Of a stretch of 64,000 nucleotides of DNA, positions 1-64,000 are shown in pieces. The translations under genes and the position numbers were made by a program. The notes beneath the pieces were generated by a model that searched no databases, was not told the origin of the DNA, and saw only the letters and a program-made list of their open reading frames with translations. The number at the start of each line of letters is the position of its first letter. Position 1 is the first letter of the stretch. The DNA is taken from positions 868,001-932,000 of the forward strand of contig NZ_JPOE01000005.1 in NCBI RefSeq assembly GCF_000733775.1. Direction: 5' to 3'. The DNA is from Thiomonas sp. FB-Cd. GTDB lineage: Bacteria > Pseudomonadota > Gammaproteobacteria > Burkholderiales > Burkholderiaceae_C.

Positions 1-1058
1 TGGTGCAAATCCTAGGTCCCGATGCGCTGACCGACGCGGAGATCGTAGCAAGCGACGCCGCTGATCTCGGCCTTCCGGACACCGGATTTATTCTCGACCT
101 CCAAGCATCCAGCCAGGCTGGGCGCTTGGCTGAGGTCATGGCCACCTTCGCCGGCCTGCTGAACGCGCATGCCCCGAGCGCTGTGGTGATCTGCGACGAA
201 GCTGGCGTGAGTGTCGTCTGCGCCTTGACCGCAAGCCAATGCCGCGTCCCAGTGGTGCGCATCGACGCCGGCTTCCGTCATGGCGAACGCAGCGATCTCC
301 GCGAAACGAACCGGGTTTTGCTGGACAACATCGCGAGCCTGTTATGTGTCAGCGAGCATCCGGCGCTGACCCACCTTCAATCCGAGGGGATTCCAGACAG
401 CCGTATGCACCTGACCGGAAATCCCTCCATCGACGCGCTGCTCCAATGTCTCCCACGTAGCGTCGATCCGGCCCGAACCCTGAGAAAATTCGGTGCCTCG
501 CCAGACGTTTTGGCGCAGCCAAAAGGCTACGCCCTAGTCTGGATTGAACAGGCGGCGCAGGAGCAGGATGACCCCACACTGGCTGAGCGCAACTCTGCCC
601 TGCATCGCCTCAGCAGCACTATCACCCTCGTCTGGCCCATGCGCCATATGCTAGGAGCCACGCTGCCACGACATCGCTCCCGCGGGGAGCCCGCCATGGT
701 GGTTTTGCCCGAACTTAGCTATCTGGAACTTCTCGGCCTGCTACGGGAGGCCGTCTGCGTGCTGACCGACAGCGGTTGGATGCAGGATCACGCTACGGCG
801 ATTGGCGTTCCCTGTCTCACTCTGGCCCATGGCACGGAGCGACAGGCATCCGTACAAGATGGCACCAATGTGCTCGTGGGCTCGAGCCTGCGCCACATGT
901 TCCAAGAAATTTCCGAAATTCTCGACAGCGGTGGAAAGCGCGCGCACCTCCCCGAGACGTGGGACGGACACGCGGCGGAACGGATCGCCTGGCACCTTTC
1001 CAACTGGCTATTTGCACAACGTGACGGCGCGTTCCGGGCCTATCTTGAACATGCCTAG
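1..1058 (+). CDS. WecB-like UDP-GlcNAc 2-epimerase homologue (5' end cut by window)
   Basis: The protein has the fold signature of UDP-N-acetylglucosamine 2-epimerases, which interconvert UDP-GlcNAc and UDP-ManNAc for surface polysaccharides. The visible reading frame is open from the first bases, and about 45 residues of the usual N-terminal Rossmann strand (with the GTRPE motif) are missing, so the gene probably begins before the window. Family landmarks are an IDAGFRHGER segment followed by ETNR, and a late TERQASVQDGTN segment that corresponds to the TERPE...GTN motif. Several catalytic positions differ: the VEAG glutamate is an aspartate, the HRRE block is not recognisable, and SDSGG-QEE reads TDSGWMQDHA. 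It may be a diverged or non-catalytic paralogue. It precedes the chain-length determinant by 114 bp, so a role in EPS sugar supply is inferred. Confidence 0.7.
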   Translation, partial: VQILGPDALTDAEIVASDAADLGLPDTGFILDLQASSQAGRLAEVMATFAGLLNAHAPSAVVICDEAGVSVVCALTASQCRVPVVRIDAGFRHGERSDLRETNRVLLDNIASLLCVSEHPALTHLQSEGIPDSRMHLTGNPSIDALLQCLPRSVDPARTLRKFGASPDVLAQPKGYALVWIEQAAQEQDDPTLAERNSALHRLSSTITLVWPMRHMLGATLPRHRSRGEPAMVVLPELSYLELLGLLREAVCVLTDSGWMQDHATAIGVPCLTLAHGTERQASVQDGTNVLVGSSLRHMFQEISEILDSGGKRAHLPETWDGHAAERIAWHLSNWLFAQRDGAFRAYLEHA

Positions 1059-1172
1059 ACCGCCTGCGATTCCCCAAAAAAAGATCTTCCCCCGCATTCG
1101 CAGGTTTACCCGATTGCCTGGCTCCCGCATGATTCGTCGCTGCCTCGCACCCGCGCCGACTGAAAGCACCCT

Positions 1173-2738
1173 ATGAACGACCTGCTTCGCCCGCTGTTCA
1201 ATCTTTTTCCCGCCATGTGGGAGAAGCGCTGGTGGGGGCTTGCTGTGGCATGGGGCTTTGCGCTTCTCGGCGCGGTCGGCGTTGCAACCTACAAAGAACG
1301 CTACATGGCATCGGCCACGGTTTATGTTGACGTCCAGAGCACGCTGCGCCCCTTGCTCGAAGGCCTGACTGTCCAGCCAAACATCAGCGAACAAGTCAAC
1401 ATGCTCGCGCGCACCTTGTTGTCGCGTCCCAACATCAACACCATCATCAATGAAAACCACCTCCTCACCCCAGGAGCGGATGCGCTCAAACGCGAGCGAC
1501 TCATCCAACAACTGACCAAGGCCATCGAGCTCAAGATCAACGGACGCGATAACCTCTACTCCGTCAGTTTCACCAGCAACAACCCCAATCAAACCCTAGG
1601 CGTGGTGCGCAGCGTTCTCCGCCTGTTCGTTACCAAAGGCATCGACAGCAACCGCAAGGATTCTGACCAAGCCGTGCAGTTTATCGACAGCCAGCTTGCC
1701 ATCTACGACAGCAAGTTGCGTGATGCCGAAAACAAACTCAAACAGTTCAAGACCGCCAACCCGGGGTACTCCGGCCAAGCAACGACTGACTATTACACCA
1801 GGCAAGCGCAACTGCAAGACCAACTCACCTTGCTGCAAGGCCAACTGAGCTCAGCGGCAAGTTCGCGCGACGCCCTCCGCCGCCAGCTTGCTGACGTCAA
1901 GCCTACCCTGGCGCCACAGTTGCTGCCCGGCACCAACATCGTCGTTGGTGGCCAGACGCCCGACATCGACATGCGCATCGCCGCTCAGCGCAAGCGCCTG
2001 GACGATCTGCTACAGCGCTACACAGACGCCTACCCAGACGTGATCGCGACTCGCCAGACCCTAGCTCGTCTAGAGCGGGAAAAGCAACAGCAGGCGAAGG
2101 AAGCCCCACCGGCAGCGCCGAGCATCTCGTCGCAGTATTCTGAGGCCACCAATCCCGTTTATCAGCAGTTACGAATCAGCTTGGCGCAAGCCGATGCAAA
2201 CGTGGCGGCGCTGCAGTCGCAAATGGGGGACGTACAGGCGCGTTTGGCGCAGCTTCGCACTCAGGCCACACAGATGCCAAAGCTCGATGAGCAATACAGT
2301 CAACTCAACCGCGATTACAACGTGCTCAATGATAATTACCAGAAGCTCGTCCAGCGCCGGGAAGCCGCACTGCTGTCGCGCAACCAAGACGACAGCCGCA
2401 AGCTTGACTATTTCCGTATCGTGGACCCACCTCGACTAGCCCCCACCGCGCTATTCCCGCGACGCACCTTCCTGATCGCTCTCGTACTGTTGCTGGCCAT
2501 AGCACTTGGCATGCTCACAACCTACCTGCTTGTGCTGTTGGTGCCCACTTACCGCAATGCCAGGCAATTGCGTGAAACCACCGACCGACCCGTTCTTGGC
2601 TCGATTACCCTCGTTCCCACACGTTTGTTCCTTGCACAGGATCGGCGCAACCAGCATTTGTTCATGCTCGGCTCTGGATTGTTGGTCGTTGTGTTCGTGA
2701 GTTGGACGATTGTCAACATGCTTCACCTGATCCCTTGA
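1173..2738 (+). CDS. GNVR-type polysaccharide chain-length determinant (Wzz/GumC-like, exosortase-A EPS type)
   Basis: This 521-residue inner-membrane protein would set the chain length of exported exopolysaccharide together with the adjacent kinase. It has an N-terminal membrane segment at about residues 20-40, then a Wzz domain beginning with the YKERYMASATVYVD stretch. A long Gln/Arg/Leu-rich periplasmic coiled-coil region follows (about 160-400). A second membrane segment lies near 430-455 and a third hydrophobic stretch near 490-515. The layout matches the chain-length determinant of exosortase A (XrtA/PEP-CTERM) loci. No cytoplasmic kinase is fused to it; the kinase is the next gene, 10 bp downstream. 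The start is the ATG at 1173, preceded by a weak purine stretch (GAAAG). Confidence 0.88.
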   Translation: MNDLLRPLFNLFPAMWEKRWWGLAVAWGFALLGAVGVATYKERYMASATVYVDVQSTLRPLLEGLTVQPNISEQVNMLARTLLSRPNINTIINENHLLTPGADALKRERLIQQLTKAIELKINGRDNLYSVSFTSNNPNQTLGVVRSVLRLFVTKGIDSNRKDSDQAVQFIDSQLAIYDSKLRDAENKLKQFKTANPGYSGQATTDYYTRQAQLQDQLTLLQGQLSSAASSRDALRRQLADVKPTLAPQLLPGTNIVVGGQTPDIDMRIAAQRKRLDDLLQRYTDAYPDVIATRQTLARLEREKQQQAKEAPPAAPSISSQYSEATNPVYQQLRISLAQADANVAALQSQMGDVQARLAQLRTQATQMPKLDEQYSQLNRDYNVLNDNYQKLVQRREAALLSRNQDDSRKLDYFRIVDPPRLAPTALFPRRTFLIALVLLLAIALGMLTTYLLVLLVPTYRNARQLRETTDRPVLGSITLVPTRLFLAQDRRNQHLFMLGSGLLVVVFVSWTIVNMLHLIP

Positions 2739-2748
2739 GGAACACGCC

Positions 2749-3648
2749 GTGAGCACCATCGAACAAGCCAGCAAGCGCCTCGAACAACTCCGAAAGGCCG
2801 GGGTTGAGATGCCATGGGCGCACGACGCCGAATCGGCTGCACTCAGCCCCACTCACCCCGCGTCGTTGGCCGGGGTGCTACAGGACATCCCAACCCCCAC
2901 GGCGCCGCTGGCACCAGCCAAGCACCGCATCGAGATCGATCTGGCGGGTCTGGAGCAGGCTGGTTACCTCATTCCAGGCTCACCACGTTCGCGTTTGCAG
3001 GATGAGTTTCGTGGGGTCAAGCGCCCGCTATTGGCAAACGTTCAAGGAAGAAAAACCGCCGACCCCGTGGAGCGCGGCAACCTCATCATGATCACAAGCA
3101 GTCTGCCTGGTGAGGGCAAGACCTTTACATCGATCAACCTGGCGATGAGCATGGCCATGGAGATGAACCACAGCGTGCTGCTGGTTGATGCTGACGCCAC
3201 ACGCATGTCAGCGGCCCGCCGCCTCGGTCTGCAAGACACGCGCCGGGGCCTGATTGATCTTCTACTCGATTCCACCCTGGACCTGTCCGACGTCGAGCTT
3301 TCCACCAATGTGGACAAGCTGACGTTCCTGCCTGCAGGCACGCAAGACGACCGCGCCACCGAGATTTTCAGCAGCCAGGCCATGAGAGACTTTCTCGATC
3401 GCATGGCCGCCCACCAGCAAGATCGCATCGTCATCTTCGATGCACCGCCCCTTCTGGCCTCAGCAGAGGCGCGTGTGATAGCCCCGCAGATGGGACAGAT
3501 CGTTCTGGTCGTGCATGCGGGAAAGACTCATCAAGGGTCGGTGCAACAAGCGCTATCCATCCTTGAGGAAAGCGGCATCGTCATGACTCTCCTCAATCAG
3601 TCCCGCACACCCTCAGCATCTTCGCCCTATGGGTATTACGCATACTGA
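2749..3648 (+). CDS. Tyrosine autokinase (BY-kinase) of exosortase-A-type EPS locus
   Basis: This is a cytoplasmic bacterial tyrosine kinase of the Wzc/CapB type, 299 residues, which phosphorylates itself and regulates polymerisation with the chain-length protein. The Walker A motif is SSLPGEGKT, followed by Walker A' LLVDADATR and the Walker B-like IVIFDAPP. The C-terminus ends in a tyrosine-rich tail (YGYYAY), the usual autophosphorylation site. The N-terminal MSTIEQASKRLEQL segment is typical of the PEP-CTERM-locus kinases. Translation starts at a GTG (2749) with GAGGAA about 7 nt upstream, and the upstream gene's stop overlaps this ribosome binding site, so the two are probably translationally linked. 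The next 315 bp separate it from the NRPS genes. Confidence 0.9.
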   Translation: MSTIEQASKRLEQLRKAGVEMPWAHDAESAALSPTHPASLAGVLQDIPTPTAPLAPAKHRIEIDLAGLEQAGYLIPGSPRSRLQDEFRGVKRPLLANVQGRKTADPVERGNLIMITSSLPGEGKTFTSINLAMSMAMEMNHSVLLVDADATRMSAARRLGLQDTRRGLIDLLLDSTLDLSDVELSTNVDKLTFLPAGTQDDRATEIFSSQAMRDFLDRMAAHQQDRIVIFDAPPLLASAEARVIAPQMGQIVLVVHAGKTHQGSVQQALSILEESGIVMTLLNQSRTPSASSPYGYYAY

Positions 3649-3963
3649 GTTCAAGGTTTGAGTACCGAACTTTGTGTCCCGCGTTCGCGCTTCTGAAGCA
3701 GCTGTCGCGGACCGGTCGTGACGTTCTTCTGGCTTGCCGCACGGTGCATGTGGCCACCAAAAATCCCTTGTCTTTACCCTATTCAAGGGGCACAAATCTG
3801 CGTCCCGAGACCCTAGACTGACGCTCATCGCCTCCGCACGCCTGTTTTTCTGCAACTGAATCCTTGCAGACTGGCTGGGTGTCGAGAGATGCGAATCGAA
3901 CGTTAGCCTGGGCATCGCATGCGATGTGAAGCGGTGATGCCAGCGCTCTGGGGGAATATGGTC
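3649..3963. other. Intergenic region before the NRPS/PKS operon
   Basis: These 315 bp lie between the kinase and the first assembly-line gene. A minus-strand frame runs across it but resembles nothing and overlaps both coding regions. A short imperfect hairpin (CCCT-attca-AGGG) lies near 3778-3790. A promoter for the NRPS/PKS genes is expected here, but I see no convincing -35/-10 pair. Confidence 0.4.
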
Positions 3964-6900
3964 ATGACCGCGCAGCAAAATACGATTGCAGAATCTACGC
4001 GAACCGTGCATGACGCATTCGCGCAGACTGCAGCGCGGCATGATGACGGGGTGGCGCTAGTGTATGGCGCGCATACGGTGCGCTATGGGCAACTTCAGGC
4101 CAATGCTGATGCGCTTGCGAACCGCCTGCGTGAATGCGGTGTCCACCCCGGCGAGGTCGTCGGCGTAGCGCTTCCGCGCTCATTCGACGCCATCAGCAGC
4201 ATGTTGGCGATCTTGCAATGTGGTTGCGCCTACCTTCCACTTGATCCGACATATCCCGCCGCGCGCACGGTTCATATGCTGCACACGGCGCAGGCGCGGC
4301 TCGTCGTCGCAACCACCGTACACGCCCAGACCTTTGGCGCACATGCTGCCGTGCTTCAGCTCGACACCTCTGCACAGGCGGACCCGCGCCTGTCGGCACC
4401 CGCTGGCGTGGGCAGCATGCCTCTTGCCTACGTCATGTTCACCTCGGGTTCCACCGGCGTGCCCAAGGGAATCGGCATTCCGCACGCGGCAATCCTGCGC
4501 CTGGTACTTGAGCCCAACTTCATGCATCTTGGGCCTCGCACGCGCATGCTGCATGCCGCGCCACTCGGGTTCGACGCTTCGACGCTGGAAATCTGGGGCC
4601 CTCTTCTCAATGGTGGCTGCTGCGTTCTGCATGATGAAACTCTGCCCACACCCGCCGGGTTGGCGCGCACCATCCGCACCCACGCCGTCGATTCGGCTTG
4701 GCTGACAGCCGCCCTCTTCAACGCCGTTGTTGACGACAGTCCAGCGCAGCTGCGCGGCCTGCGCCAACTACTCACCGGCGGTGAGGCCCTGTCCGTACCC
4801 CATGTTCGCAAAGCCCTCGCTGCGCTGCCTGACACCCAAATCATCAACGGGTACGGCCCGACGGAATGCACAACGTTTGCCACCACGTACGCTATCCCGC
4901 GCGAGCTACCGGCCGATGCCCGCAGCGTCCCGATCGGCAAGCCGGTCAATGCCACCACCGTGCACGTGCTGGATGCGCAATTGCAACCACTGCCAACCGG
5001 CGACGTTGGCGAGCTCTACGTCGGCGGGGTTGGTCTTGGCGTGGGCTATCTCGGCCGCCCCGACCTCACTGCCGAGCGCTTCGTGCAAGCCCCTCCTTCC
5101 ACCGAGCCGGGCGCGCGCCTTTATCGCACCGGGGACCTTGCGCGCGTCCTTCCGGACGGCAACCTTGATTACATCGGCCGCGCCGATTCGCAAATCAAGA
5201 TTCGCGGATTTCGCGTCGAGCCGGGCGAAATCGAGATACGAATGCTGGAACACCCAGAGATCAGATCTTGCGCAGTTATCGCGCGCAAGGATCCGTCGGG
5301 CCGCGCGCGGCTTCTGGCGTACCTCGTGGCCAAAACCGACGCCGTGCCCGCAGCCTCGCTGCGCGCGCATCTGGCGGCGCGCCTGCCCGACTACATGGTC
5401 CCCGCGGCGTTCACCTGGTTGGATGCCCTGCCAATCACGCCCAACGGCAAGCTCGATACACGCGCGCTAGCCGATCCACCGGGCACGCGCCCTGAACTGG
5501 CGCAACCCTACCAAGCCCCGCGCGATCAAACGGAAGCGCGCATATGCGAGGCCTTTGCGCAGGCACTGGGCGTCGAACCTGTGGGGCGTTTGGACAATTT
5601 TTTCGACCTTGGCGGTGACTCGCTGCGTGTGCTCAAAGTTCTGGCCTTGCTCGCGCAGCAGGGCGTTACGCTCGAGACCAACGCCTTTTTCAGCCAGCCC
5701 ACACCCCAAGGGCTGGCACGCGTAGTCTCTGGGGCGGGTGACACTGCGACAATCGACATGCGCCGCCTGGCGCGCACCCGCCCGCTTGGTCATGGCGCTG
5801 CTCAGACCGGCACCGATCCCATCGCCATCATCGCGTCCGCCGGCCGATTTCCAGGCGCCGCCAATGTCGAGGCCCTATGGACGATGCTGTGTGAAGGCCG
5901 CGACGGCATCACACATTTTGCCGATGTTGAACTTGACCCGGCGATCCCCTCCGCTTTGAAACTCGACCCCGACTACATCAAAGCCCGGGGTGTGATCGAG
6001 GGCATCGAGCAGTTCGATGCCGCATTCTTCGGCATCTCCCCGCGCGAGGCTGCATTGATGGACCCGCAGCAGCGGGTTTTCCTCGAACTGTGTTGGGAAT
6101 GTTTGGAGCGCGCTGGGCATGCGCCCGATGCCACACATGGCCCCGTGGGTGTGTTCGCTGGCATGCACAACGCCACTTATTTCCAGAACCACCTGCAGTA
6201 CCGGCGAGATCTCATCGAGGGTCTGGGCGCCTTCCAAGTCATGCTCGGCAACGAAAAGGACTACGTCGCCAACCGCGTGGCTAATCGGCTCAACCTGACT
6301 GGGCCGGCTGTGGCTGTCAACACCGCGTGCTCCACATCGCTGGTGGCCATCGCGCAAGCAGTGCTTGCGTTGCGCGCCAGACAGTGCGATATGGCGCTGG
6401 CTGGCGGCAGTTCAATCGCGTGCCCGCCACGCAGCGGTTATCTCTACCAGGAGGGCGCGATGCTGTCGCCCGACGGCCGGACTCGAAGCTTCGACGCCGA
6501 GGCGCAAGGCACGGTATTTTCTGACGGCGCCGCCGTTGTTCTGCTCAAGCGCCTGGCCGACGCACAGGCTGACGGCGATACGCTGCTGGCCGTGATCCGC
6601 GGCGTTGCCGTGAACAACGATGGACGCGACAAGGCCAGCTTCACCGCACCCAGCATCGATGGCCAAGCCGCGGTGATCGAGGCTGCGCTGCGCGACGCGC
6701 AGGTGGAGGCCCGCAGCATCAGCTATGTGGAGACACACGGCACCGCTACACCGATGGGCGACCCCGTGGAAGTGGCAGCACTCACCCGCGCCTTCCGCGA
6801 GCATACCGAAGACACGGGATTTTGCCGCATCGGGTCTCTCAAGAGCAACGTGGGCCACATGGTCATCGCTGCAGGCGCAGGAAGCGTCATCAAGACAGCA

Positions 6901-9900
6901 TTGGCGCTGGCCAACGGACAACTGCCGCCCAGCATCCATTACGCCACGCCCAACCCGCGCATCGACTTTGCCCATAGCCCGTTTAGCGTCTGCAGCGGGC
7001 TAATGCCTTGGCCTCGCGGCGAGCACCCGCGCCGCGCGGGCGTCAGCGGTTTTGGCGTCGGCGGCACCAATGCCCATGTGGTGATGGAAGAGGCACCCCT
7101 GCGTGCGGCGTCATCCGCTGCGGTCGGTCCGCAACTGCTGATGCTCTCTGCCAAGACATCCACCGCGCTCGACGCCATGGCCGCACAACTCGCCGCGCAT
7201 TTCCAGGGCCATCCCGATGTCAACCTAGCCGACGCCGCCCACACCTTGCAAGTCGGACGCAGCGTCTTCGCGCACCGCCTGTGCGTCGTGGCGTCGAGCG
7301 TGAGCGAAGCTGTAACCGCCTTGCAAATCCCGAGTCATGCGATGCGGGTGAAGAGGCAGGTCGCCAGCAGCGCACCGCCACAGATTTGGATGTTCTCCGG
7401 CCAAGGTGCGCAATACCCCGGCATGGGCAGCGGCCTATATGTGAGCGATACCGCCTTTCGCGTTGCGTTCGATGCGGCACTGCAGGCTCTTGCACTGCAT
7501 CTCCCCTTCGATCTACGGGCACAAATGCTGAATGGCGCGTCACTCGCGCAAACCGCCACCACGCAGCCTGCACTGTTCGCCCTTGAATATGCATTGGCAC
7601 AAAGCTGGCTAGCACGGGGCGCCAAACCGGCGGCGCTCATCGGCCACAGCGTAGGCGAATTCGTCTGCGCCGTACTCGCCGGAGTGATGACCCTTGGCGA
7701 CGCCGCGCGGTTGGTAGCCAGGCGCGGCGCCGTAATGCAGGCCCAACCGCCTGGCAGCATGCTGTCGGTACGCCTACCCCTGGCGGAGATGCTCGCACGT
7801 CTTCCCAAAACGCTCGCCATTGCTGCGGAAAACGCGCCAGCCGCCTGCGTTGCTGCCGGCCCCACGCCCGACGTGCAGGCATGGCAGGCCGAACTGGTGG
7901 CTTCTGGGGTGCAGTGTCGTCTGCTGGAGACCTCTCACGCCTTCCATTCACAGATGATGGATGGCGCGCTCGATGACTTCGCCGTCGCGGCAGGAACAGC
8001 CACTCTTCTGCCCCCCACCACGCCCATCGCATCGACTCGCACGGGAGCCTGGATGCGCGAGGAGGACGCCACGAGCGCCGACTACTGGGTCCGCCACCTG
8101 CGTGAACCGGTGCGCTTCTCGCCGGCCGTGCGCGCAGCGCTGGCCCGCCACCCGGGGGCACTGTTTCTGGAAATTGGCCCGCGCACCACCCTCACCGGCT
8201 TGGTGCGTCAACATGGTCCTGCCGGCACTGTTTTTGCGCTCCCGAGCCTTGGCGACGCACCGGACCGCGAATCCGCGCAGATGCTCCTGGCGCAAGGTGC
8301 GCTATGGACAGCGGGCATCGACCTGCCGACCCCCGCAGCCAACCCGTCCACTGGTCGTCATCGCATCCAGCTGCCAACCTACGCCTTCGAGCGCAAGCGC
8401 TTCTGGGTTGATGCGCCGATCGCAGGCTCCGATGCGGGACCTGAAGCCCTACGGGCCACGCCTGTGACTCCAGCTGCCATGGCGGAAGACGCCTCGACCA
8501 GCAAGGATGCCGCTCAACCATCCGCCCCCGGCGCCGCCGTGCTGGCCTTCATTCCTCACGCCCATCCAACCGTCATGTCCACGACCCAGCCCGATACCGC
8601 CGCCGGTCCTACATCCGCTCATCGCACAGGCCAGATCATCTCCCGCCTGCGAAATGTGTTTGAGGATGTCTCGGGTGCCGACTTGAGCCAAGCCGACGCC
8701 TCGGCAGCGTTCGTCGAACTTGGCATCGACTCCCTCACGCTGACGCAAGTCACCCTCCAGGTGAAGAGAGAATTTGGCGTCCCCGTGACCTTCCGCCAGC
8801 TGATGGAATCCTTGAGCAGCATGGACCAGCTCGCCGTGTACATTGATGCGCAGCTGCCGCCAGAGCCCGCCGTGCCAGCTCCAGGACTGGAGGCCGCAGT
8901 TGTGCAGAATATCGCCGCTTCGCCCCAGCCTGCGGGGTTCGCAGCCATGCAACCCGCCATGGCAATATCACCGGTCCACACGGGCGTGCAAACCACTGCT
9001 GTGCAGCAACTCATCCAGCAGCAGATGCAACTCATGGCACAGCAGTTGGCGCTTCTTGGCGGCATGCCAACCCTCATCACGCAAGGGCCTGCCGGCGCGC
9101 CCGCAGCTAAGGAAACCGTGGCGCCGCAAGCCGCTCTTACGGCAGTACCGGCATCGCGCCCTGGCGTACCTGTAGCTACCGACACCGCTGCCGCGCCCGA
9201 CGATGTCGACACCCAGCGCTACGACGTCAAGAAAGCATTCGGCGCGATTGCCCGCATCCACACCCAGACAAATCCCCTGACCGAACGACAGCGCGCTCGC
9301 TTGGCCGCCTTCATGCGCCGCTATGTGGAGCGCACAGGCAAGAGCCGCGCATACACGACGCAGCACCGCGATCATTTGGCCGATCCGCGCGTGGTCAACG
9401 GCTTTCGGCCAATGATCAAGGACATCGTCTATCAAATCGTCATCGAGCGCAGCAAGGGCTCGCATCTGTGGGATCTGGACGGCAACCAGTACGTCGATGT
9501 GCTCAATGGATTTGGCATGAGCCTGTTCGGCTGGCAGCCCGACTTCGTGGTCGACGCCGTGCGCAAACAACTCGACGCCGGTTACGACATCGGCCCACAG
9601 CACCCGCTGTCGGGCCCAGTGGCGGATCTGATGTGCGAACTCACGGGATTTGACCGGGCCGGCCTTTGCAACACGGGTTCCGAGGCTGTGATGGCTGCCG
9701 TGCGAATCGCCCGTACGGTCACCGGCCGCAGCACCGTGGTGCTGTTCACCGGTTCCTACCACGGCACCTTCGATGAGGTGGTGGTACGCGCGGGACGAAA
9801 CGCCAAGGGCATCCCCGGTGCGCCCGGCATCATGCGCGGCATGTTCGGCGACGTGCGCGTGCTTGACTATGGCACTCCCGAGTCGCTTGCGTTCATCCGA

Positions 9901-10764
9901 GACCACGCCGCTGATCTTGCCGCCGTGCTCGTCGAGCCCGTGCAAAGCCGCCGACCTGAGTTCCGGCCGGTCGACTTTCTCAAGGAGGTTCGAGCCATTA
10001 CCGAACAGAGTGGTACATGCCTGATCTTCGACGAAGTCATCACCGGCTTCCGCTCGGCGCTCGGCGGCACCCAGGCGCTGTTTGGCATTCGGGCCGACCT
10101 TGCCACTTACGGCAAGGTGATCGGCGGCGGCATGCCCATCGGCGTGGTCGCCGGCAAGCGCGCATTCATGGACGCCCTCGACGGCGGGTCTTGGCAATAC
10201 GGCGACGACTCCATCCCCAGCGTGGGCGTCACCTATTTTGCTGGCACTTTTGTACGCCATCCCCTGGCCCTCGCAGCTGCGCACGCCAGTCTGCTGTACC
10301 TGAAGGAACAAGGCCCGGCACTGCAAGAGAAGCTCAACACAGCCACCACTGCATTGGCCGAGGAACTCAGTGCCTTCTGCCGCGAAGTCGGTGCGCCGCT
10401 CGAAATCCGCCATTTTGCTTCGCTCTGGCGCGTGGCTTGGCTCGAAGATCATCCGCTGCAAGACCTGCTGTTCGCCATGATGCGCAGCCGCGGCGTGCAC
10501 ATCCTCGACAACTTCCCGTGCTTTCTCACCACCGCGCACAGCGAAGCCGACATTCGCCTCATCGCCTCCGCGTTCAAGGATTCGGTGCGGGAGTTGCAGG
10601 AATCCGAATTTCTGCCGCGCCGCGTGTCCCCCGTGAGCGTAGCGTTCGAAGCGAGCAAACCTCCTGTGCCTGGCGCGCGCTTGGGCCGTGACCCCATGGG
10701 CAAGGCCGCGTGGTACGTGCCAGACCCTGCCAACCCCGCGCAATACCTGAAGGTGGGAGCCTGA
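3964..10764 (+). CDS. Hybrid NRPS/PKS with embedded aminotransferase (A-PCP-KS-AT-ACP-AMT)
   Basis: This 2266-residue megasynthase starts an assembly line. Domains in order: an adenylation domain (about 20-500; A3 FTSGSTGVPKG, A5 NGYGPTE, A10 NGKLD); a carrier with its serine at 553 (LGGDSL); a ketosynthase with Cys789, His925 and His965; an acyltransferase with GHSVGE Ser1229 and HAFH at 1325-1328, which indicates malonyl-CoA; a carrier with GIDSL Ser1590; a Gln/Ala-rich linker; and a class III PLP aminotransferase (about 1790-2230) with FDEVITGF and PLP lysine Lys2051 (TYGKVIGGG). No KR, DH or ER is present, so the beta-keto group should go straight to the aminotransferase, as in iturin/mycosubtilin and microcystin enzymes. 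The A-domain pocket read by eye, D-A-L-W-L-G-G-T-F-K, resembles valine codes. I chose ATG 3964 because GGGGGA lies 8 nt upstream; in-frame ATGs at 3919, 3937 and 3958 are less well placed. There is no N-terminal condensation domain, consistent with a loading module. Confidence 0.93.
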   Translation: MTAQQNTIAESTRTVHDAFAQTAARHDDGVALVYGAHTVRYGQLQANADALANRLRECGVHPGEVVGVALPRSFDAISSMLAILQCGCAYLPLDPTYPAARTVHMLHTAQARLVVATTVHAQTFGAHAAVLQLDTSAQADPRLSAPAGVGSMPLAYVMFTSGSTGVPKGIGIPHAAILRLVLEPNFMHLGPRTRMLHAAPLGFDASTLEIWGPLLNGGCCVLHDETLPTPAGLARTIRTHAVDSAWLTAALFNAVVDDSPAQLRGLRQLLTGGEALSVPHVRKALAALPDTQIINGYGPTECTTFATTYAIPRELPADARSVPIGKPVNATTVHVLDAQLQPLPTGDVGELYVGGVGLGVGYLGRPDLTAERFVQAPPSTEPGARLYRTGDLARVLPDGNLDYIGRADSQIKIRGFRVEPGEIEIRMLEHPEIRSCAVIARKDPSGRARLLAYLVAKTDAVPAASLRAHLAARLPDYMVPAAFTWLDALPITPNGKLDTRALADPPGTRPELAQPYQAPRDQTEARICEAFAQALGVEPVGRLDNFFDLGGDSLRVLKVLALLAQQGVTLETNAFFSQPTPQGLARVVSGAGDTATIDMRRLARTRPLGHGAAQTGTDPIAIIASAGRFPGAANVEALWTMLCEGRDGITHFADVELDPAIPSALKLDPDYIKARGVIEGIEQFDAAFFGISPREAALMDPQQRVFLELCWECLERAGHAPDATHGPVGVFAGMHNATYFQNHLQYRRDLIEGLGAFQVMLGNEKDYVANRVANRLNLTGPAVAVNTACSTSLVAIAQAVLALRARQCDMALAGGSSIACPPRSGYLYQEGAMLSPDGRTRSFDAEAQGTVFSDGAAVVLLKRLADAQADGDTLLAVIRGVAVNNDGRDKASFTAPSIDGQAAVIEAALRDAQVEARSISYVETHGTATPMGDPVEVAALTRAFREHTEDTGFCRIGSLKSNVGHMVIAAGAGSVIKTALALANGQLPPSIHYATPNPRIDFAHSPFSVCSGLMPWPRGEHPRRAGVSGFGVGGTNAHVVMEEAPLRAASSAAVGPQLLMLSAKTSTALDAMAAQLAAHFQGHPDVNLADAAHTLQVGRSVFAHRLCVVASSVSEAVTALQIPSHAMRVKRQVASSAPPQIWMFSGQGAQYPGMGSGLYVSDTAFRVAFDAALQALALHLPFDLRAQMLNGASLAQTATTQPALFALEYALAQSWLARGAKPAALIGHSVGEFVCAVLAGVMTLGDAARLVARRGAVMQAQPPGSMLSVRLPLAEMLARLPKTLAIAAENAPAACVAAGPTPDVQAWQAELVASGVQCRLLETSHAFHSQMMDGALDDFAVAAGTATLLPPTTPIASTRTGAWMREEDATSADYWVRHLREPVRFSPAVRAALARHPGALFLEIGPRTTLTGLVRQHGPAGTVFALPSLGDAPDRESAQMLLAQGALWTAGIDLPTPAANPSTGRHRIQLPTYAFERKRFWVDAPIAGSDAGPEALRATPVTPAAMAEDASTSKDAAQPSAPGAAVLAFIPHAHPTVMSTTQPDTAAGPTSAHRTGQIISRLRNVFEDVSGADLSQADASAAFVELGIDSLTLTQVTLQVKREFGVPVTFRQLMESLSSMDQLAVYIDAQLPPEPAVPAPGLEAAVVQNIAASPQPAGFAAMQPAMAISPVHTGVQTTAVQQLIQQQMQLMAQQLALLGGMPTLITQGPAGAPAAKETVAPQAALTAVPASRPGVPVATDTAAAPDDVDTQRYDVKKAFGAIARIHTQTNPLTERQRARLAAFMRRYVERTGKSRAYTTQHRDHLADPRVVNGFRPMIKDIVYQIVIERSKGSHLWDLDGNQYVDVLNGFGMSLFGWQPDFVVDAVRKQLDAGYDIGPQHPLSGPVADLMCELTGFDRAGLCNTGSEAVMAAVRIARTVTGRSTVVLFTGSYHGTFDEVVVRAGRNAKGIPGAPGIMRGMFGDVRVLDYGTPESLAFIRDHAADLAAVLVEPVQSRRPEFRPVDFLKEVRAITEQSGTCLIFDEVITGFRSALGGTQALFGIRADLATYGKVIGGGMPIGVVAGKRAFMDALDGGSWQYGDDSIPSVGVTYFAGTFVRHPLALAAAHASLLYLKEQGPALQEKLNTATTALAEELSAFCREVGAPLEIRHFASLWRVAWLEDHPLQDLLFAMMRSRGVHILDNFPCFLTTAHSEADIRLIASAFKDSVRELQESEFLPRRVSPVSVAFEASKPPVPGARLGRDPMGKAAWYVPDPANPAQYLKVGA

Positions 10765-10769
10765 AGCCC

Positions 10770-13700
10770 ATGTCCAGCCAACCCATGCACCCCAGCGCCA
10801 CCCCGGTCGATTACGACCCGTTTGCTGCCACGCCACTAGCTCGCGTCGTACCGAGCACCGAAGCACAACGCGAGATTTGGCTTGCCTGTCAACTCGGAAC
10901 CGAAGCCAGCCTGGCTTACAACGAGTCTGTGCGCGTCGACCTGCGGGGCCCCCTTGACTGGCCAGGGCTGCGCGCCGCGCTGCAAGCACTCACCGGCCGC
11001 CACGACGCGCTGCGCGCCACCTTCAGCGCAGACGGTCAGGAAATGCTCATCGCCGAAACCGTGCAAATCGACCTACCCGCGCACGATCTCTCTGAGCTGT
11101 CGAATGCGGAGAAGGACGAGTCGCTGCAAGCTCACATCCACGCTGACGTCGACAGCCCGTTCGACCTCGAACACGGCCCCCTGCTGCGCGCTCAGCTCGT
11201 GCAGCTGGCCGATGAGCACGCCGTGCTCGTACTCACTGCGCACCACATCGTGTGCGACGGATGGAGCTTCGGCGTGCTCCTCGAGGAACTCCCGGTTCTG
11301 CTGGCGCAGGCCAATTCAGACGGATCGCCCCGAATCCTGCCGCCTGCGGAAAGCTACGCCACATACGCAGTCGAGAAAACTCGCGAGGACCAAAATCGCC
11401 ATCTCGAGGCCGACGTGCAATACTGGATCGCCGAGCTGACTCCGACGCCCCCCTCCTTAGAGCTCCCCACCGACGCCGCGCGCCCGCAACAGCGCAGTTT
11501 TGCCTCTCGCCGCGAGGACTTTCGCATCGATGAGCATGAAACAATTGCGCTGCGCCAGCTTGCTGCCAGCCAGGGGCTGAGCCTTTTTGCGCTCCTGTTC
11601 GGGATGTATGGCGCCATGGTTGCACGCTTGTCTGGCCAGAGCGACGTAGTCGTCGGCGTTTCCAGCGCGGACCAAGCGGCGACCGGCTTACGGAATTTGG
11701 TCGGCCACTGCGTCAATCTGCTGCCGCTTCGCCTGCACGTCGATGTCGAACATAGTTTTGCTGGGTATGCGCAGCAGGTACGCGGCAAGGTTCTCGATGC
11801 ACAGGAACACCAGAGCGCTGGCTTCGGTCGTTTATTGCAGCACCTGCACGTTCCGCGCGATCCTTCCCGCTTGCCGCTGGTGTCGGTTTTGTTCAATCTT
11901 GACACGCGCATCGATCCCTCCGGATTCGCTCCCACTGGTCTGCGCTCGCAGATCGCGTCCAACCCGCGCAGCGCAGAAAACTTCGAACTCTATCTCAACG
12001 TCACCCAAGAGAAAGACCATCTTCTTCTAGAGTGCCAATACAAAACGGCACTCTTCGAGCAGGCGACGATTGCGCGCTGGCTCCAGCTGTACCACAGCGC
12101 GCTGCAGGGCGCTGTTGCCAGACCTGGCAGCAGTCTGGCCGAGTTGCTTGGACCGCCCGATGACGAACTGCGCCTTCTTGCGGCATGGAATGCTACTCGG
12201 CGCGCCTATCCTCAACACTTGCGTCTGAGCGACGTGCTTGTGCAAGGTATGAGGCAAAACCCGCAAGCCACCGCGTTGGTGTTCGAAGGTCAGGCTTTGA
12301 CTCATGGCCAGTTGCTCGCACGCGCAAGCTTTCTGGCGCGGAAGCTGCGCACCCATGGCGCAGGTCCCGGTGTACTCGTTGGGGTATGTGCGCCGCGTGG
12401 AATCGAACTGACCGTCGCCCTCCTCGGGGTATGCTTAAGCGGTGCCGCTTATGTGCCGCTCGAGCCCTCTCTACCCACCTCCCGGCTTGCTGACATGGTG
12501 GCCGACGCAAAGCTCGGCCTGCTGCTGGCACACACGCCAGATCGCGACCGACACGCCGCCGCGTTTGGTCCCGATTTGCCCACGATTTCCCTCGACGTGG
12601 CGCTTCCAGGACTCGATGTCGGCTCGGAAGAGATTGATCTGCTCGGCGTACCCGATGATCCGGCCTACGTGCTGTTCACGTCGGGTTCAACCGGGCGCCC
12701 CAAGGGTGCTATCAACAGTCATCGTGGGATCGTTAACCGGCTACTCTGGATGCAGGAGGCTTATGCCCTAGAGCCGGGCGAGCGCGTGTTGCAAAAGACA
12801 CCGTTCAGTTTCGACGTGTCGGTATGGGAATTCTTTTGGCCGCTGATGGTCGGCGCCACCTTGGTCGTGGCCAAACCCGACGGCCATCGCGACAGCGCCT
12901 ATCTGGTCGAGCTCGTCCAACGCCAACGCATCGACGTGCTGCACTTCGTGCCGTCGATGCTGCATTTTTTCCTTGACGAGCCTGCGGCGACGCAATGTAC
13001 ATCAGTGCGGCGAGTGGTGTGCTCTGGCGAGGCGCTGCCGCGCGAACTGGTCGAACGTTTTTTTGCGGTGTTGCCCCAAGCCCGGCTAGCCAACCTCTAC
13101 GGACCGACCGAAGCTGCAGTGGACGTGAGCAGCTGGGAATGTCGCCCTGACGCCTCTGCGCAGCGCGTACCCATCGGCGCGCCGATCGCCAACACCCAGT
13201 TGCACGTCCTCGACGCTGGGCTGCGCCCGTTGCCGATCGGCGTGGCTGGCGAAATGTATATCGGCGGCGTACAGGTGGGGCTGGGGTACGTGTCGCAGGC
13301 CGATCTCACCACCGAGCGCTTCCTGCCTGATCCGTTCAACCCCGGCGGACGACTTTACAAAACCGGTGACATGGCCCGTTGGCGCAGCGATGGCGCGCTG
13401 GACTACCTCGGCCGCATCGACGATCAGATCAAGCTTCGCGGGTACCGTATCGAGCTCGGCGAGATCGAAATCCGATTGCTTGCGTTGCCTAGCGTGAGTC
13501 AGGCCGTTGCTGTAGCACGGGAAGATCAACCTGGCGACATGCGCATCGTTGCCTACGTGACAGGAGCTTCGTCCCTAGAAGGCAACGCGCTGCGCCAGGC
13601 GCTTCGTGCCCAGTTACCAGACTACATGGTGCCGGCCTGCGTCCTGCCCCTGCCAGCCATTCCGTTGCTGAGCAACGGCAAGGTGAATCGTCGCGCCTTG

Positions 13701-15749
13701 CCTGCGCCGAGTCGCGCTGTGGGACAGTCCGATCAGCGTGTGGACGCGCGCAATCCGATCGAGAAAGCCACTATTGCCGCGATGGAAAACGTGCTGAAGC
13801 TACCGGGGATGAGCGTGCACGACGACTTTTTCGCTCTCGGTGGACACTCTCTGCTGGCAGCGCGGCTCATCGCCCAGATCAACCGCGAATTCGATCTCAA
13901 CCTGCCCCTGCGCGCAGTATTCCAGGCACCCACCGCCGAACAGCTGGCGGCGGTGGTGGAGCACGAACGAGCCCAAGGCGCGAGTAGGCGTCGGACCATC
14001 GCGCATGATCCGGCCCGCATCACGGCGCCACTGTCAGCGCAGCAGGAGCGCATCGCATTCATGGAGGAGCTTCAACCGGGGCGCGTCACCTACAACGCGC
14101 CCTCAGCGCATCGGCTGCGCGGGTCACTCGACGTGGCCGCGTTCGAGGCAGCATTGCGTGCGATGGTGCAGAGGCAACCAGTGCTGCGCACGGTCATCCG
14201 CCGATCGAGCGAAGGCCATGAACAGGTTGTGTTGCCGGTGGTTGACCTGACCTTACCGCTCATTGATCTTAGCGGTGTGCCCGACACGCAGCGCGAATCC
14301 GAGCTTATGCGCCGCATGCAGGCCATCGTCGATCAGCCCATCGACATCCACGAAGCTCCGCTATTTCGAGTGGCGTTGTTCAAGCTCGCGGCCGAGGAGC
14401 ATGCCTTCTTGTTTATGCCTCACCACATCATTTGGGACGGCTGGTCGTTCGATTTGCTGTATGTAGAGATGGCTACGCTCTATCCGGCCTGCAGTGCCGG
14501 CCGACCTGAAGCGTCGCTATTGCCACCGCTAGCCGTGACCTATGCCGACTATGCCGCATGGCAGCGCCAGTGGATGCAAGCCGATGACTTCGGCTCGCTC
14601 ATGCAGACCTGGAAAACGCGCATCGCCGGCGCACCCGTCCCTCATGCGCCAAACACCGACAAGCCCCGCAGCGCGCGCATGAGCGGCGAAGGCGCAACCG
14701 AGTGGGTGCGCATTGATCGCGAAATGACCGAGCGCGTGCGGTCCATCGCGCGTGAGAACGACGTCACGCTCAACATGGCGATGCTGGGCCTGTATGCCGC
14801 AATGATGGCGCAGATCGCCGAGAGTCCCAGCGTTGTCATCGGCGTGCCCACACGCGCCCGCAGCATTGCCGAAGTCGAACCCGTGATGGGCTTTTTCAAC
14901 AACCTGCTCCCGCTGCAATTGCAACCTGACCCGAACCAAACGTTCCCCGGATTCATGCGCGCAGTCAAACGCGAGCTGCTGGACCTCAGCACCTTCCAGG
15001 ACGTACCGTTCGAGTGTCTCATGGCTGAACCCGAAGTCAAGGCTCGCTCTCAACAGTCGGGCCTCTACCAAGCGCTGTTCTCGTTTCAAGACGCGCGCGA
15101 TCGCAATCGCAGCTGGGGTGGCATCAAGCAGAGCAGCATTCTGATATTTCAGAAAGGAGCCACCGAGGACCTTGGCCTGTGGTTAATGGAGGTGCCGCAC
15201 GGCTTGGAAGGCGGCATCACCTACAACGCCGACATCTACACCGCACAAACGGCTTCAGCGATGCGCGAGCGCTATCTTGAGCTCGTCGTCCGCCTTGCCG
15301 ATCGGCCTCAAGCCGCCTTGGCCGAACTGCTCGATCCCCAAGCGTCGCGCGTACACGCCGTGTTGCGGCGTCTCGCACACGTTGTGCAACCGAGCGCGCC
15401 CGCCGTGGCGCTTGCTGTTGCTCAGACCTGCTCCACACTGGAGGAGTCCCGGTTCCCACTGGGGTCAACTGAGCAGATCATCCGCGACGTCTGGGCTTCG
15501 GTGCTGGGCCTGCCGCTTGATCAAGTGGTCACCCAGGACAATTTCTTTGATCTCGGCGGCGATTCACTCAGCGCCATGCGGGCTGTGCAGCACATGTTCG
15601 AACGCACTGGCAAGCGAGCCAACGCCCGCATTCTGATTTTCCAGAATCTGGAACAGATTGCTCGGCATTATGACGGAATGGCCCTCGATGCCTCTACCAA
15701 GCCCAGCCTGTTGCGCCGCTTGTTTGGCAGCGGCCGCGATGCTGGCTGA
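10770..15749 (+). CDS. Nonribosomal peptide synthetase (C-A-PCP-C-PCP)
   Basis: This 1659-residue NRPS accepts the product of the upstream hybrid enzyme. It has a condensation domain whose start (STEAQREIW) is of the kind that follows PKS/aminotransferase modules and whose HHIVCDG is intact at 158-164. Next is an adenylation domain (FTSGSTGRPKG near 635; pocket D-V-W-H-V-S-L-V-D-K by eye, close to serine codes such as that of EntF). A carrier follows (Ser1027), then a second condensation domain with HHIIWDG at 1218-1224, and a last carrier (Ser1599). The final module lacks an A domain, so its carrier must be loaded from elsewhere or the module acts in transfer or release. No thioesterase or reductase follows. 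The start is ATG 10770, with AAGGTGGGAG upstream and only 5 nt after the previous stop; the longer frame from 10710 would overlap the upstream gene. Confidence 0.93.
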   Translation: MSSQPMHPSATPVDYDPFAATPLARVVPSTEAQREIWLACQLGTEASLAYNESVRVDLRGPLDWPGLRAALQALTGRHDALRATFSADGQEMLIAETVQIDLPAHDLSELSNAEKDESLQAHIHADVDSPFDLEHGPLLRAQLVQLADEHAVLVLTAHHIVCDGWSFGVLLEELPVLLAQANSDGSPRILPPAESYATYAVEKTREDQNRHLEADVQYWIAELTPTPPSLELPTDAARPQQRSFASRREDFRIDEHETIALRQLAASQGLSLFALLFGMYGAMVARLSGQSDVVVGVSSADQAATGLRNLVGHCVNLLPLRLHVDVEHSFAGYAQQVRGKVLDAQEHQSAGFGRLLQHLHVPRDPSRLPLVSVLFNLDTRIDPSGFAPTGLRSQIASNPRSAENFELYLNVTQEKDHLLLECQYKTALFEQATIARWLQLYHSALQGAVARPGSSLAELLGPPDDELRLLAAWNATRRAYPQHLRLSDVLVQGMRQNPQATALVFEGQALTHGQLLARASFLARKLRTHGAGPGVLVGVCAPRGIELTVALLGVCLSGAAYVPLEPSLPTSRLADMVADAKLGLLLAHTPDRDRHAAAFGPDLPTISLDVALPGLDVGSEEIDLLGVPDDPAYVLFTSGSTGRPKGAINSHRGIVNRLLWMQEAYALEPGERVLQKTPFSFDVSVWEFFWPLMVGATLVVAKPDGHRDSAYLVELVQRQRIDVLHFVPSMLHFFLDEPAATQCTSVRRVVCSGEALPRELVERFFAVLPQARLANLYGPTEAAVDVSSWECRPDASAQRVPIGAPIANTQLHVLDAGLRPLPIGVAGEMYIGGVQVGLGYVSQADLTTERFLPDPFNPGGRLYKTGDMARWRSDGALDYLGRIDDQIKLRGYRIELGEIEIRLLALPSVSQAVAVAREDQPGDMRIVAYVTGASSLEGNALRQALRAQLPDYMVPACVLPLPAIPLLSNGKVNRRALPAPSRAVGQSDQRVDARNPIEKATIAAMENVLKLPGMSVHDDFFALGGHSLLAARLIAQINREFDLNLPLRAVFQAPTAEQLAAVVEHERAQGASRRRTIAHDPARITAPLSAQQERIAFMEELQPGRVTYNAPSAHRLRGSLDVAAFEAALRAMVQRQPVLRTVIRRSSEGHEQVVLPVVDLTLPLIDLSGVPDTQRESELMRRMQAIVDQPIDIHEAPLFRVALFKLAAEEHAFLFMPHHIIWDGWSFDLLYVEMATLYPACSAGRPEASLLPPLAVTYADYAAWQRQWMQADDFGSLMQTWKTRIAGAPVPHAPNTDKPRSARMSGEGATEWVRIDREMTERVRSIARENDVTLNMAMLGLYAAMMAQIAESPSVVIGVPTRARSIAEVEPVMGFFNNLLPLQLQPDPNQTFPGFMRAVKRELLDLSTFQDVPFECLMAEPEVKARSQQSGLYQALFSFQDARDRNRSWGGIKQSSILIFQKGATEDLGLWLMEVPHGLEGGITYNADIYTAQTASAMRERYLELVVRLADRPQAALAELLDPQASRVHAVLRRLAHVVQPSAPAVALAVAQTCSTLEESRFPLGSTEQIIRDVWASVLGLPLDQVVTQDNFFDLGGDSLSAMRAVQHMFERTGKRANARILIFQNLEQIARHYDGMALDASTKPSLLRRLFGSGRDAG

Positions 15750-15790
15750 TCTTCCTCCTGATAATCACACCTGACTGATCGGATGCCATC

Positions 15791-16618
15791 ATGCTGTCCA
15801 TATCCACACTCGGGTTTCCTGCCCGCAGCTTGGCGCCGGCACTAGAGCTGCCGACGAAGTTTGACGCCGGCAGCAAGGCGTTGCGCCACGCCTTGCCGCT
15901 TGGGCGCGACGTGCATGTCTGGTTTCTCGACTTGCACGACATGGGACCAAACGCCACCAGCCTGCTCGACGTTGCCGAGATGAGTCGCGCACAACGGTTC
16001 GTCTACGAGCACGATTGGCGCCGCTACGTCGCCGCGCATGCTTGGCTGCGCCGTATCCTCGCCAGCTACACCGGGGTCGATGCGCGGCACCTGCGTTTTG
16101 TCACCGGCCCCCACGGCAAACCGCAGCTGGCGCCAACCTTTTACACCGACACCCCGCTGCCAACCTTTAGCCTCAGCCACAGCAAGGACTGGGCGCTGGT
16201 GGCGGTCGCTGCTGGAGTCGACGTTGGCGTCGACATTGAGGCGGTGCGCGCGGATCTGCCGGGCGCCGACCTTGCCGCCGCCGTGCTCACCGACGGCGAA
16301 AAGGCCGAGCTCGATGCCATCCCGACCGTCGATCACGCTGCTGCGTTTGTCGGTTGCTGGGCGCGTAAGGAATCGTGTCTCAAGGCGCTGGGCATCGGGC
16401 TGGGCCTGGAGCCGCGCGCACTCTATGCCGGGGTGCATGCTCAGCGCTGCTGCGTACGCCCCAAAGGCGAGGGTGCGGCAGGCCACGTGGACGTGGCGCC
16501 GCTGCCAGCGCCGCCAGGCTTTGCGGCAGCGCTCGCAGCGGTGGATGGCTTTGCCAATGTGCACCACCTCGACGACGCAGCCAGGCTGGCTGCGTTGCGT
16601 CTGGAGAGCGTGTGTTGA
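15791..16618 (+). CDS. Sfp-type 4'-phosphopantetheinyl transferase
   Basis: This 275-residue enzyme would transfer 4'-phosphopantetheine from CoA to the carrier serines of the neighbouring megasynthases. The family signatures are GVDVGVDIEAV (Mg-binding Asp and Glu, about residues 146-156) and WARKESCLKALG (about 196-207). The length is somewhat above the usual 220-250 residues. It lies 41 bp after the NRPS, and its final bases overlap the start of the next gene, which puts it in the same transcript. It is the only PPTase seen in the window, so it may also serve the second assembly line at 43.7-52.6 kb. Confidence 0.93.
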   Translation: MLSISTLGFPARSLAPALELPTKFDAGSKALRHALPLGRDVHVWFLDLHDMGPNATSLLDVAEMSRAQRFVYEHDWRRYVAAHAWLRRILASYTGVDARHLRFVTGPHGKPQLAPTFYTDTPLPTFSLSHSKDWALVAVAAGVDVGVDIEAVRADLPGADLAAAVLTDGEKAELDAIPTVDHAAAFVGCWARKESCLKALGIGLGLEPRALYAGVHAQRCCVRPKGEGAAGHVDVAPLPAPPGFAAALAAVDGFANVHHLDDAARLAALRLESVC

Positions 16619-17448
16619 ACGAAGCGTTTACCCCCTTGCGTTTTTCCCATATGGGGCGCGAACTTTTCGGCCTGCATCTGCATCCTCGTGTCCGGGCGCG
16701 CAGTCACGCCGTGCTGCTTTGCAACCCGTTTGGCCAGGAAGCGATTCGCGCGCATCGCCTGTACCGAGCGCTTGGCGACCGCTTGGCCACCGCCGGCTAC
16801 GACGTGTTGCGCTTCGACTACTTCGGAAGTGGTGATTCGGCTGGCGAGGACACGGACTTCGACCTGATGGGCGCCATATCCGACACAGCCGCTGCGGCAG
16901 ATGTGTTGATTCAGCGCAGCCGGACCAGTGTGCTTTCGCTGATTGGGCTGCGGCTCGGCGCCAATGTGGCCTTGGCCGCGAGCGAGCGCTGCGCACAACG
17001 CCCGGCGTTGGTCGCGATGATCGAACCTGTCATATCCGGTCCACGGTATCTAACAGAGCTGCGCGATGCCAATCAACGTGCGCTTGCACGAACTTTTGGA
17101 GCGCGTTGGCGTATTGACTCCCGACTGCGCGCTTTCAACCTGCCGGATACCGACGCGGAAGCGCTGGGTTTCGCGCTGACCCCGATCTGTCGCTCGCAAA
17201 TTGCAGCTTTGGACTTGTCACGGATCTCGCCCGGTTGTTGCAACAGGGTTCTGGTCCTCGCGCGTGAGCTCGAAGCTATCGATGCGCTGCTGCCTTCCCG
17301 TGATCTGGCTCAGCTTCCTGTGCTCGATGTGCTGGCTTCCCAAATCGATATCGACTGGGCCACCAACAGCGCCTTTAACACCGCCATCGTCCCCACACAA
17401 TGGATCACCTGTTTGCAGACGGCACTCGAGAGTCCAGCACATGCGTGA
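16612..17448 (+). CDS. Alpha/beta-hydrolase-fold protein, exosortase-A-system hydrolase 2 type
   Basis: This is an alpha/beta-hydrolase-fold protein of about 278 residues resembling the 'hydrolase 2' found in exosortase A EPS loci. It has an early CNPFGQEAIRAHR stretch, VLRFDYFGSGDSAGE, and a nucleophile-elbow position reading GLRLGA, so the expected GxSxG serine is an arginine. It may therefore not be a classical esterase; a scaffolding or transfer role is possible. The start is GTG 16612 or TTG 16615, with GGAGAG just upstream. Both overlap the PPTase stop and exclude the long in-frame N-terminal extension. Because the NRPS lacks a thioesterase, this protein and the next are candidates for handling the assembly-line product, which is inference. 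Confidence 0.78.
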   Translation: MLNEAFTPLRFSHMGRELFGLHLHPRVRARSHAVLLCNPFGQEAIRAHRLYRALGDRLATAGYDVLRFDYFGSGDSAGEDTDFDLMGAISDTAAAADVLIQRSRTSVLSLIGLRLGANVALAASERCAQRPALVAMIEPVISGPRYLTELRDANQRALARTFGARWRIDSRLRAFNLPDTDAEALGFALTPICRSQIAALDLSRISPGCCNRVLVLARELEAIDALLPSRDLAQLPVLDVLASQIDIDWATNSAFNTAIVPTQWITCLQTALESPAHA

Positions 17449-18367
17449 AATTACCCACGCCTTCGGACCGGATTGCGGTCTGATTGGCACATTGACACTA
17501 CCGCAAGGCAGGCCTTCACGCATGGGTCTGGTGCTATTTAATTCGGGCGTTGTGCATCGCGTGGGGCCGCACCGTATCAACGTCAAGTTGGCGCGGCAGC
17601 TGGCTGAGCGCGGCGTGGCGAGCATCCGATTCGACCTGCACGGCATGGGCGACAGCGCGCGTGCCAAAGGAGCACTCGCGTACGATGCCCAGGTGGTATG
17701 CGATCTGCAGGATGCGATGAGTCTTCTGGAGCAACACGCAGGAACGCAACGCTTTGTGCTTCTCGGTTTTTGCTCAGGCGCCCAGCAAAGCTACTTGGCG
17801 GCCGAAAAAGACCATCGCGTCGACACCATCGTGCTGTATGACGCATTCGCTTTCCACACAATGCGAAGCCGATTGCGTTTTCTCTGGCTGCGCATGCGCA
17901 GCCAAGGATCGGGCCTAACGGCTCTCGCATCGTATGCGCGAAAGGGAGTCACCGCGCTTGCTGATTTGCCGGCCTCCATTGCGGCGCGCCTCCGGTCCAG
18001 GGGCGCCGCGGACCTAGGTGGCGGGGACCAGCCCATCGATAAGGCTGCGTTCGCCCGAGGTTTGAGATTGCTAACCCAAAAAGGGGTAACTGTCGCCGTG
18101 GTACACGCCGGGGACGATTTCAGCCAAGTCAACTACGTTCGACAAATTCGAGATGCCTTTGGCCGCGCCTGGCCCGGCAATGGGGCGACGACTGTCTTCT
18201 TGGAGTTCGTTGACCATATAGCCACATCCACGCCCGCCCAGCGATGCTTTATGGACGCCCTATGCAACATCGTCCTCAACGCAGCCCTACGCAAGGTTGA
18301 CGCGCCAACCCATCGCACCGGCATGCCTGACGCGGAGCTTGGCAGCACGAACACCGCCTCAACATGA
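17441..18367 (+). CDS. Alpha/beta-hydrolase-fold protein, exosortase-A-system hydrolase 1 type
   Basis: This alpha/beta-hydrolase-fold protein of 308 residues begins at ATG 17441, 8 nt inside the end of the preceding gene. It has IRFDLHGMGDS and a nucleophile elbow reading GFCSGA, so a cysteine stands where serine is usual; the family's GLCDA elbow is similar. It resembles 'hydrolase 1' of exosortase A loci, but the middle region (about 135-190) is divergent and basic. The pairing of both hydrolase types is characteristic of these EPS clusters. Its substrate is unknown: an acylated sugar, a polysaccharide intermediate or the NRPS product are options. The following glycosyltransferase overlaps its stop codon by 4 nt. 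Confidence 0.75.
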   Translation: MREITHAFGPDCGLIGTLTLPQGRPSRMGLVLFNSGVVHRVGPHRINVKLARQLAERGVASIRFDLHGMGDSARAKGALAYDAQVVCDLQDAMSLLEQHAGTQRFVLLGFCSGAQQSYLAAEKDHRVDTIVLYDAFAFHTMRSRLRFLWLRMRSQGSGLTALASYARKGVTALADLPASIAARLRSRGAADLGGGDQPIDKAAFARGLRLLTQKGVTVAVVHAGDDFSQVNYVRQIRDAFGRAWPGNGATTVFLEFVDHIATSTPAQRCFMDALCNIVLNAALRKVDAPTHRTGMPDAELGSTNTAST

Positions 18368-19497
18368 TGAGCCTCAAAATCCTTTTCTGGGCGAACACCG
18401 CGTTCATCGCCTACACCTACGCTGGCTACCCAATGCTGGTGTGGCTGCTGTCACGCCTGCGGCGGCAAGTCTACTGCCCGCCTCTGGACGCAAGCGCATT
18501 GCCGCAGGTCGCGGTGGTGATGGCCGCCTACAACGAAGCGCAGCGCATCCGCGAAAAAATTGACAACCTCCGTGCACTCGATTACCCGGCGGACAGGCTC
18601 GACATCTTGGTCGTCTCGGACGGCTCCACTGACGGTACCGCGCAGCTCTTACAGGCCTTGCCTGGGGTACGCACAATAGCGTGCTTGCAACGTCGTGGTA
18701 AGGCACATGCGCTGAATCTGGCAATGGCTGCGGTGCATGCCCCGTTTACTGTATTCTGCGACGTGCGGCAGGTGATCGCTCCAGACGCATTACGTCACCT
18801 GATGTCGGATTTCTGCTTGCCCAATATCGGCGCAGTGAGCGGTGAGCTAATTCACCGGCCAAGCGGTACACATGCCGGCCAGACCATCGGCCTGTACTGG
18901 CGCTACGAAAAATGGATCCGCAAGGCGGAGAGCCGACTGCACTCAACGGTTGGAGCCACGGGAGCTCTCTATGCGATTCGCACCGCCGACTTCGCCCCGC
19001 TCGGTGACAACACCATCCTCGACGACTTCGAGGTCCCCATGGGCACGGTGCGCTGCGGCAAGCGCGTACTGCTCGACCCGCGAGCGCAGGTCTACGACGT
19101 GCTACAGACTGAGTCGACCGCTGAACAGAGGCGCAAGATCCGGACGCTCACGGGGAACTTCCAAACTTTCGTCCGCCACCCCTGGTTGTTCGTGCCTTGG
19201 GCCAATCCAGCTTGGTTTCAGTTCATGTCGCACAAGGTCTTCCGCCTGCTCGTGCCTTATGCCATGCTCCTTGCACTGCTTTGCAGCGCCGTGCTTGCAT
19301 CTCCGGTGTACCGCGTGGCACTGGCGCTTCAACTTGCCTTTTACGCGTTGGCAGCCTTGGCTCACTGGGCTCCTTCTACGCGGCGTTACAAGTTCGTGAG
19401 TCTTGCGCAGGTCTTCGTCGACATGAATGCCGCTGCCGTGATCGCCGCCATGCAGTTTGCGCGCGGCCGCGCCGATGCTCGCTGGGAGAAGATGTGA
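18364..19497 (+). CDS. Membrane glycosyltransferase family 2
   Basis: This 377-residue processive-type GT2 would add sugars to a lipid-linked or growing polysaccharide at the inner membrane. It has an N-terminal membrane segment (about 5-30), the GT-A core with VVMAAYNEA, SDGSTDGT and a CDVRQ position, an acceptor-side DDFEVP motif and a downstream EQRRKIRTL that resembles the Q/RxxRW region. Two C-terminal membrane segments lie at about 295-345. The organisation resembles hyaluronan/cellulose-synthase-like enzymes. The start (ATG 18364, or 18367) overlaps the previous stop, and its own stop overlaps the GTG of the next gene. Confidence 0.87.
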   Translation: MMSLKILFWANTAFIAYTYAGYPMLVWLLSRLRRQVYCPPLDASALPQVAVVMAAYNEAQRIREKIDNLRALDYPADRLDILVVSDGSTDGTAQLLQALPGVRTIACLQRRGKAHALNLAMAAVHAPFTVFCDVRQVIAPDALRHLMSDFCLPNIGAVSGELIHRPSGTHAGQTIGLYWRYEKWIRKAESRLHSTVGATGALYAIRTADFAPLGDNTILDDFEVPMGTVRCGKRVLLDPRAQVYDVLQTESTAEQRRKIRTLTGNFQTFVRHPWLFVPWANPAWFQFMSHKVFRLLVPYAMLLALLCSAVLASPVYRVALALQLAFYALAALAHWAPSTRRYKFVSLAQVFVDMNAAAVIAAMQFARGRADARWEKM

Positions 19498-20282
19498 GCC
19501 GAATAAGCATCTTGATGTACCACGCACTGTGGGAAAGCGAGGCTGAACTGCAGGCAATAGCCCCGGAGGATCGGCCCTATGCCATTTCGATATCGGAGTT
19601 TGGCGCGCAGCTCCACGCGTTGCGTGAGAATGGCATTGCCGTACTCGATCCGAAGTGTCTCGAAAACGGCGCATCCGAACGGGGCGGGGTAATCCTGACG
19701 TTCGATGACGGACACGCGAGTAACGCAGTGCATGCGCTACCTGCCCTCCAAGCGCTGAATATGCCCGCGGCATTTTTCGTGACGACCGGTTTCGTCGGAA
19801 CCAAGGCCGGCTTTTGTACTTGGGCGCAAATTCGCTCGCTCGCTGATGCTGGCATGACGGTGGGTGGACACGGTCATAGCCACCGATTTCTTAGCGGCCT
19901 TGACTACGCAGCCCAGCGCGATGAACTGTTCGGCTCGCACAGCTTGCTGGAACGGGAACTCGGGCGGCCGGTGCGGCAAATGTCGTTCCCTGGCGGTCGT
20001 TGTGATGCCGCCAGCCGCAAGACAGCCAGAGAAGCCGGATTTTCGGTACTGTATGCCTCGAAGGTCGGCACGATTGCAGCCGCCAAGGCAGCCGAGGCGG
20101 CCGCCCCCCTGCCCCGTATTGCAGTGCGCCCAGGCATGGCGCACCCCACGTTCGTGGCCTATGCGCGCGGAAACATGCCGCGTATGGTTCGGGCTCGAGC
20201 AGCTTCACATCTGAAGGATATGGCAAAGCGACTGATGGGCAATGAACGCTATCACCAACTCTACACGCGGCTCAAAGGCTGA
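19494..20282 (+). CDS. Polysaccharide deacetylase (NodB homology, CE4)
   Basis: This 262-residue CE4 deacetylase would remove N- or O-acetyl groups from EPS or its precursors. The family starts with SILMYHALW, then the metal-binding TFDDG (Asp-Asp), HGHSH (two His), and SFPGGRCD near the usual proline-rich motif. I use GTG 19494, which overlaps the GT2 stop (GTGA), because the conserved beginning RISILMYH lies directly after it; the longer frame back to 19197 is antisense-like filler. There is no signal peptide, so it may act in the cytoplasm. It overlaps the O-antigen-ligase gene by 41 nt. Confidence 0.85.
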   Translation: MSRISILMYHALWESEAELQAIAPEDRPYAISISEFGAQLHALRENGIAVLDPKCLENGASERGGVILTFDDGHASNAVHALPALQALNMPAAFFVTTGFVGTKAGFCTWAQIRSLADAGMTVGGHGHSHRFLSGLDYAAQRDELFGSHSLLERELGRPVRQMSFPGGRCDAASRKTAREAGFSVLYASKVGTIAAAKAAEAAAPLPRIAVRPGMAHPTFVAYARGNMPRMVRARAASHLKDMAKRLMGNERYHQLYTRLKG

Positions 20283-21777
20283 ACGCCGCAGACCTCCTCC
20301 GGTTGCCGGGGAGGCTACGCCTGCCGAGAATCCTAACTGGGGCGGCGCGCCGCTCCACTCCACGCTTTGGATTCTGACGATTCCGGCGCTCTACGCCATC
20401 GGCATCGTCGTTTTCCACGCCCAGCCCGGCAAGATCGGGCTCTACGGATTCGCGCTCGTGTTCGGCTTGGTGCTGCTCGCGCAACTGCGCAAGGGCCCGG
20501 AGGTTTTGCTGGCCGTCCTCATCTTCTATATGCCGCTCAGCCGTTTGTTCGCAGCCCGCATCGCACCTGGTCTAAACGGCACGAACTCACTCGAACTGCT
20601 GCTGATCGCGACCTGGATTGCCTCCGCGTACAAGAACAAGATCAAGCTGTTTCACCCTTATGCATTTTCGCGCCTCGTGGGAATCTGGCTGCTGCTGACC
20701 ATCATTTCCGTGCTCACAGCGGTGGCGGCGATCGGCTTTCACCCCTTCGTGTGGAACTACACGGAGGCACTGCGGGGTTTTCTCGATCAATTCATCGTTT
20801 TTTTCCTTGTCGTCAACCTGATTCGCGACAAAAACATGGCGCGGCGGATGATCGTCTACATGATGTTCGCCAGCAGCGTCGTTTTTGTCTACGGCATCCA
20901 CGAGTGGTTTGGCACACGCGGCCTCAGCACCATTGAGAAATCGCGCCTGCTCGGCCCGGTTGGCCAACCCAATGAGTTTGCCGCGCAACTAATCTACGCC
21001 TTCGCGCCCTTCTTGGCGTACGGGGCCTACTACTTTCCGCGCTGGAAGTCGCTTCGCCTTGCGCCCGTATTTCTGATCGGACTAAAAGTACTCCTTGGGG
21101 CTTTCTCGCGAGGCGCCTATTTGGCGTTTGCGATGGAGCTGATGTCGGTGTCTTTCGTCAAAAGCAAGAAGTTCTTTCTCTTCGTATTGCTCGTGCTCGG
21201 ATCGATCTATTTCTTTCTCCCTCAGTACGTCCCAGCTTCATTGAGGGCGCGGGTGGAGCAGACGTATGAAGACCACACCCAAGGCGCAGAGATCGACAAA
21301 AGCGCAGACTCACGTTTCATCCTCTGGGACGCAGCCATTCAGATGACTGAGGATAATCCGATTCTCGGCAAGGGCTTCGACCAGTTCCATCGCCTTGTAC
21401 CAAGCTATGTGTCCGGTTATTACGACGGCGTGACGGGTGGGGCGACCGACAACCAGAATATGTTCCTCTACGCCGCATCAAACATGGGCGTACCCAGCTT
21501 GCTCACGCTCCTGGCGCTTATTTTCGCCTTGGCTTGGCGCGGCTGGAAGCTCTACCGCGACAAAGCGCGACCAGACATCGATCGCATCGTCGGCCTCGGT
21601 GCTGTGACCATCGTTGCTGGGTTGATCGGCGTGAACATGTTTGGAACTCACATAATCGACACGGCGGTGGACAGCTTCCTGTGGGTGTATTTGGCAGTTG
21701 TTGCACATCTCTTACAGCCGGATCAACTCGTTCGCACTCCTTCCCCCGCCAACCACCATGGCGCGCACCGTCGCTGA
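20242..21777 (+). CDS. O-antigen ligase/polymerase-like membrane protein (Wzy/WaaL family)
   Basis: This 511-residue polytopic inner-membrane protein has roughly ten or more hydrophobic segments. A cytoplasmic N-terminus rich in Arg, Pro and Ala (1-40) comes first, and a large periplasmic loop (about 335-400) contains SADSRFILWDAAIQM and NPILGKGFDQF, the typical O-antigen ligase (Wzy_C) signature. In EPS loci such proteins polymerise repeat units or ligate chains to an acceptor. It starts inside the preceding deacetylase gene, and the next glycosyltransferase starts 20 nt before its stop, so translational coupling is likely. Confidence 0.87.
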   Translation: MNAITNSTRGSKAERRRPPPVAGEATPAENPNWGGAPLHSTLWILTIPALYAIGIVVFHAQPGKIGLYGFALVFGLVLLAQLRKGPEVLLAVLIFYMPLSRLFAARIAPGLNGTNSLELLLIATWIASAYKNKIKLFHPYAFSRLVGIWLLLTIISVLTAVAAIGFHPFVWNYTEALRGFLDQFIVFFLVVNLIRDKNMARRMIVYMMFASSVVFVYGIHEWFGTRGLSTIEKSRLLGPVGQPNEFAAQLIYAFAPFLAYGAYYFPRWKSLRLAPVFLIGLKVLLGAFSRGAYLAFAMELMSVSFVKSKKFFLFVLLVLGSIYFFLPQYVPASLRARVEQTYEDHTQGAEIDKSADSRFILWDAAIQMTEDNPILGKGFDQFHRLVPSYVSGYYDGVTGGATDNQNMFLYAASNMGVPSLLTLLALIFALAWRGWKLYRDKARPDIDRIVGLGAVTIVAGLIGVNMFGTHIIDTAVDSFLWVYLAVVAHLLQPDQLVRTPSPANHHGAHRR

Positions 21778-22924
21778 TTCCCCGCTGGTCGTACATATGA
21801 TCGACGAGCTTCCGCGCGACGGCGCCGAAATGCTTCTCCTCGACCTTATGCGCATGCGCCACCCGCATTTGCGTTATGAGGTCGTATGCCTCATCCGCGG
21901 CGGCCCGCTGCAGCCAGAGTTCGAACACATTGGCGTTCCTGTAACAGTGTTTGGTAGGCGCGCCAAGCTCGACCCGGTGCTCGTTTGGCGCCTCGCGCGG
22001 TGGCTAAGACGTAAGCACGCGTCGATTGTGCATACGCATCTGTTCACAGCCGACACTTACGGCCGCTTGGCTGCACGGTTGGCGGGCGTGCCGGTGGTCT
22101 ATTCCACGGCGCACAACATCGTCAATCCCTGGAAAGGTGCTCTACACAAGAGCATTGACCGCGCCTTCGCGCGCCTGAGCACTGGCGTGATTGGATGCAG
22201 CGAGGAAGTCGCACAAGCCCTGCGTCACCGCGACGGCATCGCGACTGACCGGGTGCTGGCTATCTCCAACGGTATTGAGCTCGCCAAGTTCTCAGAGATT
22301 TCAGGCGCGGGCGTGCGCACCGAATTCGGCTTGCCGGAAGACCGCAAGCTCATCGGCGTAGTTGGCCGCCTGCATCCCCAAAAGGGTCATGACGATCTTC
22401 TGCAGGCGCTCGCCGGGATGGAGGCAGCGCGCTCCGGTCGGCTTGCCTGCCTGGTCATCGGCACCGGCGAACTCGATCAGACGCTACGGGCCAAGGTAAC
22501 TGCCCTCGGGCTAGACGGCTGCGTGATCTTCACTGGCATGCGCACCGACGTGCCACGCTTGATTGCTGCGGTCGATGCCATCGTTATGCCATCACGGTGG
22601 GAAGGCCTGCCCATTGCCCTGCTCGAATCGATGGCAAGCGCCAAGCCAGTGCTTTGCACGCGTGTTGGTGGAATTCCGGACGTCGTGCGCGACGGCGACA
22701 ACGGTCTCTTGGTCGAAGCTGGGGACGTACAGGCTTTGCAAGCTAGGCTAACTTGGTTGCTGGACCACCCGAACGAAGGTACCGCGCTCGGCATCCAGGC
22801 GCGTGACACCGTGCTCGCGCGCTTTGACGTGAGGCGAACTGCCGCCGCCTACAACCGCTTGCATTGCCAGGCACTTGGGCTACCGGTGGACGACTGTCCG
22901 CCGGCTTCTGCTCCGCTGGCTTGA
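21758..22924 (+). CDS. Glycosyltransferase family 4
   Basis: This 388-residue cytoplasmic GT-B enzyme adds a sugar to an EPS intermediate. The N-terminal domain shows HMIDELPRDGAEMLLLDLM and the acceptor-side HTHLFTADTYGR; the C-terminal nucleotide-sugar domain shows GVVGRLHPQKGHDDLLQA and the E-x7-E motif EGLPIALLE. The start at ATG 21758 (MARTV) overlaps the O-antigen-ligase-like gene. The sugar donor cannot be named from sequence alone. The next gene starts immediately after the stop codon. Confidence 0.9.
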   Translation: MARTVADSPLVVHMIDELPRDGAEMLLLDLMRMRHPHLRYEVVCLIRGGPLQPEFEHIGVPVTVFGRRAKLDPVLVWRLARWLRRKHASIVHTHLFTADTYGRLAARLAGVPVVYSTAHNIVNPWKGALHKSIDRAFARLSTGVIGCSEEVAQALRHRDGIATDRVLAISNGIELAKFSEISGAGVRTEFGLPEDRKLIGVVGRLHPQKGHDDLLQALAGMEAARSGRLACLVIGTGELDQTLRAKVTALGLDGCVIFTGMRTDVPRLIAAVDAIVMPSRWEGLPIALLESMASAKPVLCTRVGGIPDVVRDGDNGLLVEAGDVQALQARLTWLLDHPNEGTALGIQARDTVLARFDVRRTAAAYNRLHCQALGLPVDDCPPASAPLA

Positions 22925-23785
22925 ATGGGAGTGCTAGGGATGCGTCGCCTGCTCGCACAAATCATTCTGCCCTATGCGCGACTGTGCACTTGGGTACAGC
23001 CGGGTCTGCGCATCCTTATGTACCACCGTGTCGCCACGCTCCCACACTATGACCAACTCACCGTCTCACCTGCGCGGTTCGCACGGCAGATGGAGAAACT
23101 CGCATGTGAATGCCGCGTCGTGAGCTTGGCCGACGGCCTGCGTGCAATACACGAGAGCCAGCTGCGCCAGCCGTTGGTGGCGGTCACCTTTGATGATGGG
23201 TATCGCGATAACCTCACTGAGGCGCTGCCGATTCTGCGTCGCTATGCTGTACCGGCGACCATCTTCGTGACCACCCGATTTTGCGACCAGGCCGAAAGCC
23301 ATCCACGCTACGGACCATCGCCGCAGCGCCTTCATTTGGACTGGGATGAAGTGGCGGTTCTGGCCGCGACGCCCGGAGTCACGATCGGCTCGCACACGCT
23401 TCACCACCCATATCTGCCCACGCTACCCGAGGCACAGGCGCGCGAGGAAATTTCGCAGAGTCGCACCATAATAGAAAGCCGGATCGGCCAGCCCGTGGCG
23501 TTTTTTTGCTATCCGTCGGGTGACCTAGGCCCGCGCGAGCTTCGCCTCGTACATGAGTCTGGCTATGCAGCAGCTGTAAGCGTGGCGCCAGGCGTTAATT
23601 ACCGCTCGACCGACCCAATGAAGCTGCGTCGCACTGAAATCACTGACCGTGACGACGATGAAGCATTCGCCCTTAAGATTGCTGGCGCTTTCGACCCCAT
23701 CCACCGCCTGCTGCACGCTAGGCGCACCTGGAACTTTGCACGTGGCTATGGCCGGCCCGGCGCCCAGACGACCGCAAGACCATGA
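22925..23785 (+). CDS. Polysaccharide deacetylase (NodB homology, CE4)
   Basis: This 286-residue CE4 protein is the second of three deacetylases in the window. Motifs are RILMYHRV, the metal-site TFDDGYRDN, GSHTLHHP (the two histidines), and FCYPSGDLG. Unlike the first deacetylase it has a hydrophobic N-terminal stretch (about residues 6-25) that could anchor it in the membrane. Two starts are possible, ATG 22925 directly at the previous stop and ATG 22940; GGGAG 8 nt before 22940 makes the second one attractive. The last 4 nt overlap the next glycosyltransferase start. Confidence 0.87.
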   Translation: MGVLGMRRLLAQIILPYARLCTWVQPGLRILMYHRVATLPHYDQLTVSPARFARQMEKLACECRVVSLADGLRAIHESQLRQPLVAVTFDDGYRDNLTEALPILRRYAVPATIFVTTRFCDQAESHPRYGPSPQRLHLDWDEVAVLAATPGVTIGSHTLHHPYLPTLPEAQAREEISQSRTIIESRIGQPVAFFCYPSGDLGPRELRLVHESGYAAAVSVAPGVNYRSTDPMKLRRTEITDRDDDEAFALKIAGAFDPIHRLLHARRTWNFARGYGRPGAQTTARP

Positions 23786-24924
23786 AGATCCTCTATTTGA
23801 TGACTGAGCCATTTGGCATCGGAGGCGTGCAAACCGATATCCTGACCCTAACTGAAGACTTGAGCGCCAAAGGCCACACTGTGTACGTCGCGACTACAGA
23901 TGGCGTGCTATTACAAGAACTCATCGGCAAAGGCGCGCGCCACGTGAATATCGATTTCCGTTTTCGCAAGCTATCGGAGTTTCTCGCCGCAGCACGCAAG
24001 CTACGCCGGGTTGCGCGCACAGAAAGCATCGAACTCATTGCCCCGCAGTCCGTGCGCTCGTCGATTGCCGCTTTTTTTGCGCTGCGGCTTGTGCCATATC
24101 GCTACAGCGTCGCGAGCACAGGCAAACGCCCGCCCATCGTCACCACGATCCACAACATCCACAACCCAGCGAATTTTCAATGGGCCGGGAAGATCCTGCG
24201 CCGTTGTGCGGATTTCGTCATCTTTGAATCACATTACGAGCGAAACCGCCTGCTGCAAAACGGCCTACAGGCCGAGCGTTCCGCTGTGATCCACAGCGGT
24301 ATTGACCTAGGAAAGTTGTCTAGGCCAACGCAGGCGCAGGAACTCGCGGTGCAATATGGCCTGGATCCCAGCCGCCAGTTCATCTATGGCATCGTCGCGC
24401 GCCTCTCGGAGGAGAAGGGGCACTGCTATTTGGTCGAAGCGTTCGCACGCGTCGCGCGGCGCCGACCCGAAGCCAGGCTGGTGATTATCGGCGACGGTCC
24501 TCTTCTGGATGTTGTGCGGCAGCAAGTCAACGCGCTTGAACTGGACTCGCGCGTCGTGTTTACTGGAATTCAGCGCGACATCGCTTCGCACTTGGCAATG
24601 CTAGACGTGTTCGTGTTGTCATCCACGCGCGAATCGTTTCCGTTGTCAGCGCGCGAGGCGATGGCCGCCGGCCGCGCAGTGATCGCGCCCCGGATCGGTG
24701 GTTGCCCCGAAGTGGTCGACGATGGCGTCACCGGCCTTTTGTTTCAAGCGGCCAATACCGATGATCTGGAAGCGAAGATGCTCCTTCTCGCCGACCGCCA
24801 GACGAGCACGATGATGGGCCGTGCGGGGCGTGAGCGGGCGCGTCGCTTGTTCTCCCGTGAATCGTGGGTGGACGGCGATGAGCGAGTCTATCTCCAATGG
24901 GCTGGTGCTGCCGCCAGCGATTGA
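23782..24924 (+). CDS. Glycosyltransferase family 4
   Basis: This 380-residue GT-B glycosyltransferase starts in an ATGA overlap with the upstream deacetylase. It has the Gly-rich N-terminal FGIGGVQTDILTL, a C-domain opening IYGIVARLSEEKGH, RLVIIGDGP, and the E-x7-E motif ESFPLSARE followed by RIGGCPEVV. It probably builds the EPS repeat unit. Donor and acceptor cannot be assigned. The following DUF218 gene starts inside its last 47 nt. Confidence 0.9.
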   Translation: MKILYLMTEPFGIGGVQTDILTLTEDLSAKGHTVYVATTDGVLLQELIGKGARHVNIDFRFRKLSEFLAAARKLRRVARTESIELIAPQSVRSSIAAFFALRLVPYRYSVASTGKRPPIVTTIHNIHNPANFQWAGKILRRCADFVIFESHYERNRLLQNGLQAERSAVIHSGIDLGKLSRPTQAQELAVQYGLDPSRQFIYGIVARLSEEKGHCYLVEAFARVARRRPEARLVIIGDGPLLDVVRQQVNALELDSRVVFTGIQRDIASHLAMLDVFVLSSTRESFPLSAREAMAAGRAVIAPRIGGCPEVVDDGVTGLLFQAANTDDLEAKMLLLADRQTSTMMGRAGRERARRLFSRESWVDGDERVYLQWAGAAASD

Positions 24925-25734
24925 GGAATGCCTGGCTTACCCACCCCTTTTCTTCGCATCCGGCTCGCTGCATTTGAAAACCTCGTTTGAGCTTCTTCTT
25001 TCGCCGGTGGGGCTGTTTGCCATCGCGCTGCTCGCGCTCACGATGGAGACACTACGTCGAGCGCAAAGCTGGTGGCTGCGGATCTTTGCGGCATCACTGA
25101 CGGTTGCCTTTTTTGCCGTGAGCACCCCCCTTGGAGCAAATCTAATGCTCGGCGCGCTCGAGAGCCACGCGCGCCTCGAGGAAAGTCATTGTGCCCCCCC
25201 CCGCCGGGAAGCATCATCATCCTTCTTGCGGGCGGCATTCGGGGTGATCCCGATCGCCTGGACGATTTCTCGGCACTCTCGGAAGCAAGCTTGTATCGGC
25301 TCTTTTCGGCCGTGCGTCTGGCCGATCAGACTCCGAATAGCACCTTACTGATCTCCGGAGGCGGGGGCAGAGTGATCCATGAAGCGAATCTCATGGGAGC
25401 ATTGGCCGAGCAGCTCGGCTTTCCGCGGCAGCGCGTTGAGCTCGACACACGCTCCCACACTACATTTGAGTCTGCTTTGAATGTCGCCTCCGCTGTCGAA
25501 AAATACCCGCAACGCCAGCGCTATCTGGTGACCTCCGCCGACCATATGCCACGCGCACTCATGGCATTCCGCCATGCTGGTTTGAACGTTTGTGCACGGC
25601 CCGTCGACTTTGAAGCTCTCCCTCTGAAGCCAGCCGAGATGCTCACGCCGCAAATTAGTGCGCTCAGCAAGTCGACACGTGCCATGCATGAAGCGCTCGG
25701 CATGCTTTACTACGATCTCGTGAAATTTCAGTAA
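24878..25734 (+). pseudogene. YdcF/ElyC-like DUF218 membrane protein, split by a frameshift in a C-tract
   Basis: Two adjacent frames together encode one DUF218 protein. The first (from ATG 24878, MSESISNG) gives two membrane segments, SPVGLFAIALLALT and IFAASLTVAFFAVS. The second carries the DUF218 core: GSIIILLAGG, LLISGGGG, RSHTTFESALNV and SADHMPRALMAF. They meet at nine consecutive C residues (25194-25202); one more C would fuse them in frame. DUF218 proteins are often found in envelope and EPS loci, but their enzymatic role is not settled. The break may be a real inactivation, slipped-strand phase variation, a programmed shift or a sequencing error. The gene begins inside the preceding glycosyltransferase gene. 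Confidence 0.8.
25194..25202 (+). repeat. Nine-C homopolymer at the DUF218 frame junction
   Basis: Nine consecutive C residues lie exactly where the reading frame of the DUF218 gene changes. A tract of ten would restore a single open frame. Such tracts are prone both to slippage in vivo and to read errors. Confidence 0.9.
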
Positions 25735-26034
25735 TTGGCTCCAATAAATGAAGCCGGGGTTTTTCCATTTCAGGCGGTCATTCAGCGAAAGCTGACGTGA
25801 GTTTCGAGCGATTCATGTGTGCCCACGAATTGACTTTCGCACGCCGTTTTAGCATGCCTTTGGAGTTGCGTCATCCGAGGTGGTGGATGCGCAACGGCGA
25901 ACCGATTTTTGCCTAGTGCTGGAGGTTGAACCGTGAGGAAGGGTTGGCCGCAAAGAGACGCCAAGGGGTCCGCCTGGCGATGGTATTCATCGAGCGGCAC
26001 TCCTTCATGGGTGCCTGAGAGTGCAACCCTGCTA
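25735..26034. other. Non-coding stretch left of the IS630-type element
   Basis: About 300 bp between the DUF218 stop and the IS end. The frame that runs through here into the transposase has no recognisable content. No promoter or strong terminator is evident. The sequence may be what separated the DUF218 gene from the acetyltransferase gene before the insertion. Confidence 0.45.
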
Positions 26035-27198
26035 GTGTCGTGTTTGATTCTTAATGGAACTTACGTGCAGTACCAGTCTCCAATGCTGTACTTGGGTTTG
26101 CATTGGAGAGAGCGATTGCGAGTTGCCCCGATGATTGTGTTGACGGATGAACAGGAGAGCGAGTTGACCCGGCTCGCGCGCTCAAAGCGCACCAGCGTCA
26201 GGCTGGTGCAGCGTGCGCGCATCGTGTTGCTGGCTGCGCAGGGCCTGCAGAACAAGGACATCGCCGAGCAACTTGGCATCGGACGCGTGCAGGTCGCGCG
26301 CTGGCGCGAGCGGTATGTGGAGTCGGGGCTGCGAGGCATTGAGCGCGACCTGCCGCGCGGCGCGCCGCCGGTGAAAGTGGACGTGGCCAAGCTGGTGGAA
26401 CTGACCACGCAAACCACGCCCGAGGCCGCCACGCACTGGAGCACACGCAAGATGGGCGAGGTCCTGGGCGTCAGCGCCAGCACCGTCATGCGGCATTGGC
26501 AGGCGCACGGGCTCAAGCCTCATATCGTGCGCGGCTTCAAGGTCTCGCGCGACTCGAAGTTTGTCGAGAAGCTCGAGGACATCGTGGGCCTGTACGTGTC
26601 CCCACCCGAGCACGCGCTGGTGCTGTGCTGCGACGAGAAGAGCCAGGTCCAGGCGTTGGATCGCACGCAGCCGGGTCTGCCGCTGAAGAAGGGGCGCGCT
26701 CAGACGATGACGCACGACTACAAGCGCCACGGCACGACGACGCTGTTCGCGGCGCTCAACGTGCTCGACGGCCAAGTCATCGCCCAGTGCCAGCAGCGCC
26801 ATCGCCACGCCGAGTGGCTGAAGTTCCTGCGCCAGATCGACCGCGAAACGCCCAAGGACAGGACGCTGCATCTGATTGCCGACAACTACGCCACGCACAA
26901 GCATCCCGTCGTGCAGGAGTGGCTGGCCAAGCACCCGCGGTTCAACATGCACTTCACGCCCACCTCGGCGTCGTGGTTGAACATGGTCGAACGGTTCTTC
27001 CGCGACATCACCGTCAATCGCTTGCGCCGCGGCGTATTCACCAGCGTGCCAGAGTTGGTCACCGCCATCGACGAGTACATCGCCCATCACAACATCAAAC
27101 CGAAGCCATTCATCTGGACCAAGAGCGCCGCCGACATCCTGCAGAAGGTCATTCGCGCCAACAGTCGCTTAAGTTCCAAACAGAATGGAACACTACAC
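26035..27198 (+). mobile_element. IS630-family insertion sequence, 1164 bp, TA-flanked
   Basis: The element is bounded by imperfect inverted repeats of about 30 bp. The left end reads GTGTCGTGTTTGATTCT, and the right end read inward is GTGTAGTGTTCCATTCT; both continue to TGGAACTTA. TA dinucleotides flank both ends (26033-26034 and 27199-27200), matching the TA target duplication of the IS630/Tc1 group. One complete transposase fills it. It lies in the EPS operon between the DUF218 gene and the acetyltransferase, so it may block read-through to the last three genes. Confidence 0.88.
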
Positions 27199-27201
27199 TA
27201 G
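26131..27201 (+). CDS. IS630-family transposase
   Basis: This 356-residue DDE transposase moves the surrounding element. An N-terminal helix-turn-helix region (QGLQNKDIAEQLGIGRVQVARW) is followed by a second helical DNA-binding part and the catalytic core with CCDEKSQVQ (first Asp), IADNYATHKH (second Asp) and SASWLNMVERFFRDI (Glu). ATG 26131 (MIVLTDEQE) is the best start; the frame is open for about 200 bp upstream, but that stretch crosses the IS end. The stop codon TAG uses the TA of the flanking target site plus the next G, so the coding frame runs to the last base of the element. It looks intact. Confidence 0.92.
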   Translation: MIVLTDEQESELTRLARSKRTSVRLVQRARIVLLAAQGLQNKDIAEQLGIGRVQVARWRERYVESGLRGIERDLPRGAPPVKVDVAKLVELTTQTTPEAATHWSTRKMGEVLGVSASTVMRHWQAHGLKPHIVRGFKVSRDSKFVEKLEDIVGLYVSPPEHALVLCCDEKSQVQALDRTQPGLPLKKGRAQTMTHDYKRHGTTTLFAALNVLDGQVIAQCQQRHRHAEWLKFLRQIDRETPKDRTLHLIADNYATHKHPVVQEWLAKHPRFNMHFTPTSASWLNMVERFFRDITVNRLRRGVFTSVPELVTAIDEYIAHHNIKPKPFIWTKSAADILQKVIRANSRLSSKQNGTLH

Positions 27202-27322
27202 ACACCGACTGGTTTAGGCGATGGGATGGACGTTCTTTCCCCGGTTTAGGGGTAGGCAGGCCCGACCGAGCAACTTACGCTTAACGGCGAAAAGGGCTAA
27301 AACATTTCTGAGAATATTTCGC

Positions 27323-27895
27323 ATGATCCAGTCTCACGCGGATTACAAGGCCTATTTGGATGCCGATCGCCTATCTCTTGGCAAGAATCACACATTGCGC
27401 GACCGGTTCCTCGACGAGATATGGCTTTTTCAGCGGCGGCTGCGTAGGGTTGAGTACCTGACCAACTGCCGCAAGAATCGGCTCCGCCGACTTGTTGCGG
27501 TATACCAGTACCGTCAGCTTGGCATCCGGCTTGGCTTTTCGATACCGATTAACGTATTTGGGCCCGGCCTTGCGCTTTTGCACTATGGAACGATCGTCAT
27601 CAACGCACAGACACGTGTCGGCGCGAACTGTCGCGTCCACGCCGGTGTCAACATTGGTGCACAACTGGGGCCCGACGGCGGGGTGCCGCGCATCGGGGAC
27701 AACTGCTACCTTGGCCCTGGTGCAAAATTGTTTGGCGCCATCGTCATTGGGGATAACACGGTGATTGGTGCAAACGCCGTGGTCAACAAGAGCTTCCCGA
27801 GCGGAAATGTCACGCTGGGCGGAGTTCCGGCTCGGATCATTTCGGAAAAATCGGCCGCTGGCCTGTTCGTACTGGGCTACAAGAAAGCACAATGA
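27323..27895 (+). CDS. Serine-acetyltransferase-like hexapeptide-repeat acyltransferase
   Basis: This 190-residue protein has a left-handed beta-helix of hexapeptide repeats, such as IGDNCYLGPGAKLFG and IGDNTVIGANAVV, and ends with the family's GGVPARII. The N-terminus (MIQSHADYKAYLDADRLSLG) resembles acetyltransferases in EPS loci. It would O-acetylate a sugar or sugar nucleotide with acetyl-CoA. I chose ATG 27323, since the longer frame to 27221 extends back toward the IS with no family similarity. It lies 122 bp after the element, so it may need its own promoter or one supplied by the IS. Confidence 0.82.
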   Translation: MIQSHADYKAYLDADRLSLGKNHTLRDRFLDEIWLFQRRLRRVEYLTNCRKNRLRRLVAVYQYRQLGIRLGFSIPINVFGPGLALLHYGTIVINAQTRVGANCRVHAGVNIGAQLGPDGGVPRIGDNCYLGPGAKLFGAIVIGDNTVIGANAVVNKSFPSGNVTLGGVPARIISEKSAAGLFVLGYKKAQ

Positions 27896-27989
27896 TCCTG
27901 CCATCGTCTAGGCACCCTTTCTTTTCGCCCTCGCTCGCAATCGAACTCCCGATGCTCACAATGATGATTCGCGATTCGTTTTTTGCCTT

Positions 27990-29204
27990 ATGAAGGCCGC
28001 CCACTCCATTGCAGCAGTGAATCCGGTTGAGCTTTCCGCTGAATGTGTCAGGACGACTCGGGTTCTGATGGTTGTGGACGGACGATACCCAGCAACTGGC
28101 GGTGCCGAACTTCAAGCACGGTTGCTGAGTTCAGCCCTTGCCGCATCCGGGCACTCAGTACGCGTGCTGGCGCCGCGTCTCGACTCCTCGCAACCCTTGG
28201 ACGGCTACATTGATGGAATAAGGGTTCAGCGCTTGGCCTATCCACACATCAAGGCACTTGGCGCGATTTGGTTGAATCTGCGATTTGCCGCTTGGTTGAT
28301 TTGGCATCAACACGAATTTGACGCGATCCACATTCACATGATGCACAATCTCGCCGGTGCAGCGGGATGGTTCAAACGCTGGCTCCGCCCGAAAATCGTG
28401 GTTAAGGTGTCTGGCGCTGCAGAATTCCAAGGCGGCATTCTCGACCCCGCATTGCGTCACAAGCCCGTACACCGGATACTGCTCGCCGGGAGCCGCCGCT
28501 TGGACGCCTTCCAATGCATCAGCCAATACACGCGAGAGGTCATGCTCCGCGCCGGCTACGCCTCGCAACGCCTGCATCTCATTCCCAACGCGGTGGATTG
28601 CGCCCGCTTTTTTCCATCACCCGCAGAGGTCGAACCGATCCGCGCTGTATTCGTGGGGCGCCATGTACGCGTCAAAGGGCTGGATATCCTATTGCGGGCC
28701 TGGGTCAGGGTAAGGCGGCACGAAAACGCAAGGCTGGTGCTAGCAGGAGACGGGCCGGAGCGCGCGCATCTCATGGCCCTTGCTCAAGAGCTTGGCGTTG
28801 CGGATAGCGTGGATTTTCCGGGGCTAGTGGAGGACATTCCAGCCCTGCTCGCCGGCGCTGCCATCTATGTCCAGTCCTCCCACCATGAGGGCCTGCCGAA
28901 TGCCGTGTTGGAGGCCATGGCCGCCGGCCTGCCAGTCGTGGCAACACGCATAAGCGGGCATGAGGACATCGTTGCCCACGGGCATAGCGGCATCCTCGTT
29001 CCGCCAGCCGACCCAGCCGCATTAGCCGATGCGATGCAGCGTTTGATCGACGCGCCATTGCAAAGGCGACTCTTCGGGGCCGCCGGTCGCGATTTCGTCG
29101 CTCGGCACTACGCCATTCCCGTGATCACGGCGCAATTGTTGCGCCTGTACCAAGCCCCATCCCCCGACGGCCGCGCCTCAGGGCGTGTGCTCGCCGCACC
29201 GTGA
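27990..29204 (+). CDS. Glycosyltransferase family 4
   Basis: This 404-residue GT-B enzyme has VLMVVDGRYPATGGAELQ at its N-terminus, HIHMMHNLAGAAG on the acceptor side, AVFVGRHVRVKGLDIL at the start of the donor domain and the E-x7-E motif EGLPNAVLE, followed by TRISGHEDIV. It is the third GT4 of the EPS locus. Residues 1-24 are not conserved family sequence, so the true start may lie a little downstream. The next gene's ATG overlaps its stop. Confidence 0.89.
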   Translation: MKAAHSIAAVNPVELSAECVRTTRVLMVVDGRYPATGGAELQARLLSSALAASGHSVRVLAPRLDSSQPLDGYIDGIRVQRLAYPHIKALGAIWLNLRFAAWLIWHQHEFDAIHIHMMHNLAGAAGWFKRWLRPKIVVKVSGAAEFQGGILDPALRHKPVHRILLAGSRRLDAFQCISQYTREVMLRAGYASQRLHLIPNAVDCARFFPSPAEVEPIRAVFVGRHVRVKGLDILLRAWVRVRRHENARLVLAGDGPERAHLMALAQELGVADSVDFPGLVEDIPALLAGAAIYVQSSHHEGLPNAVLEAMAAGLPVVATRISGHEDIVAHGHSGILVPPADPAALADAMQRLIDAPLQRRLFGAAGRDFVARHYAIPVITAQLLRLYQAPSPDGRASGRVLAAP

Positions 29205-30727
29205 TGCAGGGCAAGCTGGAGCCCGCGGCGTTGGTACCCGACAAGGAAGGGGGCGGGGCGCTCAGGCGACTGGCGCGCCATACCTCAATCTACTCCATCG
29301 GCAGCCTGCTGGTCACGTTTGCAAGCATCATCTCGTTCCCTGTCTTCACACGCATTTTCACAGTGTCCGAGTACGGCACGATGGGCTTGGTGACATCCAC
29401 CATCTTGTTTCTAGTGGGCGTCGGCAAGCTTGGCCTCCAGCACTCGGTCGTGCGCTTTTACAGCGAGGTTGAAGCTGGCACGCGTCACAACACAGCCGTA
29501 CAGTTCTTCTCGACCGTTCTGTTCAGCATGCTGGCAACCGGCGCCATCGTCAGTGTGCTGGGCGCACTGCTTGTCAAGTTGATGCCAACGCACTGGTGGG
29601 GTGAAACGCAGACACAGCATCTTGTCGTCTTTGCTGCTCCGCTGATTCTTATTCGCGTGGTCGATAGCGCGATGTATAACATGTTGCGGGCACAGCAAAA
29701 AAGTGCCCTTTACAGTACTTATTTCACTGTGCGGAAGTATTTGGGTCTAGCCCTTATTCTTCTGGTGCTGTTCTTCGTTTCACGCAGTCTCGAAGGATTT
29801 TTTGCCGCATCCATAGTCAGCGAAGGCTTAGCCGTTTTTGTGATCATCACCTATTACTGGCGCCAGCACGTTTTCGACGTCCGGAAAATTTCAAAGCCGC
29901 TTCTATTTTCCATGCTGATGTATGGATTGCCCTTGTTTGCGAGCGAGCTTTCCGGGCTCCTTCTCAACATAGGCGGGCGTTACATAATTAACTATCGACT
30001 CGGCCCTGAACCCCTTGGGTCCTTTTCAGCAGCATATAACTTCAGCGATTATCTGCAAGGCATTCTCACCGCTTCGTTTGCTCAAGCGATCATCCCCATT
30101 TATTTTCGTCTATGGGAACAAAAAGGCCCTGAGAAGACGGCAGCATTTCTTCAGGATTCACTTCGATATTATATGGCGATCTCCATCCCGATCGTGGCTG
30201 GGATCGGCGCTGTAGGACCTGAACTCGTCCGCTTATTGGCTTCCGCAAAGTATAATGTGAGTGCGCCCCTCATTACATTCGTGACCGCAGGTATGCTGAT
30301 CTCGGGCGGGACGCCGTTATTTAGTGCTGGCGTCTATATCAAGAAGCAGACAAAGATCGTAATGTACTCCGTACTGGCGGCTGCCGTATGCAACATTGCG
30401 TTGACTATCGCATTGACCCAAGGCTATGGGATCGAAGGCGCTGCCGTTGCGACCCTAGTCAGCCTCACACTTTACGCGGCATCCACTGCATACTTTGGGA
30501 GACGAACCGTGCAAGTACGGATGCCTTGGCGGGATCTGGCCAGCTTCTCTGCACTGTCTCTACTCATGTACGGCGTGATCACGAGGATCGAGTTGCCGAG
30601 TTTGGCGCTCCGCATTTCGGCACAAATCGCATGCGGTGCCGTCCTCTATGTGGGATTGCTGCTGTTGATCGATCGCCCCATGCGCGGATTGGCGCAAAAA
30701 GGGTTGAGCCACCTGCGGCGCTCGTGA
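29204..30727 (+). CDS. Wzx-type oligosaccharide flippase
   Basis: This 507-residue membrane protein of the polysaccharide-exporter (MATE/Wzx-like) superfamily has about 12-14 predicted membrane segments. It would move lipid-linked repeat units across the inner membrane for polymerisation by the Wzy-like protein at 20.2-21.8 kb. The N-terminal ARHTSIYSIGSLLVTFASIISFPVFTR region (split for brevity: ARHTSIYSIG, then SFPVFTRIF) and the later RYIINYRLGPEPLG are typical. ATG 29204 overlaps the preceding stop; a GTG at 29201 is an alternative. It is the last plus-strand EPS gene, and its base composition seems lower in GC than the upstream genes. Confidence 0.88.
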   Translation: MQGKLEPAALVPDKEGGGALRRLARHTSIYSIGSLLVTFASIISFPVFTRIFTVSEYGTMGLVTSTILFLVGVGKLGLQHSVVRFYSEVEAGTRHNTAVQFFSTVLFSMLATGAIVSVLGALLVKLMPTHWWGETQTQHLVVFAAPLILIRVVDSAMYNMLRAQQKSALYSTYFTVRKYLGLALILLVLFFVSRSLEGFFAASIVSEGLAVFVIITYYWRQHVFDVRKISKPLLFSMLMYGLPLFASELSGLLLNIGGRYIINYRLGPEPLGSFSAAYNFSDYLQGILTASFAQAIIPIYFRLWEQKGPEKTAAFLQDSLRYYMAISIPIVAGIGAVGPELVRLLASAKYNVSAPLITFVTAGMLISGGTPLFSAGVYIKKQTKIVMYSVLAAAVCNIALTIALTQGYGIEGAAVATLVSLTLYAASTAYFGRRTVQVRMPWRDLASFSALSLLMYGVITRIELPSLALRISAQIACGAVLYVGLLLLIDRPMRGLAQKGLSHLRRS

Positions 30728-31012
30728 AACAGGGTTGGGCCGGAGCTTGCTCACGACCCTTACCCATATCGTCCAACATTAGGCGACAGCTCTGGCACGC
30801 AGTTCATCTACCACGCAGCGGCTTTGGACTCCTAGGCTCGACGTGCCCCAGCGGCGATTCTGAAGGCTCCTTTTATGGCGTGCGTCCTACTCGAATTCGC
30901 TAGGCCGAGGTCTTGAATCTTAAATCCGCACGGCTCCCAATTCACGACGCCCCCTTCGTGATCAAACACGCCATGCCACTTCAATGCCACATATGCAACT
31001 ACCATCACGCGA
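30728..31012. other. Convergent intergenic region
   Basis: These 285 bp separate the plus-strand flippase from the minus-strand GT2. No recognisable gene is seen. A bidirectional terminator would be expected here, but I find no clear hairpin with a T-run. Confidence 0.4.
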
Positions 31013-32074
31013 TCACCCTAGGCCGCCCCAGCCTGCGCGCAAATGACGTGCCTTATTGAGAAGCCCGGTCGGTAGCACAATTCGGATTAACACACGTAAC
31101 GTTTTGCGCGTGAATACCCTGTAGAAAAACCCGCTTACAAGCAGAAGCTTCAAAGCAGCCACGCGATCCTCGTCTGATAAAGCGTATGCAGCGCTGAGGG
31201 TCAGCGCGCCAAGATGGCGACGCACTTTGCCCGGTGCGCCCTCGCGCAGCTTGGGATCACGCGCGTGGATCATCTCTGCCACACGCAATGAATCGACAGC
31301 GGTCTTTGGCTTCGCTGATATTTGAGATGCCGATAGACGGTACTTCAGCAAGGGGCGATCAATATAGCCAACAGGACCTAAACGCGCGACTCGCACGAAC
31401 CATTCCCACTCGCACACAATTTTGACCTGTGGATCAAAATACCCTGCCCGCTTCAATGTAGCGCGAGGAAACATGACGGTCGGCGGATGGATAAAATTCC
31501 CTAAAGCGAGATCTTCATATACGGCGCCGCGCATGGTTTGCACCTGCATGGGCTGTGATATTTGTGGCTCAAAACAGCTACCGATATCAATCATCTCATG
31601 CACCGAATACCGTGCACTTGCCCCCCCATGAGCAGCGCTACATCGGGTATAATACTCGCCACAATATGAAGCGCCAAGCATCCCGCGTTCGTCAAATCCA
31701 CTGAAATCGGAACTGCACAGTAAAATATCTGGATTCGATTTGAGGTATTTTAATTGCACTGCGATACGTTCTGGCTCGCAGATATCGTCCGCGTCGAGCA
31801 GGGCGATGAACTCTCCCCATGCAGCCTCAACTCCCCTGTTGCGGGCCACGGCAATTCCCGAATTTGGCTGCCGAATCGGTCGAATTGCCGAACCGAAACT
31901 CTGTAGAACCTCCCAGGTCCCATCGGTCGATCCGTCATCCACAACCACAATGTCCAGTCGTCGGTGTGTCTGTCCAAAGACGCTAGCGAGGGTCTCGGCG
32001 ATCGTCTCCCGCGCGTTATATGCTGGTATGACCACGCTAACGGTGGTTTCGTCGAGGTTTAGACTGTTAGGCAT
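31013..32074 (-). CDS. Glycosyltransferase family 2
   Basis: This 353-residue GT-A glycosyltransferase has VSVVIPAYNA, VVVDDGSTDGTWE, ARNRGVEAAWGEFIALLDADD (DxD motif as DAD) and, further on, CEWEWFVRVARLG. It has no clear membrane segment, so it is cytoplasmic or peripheral. It would add a single sugar to a lipid-linked intermediate. Its start overlaps the end of the upstream GNAT gene by 16 nt, so the two are in one operon converging on the main EPS operon. Confidence 0.9.
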   Translation of the reverse strand: MPNSLNLDETTVSVVIPAYNARETIAETLASVFGQTHRRLDIVVVDDGSTDGTWEVLQSFGSAIRPIRQPNSGIAVARNRGVEAAWGEFIALLDADDICEPERIAVQLKYLKSNPDILLCSSDFSGFDERGMLGASYCGEYYTRCSAAHGGASARYSVHEMIDIGSCFEPQISQPMQVQTMRGAVYEDLALGNFIHPPTVMFPRATLKRAGYFDPQVKIVCEWEWFVRVARLGPVGYIDRPLLKYRLSASQISAKPKTAVDSLRVAEMIHARDPKLREGAPGKVRRHLGALTLSAAYALSDEDRVAALKLLLVSGFFYRVFTRKTLRVLIRIVLPTGLLNKARHLRAGWGGLG

Positions 32075-33255
32075 GATGGCATAACCTTCCCACTTTGATG
32101 CGACGAGGGAAGCTTGTCCGTACCATCACGCTGATCGGAATACGGCCTTTTCCCCTTGCGCCGGATGCCGAGGGAAACGGAAGTTAGCCACGCCTTCAGC
32201 CTATAAAGTGCTGCCGTAGGCCTTCGTCGGTATGCCCTGACCCAGACCGTGTTACGCGTGAGCCGTAAATAGTGGCGCTTATGATGGTAATCGCCCTTAA
32301 GCATGTCGAAAATCTCGCAGCCCTCTTCAATCGCTTGCTGGATAGAGTAGCCGACCACCAACTCGCCAGGACTCCACGCTGCCATAGATGGATCGAATCC
32401 GCTCTGAAAATAGTAAAATGTGTTCCCCAGTCTATAGCCATAGAGCATGGCGATGCTTCGTCCGCCAATTTGAAGCTCGGCTAACCTGAGGCGCCCCAAG
32501 GCCAACAATGCGTGCATCAATTCCCTGTGAAAGCCGAGGTATTGAGGGGAATTGAAACTCGGGTGATCGGTGCGCCCTTCCCAACGGAGTCTGTGCAGAG
32601 ACGCGAGGCGCTCAAAAGCCGCATCAATTTCAGATGGATCCGCCCAAACGATAAACGTGGAACCTGTTTGTTGCTCGAATTTGCGTCGCAAGCGACGTAA
32701 CGCGGCACGCCTGTGATAGCCTAAATTTGCCAGAAACTCATCCCACGTCGCGGGCAATTTTCCATATGTAATGCTCGATGGTTCGCCGACGTTCAACATG
32801 GAAGGCCGATTCTTGTAGGCACAAATCAGTGCCTTTGTGAAGGGCGCATCCGGTTGGAGGTCAACAAGATCCAACAGATCCCAGCCAGCGATCTCATCAA
32901 TGATGTGGTCGGCAAAGGCCTTGGCCACGGAATCGCGCGACCCGTCAAGCAGCATCGGATTGAGATCATCTGGCGCGGTGTCTCCCCCAGCGCCAATTTG
33001 CCTTAATTTGCGTACACGCCATAACCCGCGTAGCCAATGTGTTTCCTGATAAAGAGGAAAAATCCCTATCGTTTTCCCCTCTTCTTTGGCCAACAGAATA
33101 CGTAGCTCTCGTCCTGTCCCGTAATGCTTCCACCACAGGCGTTGCCAGTCCCAGGTCATGAAAATGCTTGTGTCCGGCGAGGCCTTTTCAAGCTCGCGCC
33201 ACTGTTCGAGCAGAGAATCAAACTGTTCGATTGTTGTCAAACATTCGATTAACAT
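32059..33255 (-). CDS. FemAB/CelD-like GNAT acyltransferase
   Basis: This protein of 398 residues resembles the CelD/BcsL-type GNAT acyltransferases common in EPS clusters. The conserved pieces are TWDWQRLWWKHYG near the N-terminus, a Arg-rich ALRRLRRKFEQ segment, and the acetyltransferase core LAELQIGGRSIAMLYGYRLG...YYFQSGFDP. It would acylate a sugar or aminoacyl substituent. The start MLIECLTT at 33255 fits the family better than the upstream in-frame ATG at 33300. It lies 65 bp downstream of the deacetylase in the same direction. Confidence 0.78.
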   Translation of the reverse strand: MLIECLTTIEQFDSLLEQWRELEKASPDTSIFMTWDWQRLWWKHYGTGRELRILLAKEEGKTIGIFPLYQETHWLRGLWRVRKLRQIGAGGDTAPDDLNPMLLDGSRDSVAKAFADHIIDEIAGWDLLDLVDLQPDAPFTKALICAYKNRPSMLNVGEPSSITYGKLPATWDEFLANLGYHRRAALRRLRRKFEQQTGSTFIVWADPSEIDAAFERLASLHRLRWEGRTDHPSFNSPQYLGFHRELMHALLALGRLRLAELQIGGRSIAMLYGYRLGNTFYYFQSGFDPSMAAWSPGELVVGYSIQQAIEEGCEIFDMLKGDYHHKRHYLRLTRNTVWVRAYRRRPTAALYRLKAWLTSVSLGIRRKGKRPYSDQRDGTDKLPSSHQSGKVMPSCLTV

Positions 33256-33320
33256 AAATTTTGGCCTACGAATTCCATATGTGCGGCATTCTGGCCTCAA
33301 GCCACGCGCTCCGTCGCATG

Positions 33321-34271
33321 TCAGGCTGAGGGTCGATATTGACGCCAGGCGAACAAAGGAAGGCTCGCAGAAATCGGTATCCGCGGCATCGCAAAGGGAT
33401 TTGTATCTTCCACGACAAAACCTTCCTCTGTCGTCACGGCTGCTCGATATACCTGTTCAACAACTTCACGTACACGCGCGTCGGTCGAACCGTTGGGGTA
33501 ACAGAAGAGATCGATGTCGCGATCTAGCCTCCACGCCAAAATATCTTTGCTGGCCTGCAATTCATGCTGAATTTGGGCATCGGTCAGAGTGGGCAAGATT
33601 GGGTGCGACAAAGTATGCGAACCGATGGTAATCAATTTACGGTCCAGCACTGCAATCTCACCCCAAGTCAGCAGATCATAGGCCTCCCGCTCTTCTGGAG
33701 TCGGATTGAAGGACGTTGTTGAATCCCGTAAATTTGCCGCGGTCACTTCGCGAACCTGAATTGGCAGAGTTTTCATCCAATCGATGATGCGTTCGACTTC
33801 TGAAGAAGGCGCGCCGTTGGCAAGTGCCCATTCCTCACATTGCTGGGAGGAAAGTCGGTGCAAGCGGGCTCTTGCTTCATGATTCCAAAGCCACTGATTC
33901 CCACTGATCAGTTCGGGGCAGACGAAGAAGGTGGCTGGAATATTGAATTCCTGCAATATTGGATAGGCTATTTGTATTTGATTACGCAAGCCATCATCAA
34001 AGGTTATCGCCACATCTCCTTCAAAACTCGGCGGTGTGCCTGCGGCCAAAGCGCGCACCATTGAGTCCAGCGATTGGATGCGGAAGTTCTGCTTCAACCA
34101 GGCCATCGCACGCCTGAAATCAGAAGCTCGCAGATCTCTTCCTCCCACGCCATGCAGCATGATCACCCGGCGCACAGGGCGTCGCTTCGCCAACCAAGCG
34201 GAAAGACCCGTTGTGAGGGCAACATTTTGGATTGACTGCTTGAGCCTGCTCTCTACTTTCGTCATGTACAT
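33321..34271 (-). CDS. Polysaccharide deacetylase (NodB homology, CE4)
   Basis: This 316-residue CE4 deacetylase is the first gene of the minus-strand EPS operon. It shows VIMLHGVG, the metal-site ITFDDGLRNQ, GSHTLSHPIL with two histidines, and DLFCYPNGS. An insertion of about 60 residues, rich in Glu and Arg, lies between the Asp and His motifs (about 135-200). ATG 34271 (MYMTKVES) has a GGGAG-type ribosome binding site; the longer frame to 34397 lacks family similarity. It is the third deacetylase in the window. Confidence 0.87.
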   Translation of the reverse strand: MYMTKVESRLKQSIQNVALTTGLSAWLAKRRPVRRVIMLHGVGGRDLRASDFRRAMAWLKQNFRIQSLDSMVRALAAGTPPSFEGDVAITFDDGLRNQIQIAYPILQEFNIPATFFVCPELISGNQWLWNHEARARLHRLSSQQCEEWALANGAPSSEVERIIDWMKTLPIQVREVTAANLRDSTTSFNPTPEEREAYDLLTWGEIAVLDRKLITIGSHTLSHPILPTLTDAQIQHELQASKDILAWRLDRDIDLFCYPNGSTDARVREVVEQVYRAAVTTEEGFVVEDTNPFAMPRIPISASLPLFAWRQYRPSA

Positions 34272-34540
34272 AATCCCGCTCCCGCGGCGGGCGTTCTCCG
34301 AACGTTGAGGCTGCCCAAATGTTAAGGACGCGGATTGAAAGGCAAGGATCGGGTCGGCTCCTTGAAAGGCAATAGACCACGGGCGCAAGATACCCAATGC
34401 CCCAGCATTTGCGCACCCCTAAGTCAAGGGAGAACGCGGCTCCATGCTGGCGCCTCAGAGGTGCGATTTCCTCCAGGTGGCAAGCCCTTCTGCGACTGGG
34501 GGGCCGCACTCTAGCGGTGCGAACTGACTAACCCGCGCCA

Positions 34541-34790
34541 GCAGCATGGCATGGCCGTAGCTGAAGAACCGGTAGCGCTCGCGCACGACTTGCGCACGCA
34601 TAGGCCGCCTGAATGCGTCGAGCACGGCAAAGACGGCAACCAGCATGAGCAGAGTTGAACGCGGCAAATGGGAATTCGTAATCAGCAGGTCAATCCAGGC
34701 GAAACGGTGGCCCGGGGTGATGAAAATGGCCGTCTAGGCACGGTCTAGCGTTAACTGTGCATGCGGGGCAGCCCCATGGGCATGTCTCGC
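34541..34790 (-). pseudogene. queA: Decayed 3' fragment of queA
   Basis: This stretch is a degenerate copy of the 3' part of the intact queA at 42.4-43.4 kb, in the same orientation. Bases 34681-34728 are identical to 42541-42588 (48 nt). The flanking coding region preserves [17 protein letters not shown] and [16 protein letters not shown] second matching block (34736 to about 34772, against 42747-42783) shows an internal deletion of about 151 bp, which breaks the frame, and a TAG stop precedes the preserved piece. The remaining open frame (34455-34667) has a non-queA tail. It cannot encode a functional enzyme. Confidence 0.85.
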
Positions 34791-34938
34791 GAATAGGTTC
34801 GCTCGTGCCCCTGTCGGCGCCCCAGGCATTGAAGGCTGGGAATACCGAATGCTAAGGCGAGCCAGCAGCACGCTTCACCCAAAGCCGGCCAGCCAACAGC
34901 CTGGTAGGCGGGTTCGAAACGTGCTTGATTGACAAGGC

Positions 34939-35529
34939 TTACAGTATCCAGCGGGCCAACACCGCATAGCGGCCTGTACCGAGCACGGACCGGACGAGAC
35001 AAAGATCCGCCGCGTGCCAGAGAATCGGTGCAAAGCATTCCGGGGGGAGGCTGGCTTGGGCGGCGCGCGCCAAAGTTACGTGAGGCTTGAAGGGGCGCAC
35101 GTCGCAGGGGACGCCTGCCTTCTGCGCCTCCCGCGCCAGCGCCACGCGCAACGCTGTAAGTTCCCCGGGCACATGGCTTGGAGCAAGATGGGCAATACCG
35201 CCTTGCGGCCAGATCTCAGCATGATCCAGCTGCAATCTGAAAGGCTGCGCTTCGCAAGCGATTCTGGCGCCAAAAGCCATCACATCCTGCAGGCGCGCCT
35301 TGGGCACGCCATCCATAAAGAGCACAGTGAGATGCAGTTTGTCCGGAACAGTTGATCTCGCAGGCGGTGCAAAACGCCACAGCAATGCGTGCTGCGCAAT
35401 CTTTGCGCGCAGTGCCGGCGGCGGCCACAGCGCAAAAAACAGCCGCAGTGCTGCATCGTACGGCGCCGCGCCGAGGTGGAAATCGAGCCTTTGCGATCTC
35501 GCGAGCATGGTGGGTCTCCAGTCAGCCAT
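34939..35529 (-). CDS. thpR: RNA 2',3'-cyclic phosphodiesterase (2'-5' RNA ligase family)
   Basis: This 2H-phosphoesterase-superfamily protein of up to 196 residues carries the two HxT motifs, KLHLTVLFM and KPHVTLAR, separated by about 90 residues. The family hydrolyses 2',3'-cyclic phosphate RNA ends and can ligate tRNA halves in vitro. The family's usual start (RLFFALWPP) lies about 28 residues in, so the true start may be ATG 35508 (MLARSQ) or further in. It lies between the queA remnant and an IS element and has no obvious operon partner. Confidence 0.85.
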   Translation of the reverse strand: MADWRPTMLARSQRLDFHLGAAPYDAALRLFFALWPPPALRAKIAQHALLWRFAPPARSTVPDKLHLTVLFMDGVPKARLQDVMAFGARIACEAQPFRLQLDHAEIWPQGGIAHLAPSHVPGELTALRVALAREAQKAGVPCDVRPFKPHVTLARAAQASLPPECFAPILWHAADLCLVRSVLGTGRYAVLARWIL

Positions 35530-35613
35530 CGAGCCACGCCAACAGGGTAGAACGGCGCACCCATCGTTGTCGAGAATCTCCGCTGGGGCATAGACCGGCG
35601 TTGCACCGGCTTA

Positions 35614-36728
35614 TTGATTCGGCCCTCAAACAGTGTCATGCGGCGTATTTGACAAACGGATCTTGAAAGAAGGTTTTGACACGCTCGGGCTTGTTGGTCA
35701 GGGCGGTCATGTGCTCAACGGCGGCGGCCTGCAACTTCGCCTTGGTTCTCACTGGAACCTTGGTTCGGATCACATGCTTGAGGTCCGCGTTCAGGCGCTC
35801 CTCCGGATTGAGCTCAGGGCTGTAGCTGGGCAGATAGAACACCTCCATCTGCTCGGCGTGCTGCGCCAGCCACGCCTTCACCGGCTTGCAATGATGCACC
35901 CCCAGGTTGTCCAGAATCAGGAAGATCTTCTTGCCCGTGTCTTTGACCAGGGACTCGAAGAACTCGATCAACCGCTCATGGTTGAACGCGCCGTCGATGA
36001 TCATCCAGCGCGCCTTGCCCTGGTTGGTGACGGTGGCAATCATGGAGAGCTTTTGACGTGTGCCGCCCACCGCCATGGCCACCGGCGTCTGCCCCTTGGG
36101 CGCAAAGCTGCGGCCCCGCACATCGGTGTTGACCAGCGCCGTCTCGTCGCCCCAGTGAATCTCTGCGCCCTCGGCCTTGGCGCGCTGCGCAATCTGCGGG
36201 TACTGCGTGTCCAGCCATTCCTTGACCGCTGCAGGTGACTGTTCATAGGTCCGCTTGATCGGCTTTTGCGGCGTGAAGCCCCAGCGCGCCAGGTATTTGC
36301 CCACTGAGCGCACATGCAGCTTGATGCCGTATTCGCGCTCGATCAACTGCATGACGGCGGCTCGGCTCCATAGTGCGAAGTCCATCTTCAACTGCTCCGG
36401 GCGGTGGTCGCAGATGAGGCGCTGTATGGCTTGTTCCTGCTCCATCGACAGGGCGCGGTCTTCGCCACTGCGCCGACCGCGTGTGTGCGGCGCCAGACCC
36501 GCCAATCCCTGCGATTCAAAGCGCGCGATCGTCTTGCTCACTGCCGTGTAGCTCAACCCGATCTCCTGGGCAATCTGCGTGCGCGTTCGCCCTCGTTTGT
36601 GCGCGCGGATGACTTGCCGGCGCCGCTCGTGCTGCTCGGCTGGGCTGAGTTTTCTTGCATCGTCTTTTTCCATGAATCTGAGATGCGGAAAAACTCAATA
36701 AGTTCAATCTATTTGTGGGCCGTATCTA
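35614..36728 (-). mobile_element. Second IS630-family element, about 1115 bp, TA-flanked
   Basis: The ends carry imperfect inverted repeats: left TTGATTCGGCCCTCAAACAG and right (read inward) TAGATACGGCCCACAAATAG. TA dinucleotides flank both ends (35612-35613 and 36729-36730), as expected for IS630-type target duplication. The transposase reads on the minus strand and fills the element. The ends and the transposase are clearly different from those of the element at 26.0-27.2 kb. Confidence 0.85.
35636..36673 (-). CDS. IS630-family transposase
   Basis: This 345-residue transposase has an N-terminal winged/helix-turn-helix part (RTQIAQEIGLSYTAVSKTIARF), a second DNA-binding part containing REYGIKLHVRSVGKYL, and a DDE core with EIHWGDETAL (Asp), LILDNLGVHH (Asp) and SPELNPEERLNADLK (Glu). 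The frame is intact with a complete stop. It belongs to the IS630 subgroup whose transposases carry 'YSPELNPIE'-like motifs, distinct from the SASWLNMVE type at 26 kb. Confidence 0.92.
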   Translation of the reverse strand: MEKDDARKLSPAEQHERRRQVIRAHKRGRTRTQIAQEIGLSYTAVSKTIARFESQGLAGLAPHTRGRRSGEDRALSMEQEQAIQRLICDHRPEQLKMDFALWSRAAVMQLIEREYGIKLHVRSVGKYLARWGFTPQKPIKRTYEQSPAAVKEWLDTQYPQIAQRAKAEGAEIHWGDETALVNTDVRGRSFAPKGQTPVAMAVGGTRQKLSMIATVTNQGKARWMIIDGAFNHERLIEFFESLVKDTGKKIFLILDNLGVHHCKPVKAWLAQHAEQMEVFYLPSYSPELNPEERLNADLKHVIRTKVPVRTKAKLQAAAVEHMTALTNKPERVKTFFQDPFVKYAA

Positions 36729-36867
36729 TAGGCTCGTTGCTGCCGACCATGCTTTGCCATGAACCGCATCGAGCTCCCGTTCGCACGCAGCCGCCGCCTC
36801 ACGGCTGGCGCCCGGAGCAGAGCGGGATTCGTCGGCATGAAATCGCGCCCTCCAGCACAATCGCCGG

Positions 36868-37830
36868 ATGGACTTCATCATTCTGTTGCTCGGTGGCGCG
36901 GTGCTGGGGCTGGTTGGCGTGCTGGTGCGCTTGGCCGGCCATGTGGGCGTCGGGCCGTTCGGCAGTGCCTTCTGGCGCATGGCGCTGGCCACGCCGGTGC
37001 TCGTTGGCTGGGCGCTTTCGGCTTCACGGAGTGCGCGGCGGAAGCGCTTGCAGGCGGAGGCACTGCCGCACGCGCAGACGGTTGCCGCGCAGCCTGTTAG
37101 CGGGAGTGCGCCGCGCATCGCATTGAGCGCTCGTGGCGGGCCGCCGCAACCGCTCGCCAGCTGGCCTCAGGGCTGGCTGCTCGCCTTCGCCGCGGTCATG
37201 TTCGCCGGCGACCTCATCCTGTTTCACCTTGGCCTTTTCTGGAGCACAGTGGCGAACGCGACGATGGAGTCCAACCTCGCACCGATCGTCATCACCCTGG
37301 CATTCTGGACGATCACGCGGGTGGCGCCACGGGGCCTGTTCTTGCTGGGTCTGGCCGCCTCGCTCGCCGGCGCCCTGCTGATGATCGGGCCACATTTTGA
37401 CCACAGCCGCGCCCTGCTTGGTGATGTGTGCGGCATATTCTCGGCCGTGTTCTACGCGGGTTATCAGATCGGCGTGCAGCAGGCCCGGCAAAAGCTGGAC
37501 ACCCTGCATCTGATGGCTTGGGTGACGGCTGGCGCCGCGCTGGCGCTGTGGCCCTTCGCACTGGCTGAAGCACGCCTGTGGCCCACCGCGCCAATCGGCT
37601 GGGTTTGGCTTGTTCTACTTGCGCTTGTGGTGCAAATCGGCGGGCAGGTGGTCATCGCCTACGCCGTCAAGCACCTGAGCCCCGCCCTGTCGTCGATCGG
37701 GCTGCTGGTTCAACCGGCGACCTCGGCCGTGTATGCGTGGCTTTTGCTCGGCGAGGGGCTGGGCGCATGGCAGCTCGTGGGTGCCGGACTTTTGCTCGCC
37801 GGCATTTATCTCGCGCGGCGTGGCCTCTAG
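36868..37830 (+). CDS. EamA/DMT-family transporter
   Basis: This 320-residue inner-membrane protein has two EamA repeats and about ten membrane segments, starting with MDFIILLLGGAVLGLVGVLV. A hydrophilic Ala/Arg/Pro-rich insertion of about 40 residues lies after the second segment (about 55-95). Members export or import metabolites; the substrate cannot be told. The C-terminus (QPATSAVYAWLLLGE) is typical of the second repeat. It ends tail to tail with the DUF2147 gene, overlapping by 4 nt. Confidence 0.88.
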   Translation: MDFIILLLGGAVLGLVGVLVRLAGHVGVGPFGSAFWRMALATPVLVGWALSASRSARRKRLQAEALPHAQTVAAQPVSGSAPRIALSARGGPPQPLASWPQGWLLAFAAVMFAGDLILFHLGLFWSTVANATMESNLAPIVITLAFWTITRVAPRGLFLLGLAASLAGALLMIGPHFDHSRALLGDVCGIFSAVFYAGYQIGVQQARQKLDTLHLMAWVTAGAALALWPFALAEARLWPTAPIGWVWLVLLALVVQIGGQVVIAYAVKHLSPALSSIGLLVQPATSAVYAWLLLGEGLGAWQLVGAGLLLAGIYLARRGL

Positions 37831-38276
37831 GGTGCTTCTTTTTCCCTTACCCAGGTCTGCGTGCGACCGAGCAGCGGAATCCCGATATAGCCGCGCACCT
37901 TGAGGCGCGCACCAACCTCGATCAACCAAGCCTTGCAGTGATACGTCTTGCCGTTGTCGGGATCGACGATCTCGCCGCCGCCGTAGCTTCCCGTGCCGTC
38001 CTTGCGCAAGCCGGTGAGGATGGTCATGCCGATGATTTTCTGGTCTTTGAGCGCACCGCGGCACGCGGTGCATACGCGGTTGGGGTCGGCACCGGGCACC
38101 AGCGCCTTGATCACCGTGCCGCTGTAACTGCCGTCCGCTTGTTCGACGATGCGGATCAGCGCCTTGGGCTTTCCGGTCTTGTCGTCGATGGTCTTCCAGT
38201 CGCTGGCAAGGGTCATGCTCTGGGCCCAGCACGCCGCCGTGCCTCCGACCAGGCACAGTGCGAGCACAAAGCGCAT
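37827..38276 (-). CDS. DUF2147 exported protein
   Basis: This small secreted protein (149 residues from MRFVLALC) has a clear signal peptide, MRFVLALCLVGGTAACWAQS, and a DUF2147 domain: DWKTIDDKTGKPKALIRI, GTVIKAL, and the C-terminal LKVRGYIGIPLLGRTQTW. A CxxC pair (VCTACRG) sits mid-protein. The family's function is unknown; it is predicted periplasmic. I prefer the start at 38276 over 38321 because the signal peptide begins there. It follows trhO by about 50 bp on the same strand. Confidence 0.87.
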   Translation of the reverse strand: MRFVLALCLVGGTAACWAQSMTLASDWKTIDDKTGKPKALIRIVEQADGSYSGTVIKALVPGADPNRVCTACRGALKDQKIIGMTILTGLRKDGTGSYGGGEIVDPDNGKTYHCKAWLIEVGARLKVRGYIGIPLLGRTQTWVREKEAP

Positions 38277-38329
38277 GGCGTGGATCACCCAACCCGAAGG
38301 AACGCGTGTGAAATTCGACATCGCTTTTC

Positions 38330-39145
38330 TTAAGAATTGGTTGCAAGCTCATCGAGCGCTGTTGCCGATGGCGAGGACGTCGGGGAGAGGCTCGCATCCA
38401 GCACTTCGCGCGCATCGAACACGAAACAGCCACCGGTGTAGTGCGCAGCACCGACTTGCTCGAAATACTTGAGAATGCCGCCATCGAGCTGGTAGACGCG
38501 CTCGAAACCCGCTTCCTGCATCAGCAAGGCTGCCTTCTCGCAACGGATGCCGCCCGTGCAGTAGGTCACCACGGTGTGACCGGCGAAACGCTCCGCCTGC
38601 GCCTCCACTGCCGGGGCGAAGTCGCTGAAGCGATGAATGCGGAAATCCACGCAAGCGTCAAACCCGCCGAGGTCGCGTTCAAAGGCATTTCGCGTGTCGA
38701 GCATCACCACTGGGCGCCCCTCATCGTCCTGCCCCGCGCCTAACCAGCGCTTCAGGGTCTCGGGTGCCACGGCGGGCGCGCGATGGCTGGATGCCGGGCG
38801 GATCTGCGGACGGTTCAGGGTGATGATCTCGCGCTTGATCTTCACCTTCATTCGGCGAAACGGCGGGGCCGCGGACCACGACTCCTTGGGCGTCAGATCG
38901 GCGAAGCGCGCATCGGCGCGCAGCTCGGCGACCATCGCGCGCACGGACGCACTTCCGCCCGCCAGGAACAGGTTGATGCCCTCGGAGGCGAGCAATACGG
39001 TTCCCCTGAGTTGCAGCGCGTTGCACCGTTGCGCGATACGCTCGCGCAGAGCCGGCAAGTCGTCAAGAGCGACGAACTTGTAGGCCGAGACGTTGAGCAC
39101 CGGCGGTGCCTCAGAGTCCGTGATTGGGTTTCGTGTGGCGAGCAT
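38330..39145 (-). CDS. trhO: tRNA uridine(34) hydroxylase, rhodanese-like
   Basis: This 271-residue protein of the YceA/TrhO family catalyses oxygen-dependent 5-hydroxylation of U34 in some tRNAs. It has an N-terminal ferredoxin-like domain (VSAYKFVALDDLPALRERI...GTVLLASEGIN), a central REIITLNR segment and a rhodanese domain with the active-site loop TYCTGGIRCEKA. The C-terminal YFEQVG...GGCFVFDAR is characteristic. Its length is a little shorter than E. coli TrhO, whose C-terminal extension is longer. It reads divergently from the MFS gene. Confidence 0.92.
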   Translation of the reverse strand: MLATRNPITDSEAPPVLNVSAYKFVALDDLPALRERIAQRCNALQLRGTVLLASEGINLFLAGGSASVRAMVAELRADARFADLTPKESWSAAPPFRRMKVKIKREIITLNRPQIRPASSHRAPAVAPETLKRWLGAGQDDEGRPVVMLDTRNAFERDLGGFDACVDFRIHRFSDFAPAVEAQAERFAGHTVVTYCTGGIRCEKAALLMQEAGFERVYQLDGGILKYFEQVGAAHYTGGCFVFDAREVLDASLSPTSSPSATALDELATNS

Positions 39146-39257
39146 GGGCGAAGTTTATGACGCCGCCTGGCCCGCTGCCTCGCCCGTGCCCGAGGAGAGG
39201 ACCGCCATCGCGCGGCTTGTGCAATGATGCACGCTGCACGCTTCTCCAACACGACCC

Positions 39258-40601
39258 ATGCCCGCACCCGACACCGCCCGCCCCAACCAGTTCGCCCTGC
39301 TCGGCCAGCGCCGCTTCGCCCCGTTTTTCTGGACCCAGTTTTCGGGTGCCGGCAACGATAACCTCTTCAAATTCGGGTTCACGGTGATGGTGACCTACCG
39401 CGCCGAGGCTGCATCCGCCTTGTCGGCCGGCTTGATGGTCAACCTCATTGCTGCCCTGTACATCCTGCCCTTCGTGCTCTTCTCGGCCACCAGCGGCCAA
39501 CTGGCCGACAAGTTCGACAAGGCCTCCCTGATGCGCAAGGTCAAGGCATTGGAGATTGCAATCATGCTGCTCGCAGCGTGGGGTTTCATGGCTGGCAACG
39601 TACCCGCGCTGCTCGCCTGCGCTTTCGGCATGGGTCTGCATTCAACGCTTTTCGGTCCAGCGAAATACGCCTATCTGCCCCAGCACTTGAATGCGGCCGA
39701 ACTCACAGGGGGCAATGGCATGACGGAAATGGGCACGTTCGTTGCCATCCTCCTCGGCAATCTCGCAGGCGGCCTGCTCATGGCCTTCGAGCAGGGACCG
39801 CTGTTGGCTGGCGCCGCCTGCCTCGCCGTGGCACTTGTGGGCTGGGCCGTGGCACGGTTCATTCCCCCCACTCCACCGGTGGAACCCTCGCTGCGCATCA
39901 ACTGGAACCCATTGACCGAGACAGCGCGCAATCTCAAGCTGGCCGCCACCGACCGCACAGTCCTCCAGGCCCTGCTGGCCATCTCCTGGATGTGGTTCTA
40001 CGGCGTGGCCTTTCTTACCCAGTTTCCCGTGTTCGCCAAACATGTTCTAGGCGGCAACGAAGCGGTGGCCTCCTTATTGCTTGTCGTGTTTTCGATTGGC
40101 ATCGGCTTCGGGTCACTGGCCTGCGAGTGGCTGGCACGTGGGCGCGTGGAAATTGGCCTGGTGCCCCTGGGGGCTCTAGGCATGACAGCTTTCGGAGTGG
40201 ATCTGTATCTTTCTACGCGTGGTCTTCCCCACATCGTGACACTGCAGGGCGCCGCGGCTTTCGTGCGAGACCAGGCGCATTGGCGCGTGATGCTTGATTT
40301 GTTCTTACTTTCCGCCAGCGCCGGCATTTACAGCGTTCCACTGTACGCACTGATTCAGATGCATACCCCCATCACCCATCGCTCGCGCGTGATTGCGGCA
40401 AACAACATCATCAATGCCCTGTACATGATCGTGTGCTCGGGCTATTGCGCTGCGCTGCTTGCCGCCGGTGTCGGGGTGCCCATGCTGCTGCTGAGCGTGG
40501 CCCTGCTCAATGTCCTGGCCACGGCCTTTTTGCTGTGGCGCCAACCGCTGTACGGACGACACTTCCTCGCTTGGATCCGTGGGCGGGCAATGGCCACCTG
40601 A
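39258..40601 (+). CDS. LplT-like MFS transporter
   Basis: This 447-residue major facilitator with about 12 membrane segments resembles LplT, the lysophospholipid flippase, and the MFS half of Aas-type fusions. Signatures are RRFAPFFWTQFSGAGNDNLFK near the start (given here as RRFAPFFWTQF then GAGNDNLFK), GQLADKFDKASLMRKVK between helices 2 and 3, and GLHSTLFGPAKYAYLP. The acyltransferase and acyl-ACP synthetase domains of Aas fusions are absent. Transport of lysophospholipid is inferred from family only. It ends 9 bp before the 3' end of tgt. Confidence 0.84.
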   Translation: MPAPDTARPNQFALLGQRRFAPFFWTQFSGAGNDNLFKFGFTVMVTYRAEAASALSAGLMVNLIAALYILPFVLFSATSGQLADKFDKASLMRKVKALEIAIMLLAAWGFMAGNVPALLACAFGMGLHSTLFGPAKYAYLPQHLNAAELTGGNGMTEMGTFVAILLGNLAGGLLMAFEQGPLLAGAACLAVALVGWAVARFIPPTPPVEPSLRINWNPLTETARNLKLAATDRTVLQALLAISWMWFYGVAFLTQFPVFAKHVLGGNEAVASLLLVVFSIGIGFGSLACEWLARGRVEIGLVPLGALGMTAFGVDLYLSTRGLPHIVTLQGAAAFVRDQAHWRVMLDLFLLSASAGIYSVPLYALIQMHTPITHRSRVIAANNIINALYMIVCSGYCAALLAAGVGVPMLLLSVALLNVLATAFLLWRQPLYGRHFLAWIRGRAMAT

Positions 40602-40610
40602 ATGCATCGT

Positions 40611-42389
<1,779 letters not shown>

Positions 42390-43442
42390 TCAACCGCGCT
42401 GCAGCAGCATGGCGTCCCCATAGCTGAAAAACCGGTACCGCTCGCGCACGGCATGCGCATAGGCCGCCTGGATGCGCTCGAGCCCGGCAAAGGCGGCGAC
42501 AAGCATGAGCAGGGTCGAACGCGGCAGATGAAAGTTCGTGATCAGCAGGTCAATCCAGGCGAAACGGTGGCCCGGGGTGATGAAAATGTCCGTCTCGCCT
42601 TGCAGCGTTGGCCACGTCCCATCCCCCGCTGGCTCGAGTTGTGCCAGGCGCGCTGCGGTCTCGAGTGTGCGCACGGTCGTGGTGCCCACGGCGACGATGC
42701 GCCCACCGGCGGCGCGGGTATGGGCAATGGCCTGCAGCGTGGAGCCAGGCACGGTGTAGCGTTCGCTGTGCATGCGGTGCAGCGCGATGTCGTCCACCTT
42801 CACCGGCTGAAAGGTCCCGGCACCAACATGCAGGGTGACATGCGCCCGCTTCACGCCCCGCGCTTCGAGCGCCTCCAACAGCGCTTCATCGAAATGCAGT
42901 GCCGCAGTCGGCGCCGCCACCGAGCCCGGCGCTCGCGCGAACACCGTCTGGTAGCGACGCGCGTCGTCGGCATCATCTGCGTGGCGAATGTAGGGTGGCA
43001 ACGGCACATGCCCGTGTGCCTCCATCAGCGCGTGGGGATCCCCGGAAAACCGCAGCCGGAACAAGGCGCCCTGCGCATCCGGCCAGCGCCCGAGCACCTC
43101 GGCCTCAAAGCCGCCTTGCATGCGCAGCACCGTTCCTGGAGCCGGCTTTTTGCTCACGCGCATGTGAGCGATCACTTCACCTTCAGACTCGACTCTCTCG
43201 ACAAGAAGCTCCACCGCCCCGCCACTCGGCTTGCTGCCAAACAGGCGTGCCTTGATGACCTTGGTGTCATTGAACACCAGCAGGTCACCGGGCTGCAGCA
43301 GTTCGGGCAGTTCACGAAACAGGCGATCCGTCAACACTGCGCTGCGGGCATCGAGCAGACGGCTGGCGCTGCGCTCGGCAGCTGGGTGCTGGGCGATCAG
43401 CCCGGGAGGAAGCTCGAAATCAAAGTCGACAAGTCGAACCAT
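42390..43442 (-). CDS. queA: S-adenosylmethionine:tRNA ribosyltransferase-isomerase
   Basis: This 350-residue enzyme builds the epoxycyclopentane ring of queuosine from SAM on preQ1-tRNA. Landmarks are [14 protein letters not shown] at the start, [39 protein letters not shown] and the C-terminal [15 protein letters not shown] and [17 protein letters not shown] 43442 (MVRLVDFD) is the family start; the 31-codon upstream extension is not conserved. A decayed copy of its 3' part lies at about 34.5-34.8 kb. Confidence 0.96.
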
Positions 43443-43742
43443 GGGGAAACACAAGGAAAACGCTGGAATCTGAATGCCAAGCCCGCATTGTCGAGCCAAT
43501 CGACCCAGCGCGCCCCCTTGGGGTCTGGTCGCCATTATTTGGTAGGAGGCCCGCGCGCATGACGCTGCCTACAGTGCCCATCGGGCAAGTCCCGCCATCG
43601 TCCGAGCTGCCCCGGGGAACAGGCCCCGTATCCCCGGGGCTGTGCGAGATCTGGCGCATGCCTATAGTGATTAAGCTTGGTGCAAGGGTAGCCCATGGAC
43701 TCGACGGCCGCTCGCTATCGTTTCTGATCTGTGGAAAGTGAC
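43443..43742. other. Divergent intergenic region between queA and the acyl-AMP-ligase gene
   Basis: About 300 bp between divergently read genes; promoters for both sides are expected here. I see no repeat or operator I can name, and no convincing promoter pair. Confidence 0.4.
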
Positions 43743-45632
43743 ATGAATGTCTTTGATTCGCAACACGAACCACGAACATTGCCCGCCCTGCTGGAAATCG
43801 CGGCAAAGCGCGCCACCTTGAGTGGTTTGGCCCTGCTCGCGCCGGGTTCCGAGTCTTTGGACTATGCCGGGCTGCTTGAGCAGATCCATGCCAATGCCCG
43901 TTTTTTGCATGATTTCGGGGCGGCTCCAGAAAGCCGTATCGCGCTGGTCCTGCCCAACGGACCCCACATGGCACTGGCTTGCCTCAGTGTCTTGAGCTGC
44001 TGCGCCTGCGCACCGCTGAACCCTGCCTACCAGGCTGAGGAATTTCGCTTCTATCTCGACGATACGAAGGCGCAAGCTGTGATCGTTGAGCGTGGCGTGG
44101 ACAGCGCCGTGCGATCGGTCGCCCGGGACCTCGGGCTTTCGGTCATCGAGATCGACCCGGCAACGGTTGCGGGGCAATTCACCACGGTTTCGCGGGCAGG
44201 CATGGCGGCGCTGCCTGGCGCGGCAAGCGCTCGGCCCGTGCGATCTGAAGATGTGGCCCTCATTTTGCACACGAGCGGCACCACTGGGCGACCGAAAATT
44301 GTTCCACTGAGCCAGGCGAACCTCGCAGCTTCGGCATTCACGATCGCCTCTTGGCTGCAATTGACGCCGGCTGACCGCTGCTTGAATGTCATGCCGCTTT
44401 TCCATATCCATGGTCTCGTCGGTGTCCTTCTTGCCTCGCTCAGTGCGGGCGCCAGCGTGGTGTGTACGTCCGGGTTTGAGCCGGAGGCATTCTTCCCATG
44501 GATGCATGCGTTTGCGCCCAGTTGGTACAGCGCGGTTCCAACCATTCATCAAACCATCATCGCGCAAGCTGGCGCCACCAATCCAGGCACGATGCCCCGA
44601 TTGCGTTTCGTGCGCTCGTCGTCAGCGAGCCTTCCACCGCGAACCTTTGACGCGCTGCAGGCTCTATTCGAAGCGCCCGTCATCGAGGCTTATGGCATGA
44701 CCGAAGCATCGCACCAGCTTGCCAGCAACCCGCTGCCACCCGCAATGCGCAAGCCTGGCGCCGTGGGCCTTCCAACCGGAACACAGATTGCGATCATGGA
44801 TGCCGAGGGCAGCCTTGTCGTGTCCGGTGAACTTGGAGAAATCGTGGTGCGTGGGCCCGGCGTGACAGCGGGCTATGAACGCAACCCAGGTGCCAATGAC
44901 AGGGCTTTCGTTGAGGGGTGGTTCCGCACCGGCGACCAAGGCCGGTTTGATGCCGACGGCTATCTGGTCATCACGGACCGGCTCAAGGATATCGTGAATC
45001 GGGGCGGCGAAAAGGTGTCGCCACGCGAGGTCGACGAGGTTCTTCTCGAGCACCCCGAAGTGATGCAAGCAGTCGCTTTCGCGGTTCCGCATCCCACCCT
45101 GGGCGAGGATCTGGCCGCCGCCGTCGTCCCGCGACTCCAAAGCACAGTCGACGAACAAACGCTACGCGCCTATGCCTTTGGTCGGATGGCTGAACACAAA
45201 GTGCCCTCGCGCATCCTTGTGGTTTCCGCCATTCCAAAGGGGCCGACAGGCAAGATGCAACGTGCTGCATTGCCATCGCACTTCGCCGCGATGCTGCGCG
45301 TTGCGTTCGAAGCGCCCCGGGCTGGACTTGAAGCCGACCTTGCGACCCTCTTTGAGCAAACGCTCCAGTGCACCGCCATCGGCCGCCATGACAATTTCTT
45401 CGGCCGCGGTGGTGACTCTCTACAGGGGATGCGCCTGATGCACAAGGTCAATGCCCGGTTTTCGACCACCATGCCAGCCACAACGCTGTTTCATCACCCA
45501 ACGCCGGCACAACTGGCAACAGCCCTGTCCGCGGCGCGAAGCGCTCAGGACGAGGGGTTGGCAGCCATCCTGGACGAGGTCAATGGCCTGACCGATGAAG
45601 AGGTGCAACAGCTTCTGCGCCAGCAGCCGTAG
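43743..45632 (+). CDS. Acyl-AMP ligase fused to a carrier domain (loading protein)
   Basis: This 629-residue protein joins an acid-activating AMP ligase (about 1-520) to a carrier with its serine at 559 (GRGGDSL). Ligase motifs: HTSGTTGRPK, MPLFHIHGL, EAYGMTEASHQ, GWFRTGDQG, DRLKDIVNRGGEKVSP and the terminal lysine in GPTGKMQ. It looks more like acyl/oxalyl-CoA synthetases than amino-acid A domains, so it probably loads a carboxylic acid on its own carrier to start the downstream NRPS. The tail (GLTDEEVQQLLRQQ) resembles short tails found at the end of some NRPS starter proteins. ATG 43743 is preceded by GGAAAG; a GTG at 43731 is an alternative. The NRPS follows after 421 bp. Confidence 0.85.
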   Translation: MNVFDSQHEPRTLPALLEIAAKRATLSGLALLAPGSESLDYAGLLEQIHANARFLHDFGAAPESRIALVLPNGPHMALACLSVLSCCACAPLNPAYQAEEFRFYLDDTKAQAVIVERGVDSAVRSVARDLGLSVIEIDPATVAGQFTTVSRAGMAALPGAASARPVRSEDVALILHTSGTTGRPKIVPLSQANLAASAFTIASWLQLTPADRCLNVMPLFHIHGLVGVLLASLSAGASVVCTSGFEPEAFFPWMHAFAPSWYSAVPTIHQTIIAQAGATNPGTMPRLRFVRSSSASLPPRTFDALQALFEAPVIEAYGMTEASHQLASNPLPPAMRKPGAVGLPTGTQIAIMDAEGSLVVSGELGEIVVRGPGVTAGYERNPGANDRAFVEGWFRTGDQGRFDADGYLVITDRLKDIVNRGGEKVSPREVDEVLLEHPEVMQAVAFAVPHPTLGEDLAAAVVPRLQSTVDEQTLRAYAFGRMAEHKVPSRILVVSAIPKGPTGKMQRAALPSHFAAMLRVAFEAPRAGLEADLATLFEQTLQCTAIGRHDNFFGRGGDSLQGMRLMHKVNARFSTTMPATTLFHHPTPAQLATALSAARSAQDEGLAAILDEVNGLTDEEVQQLLRQQP

Positions 45633-46053
45633 GAGCCGGGATTGCGGAGCCCATGGTTTGGCCAATCGGACTCCGGCGCCAGCCCATTTCTACCGAATGT
45701 GCTGGTCACCAGATGAATAACGGGCGCTGGTGGGTTGCCCACTGTTACAGACCGTCGGGGTGCGGTGACCGAGATCAACCAGCGACATCGCGCAGATTGT
45801 CGCCACAGCGGATTTCCTCAATCTGTGGCTTCGACGCAATCAGGCGCAATAGATCGCTCCGAAAGCCTGCCTCGCCGGCTGGCGAAGCCAACAGCGACCT
45901 CAACGCCATGAACAGGATCGTGTACCGCAGCTATCGTCTCATGCATCCTGAGCCCCGTGATGGCTGGACTCGTGCGCTGCCATCCCGCTCCCCCGTTTGG
46001 GCCGCTGTGTTCCCGCCCGGTCTTCTTCAACTGATTGATCATCATTTCCAGGC
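45633..46053. other. Intergenic region between the loading protein and NRPS
   Basis: These 421 bp contain a plus-strand frame of about 137 codons (45653-46066) with no recognisable domain and no MbtH similarity; I do not call it a gene. It may hold the promoter of the NRPS, but none is clear. Confidence 0.4.
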
Positions 46054-49000
46054 ATGTCCATCATGAACACGTCACCGTTCACGGGTGCCGCCCCTGAAAC
46101 CAGTGCGCCCTTGCTTGAGGCGCGGCGACGGCTTTTGGCACAAAGGCTGCTCGACAAGCGCCTTGCCGGATTCGCGGACGAAACCCCCGGCCTGGCGGGC
46201 CCAGCGCCAGCCCTCTTACGCTTGTCATACGCGCAGGAGGCTTTGTGGGTGCTTCGTCAATTTGACGGAGGCGAATCGCTCTACAACGTCGGCGCGGTCA
46301 CGAGGCTTCTCGGACCCCTGAACGTCGAGCGACTGGAGCGCAGTTTTCGGGCGCTCATCAGCCGCCATGCGGCGCTGCGCACGTGCATCGAATCTTCCGC
46401 AACCGGGCCCATGCGACGGGTGATGCCAGCGCCGAGCGTTGTCCCGCTCTTTCAACTTCAACGCTGGGTCGTATCGCCAGACGACGCACAAGGCACGGCG
46501 CTGGATCAGCGCATCGACGAGCTTCTGGCGCAACCCTTTGACCTCGCGCACGCCCCGCTGCTGCGTGCAGCGCTGCTGCAGATCTCGCCAGACCATCACC
46601 TTTTGATTCTGGCCATCCACCACATCGTGTCCGATGGATGGTCGATGAGCATTATCAACCGTGAATTGGGTGCGCTGTACAGGCAAGACGGCGAACCAGC
46701 GGCACGCCCCGATATACCCCTGAGCTTCGCCGCCTACGCCGCGCACCAACGCCAGCGCTACGAAGGTGCAACGGGTCATCCCGACGCGGATTATTGGCGA
46801 CTCCAGCTCCGTGATCTGCCCAACCTCGATCTGCCCACGGACAAGCCACGGAGGCCGCAGACGGGTTTTGCCGGTCGGACTTTGGCCTTTCACATTGACG
46901 GCTCCATCAGGGCTGGCATGCGTGCACTTGCCCAGCAGCACGGCACGACGATGTTTACGGCGCTGCTTGCTGCATTCCAGGTTCTGTTGATGCGTTACAG
47001 CGGACAAAGCGACATTCCCGTGGGGGTCCCGGTCGCCGGACGCGACGATGACCGCCTGGCCAATGTCATTGGCTATTTCGTCAACACTGTTGTCATGCGC
47101 GGCAGGCTGGATGGATCGCCGGACTTCATCGAACTGCTGCAACGCACACGCACGACGGTCATCGACGCACTGGCGCACGCCGGCCTGCCCTTTGATCGCC
47201 TCGTGGCGGATCTTCGCCCGCAGCGCGAAGGCAGTCGCAACCCGCTTTATCAGATCGCCTTTGCGCTGGAACGCTTTTCCGACCGCACGCTCGAGCTCGC
47301 GGGCGTGAAAACGGAGCGCTTGGCGCTGCATGCCAAAACGGCCAAATTCGACCTTTCGCTGGGCTTGACCGATGTGGAGGATGGACTCGGCGCCCGATTC
47401 GAGTTTCGCACCGACCTATTTGAGTGGGCAACGATCGAGCGTATGGCAAGGCACTTCCGCCAGCTGCTCTGCGCGATTCTCGCCGACCCTCACACACCCG
47501 TTGACCGTTTGTCGCTTCTTGACCACGCCGAGCGCGCGCAGTTACTGACGCAGTGGGGTGCCGGTGTGCCTGCCGCCCACGATGCTCAACCGGTACACAC
47601 GCTGTTTCGCGCACAAGCTCGCAGCACACCGCATGCAGTCGCTCTGCGCCTGGCGCAGGCCCAGATGACGTACGGTCAACTTGATGCGTTGTCCGACTAT
47701 TGGGCCCATCAACTCATCATGAGAGGCGTGGGTCCGGAGATCATCGTTGGTCTCTTCATGCACCGAAGCTTCGCGCTGGCTGTCGCGATGCTGGCCATAC
47801 TCAAGGCAGGTGGCGCTTTCATGCCGCTGGATCCTGAGTACCCGCCCGAGCGCGTGAAGGTCATGGTGCGCGATGCGAAGCCGCGCGTAATCCTCACACA
47901 GCCACATCTCGTGGCCACACTGGGCTCGATCGCCAGCGATGTGGACCTGGTGGTCATGCCCGACGATGGGGGGCGCGTTCCGAGCGGCTTTGGTTTGGCA
48001 GTTGAGACGGACACAAGACCGGAGCATCTTGCCTATGTCATTTACACATCCGGCTCAACCGGGAAGCCCAAGGGCGCCCAGGTTCTGCACGGCGGCCTGG
48101 CCAATCACTTGTTGTGGCTCAACGATGCGTTGAACCTGACTGCAGCCGACCGGATTCTGCAGAAAACGACCATCAGCTTTGACGCTTCGATCTGGGAATT
48201 TCTGTCTCCGCTCATTTGCGGGGCACAAATCGTGTTTGCCGAACCCGGTGCACAACGCGATGTATCCCGCCTCCTGCTGATCGTGCAGCAGCAAAACGTC
48301 TCGATCATGCAATTCGTCCCATCCGCGTTGCGCACCATGCTTGCCGAGCCGCATGCCCGGCAGTGCAACAGCCTGCGCTATGTGCTCAGCGGCGGCGAAG
48401 CGCTTGATTGCGCGTTGGCTCAGCAATTTCTTGAGGTACTTCCCGGCGTGAGGTTCGGGAACTTCTACGGCCCAAGCGAAGCGACCGACATCAGCGCCTG
48501 GCTGGAAATCCACGCCCCCTTGCCGGACCGCTTGAGCATTCCCATCGGCCGTCCAGCGGCGAATGTGGCGCTCTTCGTGCTGGACGCGTACCAGGAGTTG
48601 CAGCCGATTGGCGTAGCCGGTGAGCTCTACATTGGAGGCGCTGGAGTCGGGCGTGGCTACTTGAACCAGCCAGACCGCACCGCCGAGCGCTTTCTCCCCA
48701 ACCCCTTCCGTTCGGGCGAGCGCATGTACCGTACCGGGGACTTTGTGCGCTGGCTTGGCGATGGACTGATGGAATTCATCGGCCGCGCCGATCACCAGGT
48801 GAAACTGCGCGGATTTCGCATTGAACTTGGTGAAATCGAGGCTGTTCTCAACGCCCTTCCATGTGTGCGCATGAGTGCGGTGACCTTGCAGGGCGCTAGC
48901 CCAGAGAGCAAAAAACTCACGGCCTATATCGCGGCGGATCAGCCTGACATCCAGGCACTGCGCAAGGCGCTCAAGGAGCAGCTTCCCGAGCATATGGTTC

Positions 49001-52000
49001 CGCAGGCGTACGTGGTGCTCGAAGCGCTACCGGTCTTGCCCAATGGCAAGGTCGACCGCAACAATCTTCCGGCTGCGCACGACACTTTCACAGGGGACTT
49101 TGTTGCGCCACGTTCGGGTCTGGAATCGGGTCTGCTCGAAATCTGGCAGGCGGTGCTGCTTCGGCAGCGCATCGGCGTGCGGGAAAATTTTTTTGATTTA
49201 GGCGGCGATTCGCTGAGCGCCACGCGAGTCATGTCGCAGATCCGGGCCGTCTTTGGCGTGGACATGCCTTTGCGGGTCTTGTTCGACCAACCGACCTTGG
49301 CCGAGCTGGCGCAGACCCTGCAGTCCATGCTGAACAGCGCCGAGCAGGTCGGACCCCTCGACCCAATCATGCCGGTGCCTCGGTCGGGGCCTTTGCAGGT
49401 GTCGTTCTCTCAGCGCCGCATGTGGACGTTGCACCAAATGGATCCGGAAGGTGCGGCCTACAACATGCGCGTGGCATTGCGACTGCGCGGCACCCTGGAT
49501 CGATCCGCACTGCACGCAGCGCTCAATGCACTGGTGGCGCGTCACGAAGCTTTCCGCACGGGCTTTGTCTTTGGAGAGAGCGAGCCGGTTGCCGTGGTCA
49601 ACCCGTCTGCGTCCGTCCCATTGCTTGAACTGGACATGCAAACAATCGCAGCGCACGAGCGCAACACGGTGTTTGAACACGATGTCATCCAGCTCGCCGC
49701 AGCACCTTTTGACTTGAGCCACAGCCCACTTTGTCGGTTCATCCTGGCACGACTTGAACCCCAGCATCATGCCTTGATCATGGTGATGCACCACATCGTT
49801 GGCGACGACTGGTCTTGGGGTATCGTCCTCGACGAGTTGAGCGCCCTGTACCGTGCCCACCACCAAGGCCTCACGGCAGCATTGCCGCCCAAGCCCATTG
49901 ACTTTTACGACTACGCAGCCTGGCAACGCCAGCGCATTGATCGCGCCCGCCTGGCCCGGCACGCGGGCTACTGGATGCAGCAGCTCGATGGGATGAGCCC
50001 CCTGAATCTGCCCACGGATACCCCAGTCGTCCAACGCCAAAGCAGTCGTGGCGCGCGACTGCGGCAGCACTTTGACGACCACTGGCTTCGCAGCGTCCAG
50101 CAATTCAGCGCCGCACAGGGTGTCACACCGTTCATGACACTCCTCGCCGCCTTTCAATGCCTGCTTTCGCGTTGGTGCGGGCAGAACGACATTACGATCG
50201 GCGTGCCAGTGGCCAATCGCACGCAGGTCGACGCAGAAACTGTCGTGGGCTCCTTGGTCAATACCCTGGCAATGCGCAGCGACGTTCGCCCTGACATGCG
50301 CTTTCGCGATCTGCTGCAACAGGTCCGCGGCATGACACTCGGCGCCTTCGCCAATCAGGATCTGCCTTATGACTACCTTGTCGAGCGGCTGCGTGAGCGA
50401 GGCGCGGGAGCCAACGCGGCTGAGCTGCGGGTTCTATTCAATGTGCTCAACACGCCCCGCAAGACCGTTCAGTTGGAAGGCCTGCAGGTTGACTATCTGC
50501 CGCTTTCGCTTGGAGCAGCGCAGTTCGATCTTTCCTTGCATGTCGCTCTTACGGGCGAACATGCGCTGATTCTCAGCTACTCGACCGAATTATTCGTTGA
50601 GAAGGCGATGCGAGGATTGCTCGAAAGCTTCCTCCTTCTTGTGGGCGAGGCCATGCAGGACCCTGACCGCGCGCTCAAGGATCTGCGCCTGACGACGCCG
50701 GTCGATCGCGCAAGCCTCGATACCTGGAATCGCACTGCACTGCCCTACCCCTCCGACTTGACCGTGACGGGCCTTCTGGCTGCACAGCGCAAGCGTGCGA
50801 CACCCGCAATCCTGGCTGCAGATGGCGCGGGCTTGAGCCATGCGGAGTTATGGCGGGAGGTGGATTGGCTCACCGAAACCCTTCGCCAGCGTGGCATCCA
50901 CCGCGGCCGTCTTGTCGGCCTGAGCGTTGATCGCGGCGCAGGCATGGTGGTGGCGCAATTGGCGGTGCTCCAGGCGGGTGCGGCCTACGTGCCACTCGAT
51001 CCGACCTACCCTGCTCAGCGATTGCATGAGATGGCTGAAGACGCCCGCCTTTGCCTGCTGATCACAGAGCCGTCTCGGCTCGCGGTTTGGGAGGGCCTGG
51101 GGGTGCCGTGTCTCTTGCTCGATGCCGAGCACAGGGCAGTCGCGCAACCGGCTGCAATGCCAGCGCCTCCGGATCCAGAACGCGACGCGCATGCGGAAGA
51201 TCCGGCCTATGTCATCTACACCTCCGGCTCCACAGGAAAACCCAAAGGCGTCGCTGTACCGCATCGCGCAGTGGTCAACTTCCTGTCTTCCATGCAGCGC
51301 GAGCCAGGACTGTCGGCCAATGACCGGCTTGTGGCTGTCACCACGATCAGCTTCGACATTTCAGTGCTTGAACTCCTCTTGCCCCTGGCCGTGGGAGGCA
51401 CCATCATCCTGGCGACGCGGGAACAGGCGGCTGACGGTAATGCGTTGCGCGCATTGCTTGAGGGCTCGGGCGGCACGGTCATGCAGGCCACCCCATCGAC
51501 TTGGAACCTGCTGATCGAGGCAGGATGGGAAGGCAGCCCCGACTTCAAGGCACTTGTCGGCGGCGAGACACTAAGCGCCGATTTGGCGCAGGCGCTGCTG
51601 GCGCGGACCGGTGAGCTGTGGAATATGTATGGGCCGACCGAGACCACGGTCTGGTCCACCTGCTCCAAGGTTCAACCGCAACCTTCGCCGATTTCGATCG
51701 GCAGACCCATTGCCAACACGCAAGTCCATGTCCTCGATGCACAGGGCCAACCCTGCCCGGTCGGGTTTGGCGGCGAAATTCACATTGGTGGCGATGGGCT
51801 GGCCATCGGCTATTTGCATCAGCCGGAACTCACAGCCGAGCGCTTCATCCCTGATCCCTTTTGCACCTCCGCTGGTGCTCGCCTGTACAAGACCGGCGAT
51901 CGCGGTCGCTGGCGCCATGACGGCGTGCTTGAGCATCAGGGCCGACTGGACTTTCAGGTCAAGGTGCGAGGCTATCGAATTGAACTCGGCGAGATCGAGT

Positions 52001-52596
52001 CCCGGTTGAAGGCTCATCCGGAGGTCAAGCAGGCCGTGGTGCTTGTGCGGGAAGACACACCGGGGGATCGCCGTCTGGTGGCGTACACAGTGCCCAAAGG
52101 TACCGCGCTCGACCTGCATGCATTGCGGGAACATCTGCGGGCCGCGCTGCCGACGTATATGCTGCCTCAACACTTCGTGGTTTTGGAGCACCTGCCCCTG
52201 CTCCCCAATGGCAAGATCAACCGGCACGCTTTGCCGATGCCACGGGAGCAGGGCGCTGTTTTGGCGCGTGATGACCGGGCGGGGATGACACCTGCTGAAC
52301 ATGCGTTGGCGCACATCTGGCGTGAGCTGATTGGCTGCGACGTGGTCGGCCGAAGCGATAATTTTTTTGATCTTGGTGGCCACTCACTGCTGGCCAATCG
52401 AGCCGCAATCGCTTTTGAGAAGATCAGCGGCCACCGCCTCGAACTGCGACGCATGGTCTTGGAAACCCTGGGCCAACTTGTGGGCGGCGTCGACTTGCCG
52501 CAGGCGCCTCACGATCGCGTACCCCCACAAGCTGCATCAGGCCCAATCCGGCGCTGGATCGCCGATCTGAGCGCACGGCTCCGACACGCCCGTTAA
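46054..52596 (+). CDS. Nonribosomal peptide synthetase (C-A-PCP-C-A-PCP)
   Basis: This 2180-residue NRPS has two full modules. Module 1: condensation (HHIVSDG at 189-195), adenylation (YTSGSTGKPKG near 664; pocket D-A-W-Q-L-G-F-(gap)-D-K by eye, nearest to Gln-type codes), and a carrier with Ser1053. Module 2: condensation with HHIVGDD at 1246-1252, so the glycine of HHxxxDG is aspartate; adenylation (YVIYTSGSTG near 1720; pocket D-I-L-Q-L-G-M-V-W-K, close to glycine codes); and a carrier with Ser2111. It ends after the last carrier without a thioesterase or reductase. The N-terminal condensation domain implies an incoming acyl group, most simply from the loading protein upstream, so the product may be an acyl-Gln/Xaa-Gly unit. 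ATG 46054 or 46063 could be the start. Confidence 0.93.
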   Translation: MSIMNTSPFTGAAPETSAPLLEARRRLLAQRLLDKRLAGFADETPGLAGPAPALLRLSYAQEALWVLRQFDGGESLYNVGAVTRLLGPLNVERLERSFRALISRHAALRTCIESSATGPMRRVMPAPSVVPLFQLQRWVVSPDDAQGTALDQRIDELLAQPFDLAHAPLLRAALLQISPDHHLLILAIHHIVSDGWSMSIINRELGALYRQDGEPAARPDIPLSFAAYAAHQRQRYEGATGHPDADYWRLQLRDLPNLDLPTDKPRRPQTGFAGRTLAFHIDGSIRAGMRALAQQHGTTMFTALLAAFQVLLMRYSGQSDIPVGVPVAGRDDDRLANVIGYFVNTVVMRGRLDGSPDFIELLQRTRTTVIDALAHAGLPFDRLVADLRPQREGSRNPLYQIAFALERFSDRTLELAGVKTERLALHAKTAKFDLSLGLTDVEDGLGARFEFRTDLFEWATIERMARHFRQLLCAILADPHTPVDRLSLLDHAERAQLLTQWGAGVPAAHDAQPVHTLFRAQARSTPHAVALRLAQAQMTYGQLDALSDYWAHQLIMRGVGPEIIVGLFMHRSFALAVAMLAILKAGGAFMPLDPEYPPERVKVMVRDAKPRVILTQPHLVATLGSIASDVDLVVMPDDGGRVPSGFGLAVETDTRPEHLAYVIYTSGSTGKPKGAQVLHGGLANHLLWLNDALNLTAADRILQKTTISFDASIWEFLSPLICGAQIVFAEPGAQRDVSRLLLIVQQQNVSIMQFVPSALRTMLAEPHARQCNSLRYVLSGGEALDCALAQQFLEVLPGVRFGNFYGPSEATDISAWLEIHAPLPDRLSIPIGRPAANVALFVLDAYQELQPIGVAGELYIGGAGVGRGYLNQPDRTAERFLPNPFRSGERMYRTGDFVRWLGDGLMEFIGRADHQVKLRGFRIELGEIEAVLNALPCVRMSAVTLQGASPESKKLTAYIAADQPDIQALRKALKEQLPEHMVPQAYVVLEALPVLPNGKVDRNNLPAAHDTFTGDFVAPRSGLESGLLEIWQAVLLRQRIGVRENFFDLGGDSLSATRVMSQIRAVFGVDMPLRVLFDQPTLAELAQTLQSMLNSAEQVGPLDPIMPVPRSGPLQVSFSQRRMWTLHQMDPEGAAYNMRVALRLRGTLDRSALHAALNALVARHEAFRTGFVFGESEPVAVVNPSASVPLLELDMQTIAAHERNTVFEHDVIQLAAAPFDLSHSPLCRFILARLEPQHHALIMVMHHIVGDDWSWGIVLDELSALYRAHHQGLTAALPPKPIDFYDYAAWQRQRIDRARLARHAGYWMQQLDGMSPLNLPTDTPVVQRQSSRGARLRQHFDDHWLRSVQQFSAAQGVTPFMTLLAAFQCLLSRWCGQNDITIGVPVANRTQVDAETVVGSLVNTLAMRSDVRPDMRFRDLLQQVRGMTLGAFANQDLPYDYLVERLRERGAGANAAELRVLFNVLNTPRKTVQLEGLQVDYLPLSLGAAQFDLSLHVALTGEHALILSYSTELFVEKAMRGLLESFLLLVGEAMQDPDRALKDLRLTTPVDRASLDTWNRTALPYPSDLTVTGLLAAQRKRATPAILAADGAGLSHAELWREVDWLTETLRQRGIHRGRLVGLSVDRGAGMVVAQLAVLQAGAAYVPLDPTYPAQRLHEMAEDARLCLLITEPSRLAVWEGLGVPCLLLDAEHRAVAQPAAMPAPPDPERDAHAEDPAYVIYTSGSTGKPKGVAVPHRAVVNFLSSMQREPGLSANDRLVAVTTISFDISVLELLLPLAVGGTIILATREQAADGNALRALLEGSGGTVMQATPSTWNLLIEAGWEGSPDFKALVGGETLSADLAQALLARTGELWNMYGPTETTVWSTCSKVQPQPSPISIGRPIANTQVHVLDAQGQPCPVGFGGEIHIGGDGLAIGYLHQPELTAERFIPDPFCTSAGARLYKTGDRGRWRHDGVLEHQGRLDFQVKVRGYRIELGEIESRLKAHPEVKQAVVLVREDTPGDRRLVAYTVPKGTALDLHALREHLRAALPTYMLPQHFVVLEHLPLLPNGKINRHALPMPREQGAVLARDDRAGMTPAEHALAHIWRELIGCDVVGRSDNFFDLGGHSLLANRAAIAFEKISGHRLELRRMVLETLGQLVGGVDLPQAPHDRVPPQAASGPIRRWIADLSARLRHAR

Positions 52597-55094
<2,498 letters not shown>

Positions 55095-55237
55095 GCCGGG
55101 AGTGTGGAGATGGACAGGGCCATTTGCGCACCTCGCGCCTGACCGCACTCCCCGTCGCCCGTGCCGGCGCGATGGGGGCGGCCAGCCCAAGCTCGACCGC
55201 GCCGTGAGGGACATCGGCGCCTCCTTTTGGCTGCCGC

Positions 55238-56809
55238 TTACGACGACAGCAGCTTGAGCTCCACGCGGTTGCGCCCCGCGTGCTTGGCACGATACAGCGC
55301 TTCGTCGGCGGCCTCCAGCAGCGCCGACAGCTCGCCGGCGCCCCCCGCGCTTTCGCGCAGCGCCAGGCCGATGCTCACGCTCAGCCGCAACACACCAGCG
55401 CTGGTGGCGAAGGGGTGGAGTTCGACGTAGCTGCGCAGGCGCTCGGCGGCTTCGAGCGCCGCCTCCGCGTTGTCGATGGCCAACAAGGCCACGAACTCCT
55501 CCCCGCCGAAGCGCGCGACCACGTCGGCCTGGCGCATGTGGGCTCCCAGCAGAGCGCCGATCTGTGCCAGCATTTCGTCGCCGACGCGGTGGCCGTAGGT
55601 GTCGTTGACGCGCTTGAAATGGTCCAGGTCCGCCATCAGCAGCGCCAGCGCCTGTCCCTCATTTTCGAGCAAGGCACGCGCACGCGCATTGAAACCACGA
55701 CGATTGGGCAGCCGCGTGAGGACGTCCTGCTCGGATTGGTCCTGCAACTGCCGCTGCAGCGCCTTGAGATCGGATACATCGGTCAGCCCGACCAGCACGC
55801 ATTCCTGACCCTCATATGCAATGGGCTGTGCCGAAACGAGCGTGTCGCGCAACGCTCCCTGGCTGGTGCGCAACTGCAGCTCGATCGGCGACAGCGCCTG
55901 ACCGTCCACCACACGGGAGAAAAGCGCGTCGCGGCGCCGTGAAACGCCATTCCCATCCAGCCAAACGGGCGACAGTCGGGTCGGGTCTGCCGCGTCGAGA
56001 AACGCCTGCGCGGCCTGATTGGATCGCACAATCGCGCCGTCACGCAGTCGCAACACCAGCATGGGCACCGGCGCGTCCTCGAACAGGAGGCGGGCATGCA
56101 ATTCGCTTTGCTCCAGTGCTCTTTCAACCGAGCGCCGCTCGGCCACTTCCTTCTGCAACGCGTCCCGGTCAACCCACGCCAGGCGCAGGTGCCGGGCATG
56201 GGCCACGGCAATCTGCCAGCCTATCCGATTCGCAAACCCCAGCAAAACCATGGCCGTTGCGATCAAGCGCAGATGGTTCGGATGTCCCGCAACGACCATC
56301 CCCATGAACGGCAGGCTCAGCAGCGGTCCCAACCATAGCGACGAACCGCTCAGCAGGGGAGCAAAGGCGTAAAGCGCAAACACGAGGAGCAGGACGCTCA
56401 TCGTGTAAAACGCGGCCGAGCCCGGCACCGTCCAGACCTCCAGCAAGACGATGGGCAGCGCGAGGAGCTCGAACACGAACAACTGCCCGCGCACTCCGGG
56501 TATGCGCTCGACCGGGATGGATGTGCGCAGGCTGCTGCGCACCAGGAGCCACGCCACACCAGCAAGCGCCAGGCGGCTGGCCATGATGACCCACAGGATG
56601 GGTACGACTCCAATCGCTGCGATGTCCACCAACCCGGTGAGCACGAAGGCCGCACCCCCGCAAAGCCCGACAGCGCGCAAGCGAGCGCGGATGGCTTGCC
56701 AGTTGGCGCGCACGTAGCCATTCTCCACCTGCGCGTCGGCAAACACCCCAGCAGCCGTGAATGCCTCGGGGCGTGTCGACGAGCTGACGCTATTGGCTGA
56801 ACTGGGCAT
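55238..56809 (-). CDS. Membrane-bound PAS-GGDEF diguanylate cyclase
   Basis: This protein of about 523 residues would synthesise c-di-GMP. It has about five to six N-terminal membrane segments (roughly 45-190), a coiled segment, a PAS domain (about 230-350; LLFEDAPVPMLVLRLRDG), and a GGDEF domain with FGGEEF and an RQAD inhibitory I-site five residues upstream. The start at 56809 (MPSSANSV) avoids overlap with the next gene. It shares the same architecture and local wording (APVPMLVLR, PVPMVLS) as its neighbour, so the pair arose by duplication. The sensed signal is unknown. Confidence 0.88.
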   Translation of the reverse strand: MPSSANSVSSSTRPEAFTAAGVFADAQVENGYVRANWQAIRARLRAVGLCGGAAFVLTGLVDIAAIGVVPILWVIMASRLALAGVAWLLVRSSLRTSIPVERIPGVRGQLFVFELLALPIVLLEVWTVPGSAAFYTMSVLLLVFALYAFAPLLSGSSLWLGPLLSLPFMGMVVAGHPNHLRLIATAMVLLGFANRIGWQIAVAHARHLRLAWVDRDALQKEVAERRSVERALEQSELHARLLFEDAPVPMLVLRLRDGAIVRSNQAAQAFLDAADPTRLSPVWLDGNGVSRRRDALFSRVVDGQALSPIELQLRTSQGALRDTLVSAQPIAYEGQECVLVGLTDVSDLKALQRQLQDQSEQDVLTRLPNRRGFNARARALLENEGQALALLMADLDHFKRVNDTYGHRVGDEMLAQIGALLGAHMRQADVVARFGGEEFVALLAIDNAEAALEAAERLRSYVELHPFATSAGVLRLSVSIGLALRESAGGAGELSALLEAADEALYRAKHAGRNRVELKLLSS

Positions 56810-56870
56810 TCGAATCGCTCTCCCAACACCCCTTGATGTCGCCTCGGCACGTTGCCGACGCGAGGCGCGC

Positions 56871-58433
56871 TTAAACCATGATATCCACGCGGTTACGGCC
56901 CGCGCGCTTGGCGACGTACATCGCACGGTCGGCGCGGTTGAGCGCCTCATCGATGCGCTGTTCGTGATCCGCCACCACGCTCACCCCAATGCTCAGGCTG
57001 ACTTCCACGCGCACGTCCGCGCAGTGCATGCTTTGCATCCCGACCGCGGTGCGAATGCGCTCGGCAACCTCCATCGCCTGTTGCTGCGACGTGCCTGGAA
57101 GCAGACAGGCAAACTCCTCTCCGCCCACACGGGCAAGCGCATCGGCATCGCGCAACTGGGTCTGGATCACCGCGCCGATTTGCCTCAGAGCCTCGTCCCC
57201 GACGGCATGCCCGTGGGCATCATTGACCCGTTTGAAATGGTCCGCATCCATCAGCAACACGGCGATCGGCGCACCCGACGTCTGCAAGGCCTCGATCAAT
57301 TTGCTGGCCTGGGCGAAAAAGCCGCGCCGGTTGAGCAACCCCGTCAGCGGGTCCGTTTGTGTCAGGCGACGCAATTCGTGCTCGTAGCGCTTGCGTGCGG
57401 TGATCTCCACGAGACTGGCGATTGTGGCTGGCTCCCCGTGGAACTGCATGACTGCCGATGACAACATCACATCCACCACCCGTCCGTCGGTGGTCTTGAG
57501 ATGCACATCCAGCGGCCCGACACGACCCTCGCGCAAAAGCTGCTCCCGCTGCTGCGCAAACTCCGCGGGGTCGGCGAAGAAATCGGCGCTAAAGAGGACG
57601 GCCCCTGCGCGGACTTTGCCGGCGGGATCGAGCAGGTTCTCCGCCGCCTGGTTGTAGCGCAACACCTGCCCGCTCGGCTGCTGGCTGAGCACCATGGGCA
57701 CGGGCGTGGTGTCGAACAGGCGGCGCAGGTTGTCCTCGCCCGCGAGGGCGCGCTTTTCCGCCGCAAGACGCTCGGCAACCTCGCGGCGCAATCGGTTGCG
57801 GTCCATCCAGTTCATGCGCTGGATCCGGTTGAGTTGGGTGGCCACCTGCCAGCCGGCAAAGTTGGCAAACACAAGCAGGATGCCCACGATGCTGGTGACC
57901 TGGGGTGCCGCGCGCAGCACGAACACCGCTTCCCAAAGGAAGATCACCGTGAAAATCGGCCCCACCAAGAGGGAGCCTGCGCTCAATGCCGGTGCGTAGG
58001 CATACAGCGCGATCGTCAGGAGCAACGCCGTAATCGCGTGGTAATCAACGGCGCCGCCGTAGGCAGGGACCAGAACGAGAAAAACGCCCAGGACAGAGAT
58101 CTCGAACGCCAGCAATGCGCGAGCCATGCGCCCGTGCTCCGCGGCCTCAGCCCTGCGCCCCAGAAGGATGAGTCGGATGCCCAAGGCCAGCACGATCAGG
58201 CGCAAGCCCAAAATGCCGAACAGCACCGGCTTGGAGCCCAGGACGGTGAAGTCCGTGTAGGCCGCGAGCATGAATGCGACACTGCCCCACAAACCCAGGA
58301 TGCGCAGGCGCGCGCCGATGTACTCCCATTCCCCGCGCAAGAACGCCTGTTCATCCTCGGCGTGCAGGAATAGCCCGTTTCGACCCAACGGGGTGCGGGC
58401 TTGCTCTTGGGCGATGAGCGAATCGGGACTCAT
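56871..58433 (-). CDS. Membrane-bound PAS-GGDEF diguanylate cyclase
   Basis: This 520-residue paralogue lies 61 bp upstream of the other GGDEF gene on the same strand. Six or so membrane segments (about 45-205) are followed by a helix rich in Arg/Glu (RLRREVAERLAAEKRAL), a PAS domain (LFDTTPVPMVLSQQPSG, then VEITARKRYE) and a GGDEF domain: LTQTDPLTGLLNRRGF, LLMDADHFKRVND, VGGEEF, with RDAD as I-site. All active-site residues are in place. EPS is commonly controlled by c-di-GMP, but no direct link to the EPS locus is shown here. Confidence 0.89.
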   Translation of the reverse strand: MSPDSLIAQEQARTPLGRNGLFLHAEDEQAFLRGEWEYIGARLRILGLWGSVAFMLAAYTDFTVLGSKPVLFGILGLRLIVLALGIRLILLGRRAEAAEHGRMARALLAFEISVLGVFLVLVPAYGGAVDYHAITALLLTIALYAYAPALSAGSLLVGPIFTVIFLWEAVFVLRAAPQVTSIVGILLVFANFAGWQVATQLNRIQRMNWMDRNRLRREVAERLAAEKRALAGEDNLRRLFDTTPVPMVLSQQPSGQVLRYNQAAENLLDPAGKVRAGAVLFSADFFADPAEFAQQREQLLREGRVGPLDVHLKTTDGRVVDVMLSSAVMQFHGEPATIASLVEITARKRYEHELRRLTQTDPLTGLLNRRGFFAQASKLIEALQTSGAPIAVLLMDADHFKRVNDAHGHAVGDEALRQIGAVIQTQLRDADALARVGGEEFACLLPGTSQQQAMEVAERIRTAVGMQSMHCADVRVEVSLSIGVSVVADHEQRIDEALNRADRAMYVAKRAGRNRVDIMV

Positions 58434-58582
58434 GGGCAGGGGCCGCGATGCGAAAGCTGCATCCTAGCGCCGGATCGAGACCCGGCACCAGCCTTCCCTG
58501 CTCCGAACGCTGGAGATTCGTCAAGCCTCGGGCACGACCCCAACCCAAGCCCTAAGCAGCCCGTTCGCCCGGCGTCACCGCT

Positions 58583-58600
58583 CCCGGCGCCGACGCCGGG
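58583..58600. terminator. Hairpin downstream of gabT-like gene
   Basis: A perfect 7-bp stem, CCCGGCG-ccga-CGCCGGG, lies about 35 bp beyond the stop of the aminotransferase (minus strand). No T-run follows on that strand, so it may be a weak or Rho-assisted terminator or an mRNA-end stabiliser. Confidence 0.5.
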
Positions 58601-58635
58601 CGGATCGGGCACGCCCAGCGGCCGGCATGGCGTTT

Positions 58636-59919
58636 TCAGGCCGCGCGCAGCGCCGCCTCCAGCAGATCCAGGCCCTCGGCGAACACGGCGTCGGGGATGG
58701 TCAGCGGAAACAAAAAACGCAGCACGTTCGCGTCCACCCCACAACTCAGCAAGATGAGTCCTCGCTCCAGTGCCAGTGCCTGCACCCGCTTGGTGAAATC
58801 GGCATCGGGCTCACCGGTGGCCGGGTCCCTGAACTCCGCGGCGACCATCGCGCCCAGGCCGCGCACATCGTCGATCTGGGGCACGACGCTGCGCAACGCC
58901 TGCAGCCGGCTCTTGAGCCTGTCGCCAAGCATCTGGCCGCGCTCGGGCAGCTTCTCTTCGCGCATCACGTCAATCACGGCGTGCGCGGCGGCTACCGCCA
59001 GCGGGTTGCCAGCATACGTGCCGCCCAGCCCGCCGGGCGCCGGCCCATCCATGATCTCCGCACGGCCTGTCACCGCTGACAACGGCATGCCCGAGGCCAG
59101 CGATTTGGCAATCGTCATCAGGTCCGGCAGCACCCCGGTCTGCTCATGGAAGTGCTCCATAGCGAACATCCGCCCGGTGCGCCCAAAGCCGCTTTGCACC
59201 TCGTCGGCGATCAGCACGATGCCGTGCTCGTCGCACAACGCGCGCAGCCACTTCAAGGCCTCGGGCTGGATCACGTTGAAACCGCCCTCGCCCTGAATGG
59301 GCTCGACGATGATGGCCGCCACCCGCGAGGGCTCAATGTCGGCCTTGAAAAGCTGCTGCATCGCCTTCCTGGTCTCGTCGAGCGCGGCGCCATGGCAAGG
59401 GAAGGGGACGTGGTAGATCTCGGGCGGAAAGGGGCCGAATCCCGCCTTGTACGGCTGCACCTTGCCTGTCAGCGACACGGCAAAGAGGCTGCGACCGTGA
59501 AAGCCGCCGCCAAACGCGATGACTCCCGCGCGCTTCGTGTAGGCGCGAGCGATCTTGATGGCATTTTCCACGGCTTCGGCGCCGGTGGAGAACAGGGCGG
59601 TCTTCTTCGGGAAGTCGCCTGGCGTGAGCGCGTTGAGCTTTTCCGCGAGACTGACATAGCTCTCATATGGCACGACTTGATAACAGGTGTGCGTGAAGTG
59701 CTCCAGCTGCTCCTCAAGGGCGGCGACGATCTTCGGATGCCGGTGACCGACGTTGAGGACAGCAATACCGCCTGCGAAATCAATGAAGCGGCGACCTTCG
59801 ACGTCCCACAGTTCGGCGCCCTCGGCGTGATCGGCAAAAAAGCTCGCCATGACGCCCACGCCACGCGGTGTGGCCGCCGCCTTGCGGGCCATGAGTTGTT
59901 CGTTACGAGAATGGTTCAT
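58636..59919 (-). CDS. gabT: 4-aminobutyrate aminotransferase-like class III aminotransferase
   Basis: This 427-residue PLP enzyme would transaminate GABA (or a related omega-amine) with 2-oxoglutarate to succinate semialdehyde. It shows FIDFAGGIAVLNVGHRHPK near the N-terminus, GAEAVENAIKIARA, FHGRSLFA, the LIADEVQSGFGRTG aspartate motif, and PLP lysine Lys272 in TIAKSLASGMP. Length and motifs match bacterial GabT/PuuE. The start at 59919 (MNHSRNEQL) is conserved; the longer frame to 59991 is not. It lies 96 bp downstream of the aldehyde dehydrogenase in the same direction, supporting a putrescine-to-GABA-to-succinate route. A beta-alanine or 5-aminovalerate substrate is possible. Confidence 0.9.
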   Translation of the reverse strand: MNHSRNEQLMARKAAATPRGVGVMASFFADHAEGAELWDVEGRRFIDFAGGIAVLNVGHRHPKIVAALEEQLEHFTHTCYQVVPYESYVSLAEKLNALTPGDFPKKTALFSTGAEAVENAIKIARAYTKRAGVIAFGGGFHGRSLFAVSLTGKVQPYKAGFGPFPPEIYHVPFPCHGAALDETRKAMQQLFKADIEPSRVAAIIVEPIQGEGGFNVIQPEALKWLRALCDEHGIVLIADEVQSGFGRTGRMFAMEHFHEQTGVLPDLMTIAKSLASGMPLSAVTGRAEIMDGPAPGGLGGTYAGNPLAVAAAHAVIDVMREEKLPERGQMLGDRLKSRLQALRSVVPQIDDVRGLGAMVAAEFRDPATGEPDADFTKRVQALALERGLILLSCGVDANVLRFLFPLTIPDAVFAEGLDLLEAALRAA

Positions 59920-60015
59920 GTTGAAAAATCCGTGAGTCCGATGGTGGCATCCCCGGCTCTGACCCAGGGGTCGCGCCGGAGACTGGCCCATGCAAAGGTG
60001 CGCTCGATCGGCGCA

Positions 60016-61530
60016 TCAGGCCGATTCGATACGCATCCAGGTGGTCTTGAGTTCGGTGTACTTGTCGAAGGCATGCAGCGACTTGTCGCGCCCGTTCCCG
60101 GACTGCTTCACGCCGCCGAAAGGCACGGTGATGTCATCTTCGTCGTACTGATTCACATGCACGGTGCCCACATGCAGCGCACGCGACACGCGCATGGCGC
60201 GATCGATATTGCGCGTCCACAGCCCGGCGTGCAGGCCGTAGCTGCTGTCGTTGGCCATCGCAATGGCGTCAGCTTCCGTCTTGAAGCGAATGACGGCAAG
60301 CACCGGCCCGAAGATCTCCTCGCGGGCGATTTTCATCGTGTTGCTCACGTGGTCGAACACCGTGGGCGCCACGAACTGACCGCCGGTTTCTTCAAGGGCG
60401 CGGCAACCCCCGGTGACGCACCGCGCGCCTTCGGCCAAGCCGCTCTGGATGTAGCCCATCACTGTCTGCGTCTGCCCCTCGTCCACCAGGGCGCCAAGCA
60501 CCGTTCCCGGGTCGAGCGGGTCGGCTGGGGCGTACTGCGGGGTCAAGGCTCGGAGTTTTTCGACGAAGGCGTCGGCAATGTCCTCCTGCACGAGCAGGCG
60601 TGAGGGCGCGTTGCACGACTCGCCCTGGTTGTAGAACATGCTGCCTGCGGCGGTGGCTGCGGCGCGGTCCAGATCATCGAAGTCGGCGAATACGATATTC
60701 GCCGACTTACCGCCGAGCTCGTTGTAGATGCGCTTGAGATTGCTGCGGCTGGCGTAGTCCAGCATCTTGCGCCCCACGCGGGTGGAGCCGGTGAAGCCCA
60801 CGGCATCCACACCCATGTGCAGCGCCAGCGCCTCGCCGGCCTCATGGCCGTAGCCCGGCACCACATTGAACACGCCTTCGGGCATCCCCGCTTCCAGCGC
60901 AAGCTCTGCCAGGCGCAGTGCCGTGAGCGGCGACTTTTCGCTCGGTTTGAGCACGACGCTGTTGCCCGCGGCAAGCGCTGGCCCGAGCTTCCAAGATGCC
61001 ATCAGCATGGGGTAGTTCCAGGGCACGATGGCGCCCACCACCCCCACCGGCTCGCGCGTGATGAGTGCCAGGGCATCGCGCCCCGTCGGGGCAATCTCGT
61101 CATAGATCTTGTCCACGGCCTCGCCGTACCACTGGATACAGCGCGCTGCAGCGGGCACATCGGCGGAAAGGCTGTTGCGAATGGGCTTGCCCATGTCCAG
61201 CGTCTCCAGCAGGGCGAGTTCCTCGCGGGCAGCACGCATCTGTTCGGCGAAAGCCAGCATCACTTTCTTGCGTGCGGCAGGCGATTTTCCCGCCCAACGG
61301 CGGTCGTCGAACGCCGCGCGAGCGGCAGCCACGGCGCGGTCGACATCGGCGGCCTGGCCGCGCGCCACACGCGTGATGACCTTGCCGTCCAGCGGCGAGA
61401 TGCAGTCGAACCACTGTCCATCGGTGGCGTTGTAGCGCTGGCCATTGATGAGCATGCGCCCGTCGATGCCTGCGGCGATGCGGTCGGCGGCACGGGCGTG
61501 CCAAAGGTCACGCGGGGATGGTGCGTTCAT
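60016..61530 (-). CDS. puuC: Aldehyde dehydrogenase, PuuC-like (gamma-glutamyl-gamma-aminobutyraldehyde type)
   Basis: This 504-residue NAD(P)-dependent aldehyde dehydrogenase has the catalytic Cys306 (GESCNAPSRL), a NELGGKSAN motif with the general-base Glu, the cofactor motif FTGSTRVGR, and IVPWNYPMLMASWKLGPALA (given as IVPWNYPML, then KLGPALAAGNSVVLKPSE). Sequence pieces such as NGQRYNATDGQWFD and SGNGRDKSLHAFDKYTELKTTW (SGNGRDKSLHA, then DKYTELKTTW) are typical of PuuC and related omega-aminoaldehyde enzymes. It would oxidise gamma-(glutamylamino)butyraldehyde or 4-aminobutyraldehyde. No glutamate-putrescine ligase or PuuB/PuuD gene is in the window. It starts at ATG 61530. Confidence 0.88.
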   Translation of the reverse strand: MNAPSPRDLWHARAADRIAAGIDGRMLINGQRYNATDGQWFDCISPLDGKVITRVARGQAADVDRAVAAARAAFDDRRWAGKSPAARKKVMLAFAEQMRAAREELALLETLDMGKPIRNSLSADVPAAARCIQWYGEAVDKIYDEIAPTGRDALALITREPVGVVGAIVPWNYPMLMASWKLGPALAAGNSVVLKPSEKSPLTALRLAELALEAGMPEGVFNVVPGYGHEAGEALALHMGVDAVGFTGSTRVGRKMLDYASRSNLKRIYNELGGKSANIVFADFDDLDRAAATAAGSMFYNQGESCNAPSRLLVQEDIADAFVEKLRALTPQYAPADPLDPGTVLGALVDEGQTQTVMGYIQSGLAEGARCVTGGCRALEETGGQFVAPTVFDHVSNTMKIAREEIFGPVLAVIRFKTEADAIAMANDSSYGLHAGLWTRNIDRAMRVSRALHVGTVHVNQYDEDDITVPFGGVKQSGNGRDKSLHAFDKYTELKTTWMRIESA

Positions 61531-61609
61531 GCGAATCTCCAGAGGTTTATGGTGTGATGTGTTGATGGCCTGGCGGCATCCAGTCCTCGCCTGCGACTGC
61601 AGGATGACG

Positions 61610-61981
61610 TCAAGACGCTTCGGATTTCAGCGCCATGATGGCGTAATGCTTGCGCACCCGGGTCCGGTTTTCCCAGATGCCTTCAAAGCCGCCGGGCACG
61701 ACAAAAGCGTCCCCGGCGCGAAAACTCTGCACCTGGCCGTCGGCTGCGGTGAGCGTCATCTCGCCTTCGAGGAGGACGCAGAATTCTTCTTCGTGCGGGT
61801 CATAGCGTACGCGCCACGCGCCGGGCTCACCTTGCCAGGTGCCGGCATTGAACTGAGCCGTGGGGTCAGCGTAGTGGTTCCACACCTGCTGGCGAGGGTC
61901 CCCGCGCAGCACGCGGTCCGCAGCGGGGATCAATGGCTCCTGCACCACGTGGCTGGAGCCGAATGCGACGATGGACTTCAT
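61610..61981 (-). CDS. Small cupin protein
   Basis: This single-domain cupin of 123 residues has the metal-site pattern YDPHEEEFCVLLEGEMTL and a second motif ending FVVPGGFEGIWE. It resembles cupins of the DUF861/EutQ-like kind found next to polyamine-degradation genes. It has no helix-turn-helix, so it is not a PuuR regulator. It lies between the porin and puuC on the same strand. Function unknown; a small-molecule binding or isomerase role is possible. Confidence 0.82.
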   Translation of the reverse strand: MKSIVAFGSSHVVQEPLIPAADRVLRGDPRQQVWNHYADPTAQFNAGTWQGEPGAWRVRYDPHEEEFCVLLEGEMTLTAADGQVQSFRAGDAFVVPGGFEGIWENRTRVRKHYAIMALKSEAS

Positions 61982-62004
61982 GGAATAAGGATGTGAACAA
62001 GGCA

Positions 62005-62040
62005 GTGCCCCGGCGGCAGTGCTGAGAGCCGCCGGGGCAC
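62005..62040 (-). terminator. Strong hairpin between porin and cupin genes
   Basis: A perfect 13-bp inverted repeat, GTGCCCCGGCGGC and its complement, with a 10-nt loop begins 6 bp after the porin stop (minus strand). The sequence after it on that strand has only a weak T content (TGCCTTGTTC). It probably ends or attenuates porin transcription before the cupin/puuC/gabT genes, or stabilises the upstream mRNA. Confidence 0.75.
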
Positions 62041-62046
62041 ACCCGA

Positions 62047-63432
62047 TCAGAAGCTCACCACCACCGAGGCCGCGAGCAGGTTGTTGTTATTGGTATAGCT
62101 GCCATCGGACACGTTGAGGAAGGTTGCCATGTTGGCGCGGTCGTAACGGTACTCGAGCTTGAGTGTCGTCGACTTCGAGTACAGGTAATTCGCCCCCAAC
62201 GTCAGCGCGTAGCGGTTGGCGCCATCACAGTTTGTCGCCCCCGAATTGACGCACACGGGATCCGGCCCAAAACCGTTGAGCGAGTCCGTACCGTTGTAAC
62301 CGCCGACCAGGCCACCGCCGTTCTTCGAGTCGTTCAGGTAGTCGGCGCGGACGTAGCCCAGCACACGCGGCGTGTAGTTGTAGGTGAGCATGCCGGACAG
62401 CCCCCACCATTGCGCATCACCCCCGTTGAATGCGGCACCAACCTGCTTGCCTGCCCCGAACTGGCCGTAATAGCCCCAGTTGCCCTTGTTCAGGTAGCCA
62501 TCGGCCTCGAACATGGTCGTGCTTGACGTTCCGTTGGCCACACCGATGCCGGTCGAGCTCACATTGGGCGTCTTGCCGACCAGGGCCCAGAACCCGACCC
62601 CTGCGCTGTCGTAACCGGGAAGGCTGTAGTCGGCGCGGAAGATTGCAGCCGGCGCACGGCCCCCGGTGCCGTTGTTGTAGTAATAGCGCGGGGAGTTGAC
62701 GTTGCCAACCAAGGCCTTCCATTCGAGATTGCCGTTGGTGACATCGACGCCGGCACCCGTGTATGCAAAGAGTTCGGTGAAGTCAAACAGAAGGTTGTGG
62801 GTGATCGACTTCGTCTGGTTGTCGAACACGTATTCATAACCTTCCCAATCCGGGATCTGACCTGCGATCAGGCGCGTATTCTGGTCGCCATTCAGGGGCA
62901 TCGACACGGACGCCTCGTTGACAATGGAATTGCCATTCATGTTGGCGCCGGTGCCGCGGTCAGGCGCCAGGTTCAGGGTCCACTTGGTGCCACCTTCAGT
63001 GACCTTCTGGAACTGAATATAGGCTTGGCCGAAACTGGAGTTGTCGTAGTTGTAAATCGTGCTGCCGGCCGGGTCGCCATTCGAGCGATTCAGGAAGACG
63101 AATGAGCTGTTCTGTTGGTCCTTGTTGTACACATAGGCGGGCGCAATCATGCCGGTGATGCTCAAGCCCTTCAAGCCCGACGTCTCGGCCGCGCTTTTGA
63201 CGCCGGTCACCTGCACGGCTGCGTGGTTGGCCACCTGAGAAGCCTCTTCGGTGGCTTTCTGGTTGTCCTGAATCTGCGCCTGCTGCGTTTTCACCTGGGC
63301 TTCGAGTTGCTGGACCTTGGCCTTCAAGGCCTCGAGCTCCTTAAGGATGTCGGCGTTCGTGTCAGCCATGGCGATGGCCGGCACGAGACCGAGGCTAAGC
63401 GTCAAAATCGACAACCTGAACTTCTTCTGCAT
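62047..63432 (-). CDS. Outer-membrane porin with coiled-coil N-terminus (DUF3138-like)
   Basis: This 461-residue protein has a signal peptide (MQKKFRLSILTLSLGLVPAIAMA), then a short coiled coil (about 27-60; LKELEALKAKVQQLEAQVKTQ) as in trimeric porins, a linker, and a beta-barrel region full of alternating aromatic and polar strands such as GYVRADYLNDS. It ends in the C-terminal phenylalanine (VVVSF) recognised by the Bam machinery. It is likely a general or amine-permeable porin for the adjacent uptake and catabolic genes. A 13-bp hairpin follows its stop. Confidence 0.87.
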   Translation of the reverse strand: MQKKFRLSILTLSLGLVPAIAMADTNADILKELEALKAKVQQLEAQVKTQQAQIQDNQKATEEASQVANHAAVQVTGVKSAAETSGLKGLSITGMIAPAYVYNKDQQNSSFVFLNRSNGDPAGSTIYNYDNSSFGQAYIQFQKVTEGGTKWTLNLAPDRGTGANMNGNSIVNEASVSMPLNGDQNTRLIAGQIPDWEGYEYVFDNQTKSITHNLLFDFTELFAYTGAGVDVTNGNLEWKALVGNVNSPRYYYNNGTGGRAPAAIFRADYSLPGYDSAGVGFWALVGKTPNVSSTGIGVANGTSSTTMFEADGYLNKGNWGYYGQFGAGKQVGAAFNGGDAQWWGLSGMLTYNYTPRVLGYVRADYLNDSKNGGGLVGGYNGTDSLNGFGPDPVCVNSGATNCDGANRYALTLGANYLYSKSTTLKLEYRYDRANMATFLNVSDGSYTNNNNLLAASVVVSF

Positions 63433-63464
63433 GGTCTTCTCCCTGAGCGACGGTTATGAATGAA

Positions 63465-64000
63465 CTACGACAATACGGTCCCGGTATCTCCCGCATGGAT
63501 GCCGGGGTGGAACTCCATTTCCTGCCGATACGCGGCAGCGCTTTCCTTGGCCCGCTGCCGCTCGCGGCGCGCCATCAGCACGCTGCTGATGGCCACGGCA
63601 ACGATGACCAGATAAACGGTGACGGCACCCACCACGTTGATCGTGGGATTCAGGCCGAGTCGGGCACGCGAGAAGATGACCACGGGCAGGGTGGTACTGC
63701 CTGGCCCCGAGAGGAACGCGGAAATGACCACCTCGTCGAGCGAGAGCGAGAATGCCAGCAACCAGGCTGACACGAGCGCCTGCGAGATCGAGGGCAGGGT
63801 CACCAGCATGAAGACCTGAAAGGGTCGCGCTCCGAGATCCATCGCCGCCTCTTCAATGGATTGGTCCATTTCCTTCAAGCGCGACTGCACCACCACGGTG
63901 GCGTAGGAAATCGCCATGACGGTGTGGCCAATGAAGATCGTGAAGAACCCCTTCTGGGGAAAGCCGATCGCCTTTTGCACCGTGACGAAGAACAGCAGCA
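63465..64000 (-). CDS. potC: Spermidine/putrescine ABC transporter permease, PotC-like (5' end beyond window)
   Basis: The frame is open to the window edge, so the visible 178 or so residues are the C-terminal two thirds of an ABC-importer inner-membrane permease. Four membrane segments are visible. The EAA loop reads EEAAMDLGARPFQVFMLVTLPSI, here EEAAMDLGARPFQ with the key EAA...G pattern that contacts the ATPase. The following FSLSLDEVVISAFLSGPGSTTLPV is typical of PotC/YdcV (FSLSLDEVVIS then GPGSTTLPV). It would transport putrescine or another polyamine. The ATPase, partner permease and binding protein are expected beyond the window. It lies 32 bp upstream of the porin gene's start. Confidence 0.9.
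   Translation of the reverse strand, partial: LLFFVTVQKAIGFPQKGFFTIFIGHTVMAISYATVVVQSRLKEMDQSIEEAAMDLGARPFQVFMLVTLPSISQALVSAWLLAFSLSLDEVVISAFLSGPGSTTLPVVIFSRARLGLNPTINVVGAVTVYLVIVAVAISSVLMARRERQRAKESAAAYRQEMEFHPGIHAGDTGTVLS

What the first reader, a model, noticed from the sequence alone, without database searches (positions are those of the whole stretch)
1173..30727. NRPS/PKS line fused into an exosortase-A-type exopolysaccharide operon
The megasynthases and PPTase lie between the EPS kinase and the EPS hydrolase pair and glycosyltransferases. From the PPTase onward, stop and start codons overlap gene after gene (16612/16618, 17441/17448, 18364/18367, 19494/19497, 20242/20282, 21758/21777, 23782/23785, 24878/24924). 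This organisation suggests a peptide-polyketide that modifies, anchors or is co-exported with the polysaccharide: a possible peptidyl-EPS system. Known EPS loci use simple acetyl, pyruvyl or amino-acid decorations. The attachment idea is inference.
Basis: inference. Interest (0 to 1): 0.82.

Follow-up and report, generated by a model that had tools for sequence, protein, structure and literature searches.

The report
Peptide assembly line inside polysaccharide operon
A short peptide-polyketide assembly line with its own pair of transfer enzymes is built into the genes for an exported slime polysaccharide, and similar combinations recur in two orders of bacteria, which suggests that the peptide is made for the polysaccharide; the chemical link itself is still unproven.

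Summary
In detail: an A-T-KS-AT-T-AmT / C-A-T-C-T line, a PPTase and two alpha/beta hydrolases lie between the EPS tyrosine kinase and the EPS glycosyltransferases, joined to the latter by overlapping codons. The EPS locus passes six XrtA-type cut-offs, but no exosortase was found in the genome. The hydrolases are sub-cut-off relatives of the XrtA pair and share its unusual signature: Cys nucleophile in hydrolase 1, Arg in its place in hydrolase 2. A same-genus genome has the EPS operon without line, PPTase or pair, so these behave as a cassette. The arrangement recurs. Of 80 named relatives of the PKS, 31 met my test for an EPS locus, 24 showed no EPS gene (13 of them the Variovorax/Xenophilus clade), 25 were weak, partial or too short. 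In 147 genomes of Luteibacter rhizovicinus' family, PKS and hydrolase 1 co-occur (60 both, 6 PKS only, 1 hydrolase only, 80 neither). In the four loci split by 76-465 kb, the pair stays in the EPS export operon and the PKS/NRPS beside EPS glycosyltransferase, deacetylase and polymerase. Best reading: a Val-derived beta-amino peptidyl group is moved by the Cys hydrolase onto the EPS repeat unit. Integration is well supported; attachment is inference (about 0.5).

The parts
1..1058 (+). C-terminal part of an ATPase/UDP-GlcNAc 2-epimerase fusion gene that begins before the window (its N-terminal part passes TIGR03015)
   Evidence: wecB-like match; N-terminal part L093:18689-19999 TIGR03015 374 bits, cut-off 325; homologous single ORF in L030 has both
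1173..2738 (+). XrtA-type polysaccharide chain-length protein (TIGR03007, 430 bits, cut-off 279)
2749..3648 (+). XrtA-type tyrosine autokinase (TIGR03018, 241 bits, cut-off 231)
3649..3918 (+). 270-bp gap before the line; no sigma-70 match, one terminator-like hairpin 3703-3723 (matches in the region not above shuffles)
3919..10764 (+). Hybrid synthase A-T-KS-AT-T-AmT (first A domain Val-like code; class III aminotransferase domain)
10710..15749 (+). NRPS C-A-T-C-T without a thioesterase match (A domain Ser-like code); a likelier start is the ATG at 10770
15791..16618 (+). 4'-phosphopantetheinyl transferase
16612..17448 (+). hyd2: alpha/beta-hydrolase fold with Arg at the nucleophile elbow (GLRLG), likely non-catalytic partner
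17441..18367 (+). hyd1: alpha/beta hydrolase with Cys nucleophile (GFCSG, C111) and H259, proposed off-loading acyltransferase
18364..19497 (+). GT2 glycosyltransferase, start overlaps hyd1 stop by 4 nt; relatives lie next to the line in Xanthomonadales too
19494..20282 (+). polysaccharide deacetylase A
20242..21777 (+). Wzy_C-domain protein (polymerase/ligase type)
21758..22924 (+). GT4 glycosyltransferase
22925..23785 (+). polysaccharide deacetylase B
23782..24924 (+). GT4 glycosyltransferase
24968..25734 (+). DUF218/ElyC-like gene, frame-shifted near 25195-25201 relative to the homologue in G032
25933..27201 (+). IS630 transposase gene (insertion inside the EPS locus)
27221..27895 (+). CysE-like acetyltransferase
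27990..29204 (+). GT4 glycosyltransferase
29201..30727 (+). Wzx-type flippase

Best explanation
The block 3919-18367 is a cassette that plugs into a Wzx/Wzy-type, XrtA-like but exosortase-free EPS system. Shown by sequence: an A-T-KS-AT-T-AmT and C-A-T-C-T line with its active-site motifs, its PPTase and two hydrolases; hydrolase 1 has a conserved Cys and His, hydrolase 2 is a look-alike without the nucleophile; the set co-occurs and co-localises with EPS genes in two orders. Inferred: the line loads a Val-like amino acid, extends it once with malonyl, converts the beta-keto group to a beta-amine, adds a Ser-like residue, and passes the chain to a last carrier domain from which no built-in thioesterase can release it. 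The Cys hydrolase, helped by its partner, takes the chain as a thioester and transfers it to an acceptor. The likely acceptor is an amino sugar, bared by the locus's deacetylases, in the lipid-linked EPS repeat unit on the cytosolic side, before Wzx flips it and Wzy polymerises it. The result would be an EPS carrying short amine-bearing peptide-polyketide side groups.
For: Cassette: in G158 (same genus) the kinase is followed after 45 nt by the GT2 gene; G032, L030 and L053 have PKS, NRPS and both hydrolases behind the kinase. Recurrence: of 80 named loci, 31 EPS, 5 partial, 8 weak, 24 none, 12 too short; on the tree of 58 KS domains scored EPS (37) or none (21) the EPS label needs 6 changes, at least 4 forced. 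Dependence: 147 genomes, 60 both / 6 AmT only / 1 hyd1 only / 80 neither. Split loci: in 4 of 4 examined (76-465 kb) hyd2-hyd1 stay in the run EpsE-Wzz-kinase-OMP-hyd2-hyd1-epimerase and the PKS/NRPS stays beside GT2, deacetylase and Wzy; G165 is split likewise, its PPTase-hydrolase half joined to GT2. Active sites: at the hyd1 elbow Cys in 40 of 40 line-bearing rows with a readable match (39 of the 80 loci and the window), 14 of 14 canonical XrtA loci fetched, 5 of 5 in L125-L129 and 7 of 7 others; Arg in hyd2 in 35 of 40, 14 of 14, 5 of 5 and 6 of 7. C111 and H259 are invariant in 39 hyd1. In the one canonical XrtA locus annotated the pair sits beside an adenylating ligase and a decarboxylase. 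No thioesterase match.
Against: 24 of 80 loci carry the line with no EPS gene scored within the fetched flank, 19 of these 24 with the pair, and 7 of 7 Variovorax/Xenophilus-type genomes tested lack the kinase family at E 1e-40, so line and pair do not need this EPS. In the Xanthomonadales the kinase relative is below the XrtA cut-off (20 of 20). G268 and G368 have the line without the pair. The kinase-line gap is 270 bp, so the two could have separate promoters. The deacetylases also exist in G158 without the line. No transfer activity, acceptor or product is known; the Fisher value is not corrected for relatedness, and the hyd1 search scored at most 16 candidates a genome.
Confidence: 0.5

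Rival explanations
1. The line makes a free, secreted small molecule (signal, metal ligand or antibiotic). Its genes sit in the EPS locus because both are needed in biofilms and are co-regulated; the hydrolase pair simply releases the product.
For: In several Variovorax loci the same line and pair stand beside an RND pump and HlyD gene, without EPS genes scored, and 7 of 7 such genomes lack the kinase family at E 1e-40. Of 69 family genomes with the kinase only 6 have the NRPS relative within 50 kb, so this EPS usually does without the line.
Against: Mere neighbourhood does not predict that, when the locus splits, the hydrolases stay in the EPS export run and the NRPS with the EPS glycosyltransferase and polymerase (4 of 4; G165). 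The pair has relatives with the same Cys/Arg elbows in canonical XrtA EPS loci.
Confidence: 0.33
2. The line makes a peptide-polyketide that is loaded on a lipid or on an outer-membrane/secreted protein that travels with the EPS (an anchor or adhesin), standing in for the missing exosortase/PEP-CTERM part.
For: The EPS core is XrtA-like with no exosortase match in the genome; in Luteibacter the pair follows an outer-membrane-type protein gene.
Against: No candidate acceptor protein or lipid enzyme was identified in the cassette; 16 of 45 line-bearing genomes do have an exosortase somewhere.
Confidence: 0.1
3. Chance or hitch-hiking: a mobile natural-product cassette landed in EPS loci, which exchange genes readily (recalled).
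For: An IS630 gene and a lower-GC glycan block lie nearby; window and G032 have a second NRPS cluster close by.
Against: Similar gene order in two orders of bacteria, 60-to-1 dependence of hyd1 on the line, and parallel behaviour of split loci.
Confidence: 0.07

Closest known systems
XrtA (exosortase A)/PEP-CTERM-type EPS loci with ligase, decarboxylase, hydrolase 1 and hydrolase 2 (TIGR03098-03101)
   Same: Same EPS core models above cut-off (TIGR03013, 03027, 03016, 03015, 03007, 03018); same kind of tandem hydrolases with Cys and Arg elbows; an adenylating enzyme beside the pair in the canonical locus annotated.
   Different: No exosortase match; a full PKS/NRPS line in place of the ligase/decarboxylase; hydrolases below family cut-offs; no over-cut-off TIGR03098 in the window's genome.
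Beta-amino-acid PKS/NRPS hybrids with an embedded class III aminotransferase (iturin/mycosubtilin and microcystin types; recalled)
   Same: KS-AT-T-AmT followed by C-A-T.
   Different: Starts with an amino-acid A domain; few building blocks; ends in C-T or C-A-T with no thioesterase match; has a separate Cys/Arg hydrolase pair; sits in EPS loci.
Thiopeptidoglycan sheaths of Sphaerotilus/Leptothrix (only titles of cited papers and one table line seen)
   Same: A glycoconjugate of sheath-forming bacteria whose name and cited titles point to a peptide-bearing amino-sugar polysaccharide; the producers are Burkholderiales (recalled).
   Different: The peptide chemistry (Gly-Cys; recalled) does not match the predicted Val-ketide-Ser; no link to an NRPS was seen or tested.
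Carrier-protein-based decoration of surface polymers, such as D-alanylation by Dlt (recalled)
   Same: An adenylating enzyme and carrier protein feed a transferase that decorates a polymer.
   Different: Here a multi-module line and a probably cytosolic Cys alpha/beta hydrolase rather than a membrane O-acyltransferase.

Membership tests
XrtA/PEP-CTERM exopolysaccharide system | EPS core proteins TIGR03013, 03027, 03016, 03015, 03007, 03018 | tested here: met
   All six above curated cut-off in the window or its upstream flank
XrtA/PEP-CTERM exopolysaccharide system | Exosortase XrtA | tested here: not met
   0 matches in the whole genome for TIGR02602 and PF09721; the XrtA-specific model itself was not run
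XrtA/PEP-CTERM exopolysaccharide system | PEP-CTERM substrate proteins | not tested
   No PEP-CTERM model was searched
XrtA hydrolase 1 / hydrolase 2 (TIGR03100 / TIGR03101) | Score above curated cut-off | tested here: not met
   77 v 168 and 80 v 203 bits
XrtA hydrolase 1 / hydrolase 2 (TIGR03100 / TIGR03101) | Cys at the hydrolase 1 elbow, Arg at the hydrolase 2 elbow (signature found here, not a published criterion) | tested here: met
   Window GFCSG and GLRLG; shared with 14 of 14 canonical pairs fetched
Beta-amino-acid PKS/NRPS hybrid line | KS-AT-carrier-aminotransferase followed by a C-A-T module | tested here: met
Beta-amino-acid PKS/NRPS hybrid line | Release by a terminal thioesterase domain | tested here: not met
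   No thioesterase match in either window protein; the two main domain strings (24 and 17 of 81 rows) end in T, but that scan had no thioesterase query
Peptide-bearing polysaccharide | Covalent peptide on the polymer | not testable with these tools
   Needs purified EPS

The most novel reading that the evidence does not exclude
A widespread class of bacterial exopolysaccharide in which repeat units carry a peptide-polyketide made by a dedicated NRPS/PKS line and transferred by a two-protein Cys-hydrolase/pseudo-hydrolase acyltransferase. The classical XrtA hydrolase pair would be the same transferase fed by a stand-alone ligase, and the ligase/decarboxylase/hydrolase genes of XrtA loci would be the one-module form of the same system.
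Probability: 0.4. Interest if true: 0.88.

Novelty: new variant of a known kind. Interest (0 to 1): 0.74.

Why it matters
EPS decorations known to me are small (acetyl, pyruvyl, single amino acids). An assembly line hard-wired into EPS export would give polysaccharides amine-bearing peptide side groups, altering charge, adhesion, metal binding and resistance to lyases. It also offers a testable function for the XrtA-associated hydrolase 1 and hydrolase 2, which the curated models name only by association (Cys transferase plus look-alike partner), and it warns genome miners that some 'orphan' NRPS/PKS clusters in Luteibacter, Dyella, Rhodanobacter, Lysobacter and Burkholderiales may have a polymer-bound product rather than a free one.

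Tried and rejected
Rejected: 'exosortase-A operon' in the strict sense (no exosortase match). Rejected: chance neighbourhood. Not settled: whether the line shares a transcript with the kinase; the promoter/terminator scan gave nothing above shuffles. Early impression corrected: the pair seemed missing from Luteibacter/Dyella/Rhodanobacter EPS loci, but longer flanks of four of them showed it in the export run of the same locus, about 25-33 kb from the aminotransferase domain. The first elbow table was wrong for two seed sequences because the script took an earlier GxSxG; it was redone, and only one search is used. In one search one seed was a fused NRPS reading frame; hits from it were ignored and it was dropped, with three others. 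I first took L125-L129 as five fused hydrolase pairs; one search showed four fused (L125, L126, L128, L129), while L127 (G119) has two separate neighbouring genes. In one search four matches from L001-L012 (cut pieces; one 'hyd1' with Arg, three hyd2 with Arg) were left out of the counts. The last line ('first EPS gene downstream') is a script bug and is not used. Gene calls are home-made. A-domain specificities (Val, Pro, Gly, Ser) come from code columns placed by motif and a recalled code table; several A_C2 codes, mostly of Luteibacter/Dyella, are misaligned and not used. Foldseek for hyd1 gave generic esterases at TM about 0.5; a PDB sequence search with the hyd1 profile gave generic alpha/beta hydrolases. 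Ten literature searches listed no paper whose title or abstract start describes an NRPS in an XrtA-type EPS locus; one search listed 12 of 381 papers, 15 of 24, 10 of 11, the others all they found; the library is open-access only.
Full report
WHAT IS THERE. The window is bases 868001-932000 of contig 5 of a 4.39 Mb genome. Its first 31 kb, with about 5 kb upstream in L093, hold one EPS locus. Upstream lie a sugar transferase (TIGR03013), an export protein (TIGR03027), an outer-membrane protein (TIGR03016) and an ATPase (TIGR03015), all above their curated cut-offs; the ATPase gene runs on into the window as an epimerase-like part. Then follow TIGR03007 and TIGR03018 at 1173-3648, also above cut-off. 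This is an XrtA-type EPS core, yet no exosortase match was found in the genome (TIGR02602; PF09721).

THE LINE. Between kinase and glycosyltransferases lie A-T-KS-AT-T-AmT (3919-10764) and C-A-T-C-T (10710-15749, a likelier start being 10770). The motifs I know as active-site motifs (recalled) are present in the translations: ACSTS in the KS, GHSVGEF in the AT, HHxxxDG in both C domains, the Ser of each of the four carrier domains, and YGK in the AmT. No thioesterase match. A PPTase and two alpha/beta hydrolases follow. From the PPTase to 24924 the genes overlap or abut, so hyd1 and the EPS gene GT2 share a 4-nt overlap. The same overlap can be read in L053 and in L110 of G165; in G032 the gap is +74.

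A CASSETTE. G158, of the same genus, has no match to the NRPS at E 1e-100 nor to TIGR03100 at E 1e-15 but has the same EPS genes. There, chain-length gene, kinase, GT2, deacetylase and Wzy follow each other, with 45 nt between kinase and GT2. So in this genus PKS, NRPS, PPTase and both hydrolases are present or absent together. G032 (same genus) has them inline before GT2. L053 has PKS, NRPS and both hydrolases before GT2 but no PPTase match there. L030 has all five, followed by DUF218 and a GT4 instead of GT2. G032 and L053 also have a cupin-like gene after the kinase, for which the window's 270-bp gap has no room.

HOW COMMON. A scan of genome contigs with the PKS kept the best 80 loci of 440 related stretches. 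I scored them by tblastn with 40 query proteins; 'EPS' means at least one of sugar transferase, export protein, chain-length protein, kinase, Wzy or Wzx and at least two different EPS genes. Result: 31 EPS, 5 partial, 8 weak, 24 none, 12 too short. Counting any marker, EPS genes lie on both sides in 18 of 80, upstream only in 15, downstream only in 12. The exact string A-T-KS-AT-T-AmT-C-A-T-C-T occurs in 24, and the form with a third A domain in 17, of 81 rows (80 loci plus the window; the window's own row carries its second NRPS as well; many others are cut by contig ends or have extra neighbours). Of the 24 without EPS genes, 13 form the Variovorax/Xenophilus clade; the rest are scattered (Piscinibacter, Aquabacterium, Myxococcota and others). 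In seven genomes of that clade no TIGR03018 kinase was found at E 1e-40 (0 of 7), whereas 20 of 20 Xanthomonadales genomes in the same call have one, all below the family cut-off (141-180 bits). Several Variovorax loci have an RND pump and HlyD protein downstream instead. In the tree of 58 KS domains scored EPS (37) or none (21) the EPS label needs 6 changes, at least 4 forced, against 17.3 in shuffles; five distant rows (four scored none) were left out, partial, weak and short rows were not used, and eight added rows (the window and seven from G genomes) were labelled by hand. In the wider tree of 87 rows the count is 13, inflated by short and weak rows.

FAMILY VIEW. In 200 genomes of the window's own family the TIGR03018 kinase occurs in 69 at E 1e-50. 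From the coordinates the NRPS relative lies within about 10 kb of it in G000, G032, G165 and G049, about 12-17 kb away in G005, and about 30-42 kb away in G129, in one EPS region: six of 69. In G091 it is about 80 kb away, in G033 far; G071 and G016 have no such kinase at that threshold. Canonical hydrolase 1 (over cut-off) occurs in 49 of 200, and in none of G000, G032, G158, G165, G049, G005, G129, G091, G033, G071 or G016. PF09721 matched 11 of 17 chosen genomes; it is absent from G000, G032, G158, G165, G049 and G016. An over-cut-off TIGR03098 ligase was found only in the control G162 (1 of 16); the window's genome has a sub-cut-off relative on another contig. Of 45 line-bearing genomes, 16 have any exosortase.

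THE HYDROLASE PAIR. At the nucleophile elbow hyd1 has Cys in 40 of 40 line-bearing rows with a match of 50 bits or more (39 of the 80 loci and the window), in 14 of 14 canonical XrtA loci fetched (of 49), in 5 of 5 of L125-L129 and in 7 of 7 further loci. Hyd2 has Arg in 35 of 40, 14 of 14, 5 of 5 and 6 of 7; of the six exceptions three have GMGLG or GMGIG and three are poorly aligned. The seeds carry these residues themselves, so distant members without them could be missed. In 39 aligned hyd1 sequences C111 and H259 are invariant and D258 nearly so. In 39 hyd2 sequences R114 is nearly invariant and no His is. AlphaFold models are confident (mean pLDDT 88.3 and 90.5) and put C111 and R114 at strand-helix elbows and H259 after a strand. 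Hyd2-hyd1 fusions in one frame (595-864 codons, stop to stop) exist in G198, G176, G097 and G194; one was scored and matches both families. This suggests that the two act together. In the one canonical locus annotated (L115 of G162) the pair sits beside TIGR03098 ligase and TIGR03099 decarboxylase, all four above cut-off. Neither window hydrolase shows an evident signal peptide by eye, so I place them in the cytosol.

XANTHOMONADALES TEST. In Luteibacter, Dyella and Rhodanobacter the line is in line with EPS genes (sugar transferase upstream where the flank reaches it; GT2, deacetylase and Wzy relatives downstream in most), and the pair at first seemed absent. Longer flanks of four loci (L021, L058, L060, L017), checked for continuity, show export protein, chain-length protein, kinase, hyd2, hyd1 and epimerase in that order, on one strand, in the same locus, about 25-33 kb from the aminotransferase domain. 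In L131 an outer-membrane-type protein lies between kinase and hyd2, and its kinase scores 173 bits against TIGR03018, below the cut-off. All four pairs have GLCSG and GARLG. In 147 genomes of the family of Luteibacter rhizovicinus (G207), the AmT domain matches 66 (51 at 68% identity or more) and hyd1 scores at least 190 bits in 61 (where at most 16 candidates a genome were scored). Both occur in 60, AmT only in 6, hyd1 only in 1, neither in 80 (Fisher 5e-33, uncorrected for relatedness). Four weaker hyd1 hits (102-134 bits: G324, G286, G351, G304) and two weaker still (G259, G248) were not counted. With AmT at 65% or more only, the table is 49, 2, 12 and 84. The two lie on one contig in 53 of 60 and within 50 kb in 49 of 60. 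The single hyd1-only genome (G379) has its EPS contig cut at the Wzy side, so the line may be missing from the assembly.

NATURAL SPLITS. All four same-contig pairs more than 50 kb apart were examined (G352 399 kb, G373 465 kb, G291 88 kb, G322 76 kb); the seven on different contigs were not. Each time hyd2-hyd1 sit in the EPS export run, and the PKS/NRPS sits beside GT2, deacetylase and Wzy (4 of 4). In Burkholderiales, G165 has the line behind the kinase on one contig and PPTase-hyd2-hyd1-GT2-deacetylase-Wzy on another. This is hard to explain if line and EPS were only neighbours. The two strong AmT-only genomes, G268 and G368, show a cupin, the line and a GT2 but no pair or export genes in the 18-20 kb fetched.

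CHEMISTRY (inference). Code columns placed by motif give for the first A domain a Val-like code in 50 of 78 rows, including the window, and a Pro-like code in 19 of 78. For the next A domain the code is Gly-like in 27 of 63 and Ser-like in 4 of 63, including the window (the meanings of the codes are recalled). Predicted product in the window: a Val-derived, once-extended, beta-aminated unit plus Ser, on a terminal carrier with no thioesterase. I propose that hyd1, with hyd2, transfers it to an amino sugar of the lipid-linked repeat unit.

VERDICT. Integration of line, pair and EPS is well supported (my estimate 0.85). Attachment to the EPS is the best single mechanism (0.5), ahead of a free, co-regulated metabolite (0.33), which the Variovorax lineage makes plausible. 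Corrections made on rechecking (four fusions, not five; 13 of 24 rather than 'mostly'; six of 69 kinase genomes; distances of 25-33 kb) did not change these odds.

LITERATURE. Ten searches listed no paper on this arrangement. Seen: passages of PMC11087309, PMC11412304 and PMC11976392, where thiopeptidoglycan appears in cited titles or a table line; all others as search listings only. The original description of XrtA loci is recalled, not read.

Noticed in passing
window 43731-55094: A second NRPS cluster (A-T; C-A-T-C-A) with a peroxidase-family gene after it and an MFS transporter before it; G032 of the same genus also has a second NRPS shortly after its EPS locus (C4 about 425-431 kb)..
   Followed up: partly
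window 24968-25734: DUF218/ElyC-like gene is frame-shifted against a 254-aa homologue in G032; real or a sequencing error cannot be told.
   Followed up: partly
window 25933-27201: IS630 transposase gene inside the EPS locus, just after the frame-shifted gene.
   Followed up: no
window 31013-34397: Minus-strand block of deacetylase, FemAB-like GNAT (PF13480) and GT2 in a stretch of lower GC (0.52-0.54), possibly acquired.
   Followed up: no
window 55238-58433: Two neighbouring, overlapping GGDEF (diguanylate cyclase) genes about 25 kb beyond the EPS locus.
   Followed up: no
L125, L126, L128, L129 (G198, G176, G097, G194): Single proteins that fuse the Arg-elbow and Cys-elbow hydrolases; no NRPS match showed in the about 11 kb fetched around each, so their partners are unknown. 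G119 (L127) has the pair as separate genes near an NRPS.
   Followed up: partly
G000:C2:176684-178216: A sub-cut-off relative (476 bits) of the XrtA acyl-CoA ligase on another contig, with similarly scoring matches in G032, G165, G049, G033, G005 and G045.
   Followed up: no
L146 and L147 (G268, G368): The line without hydrolase pair or EPS export genes in the stretch fetched, next to a cupin and a GT2: possibly a different off-loading route.
   Followed up: no
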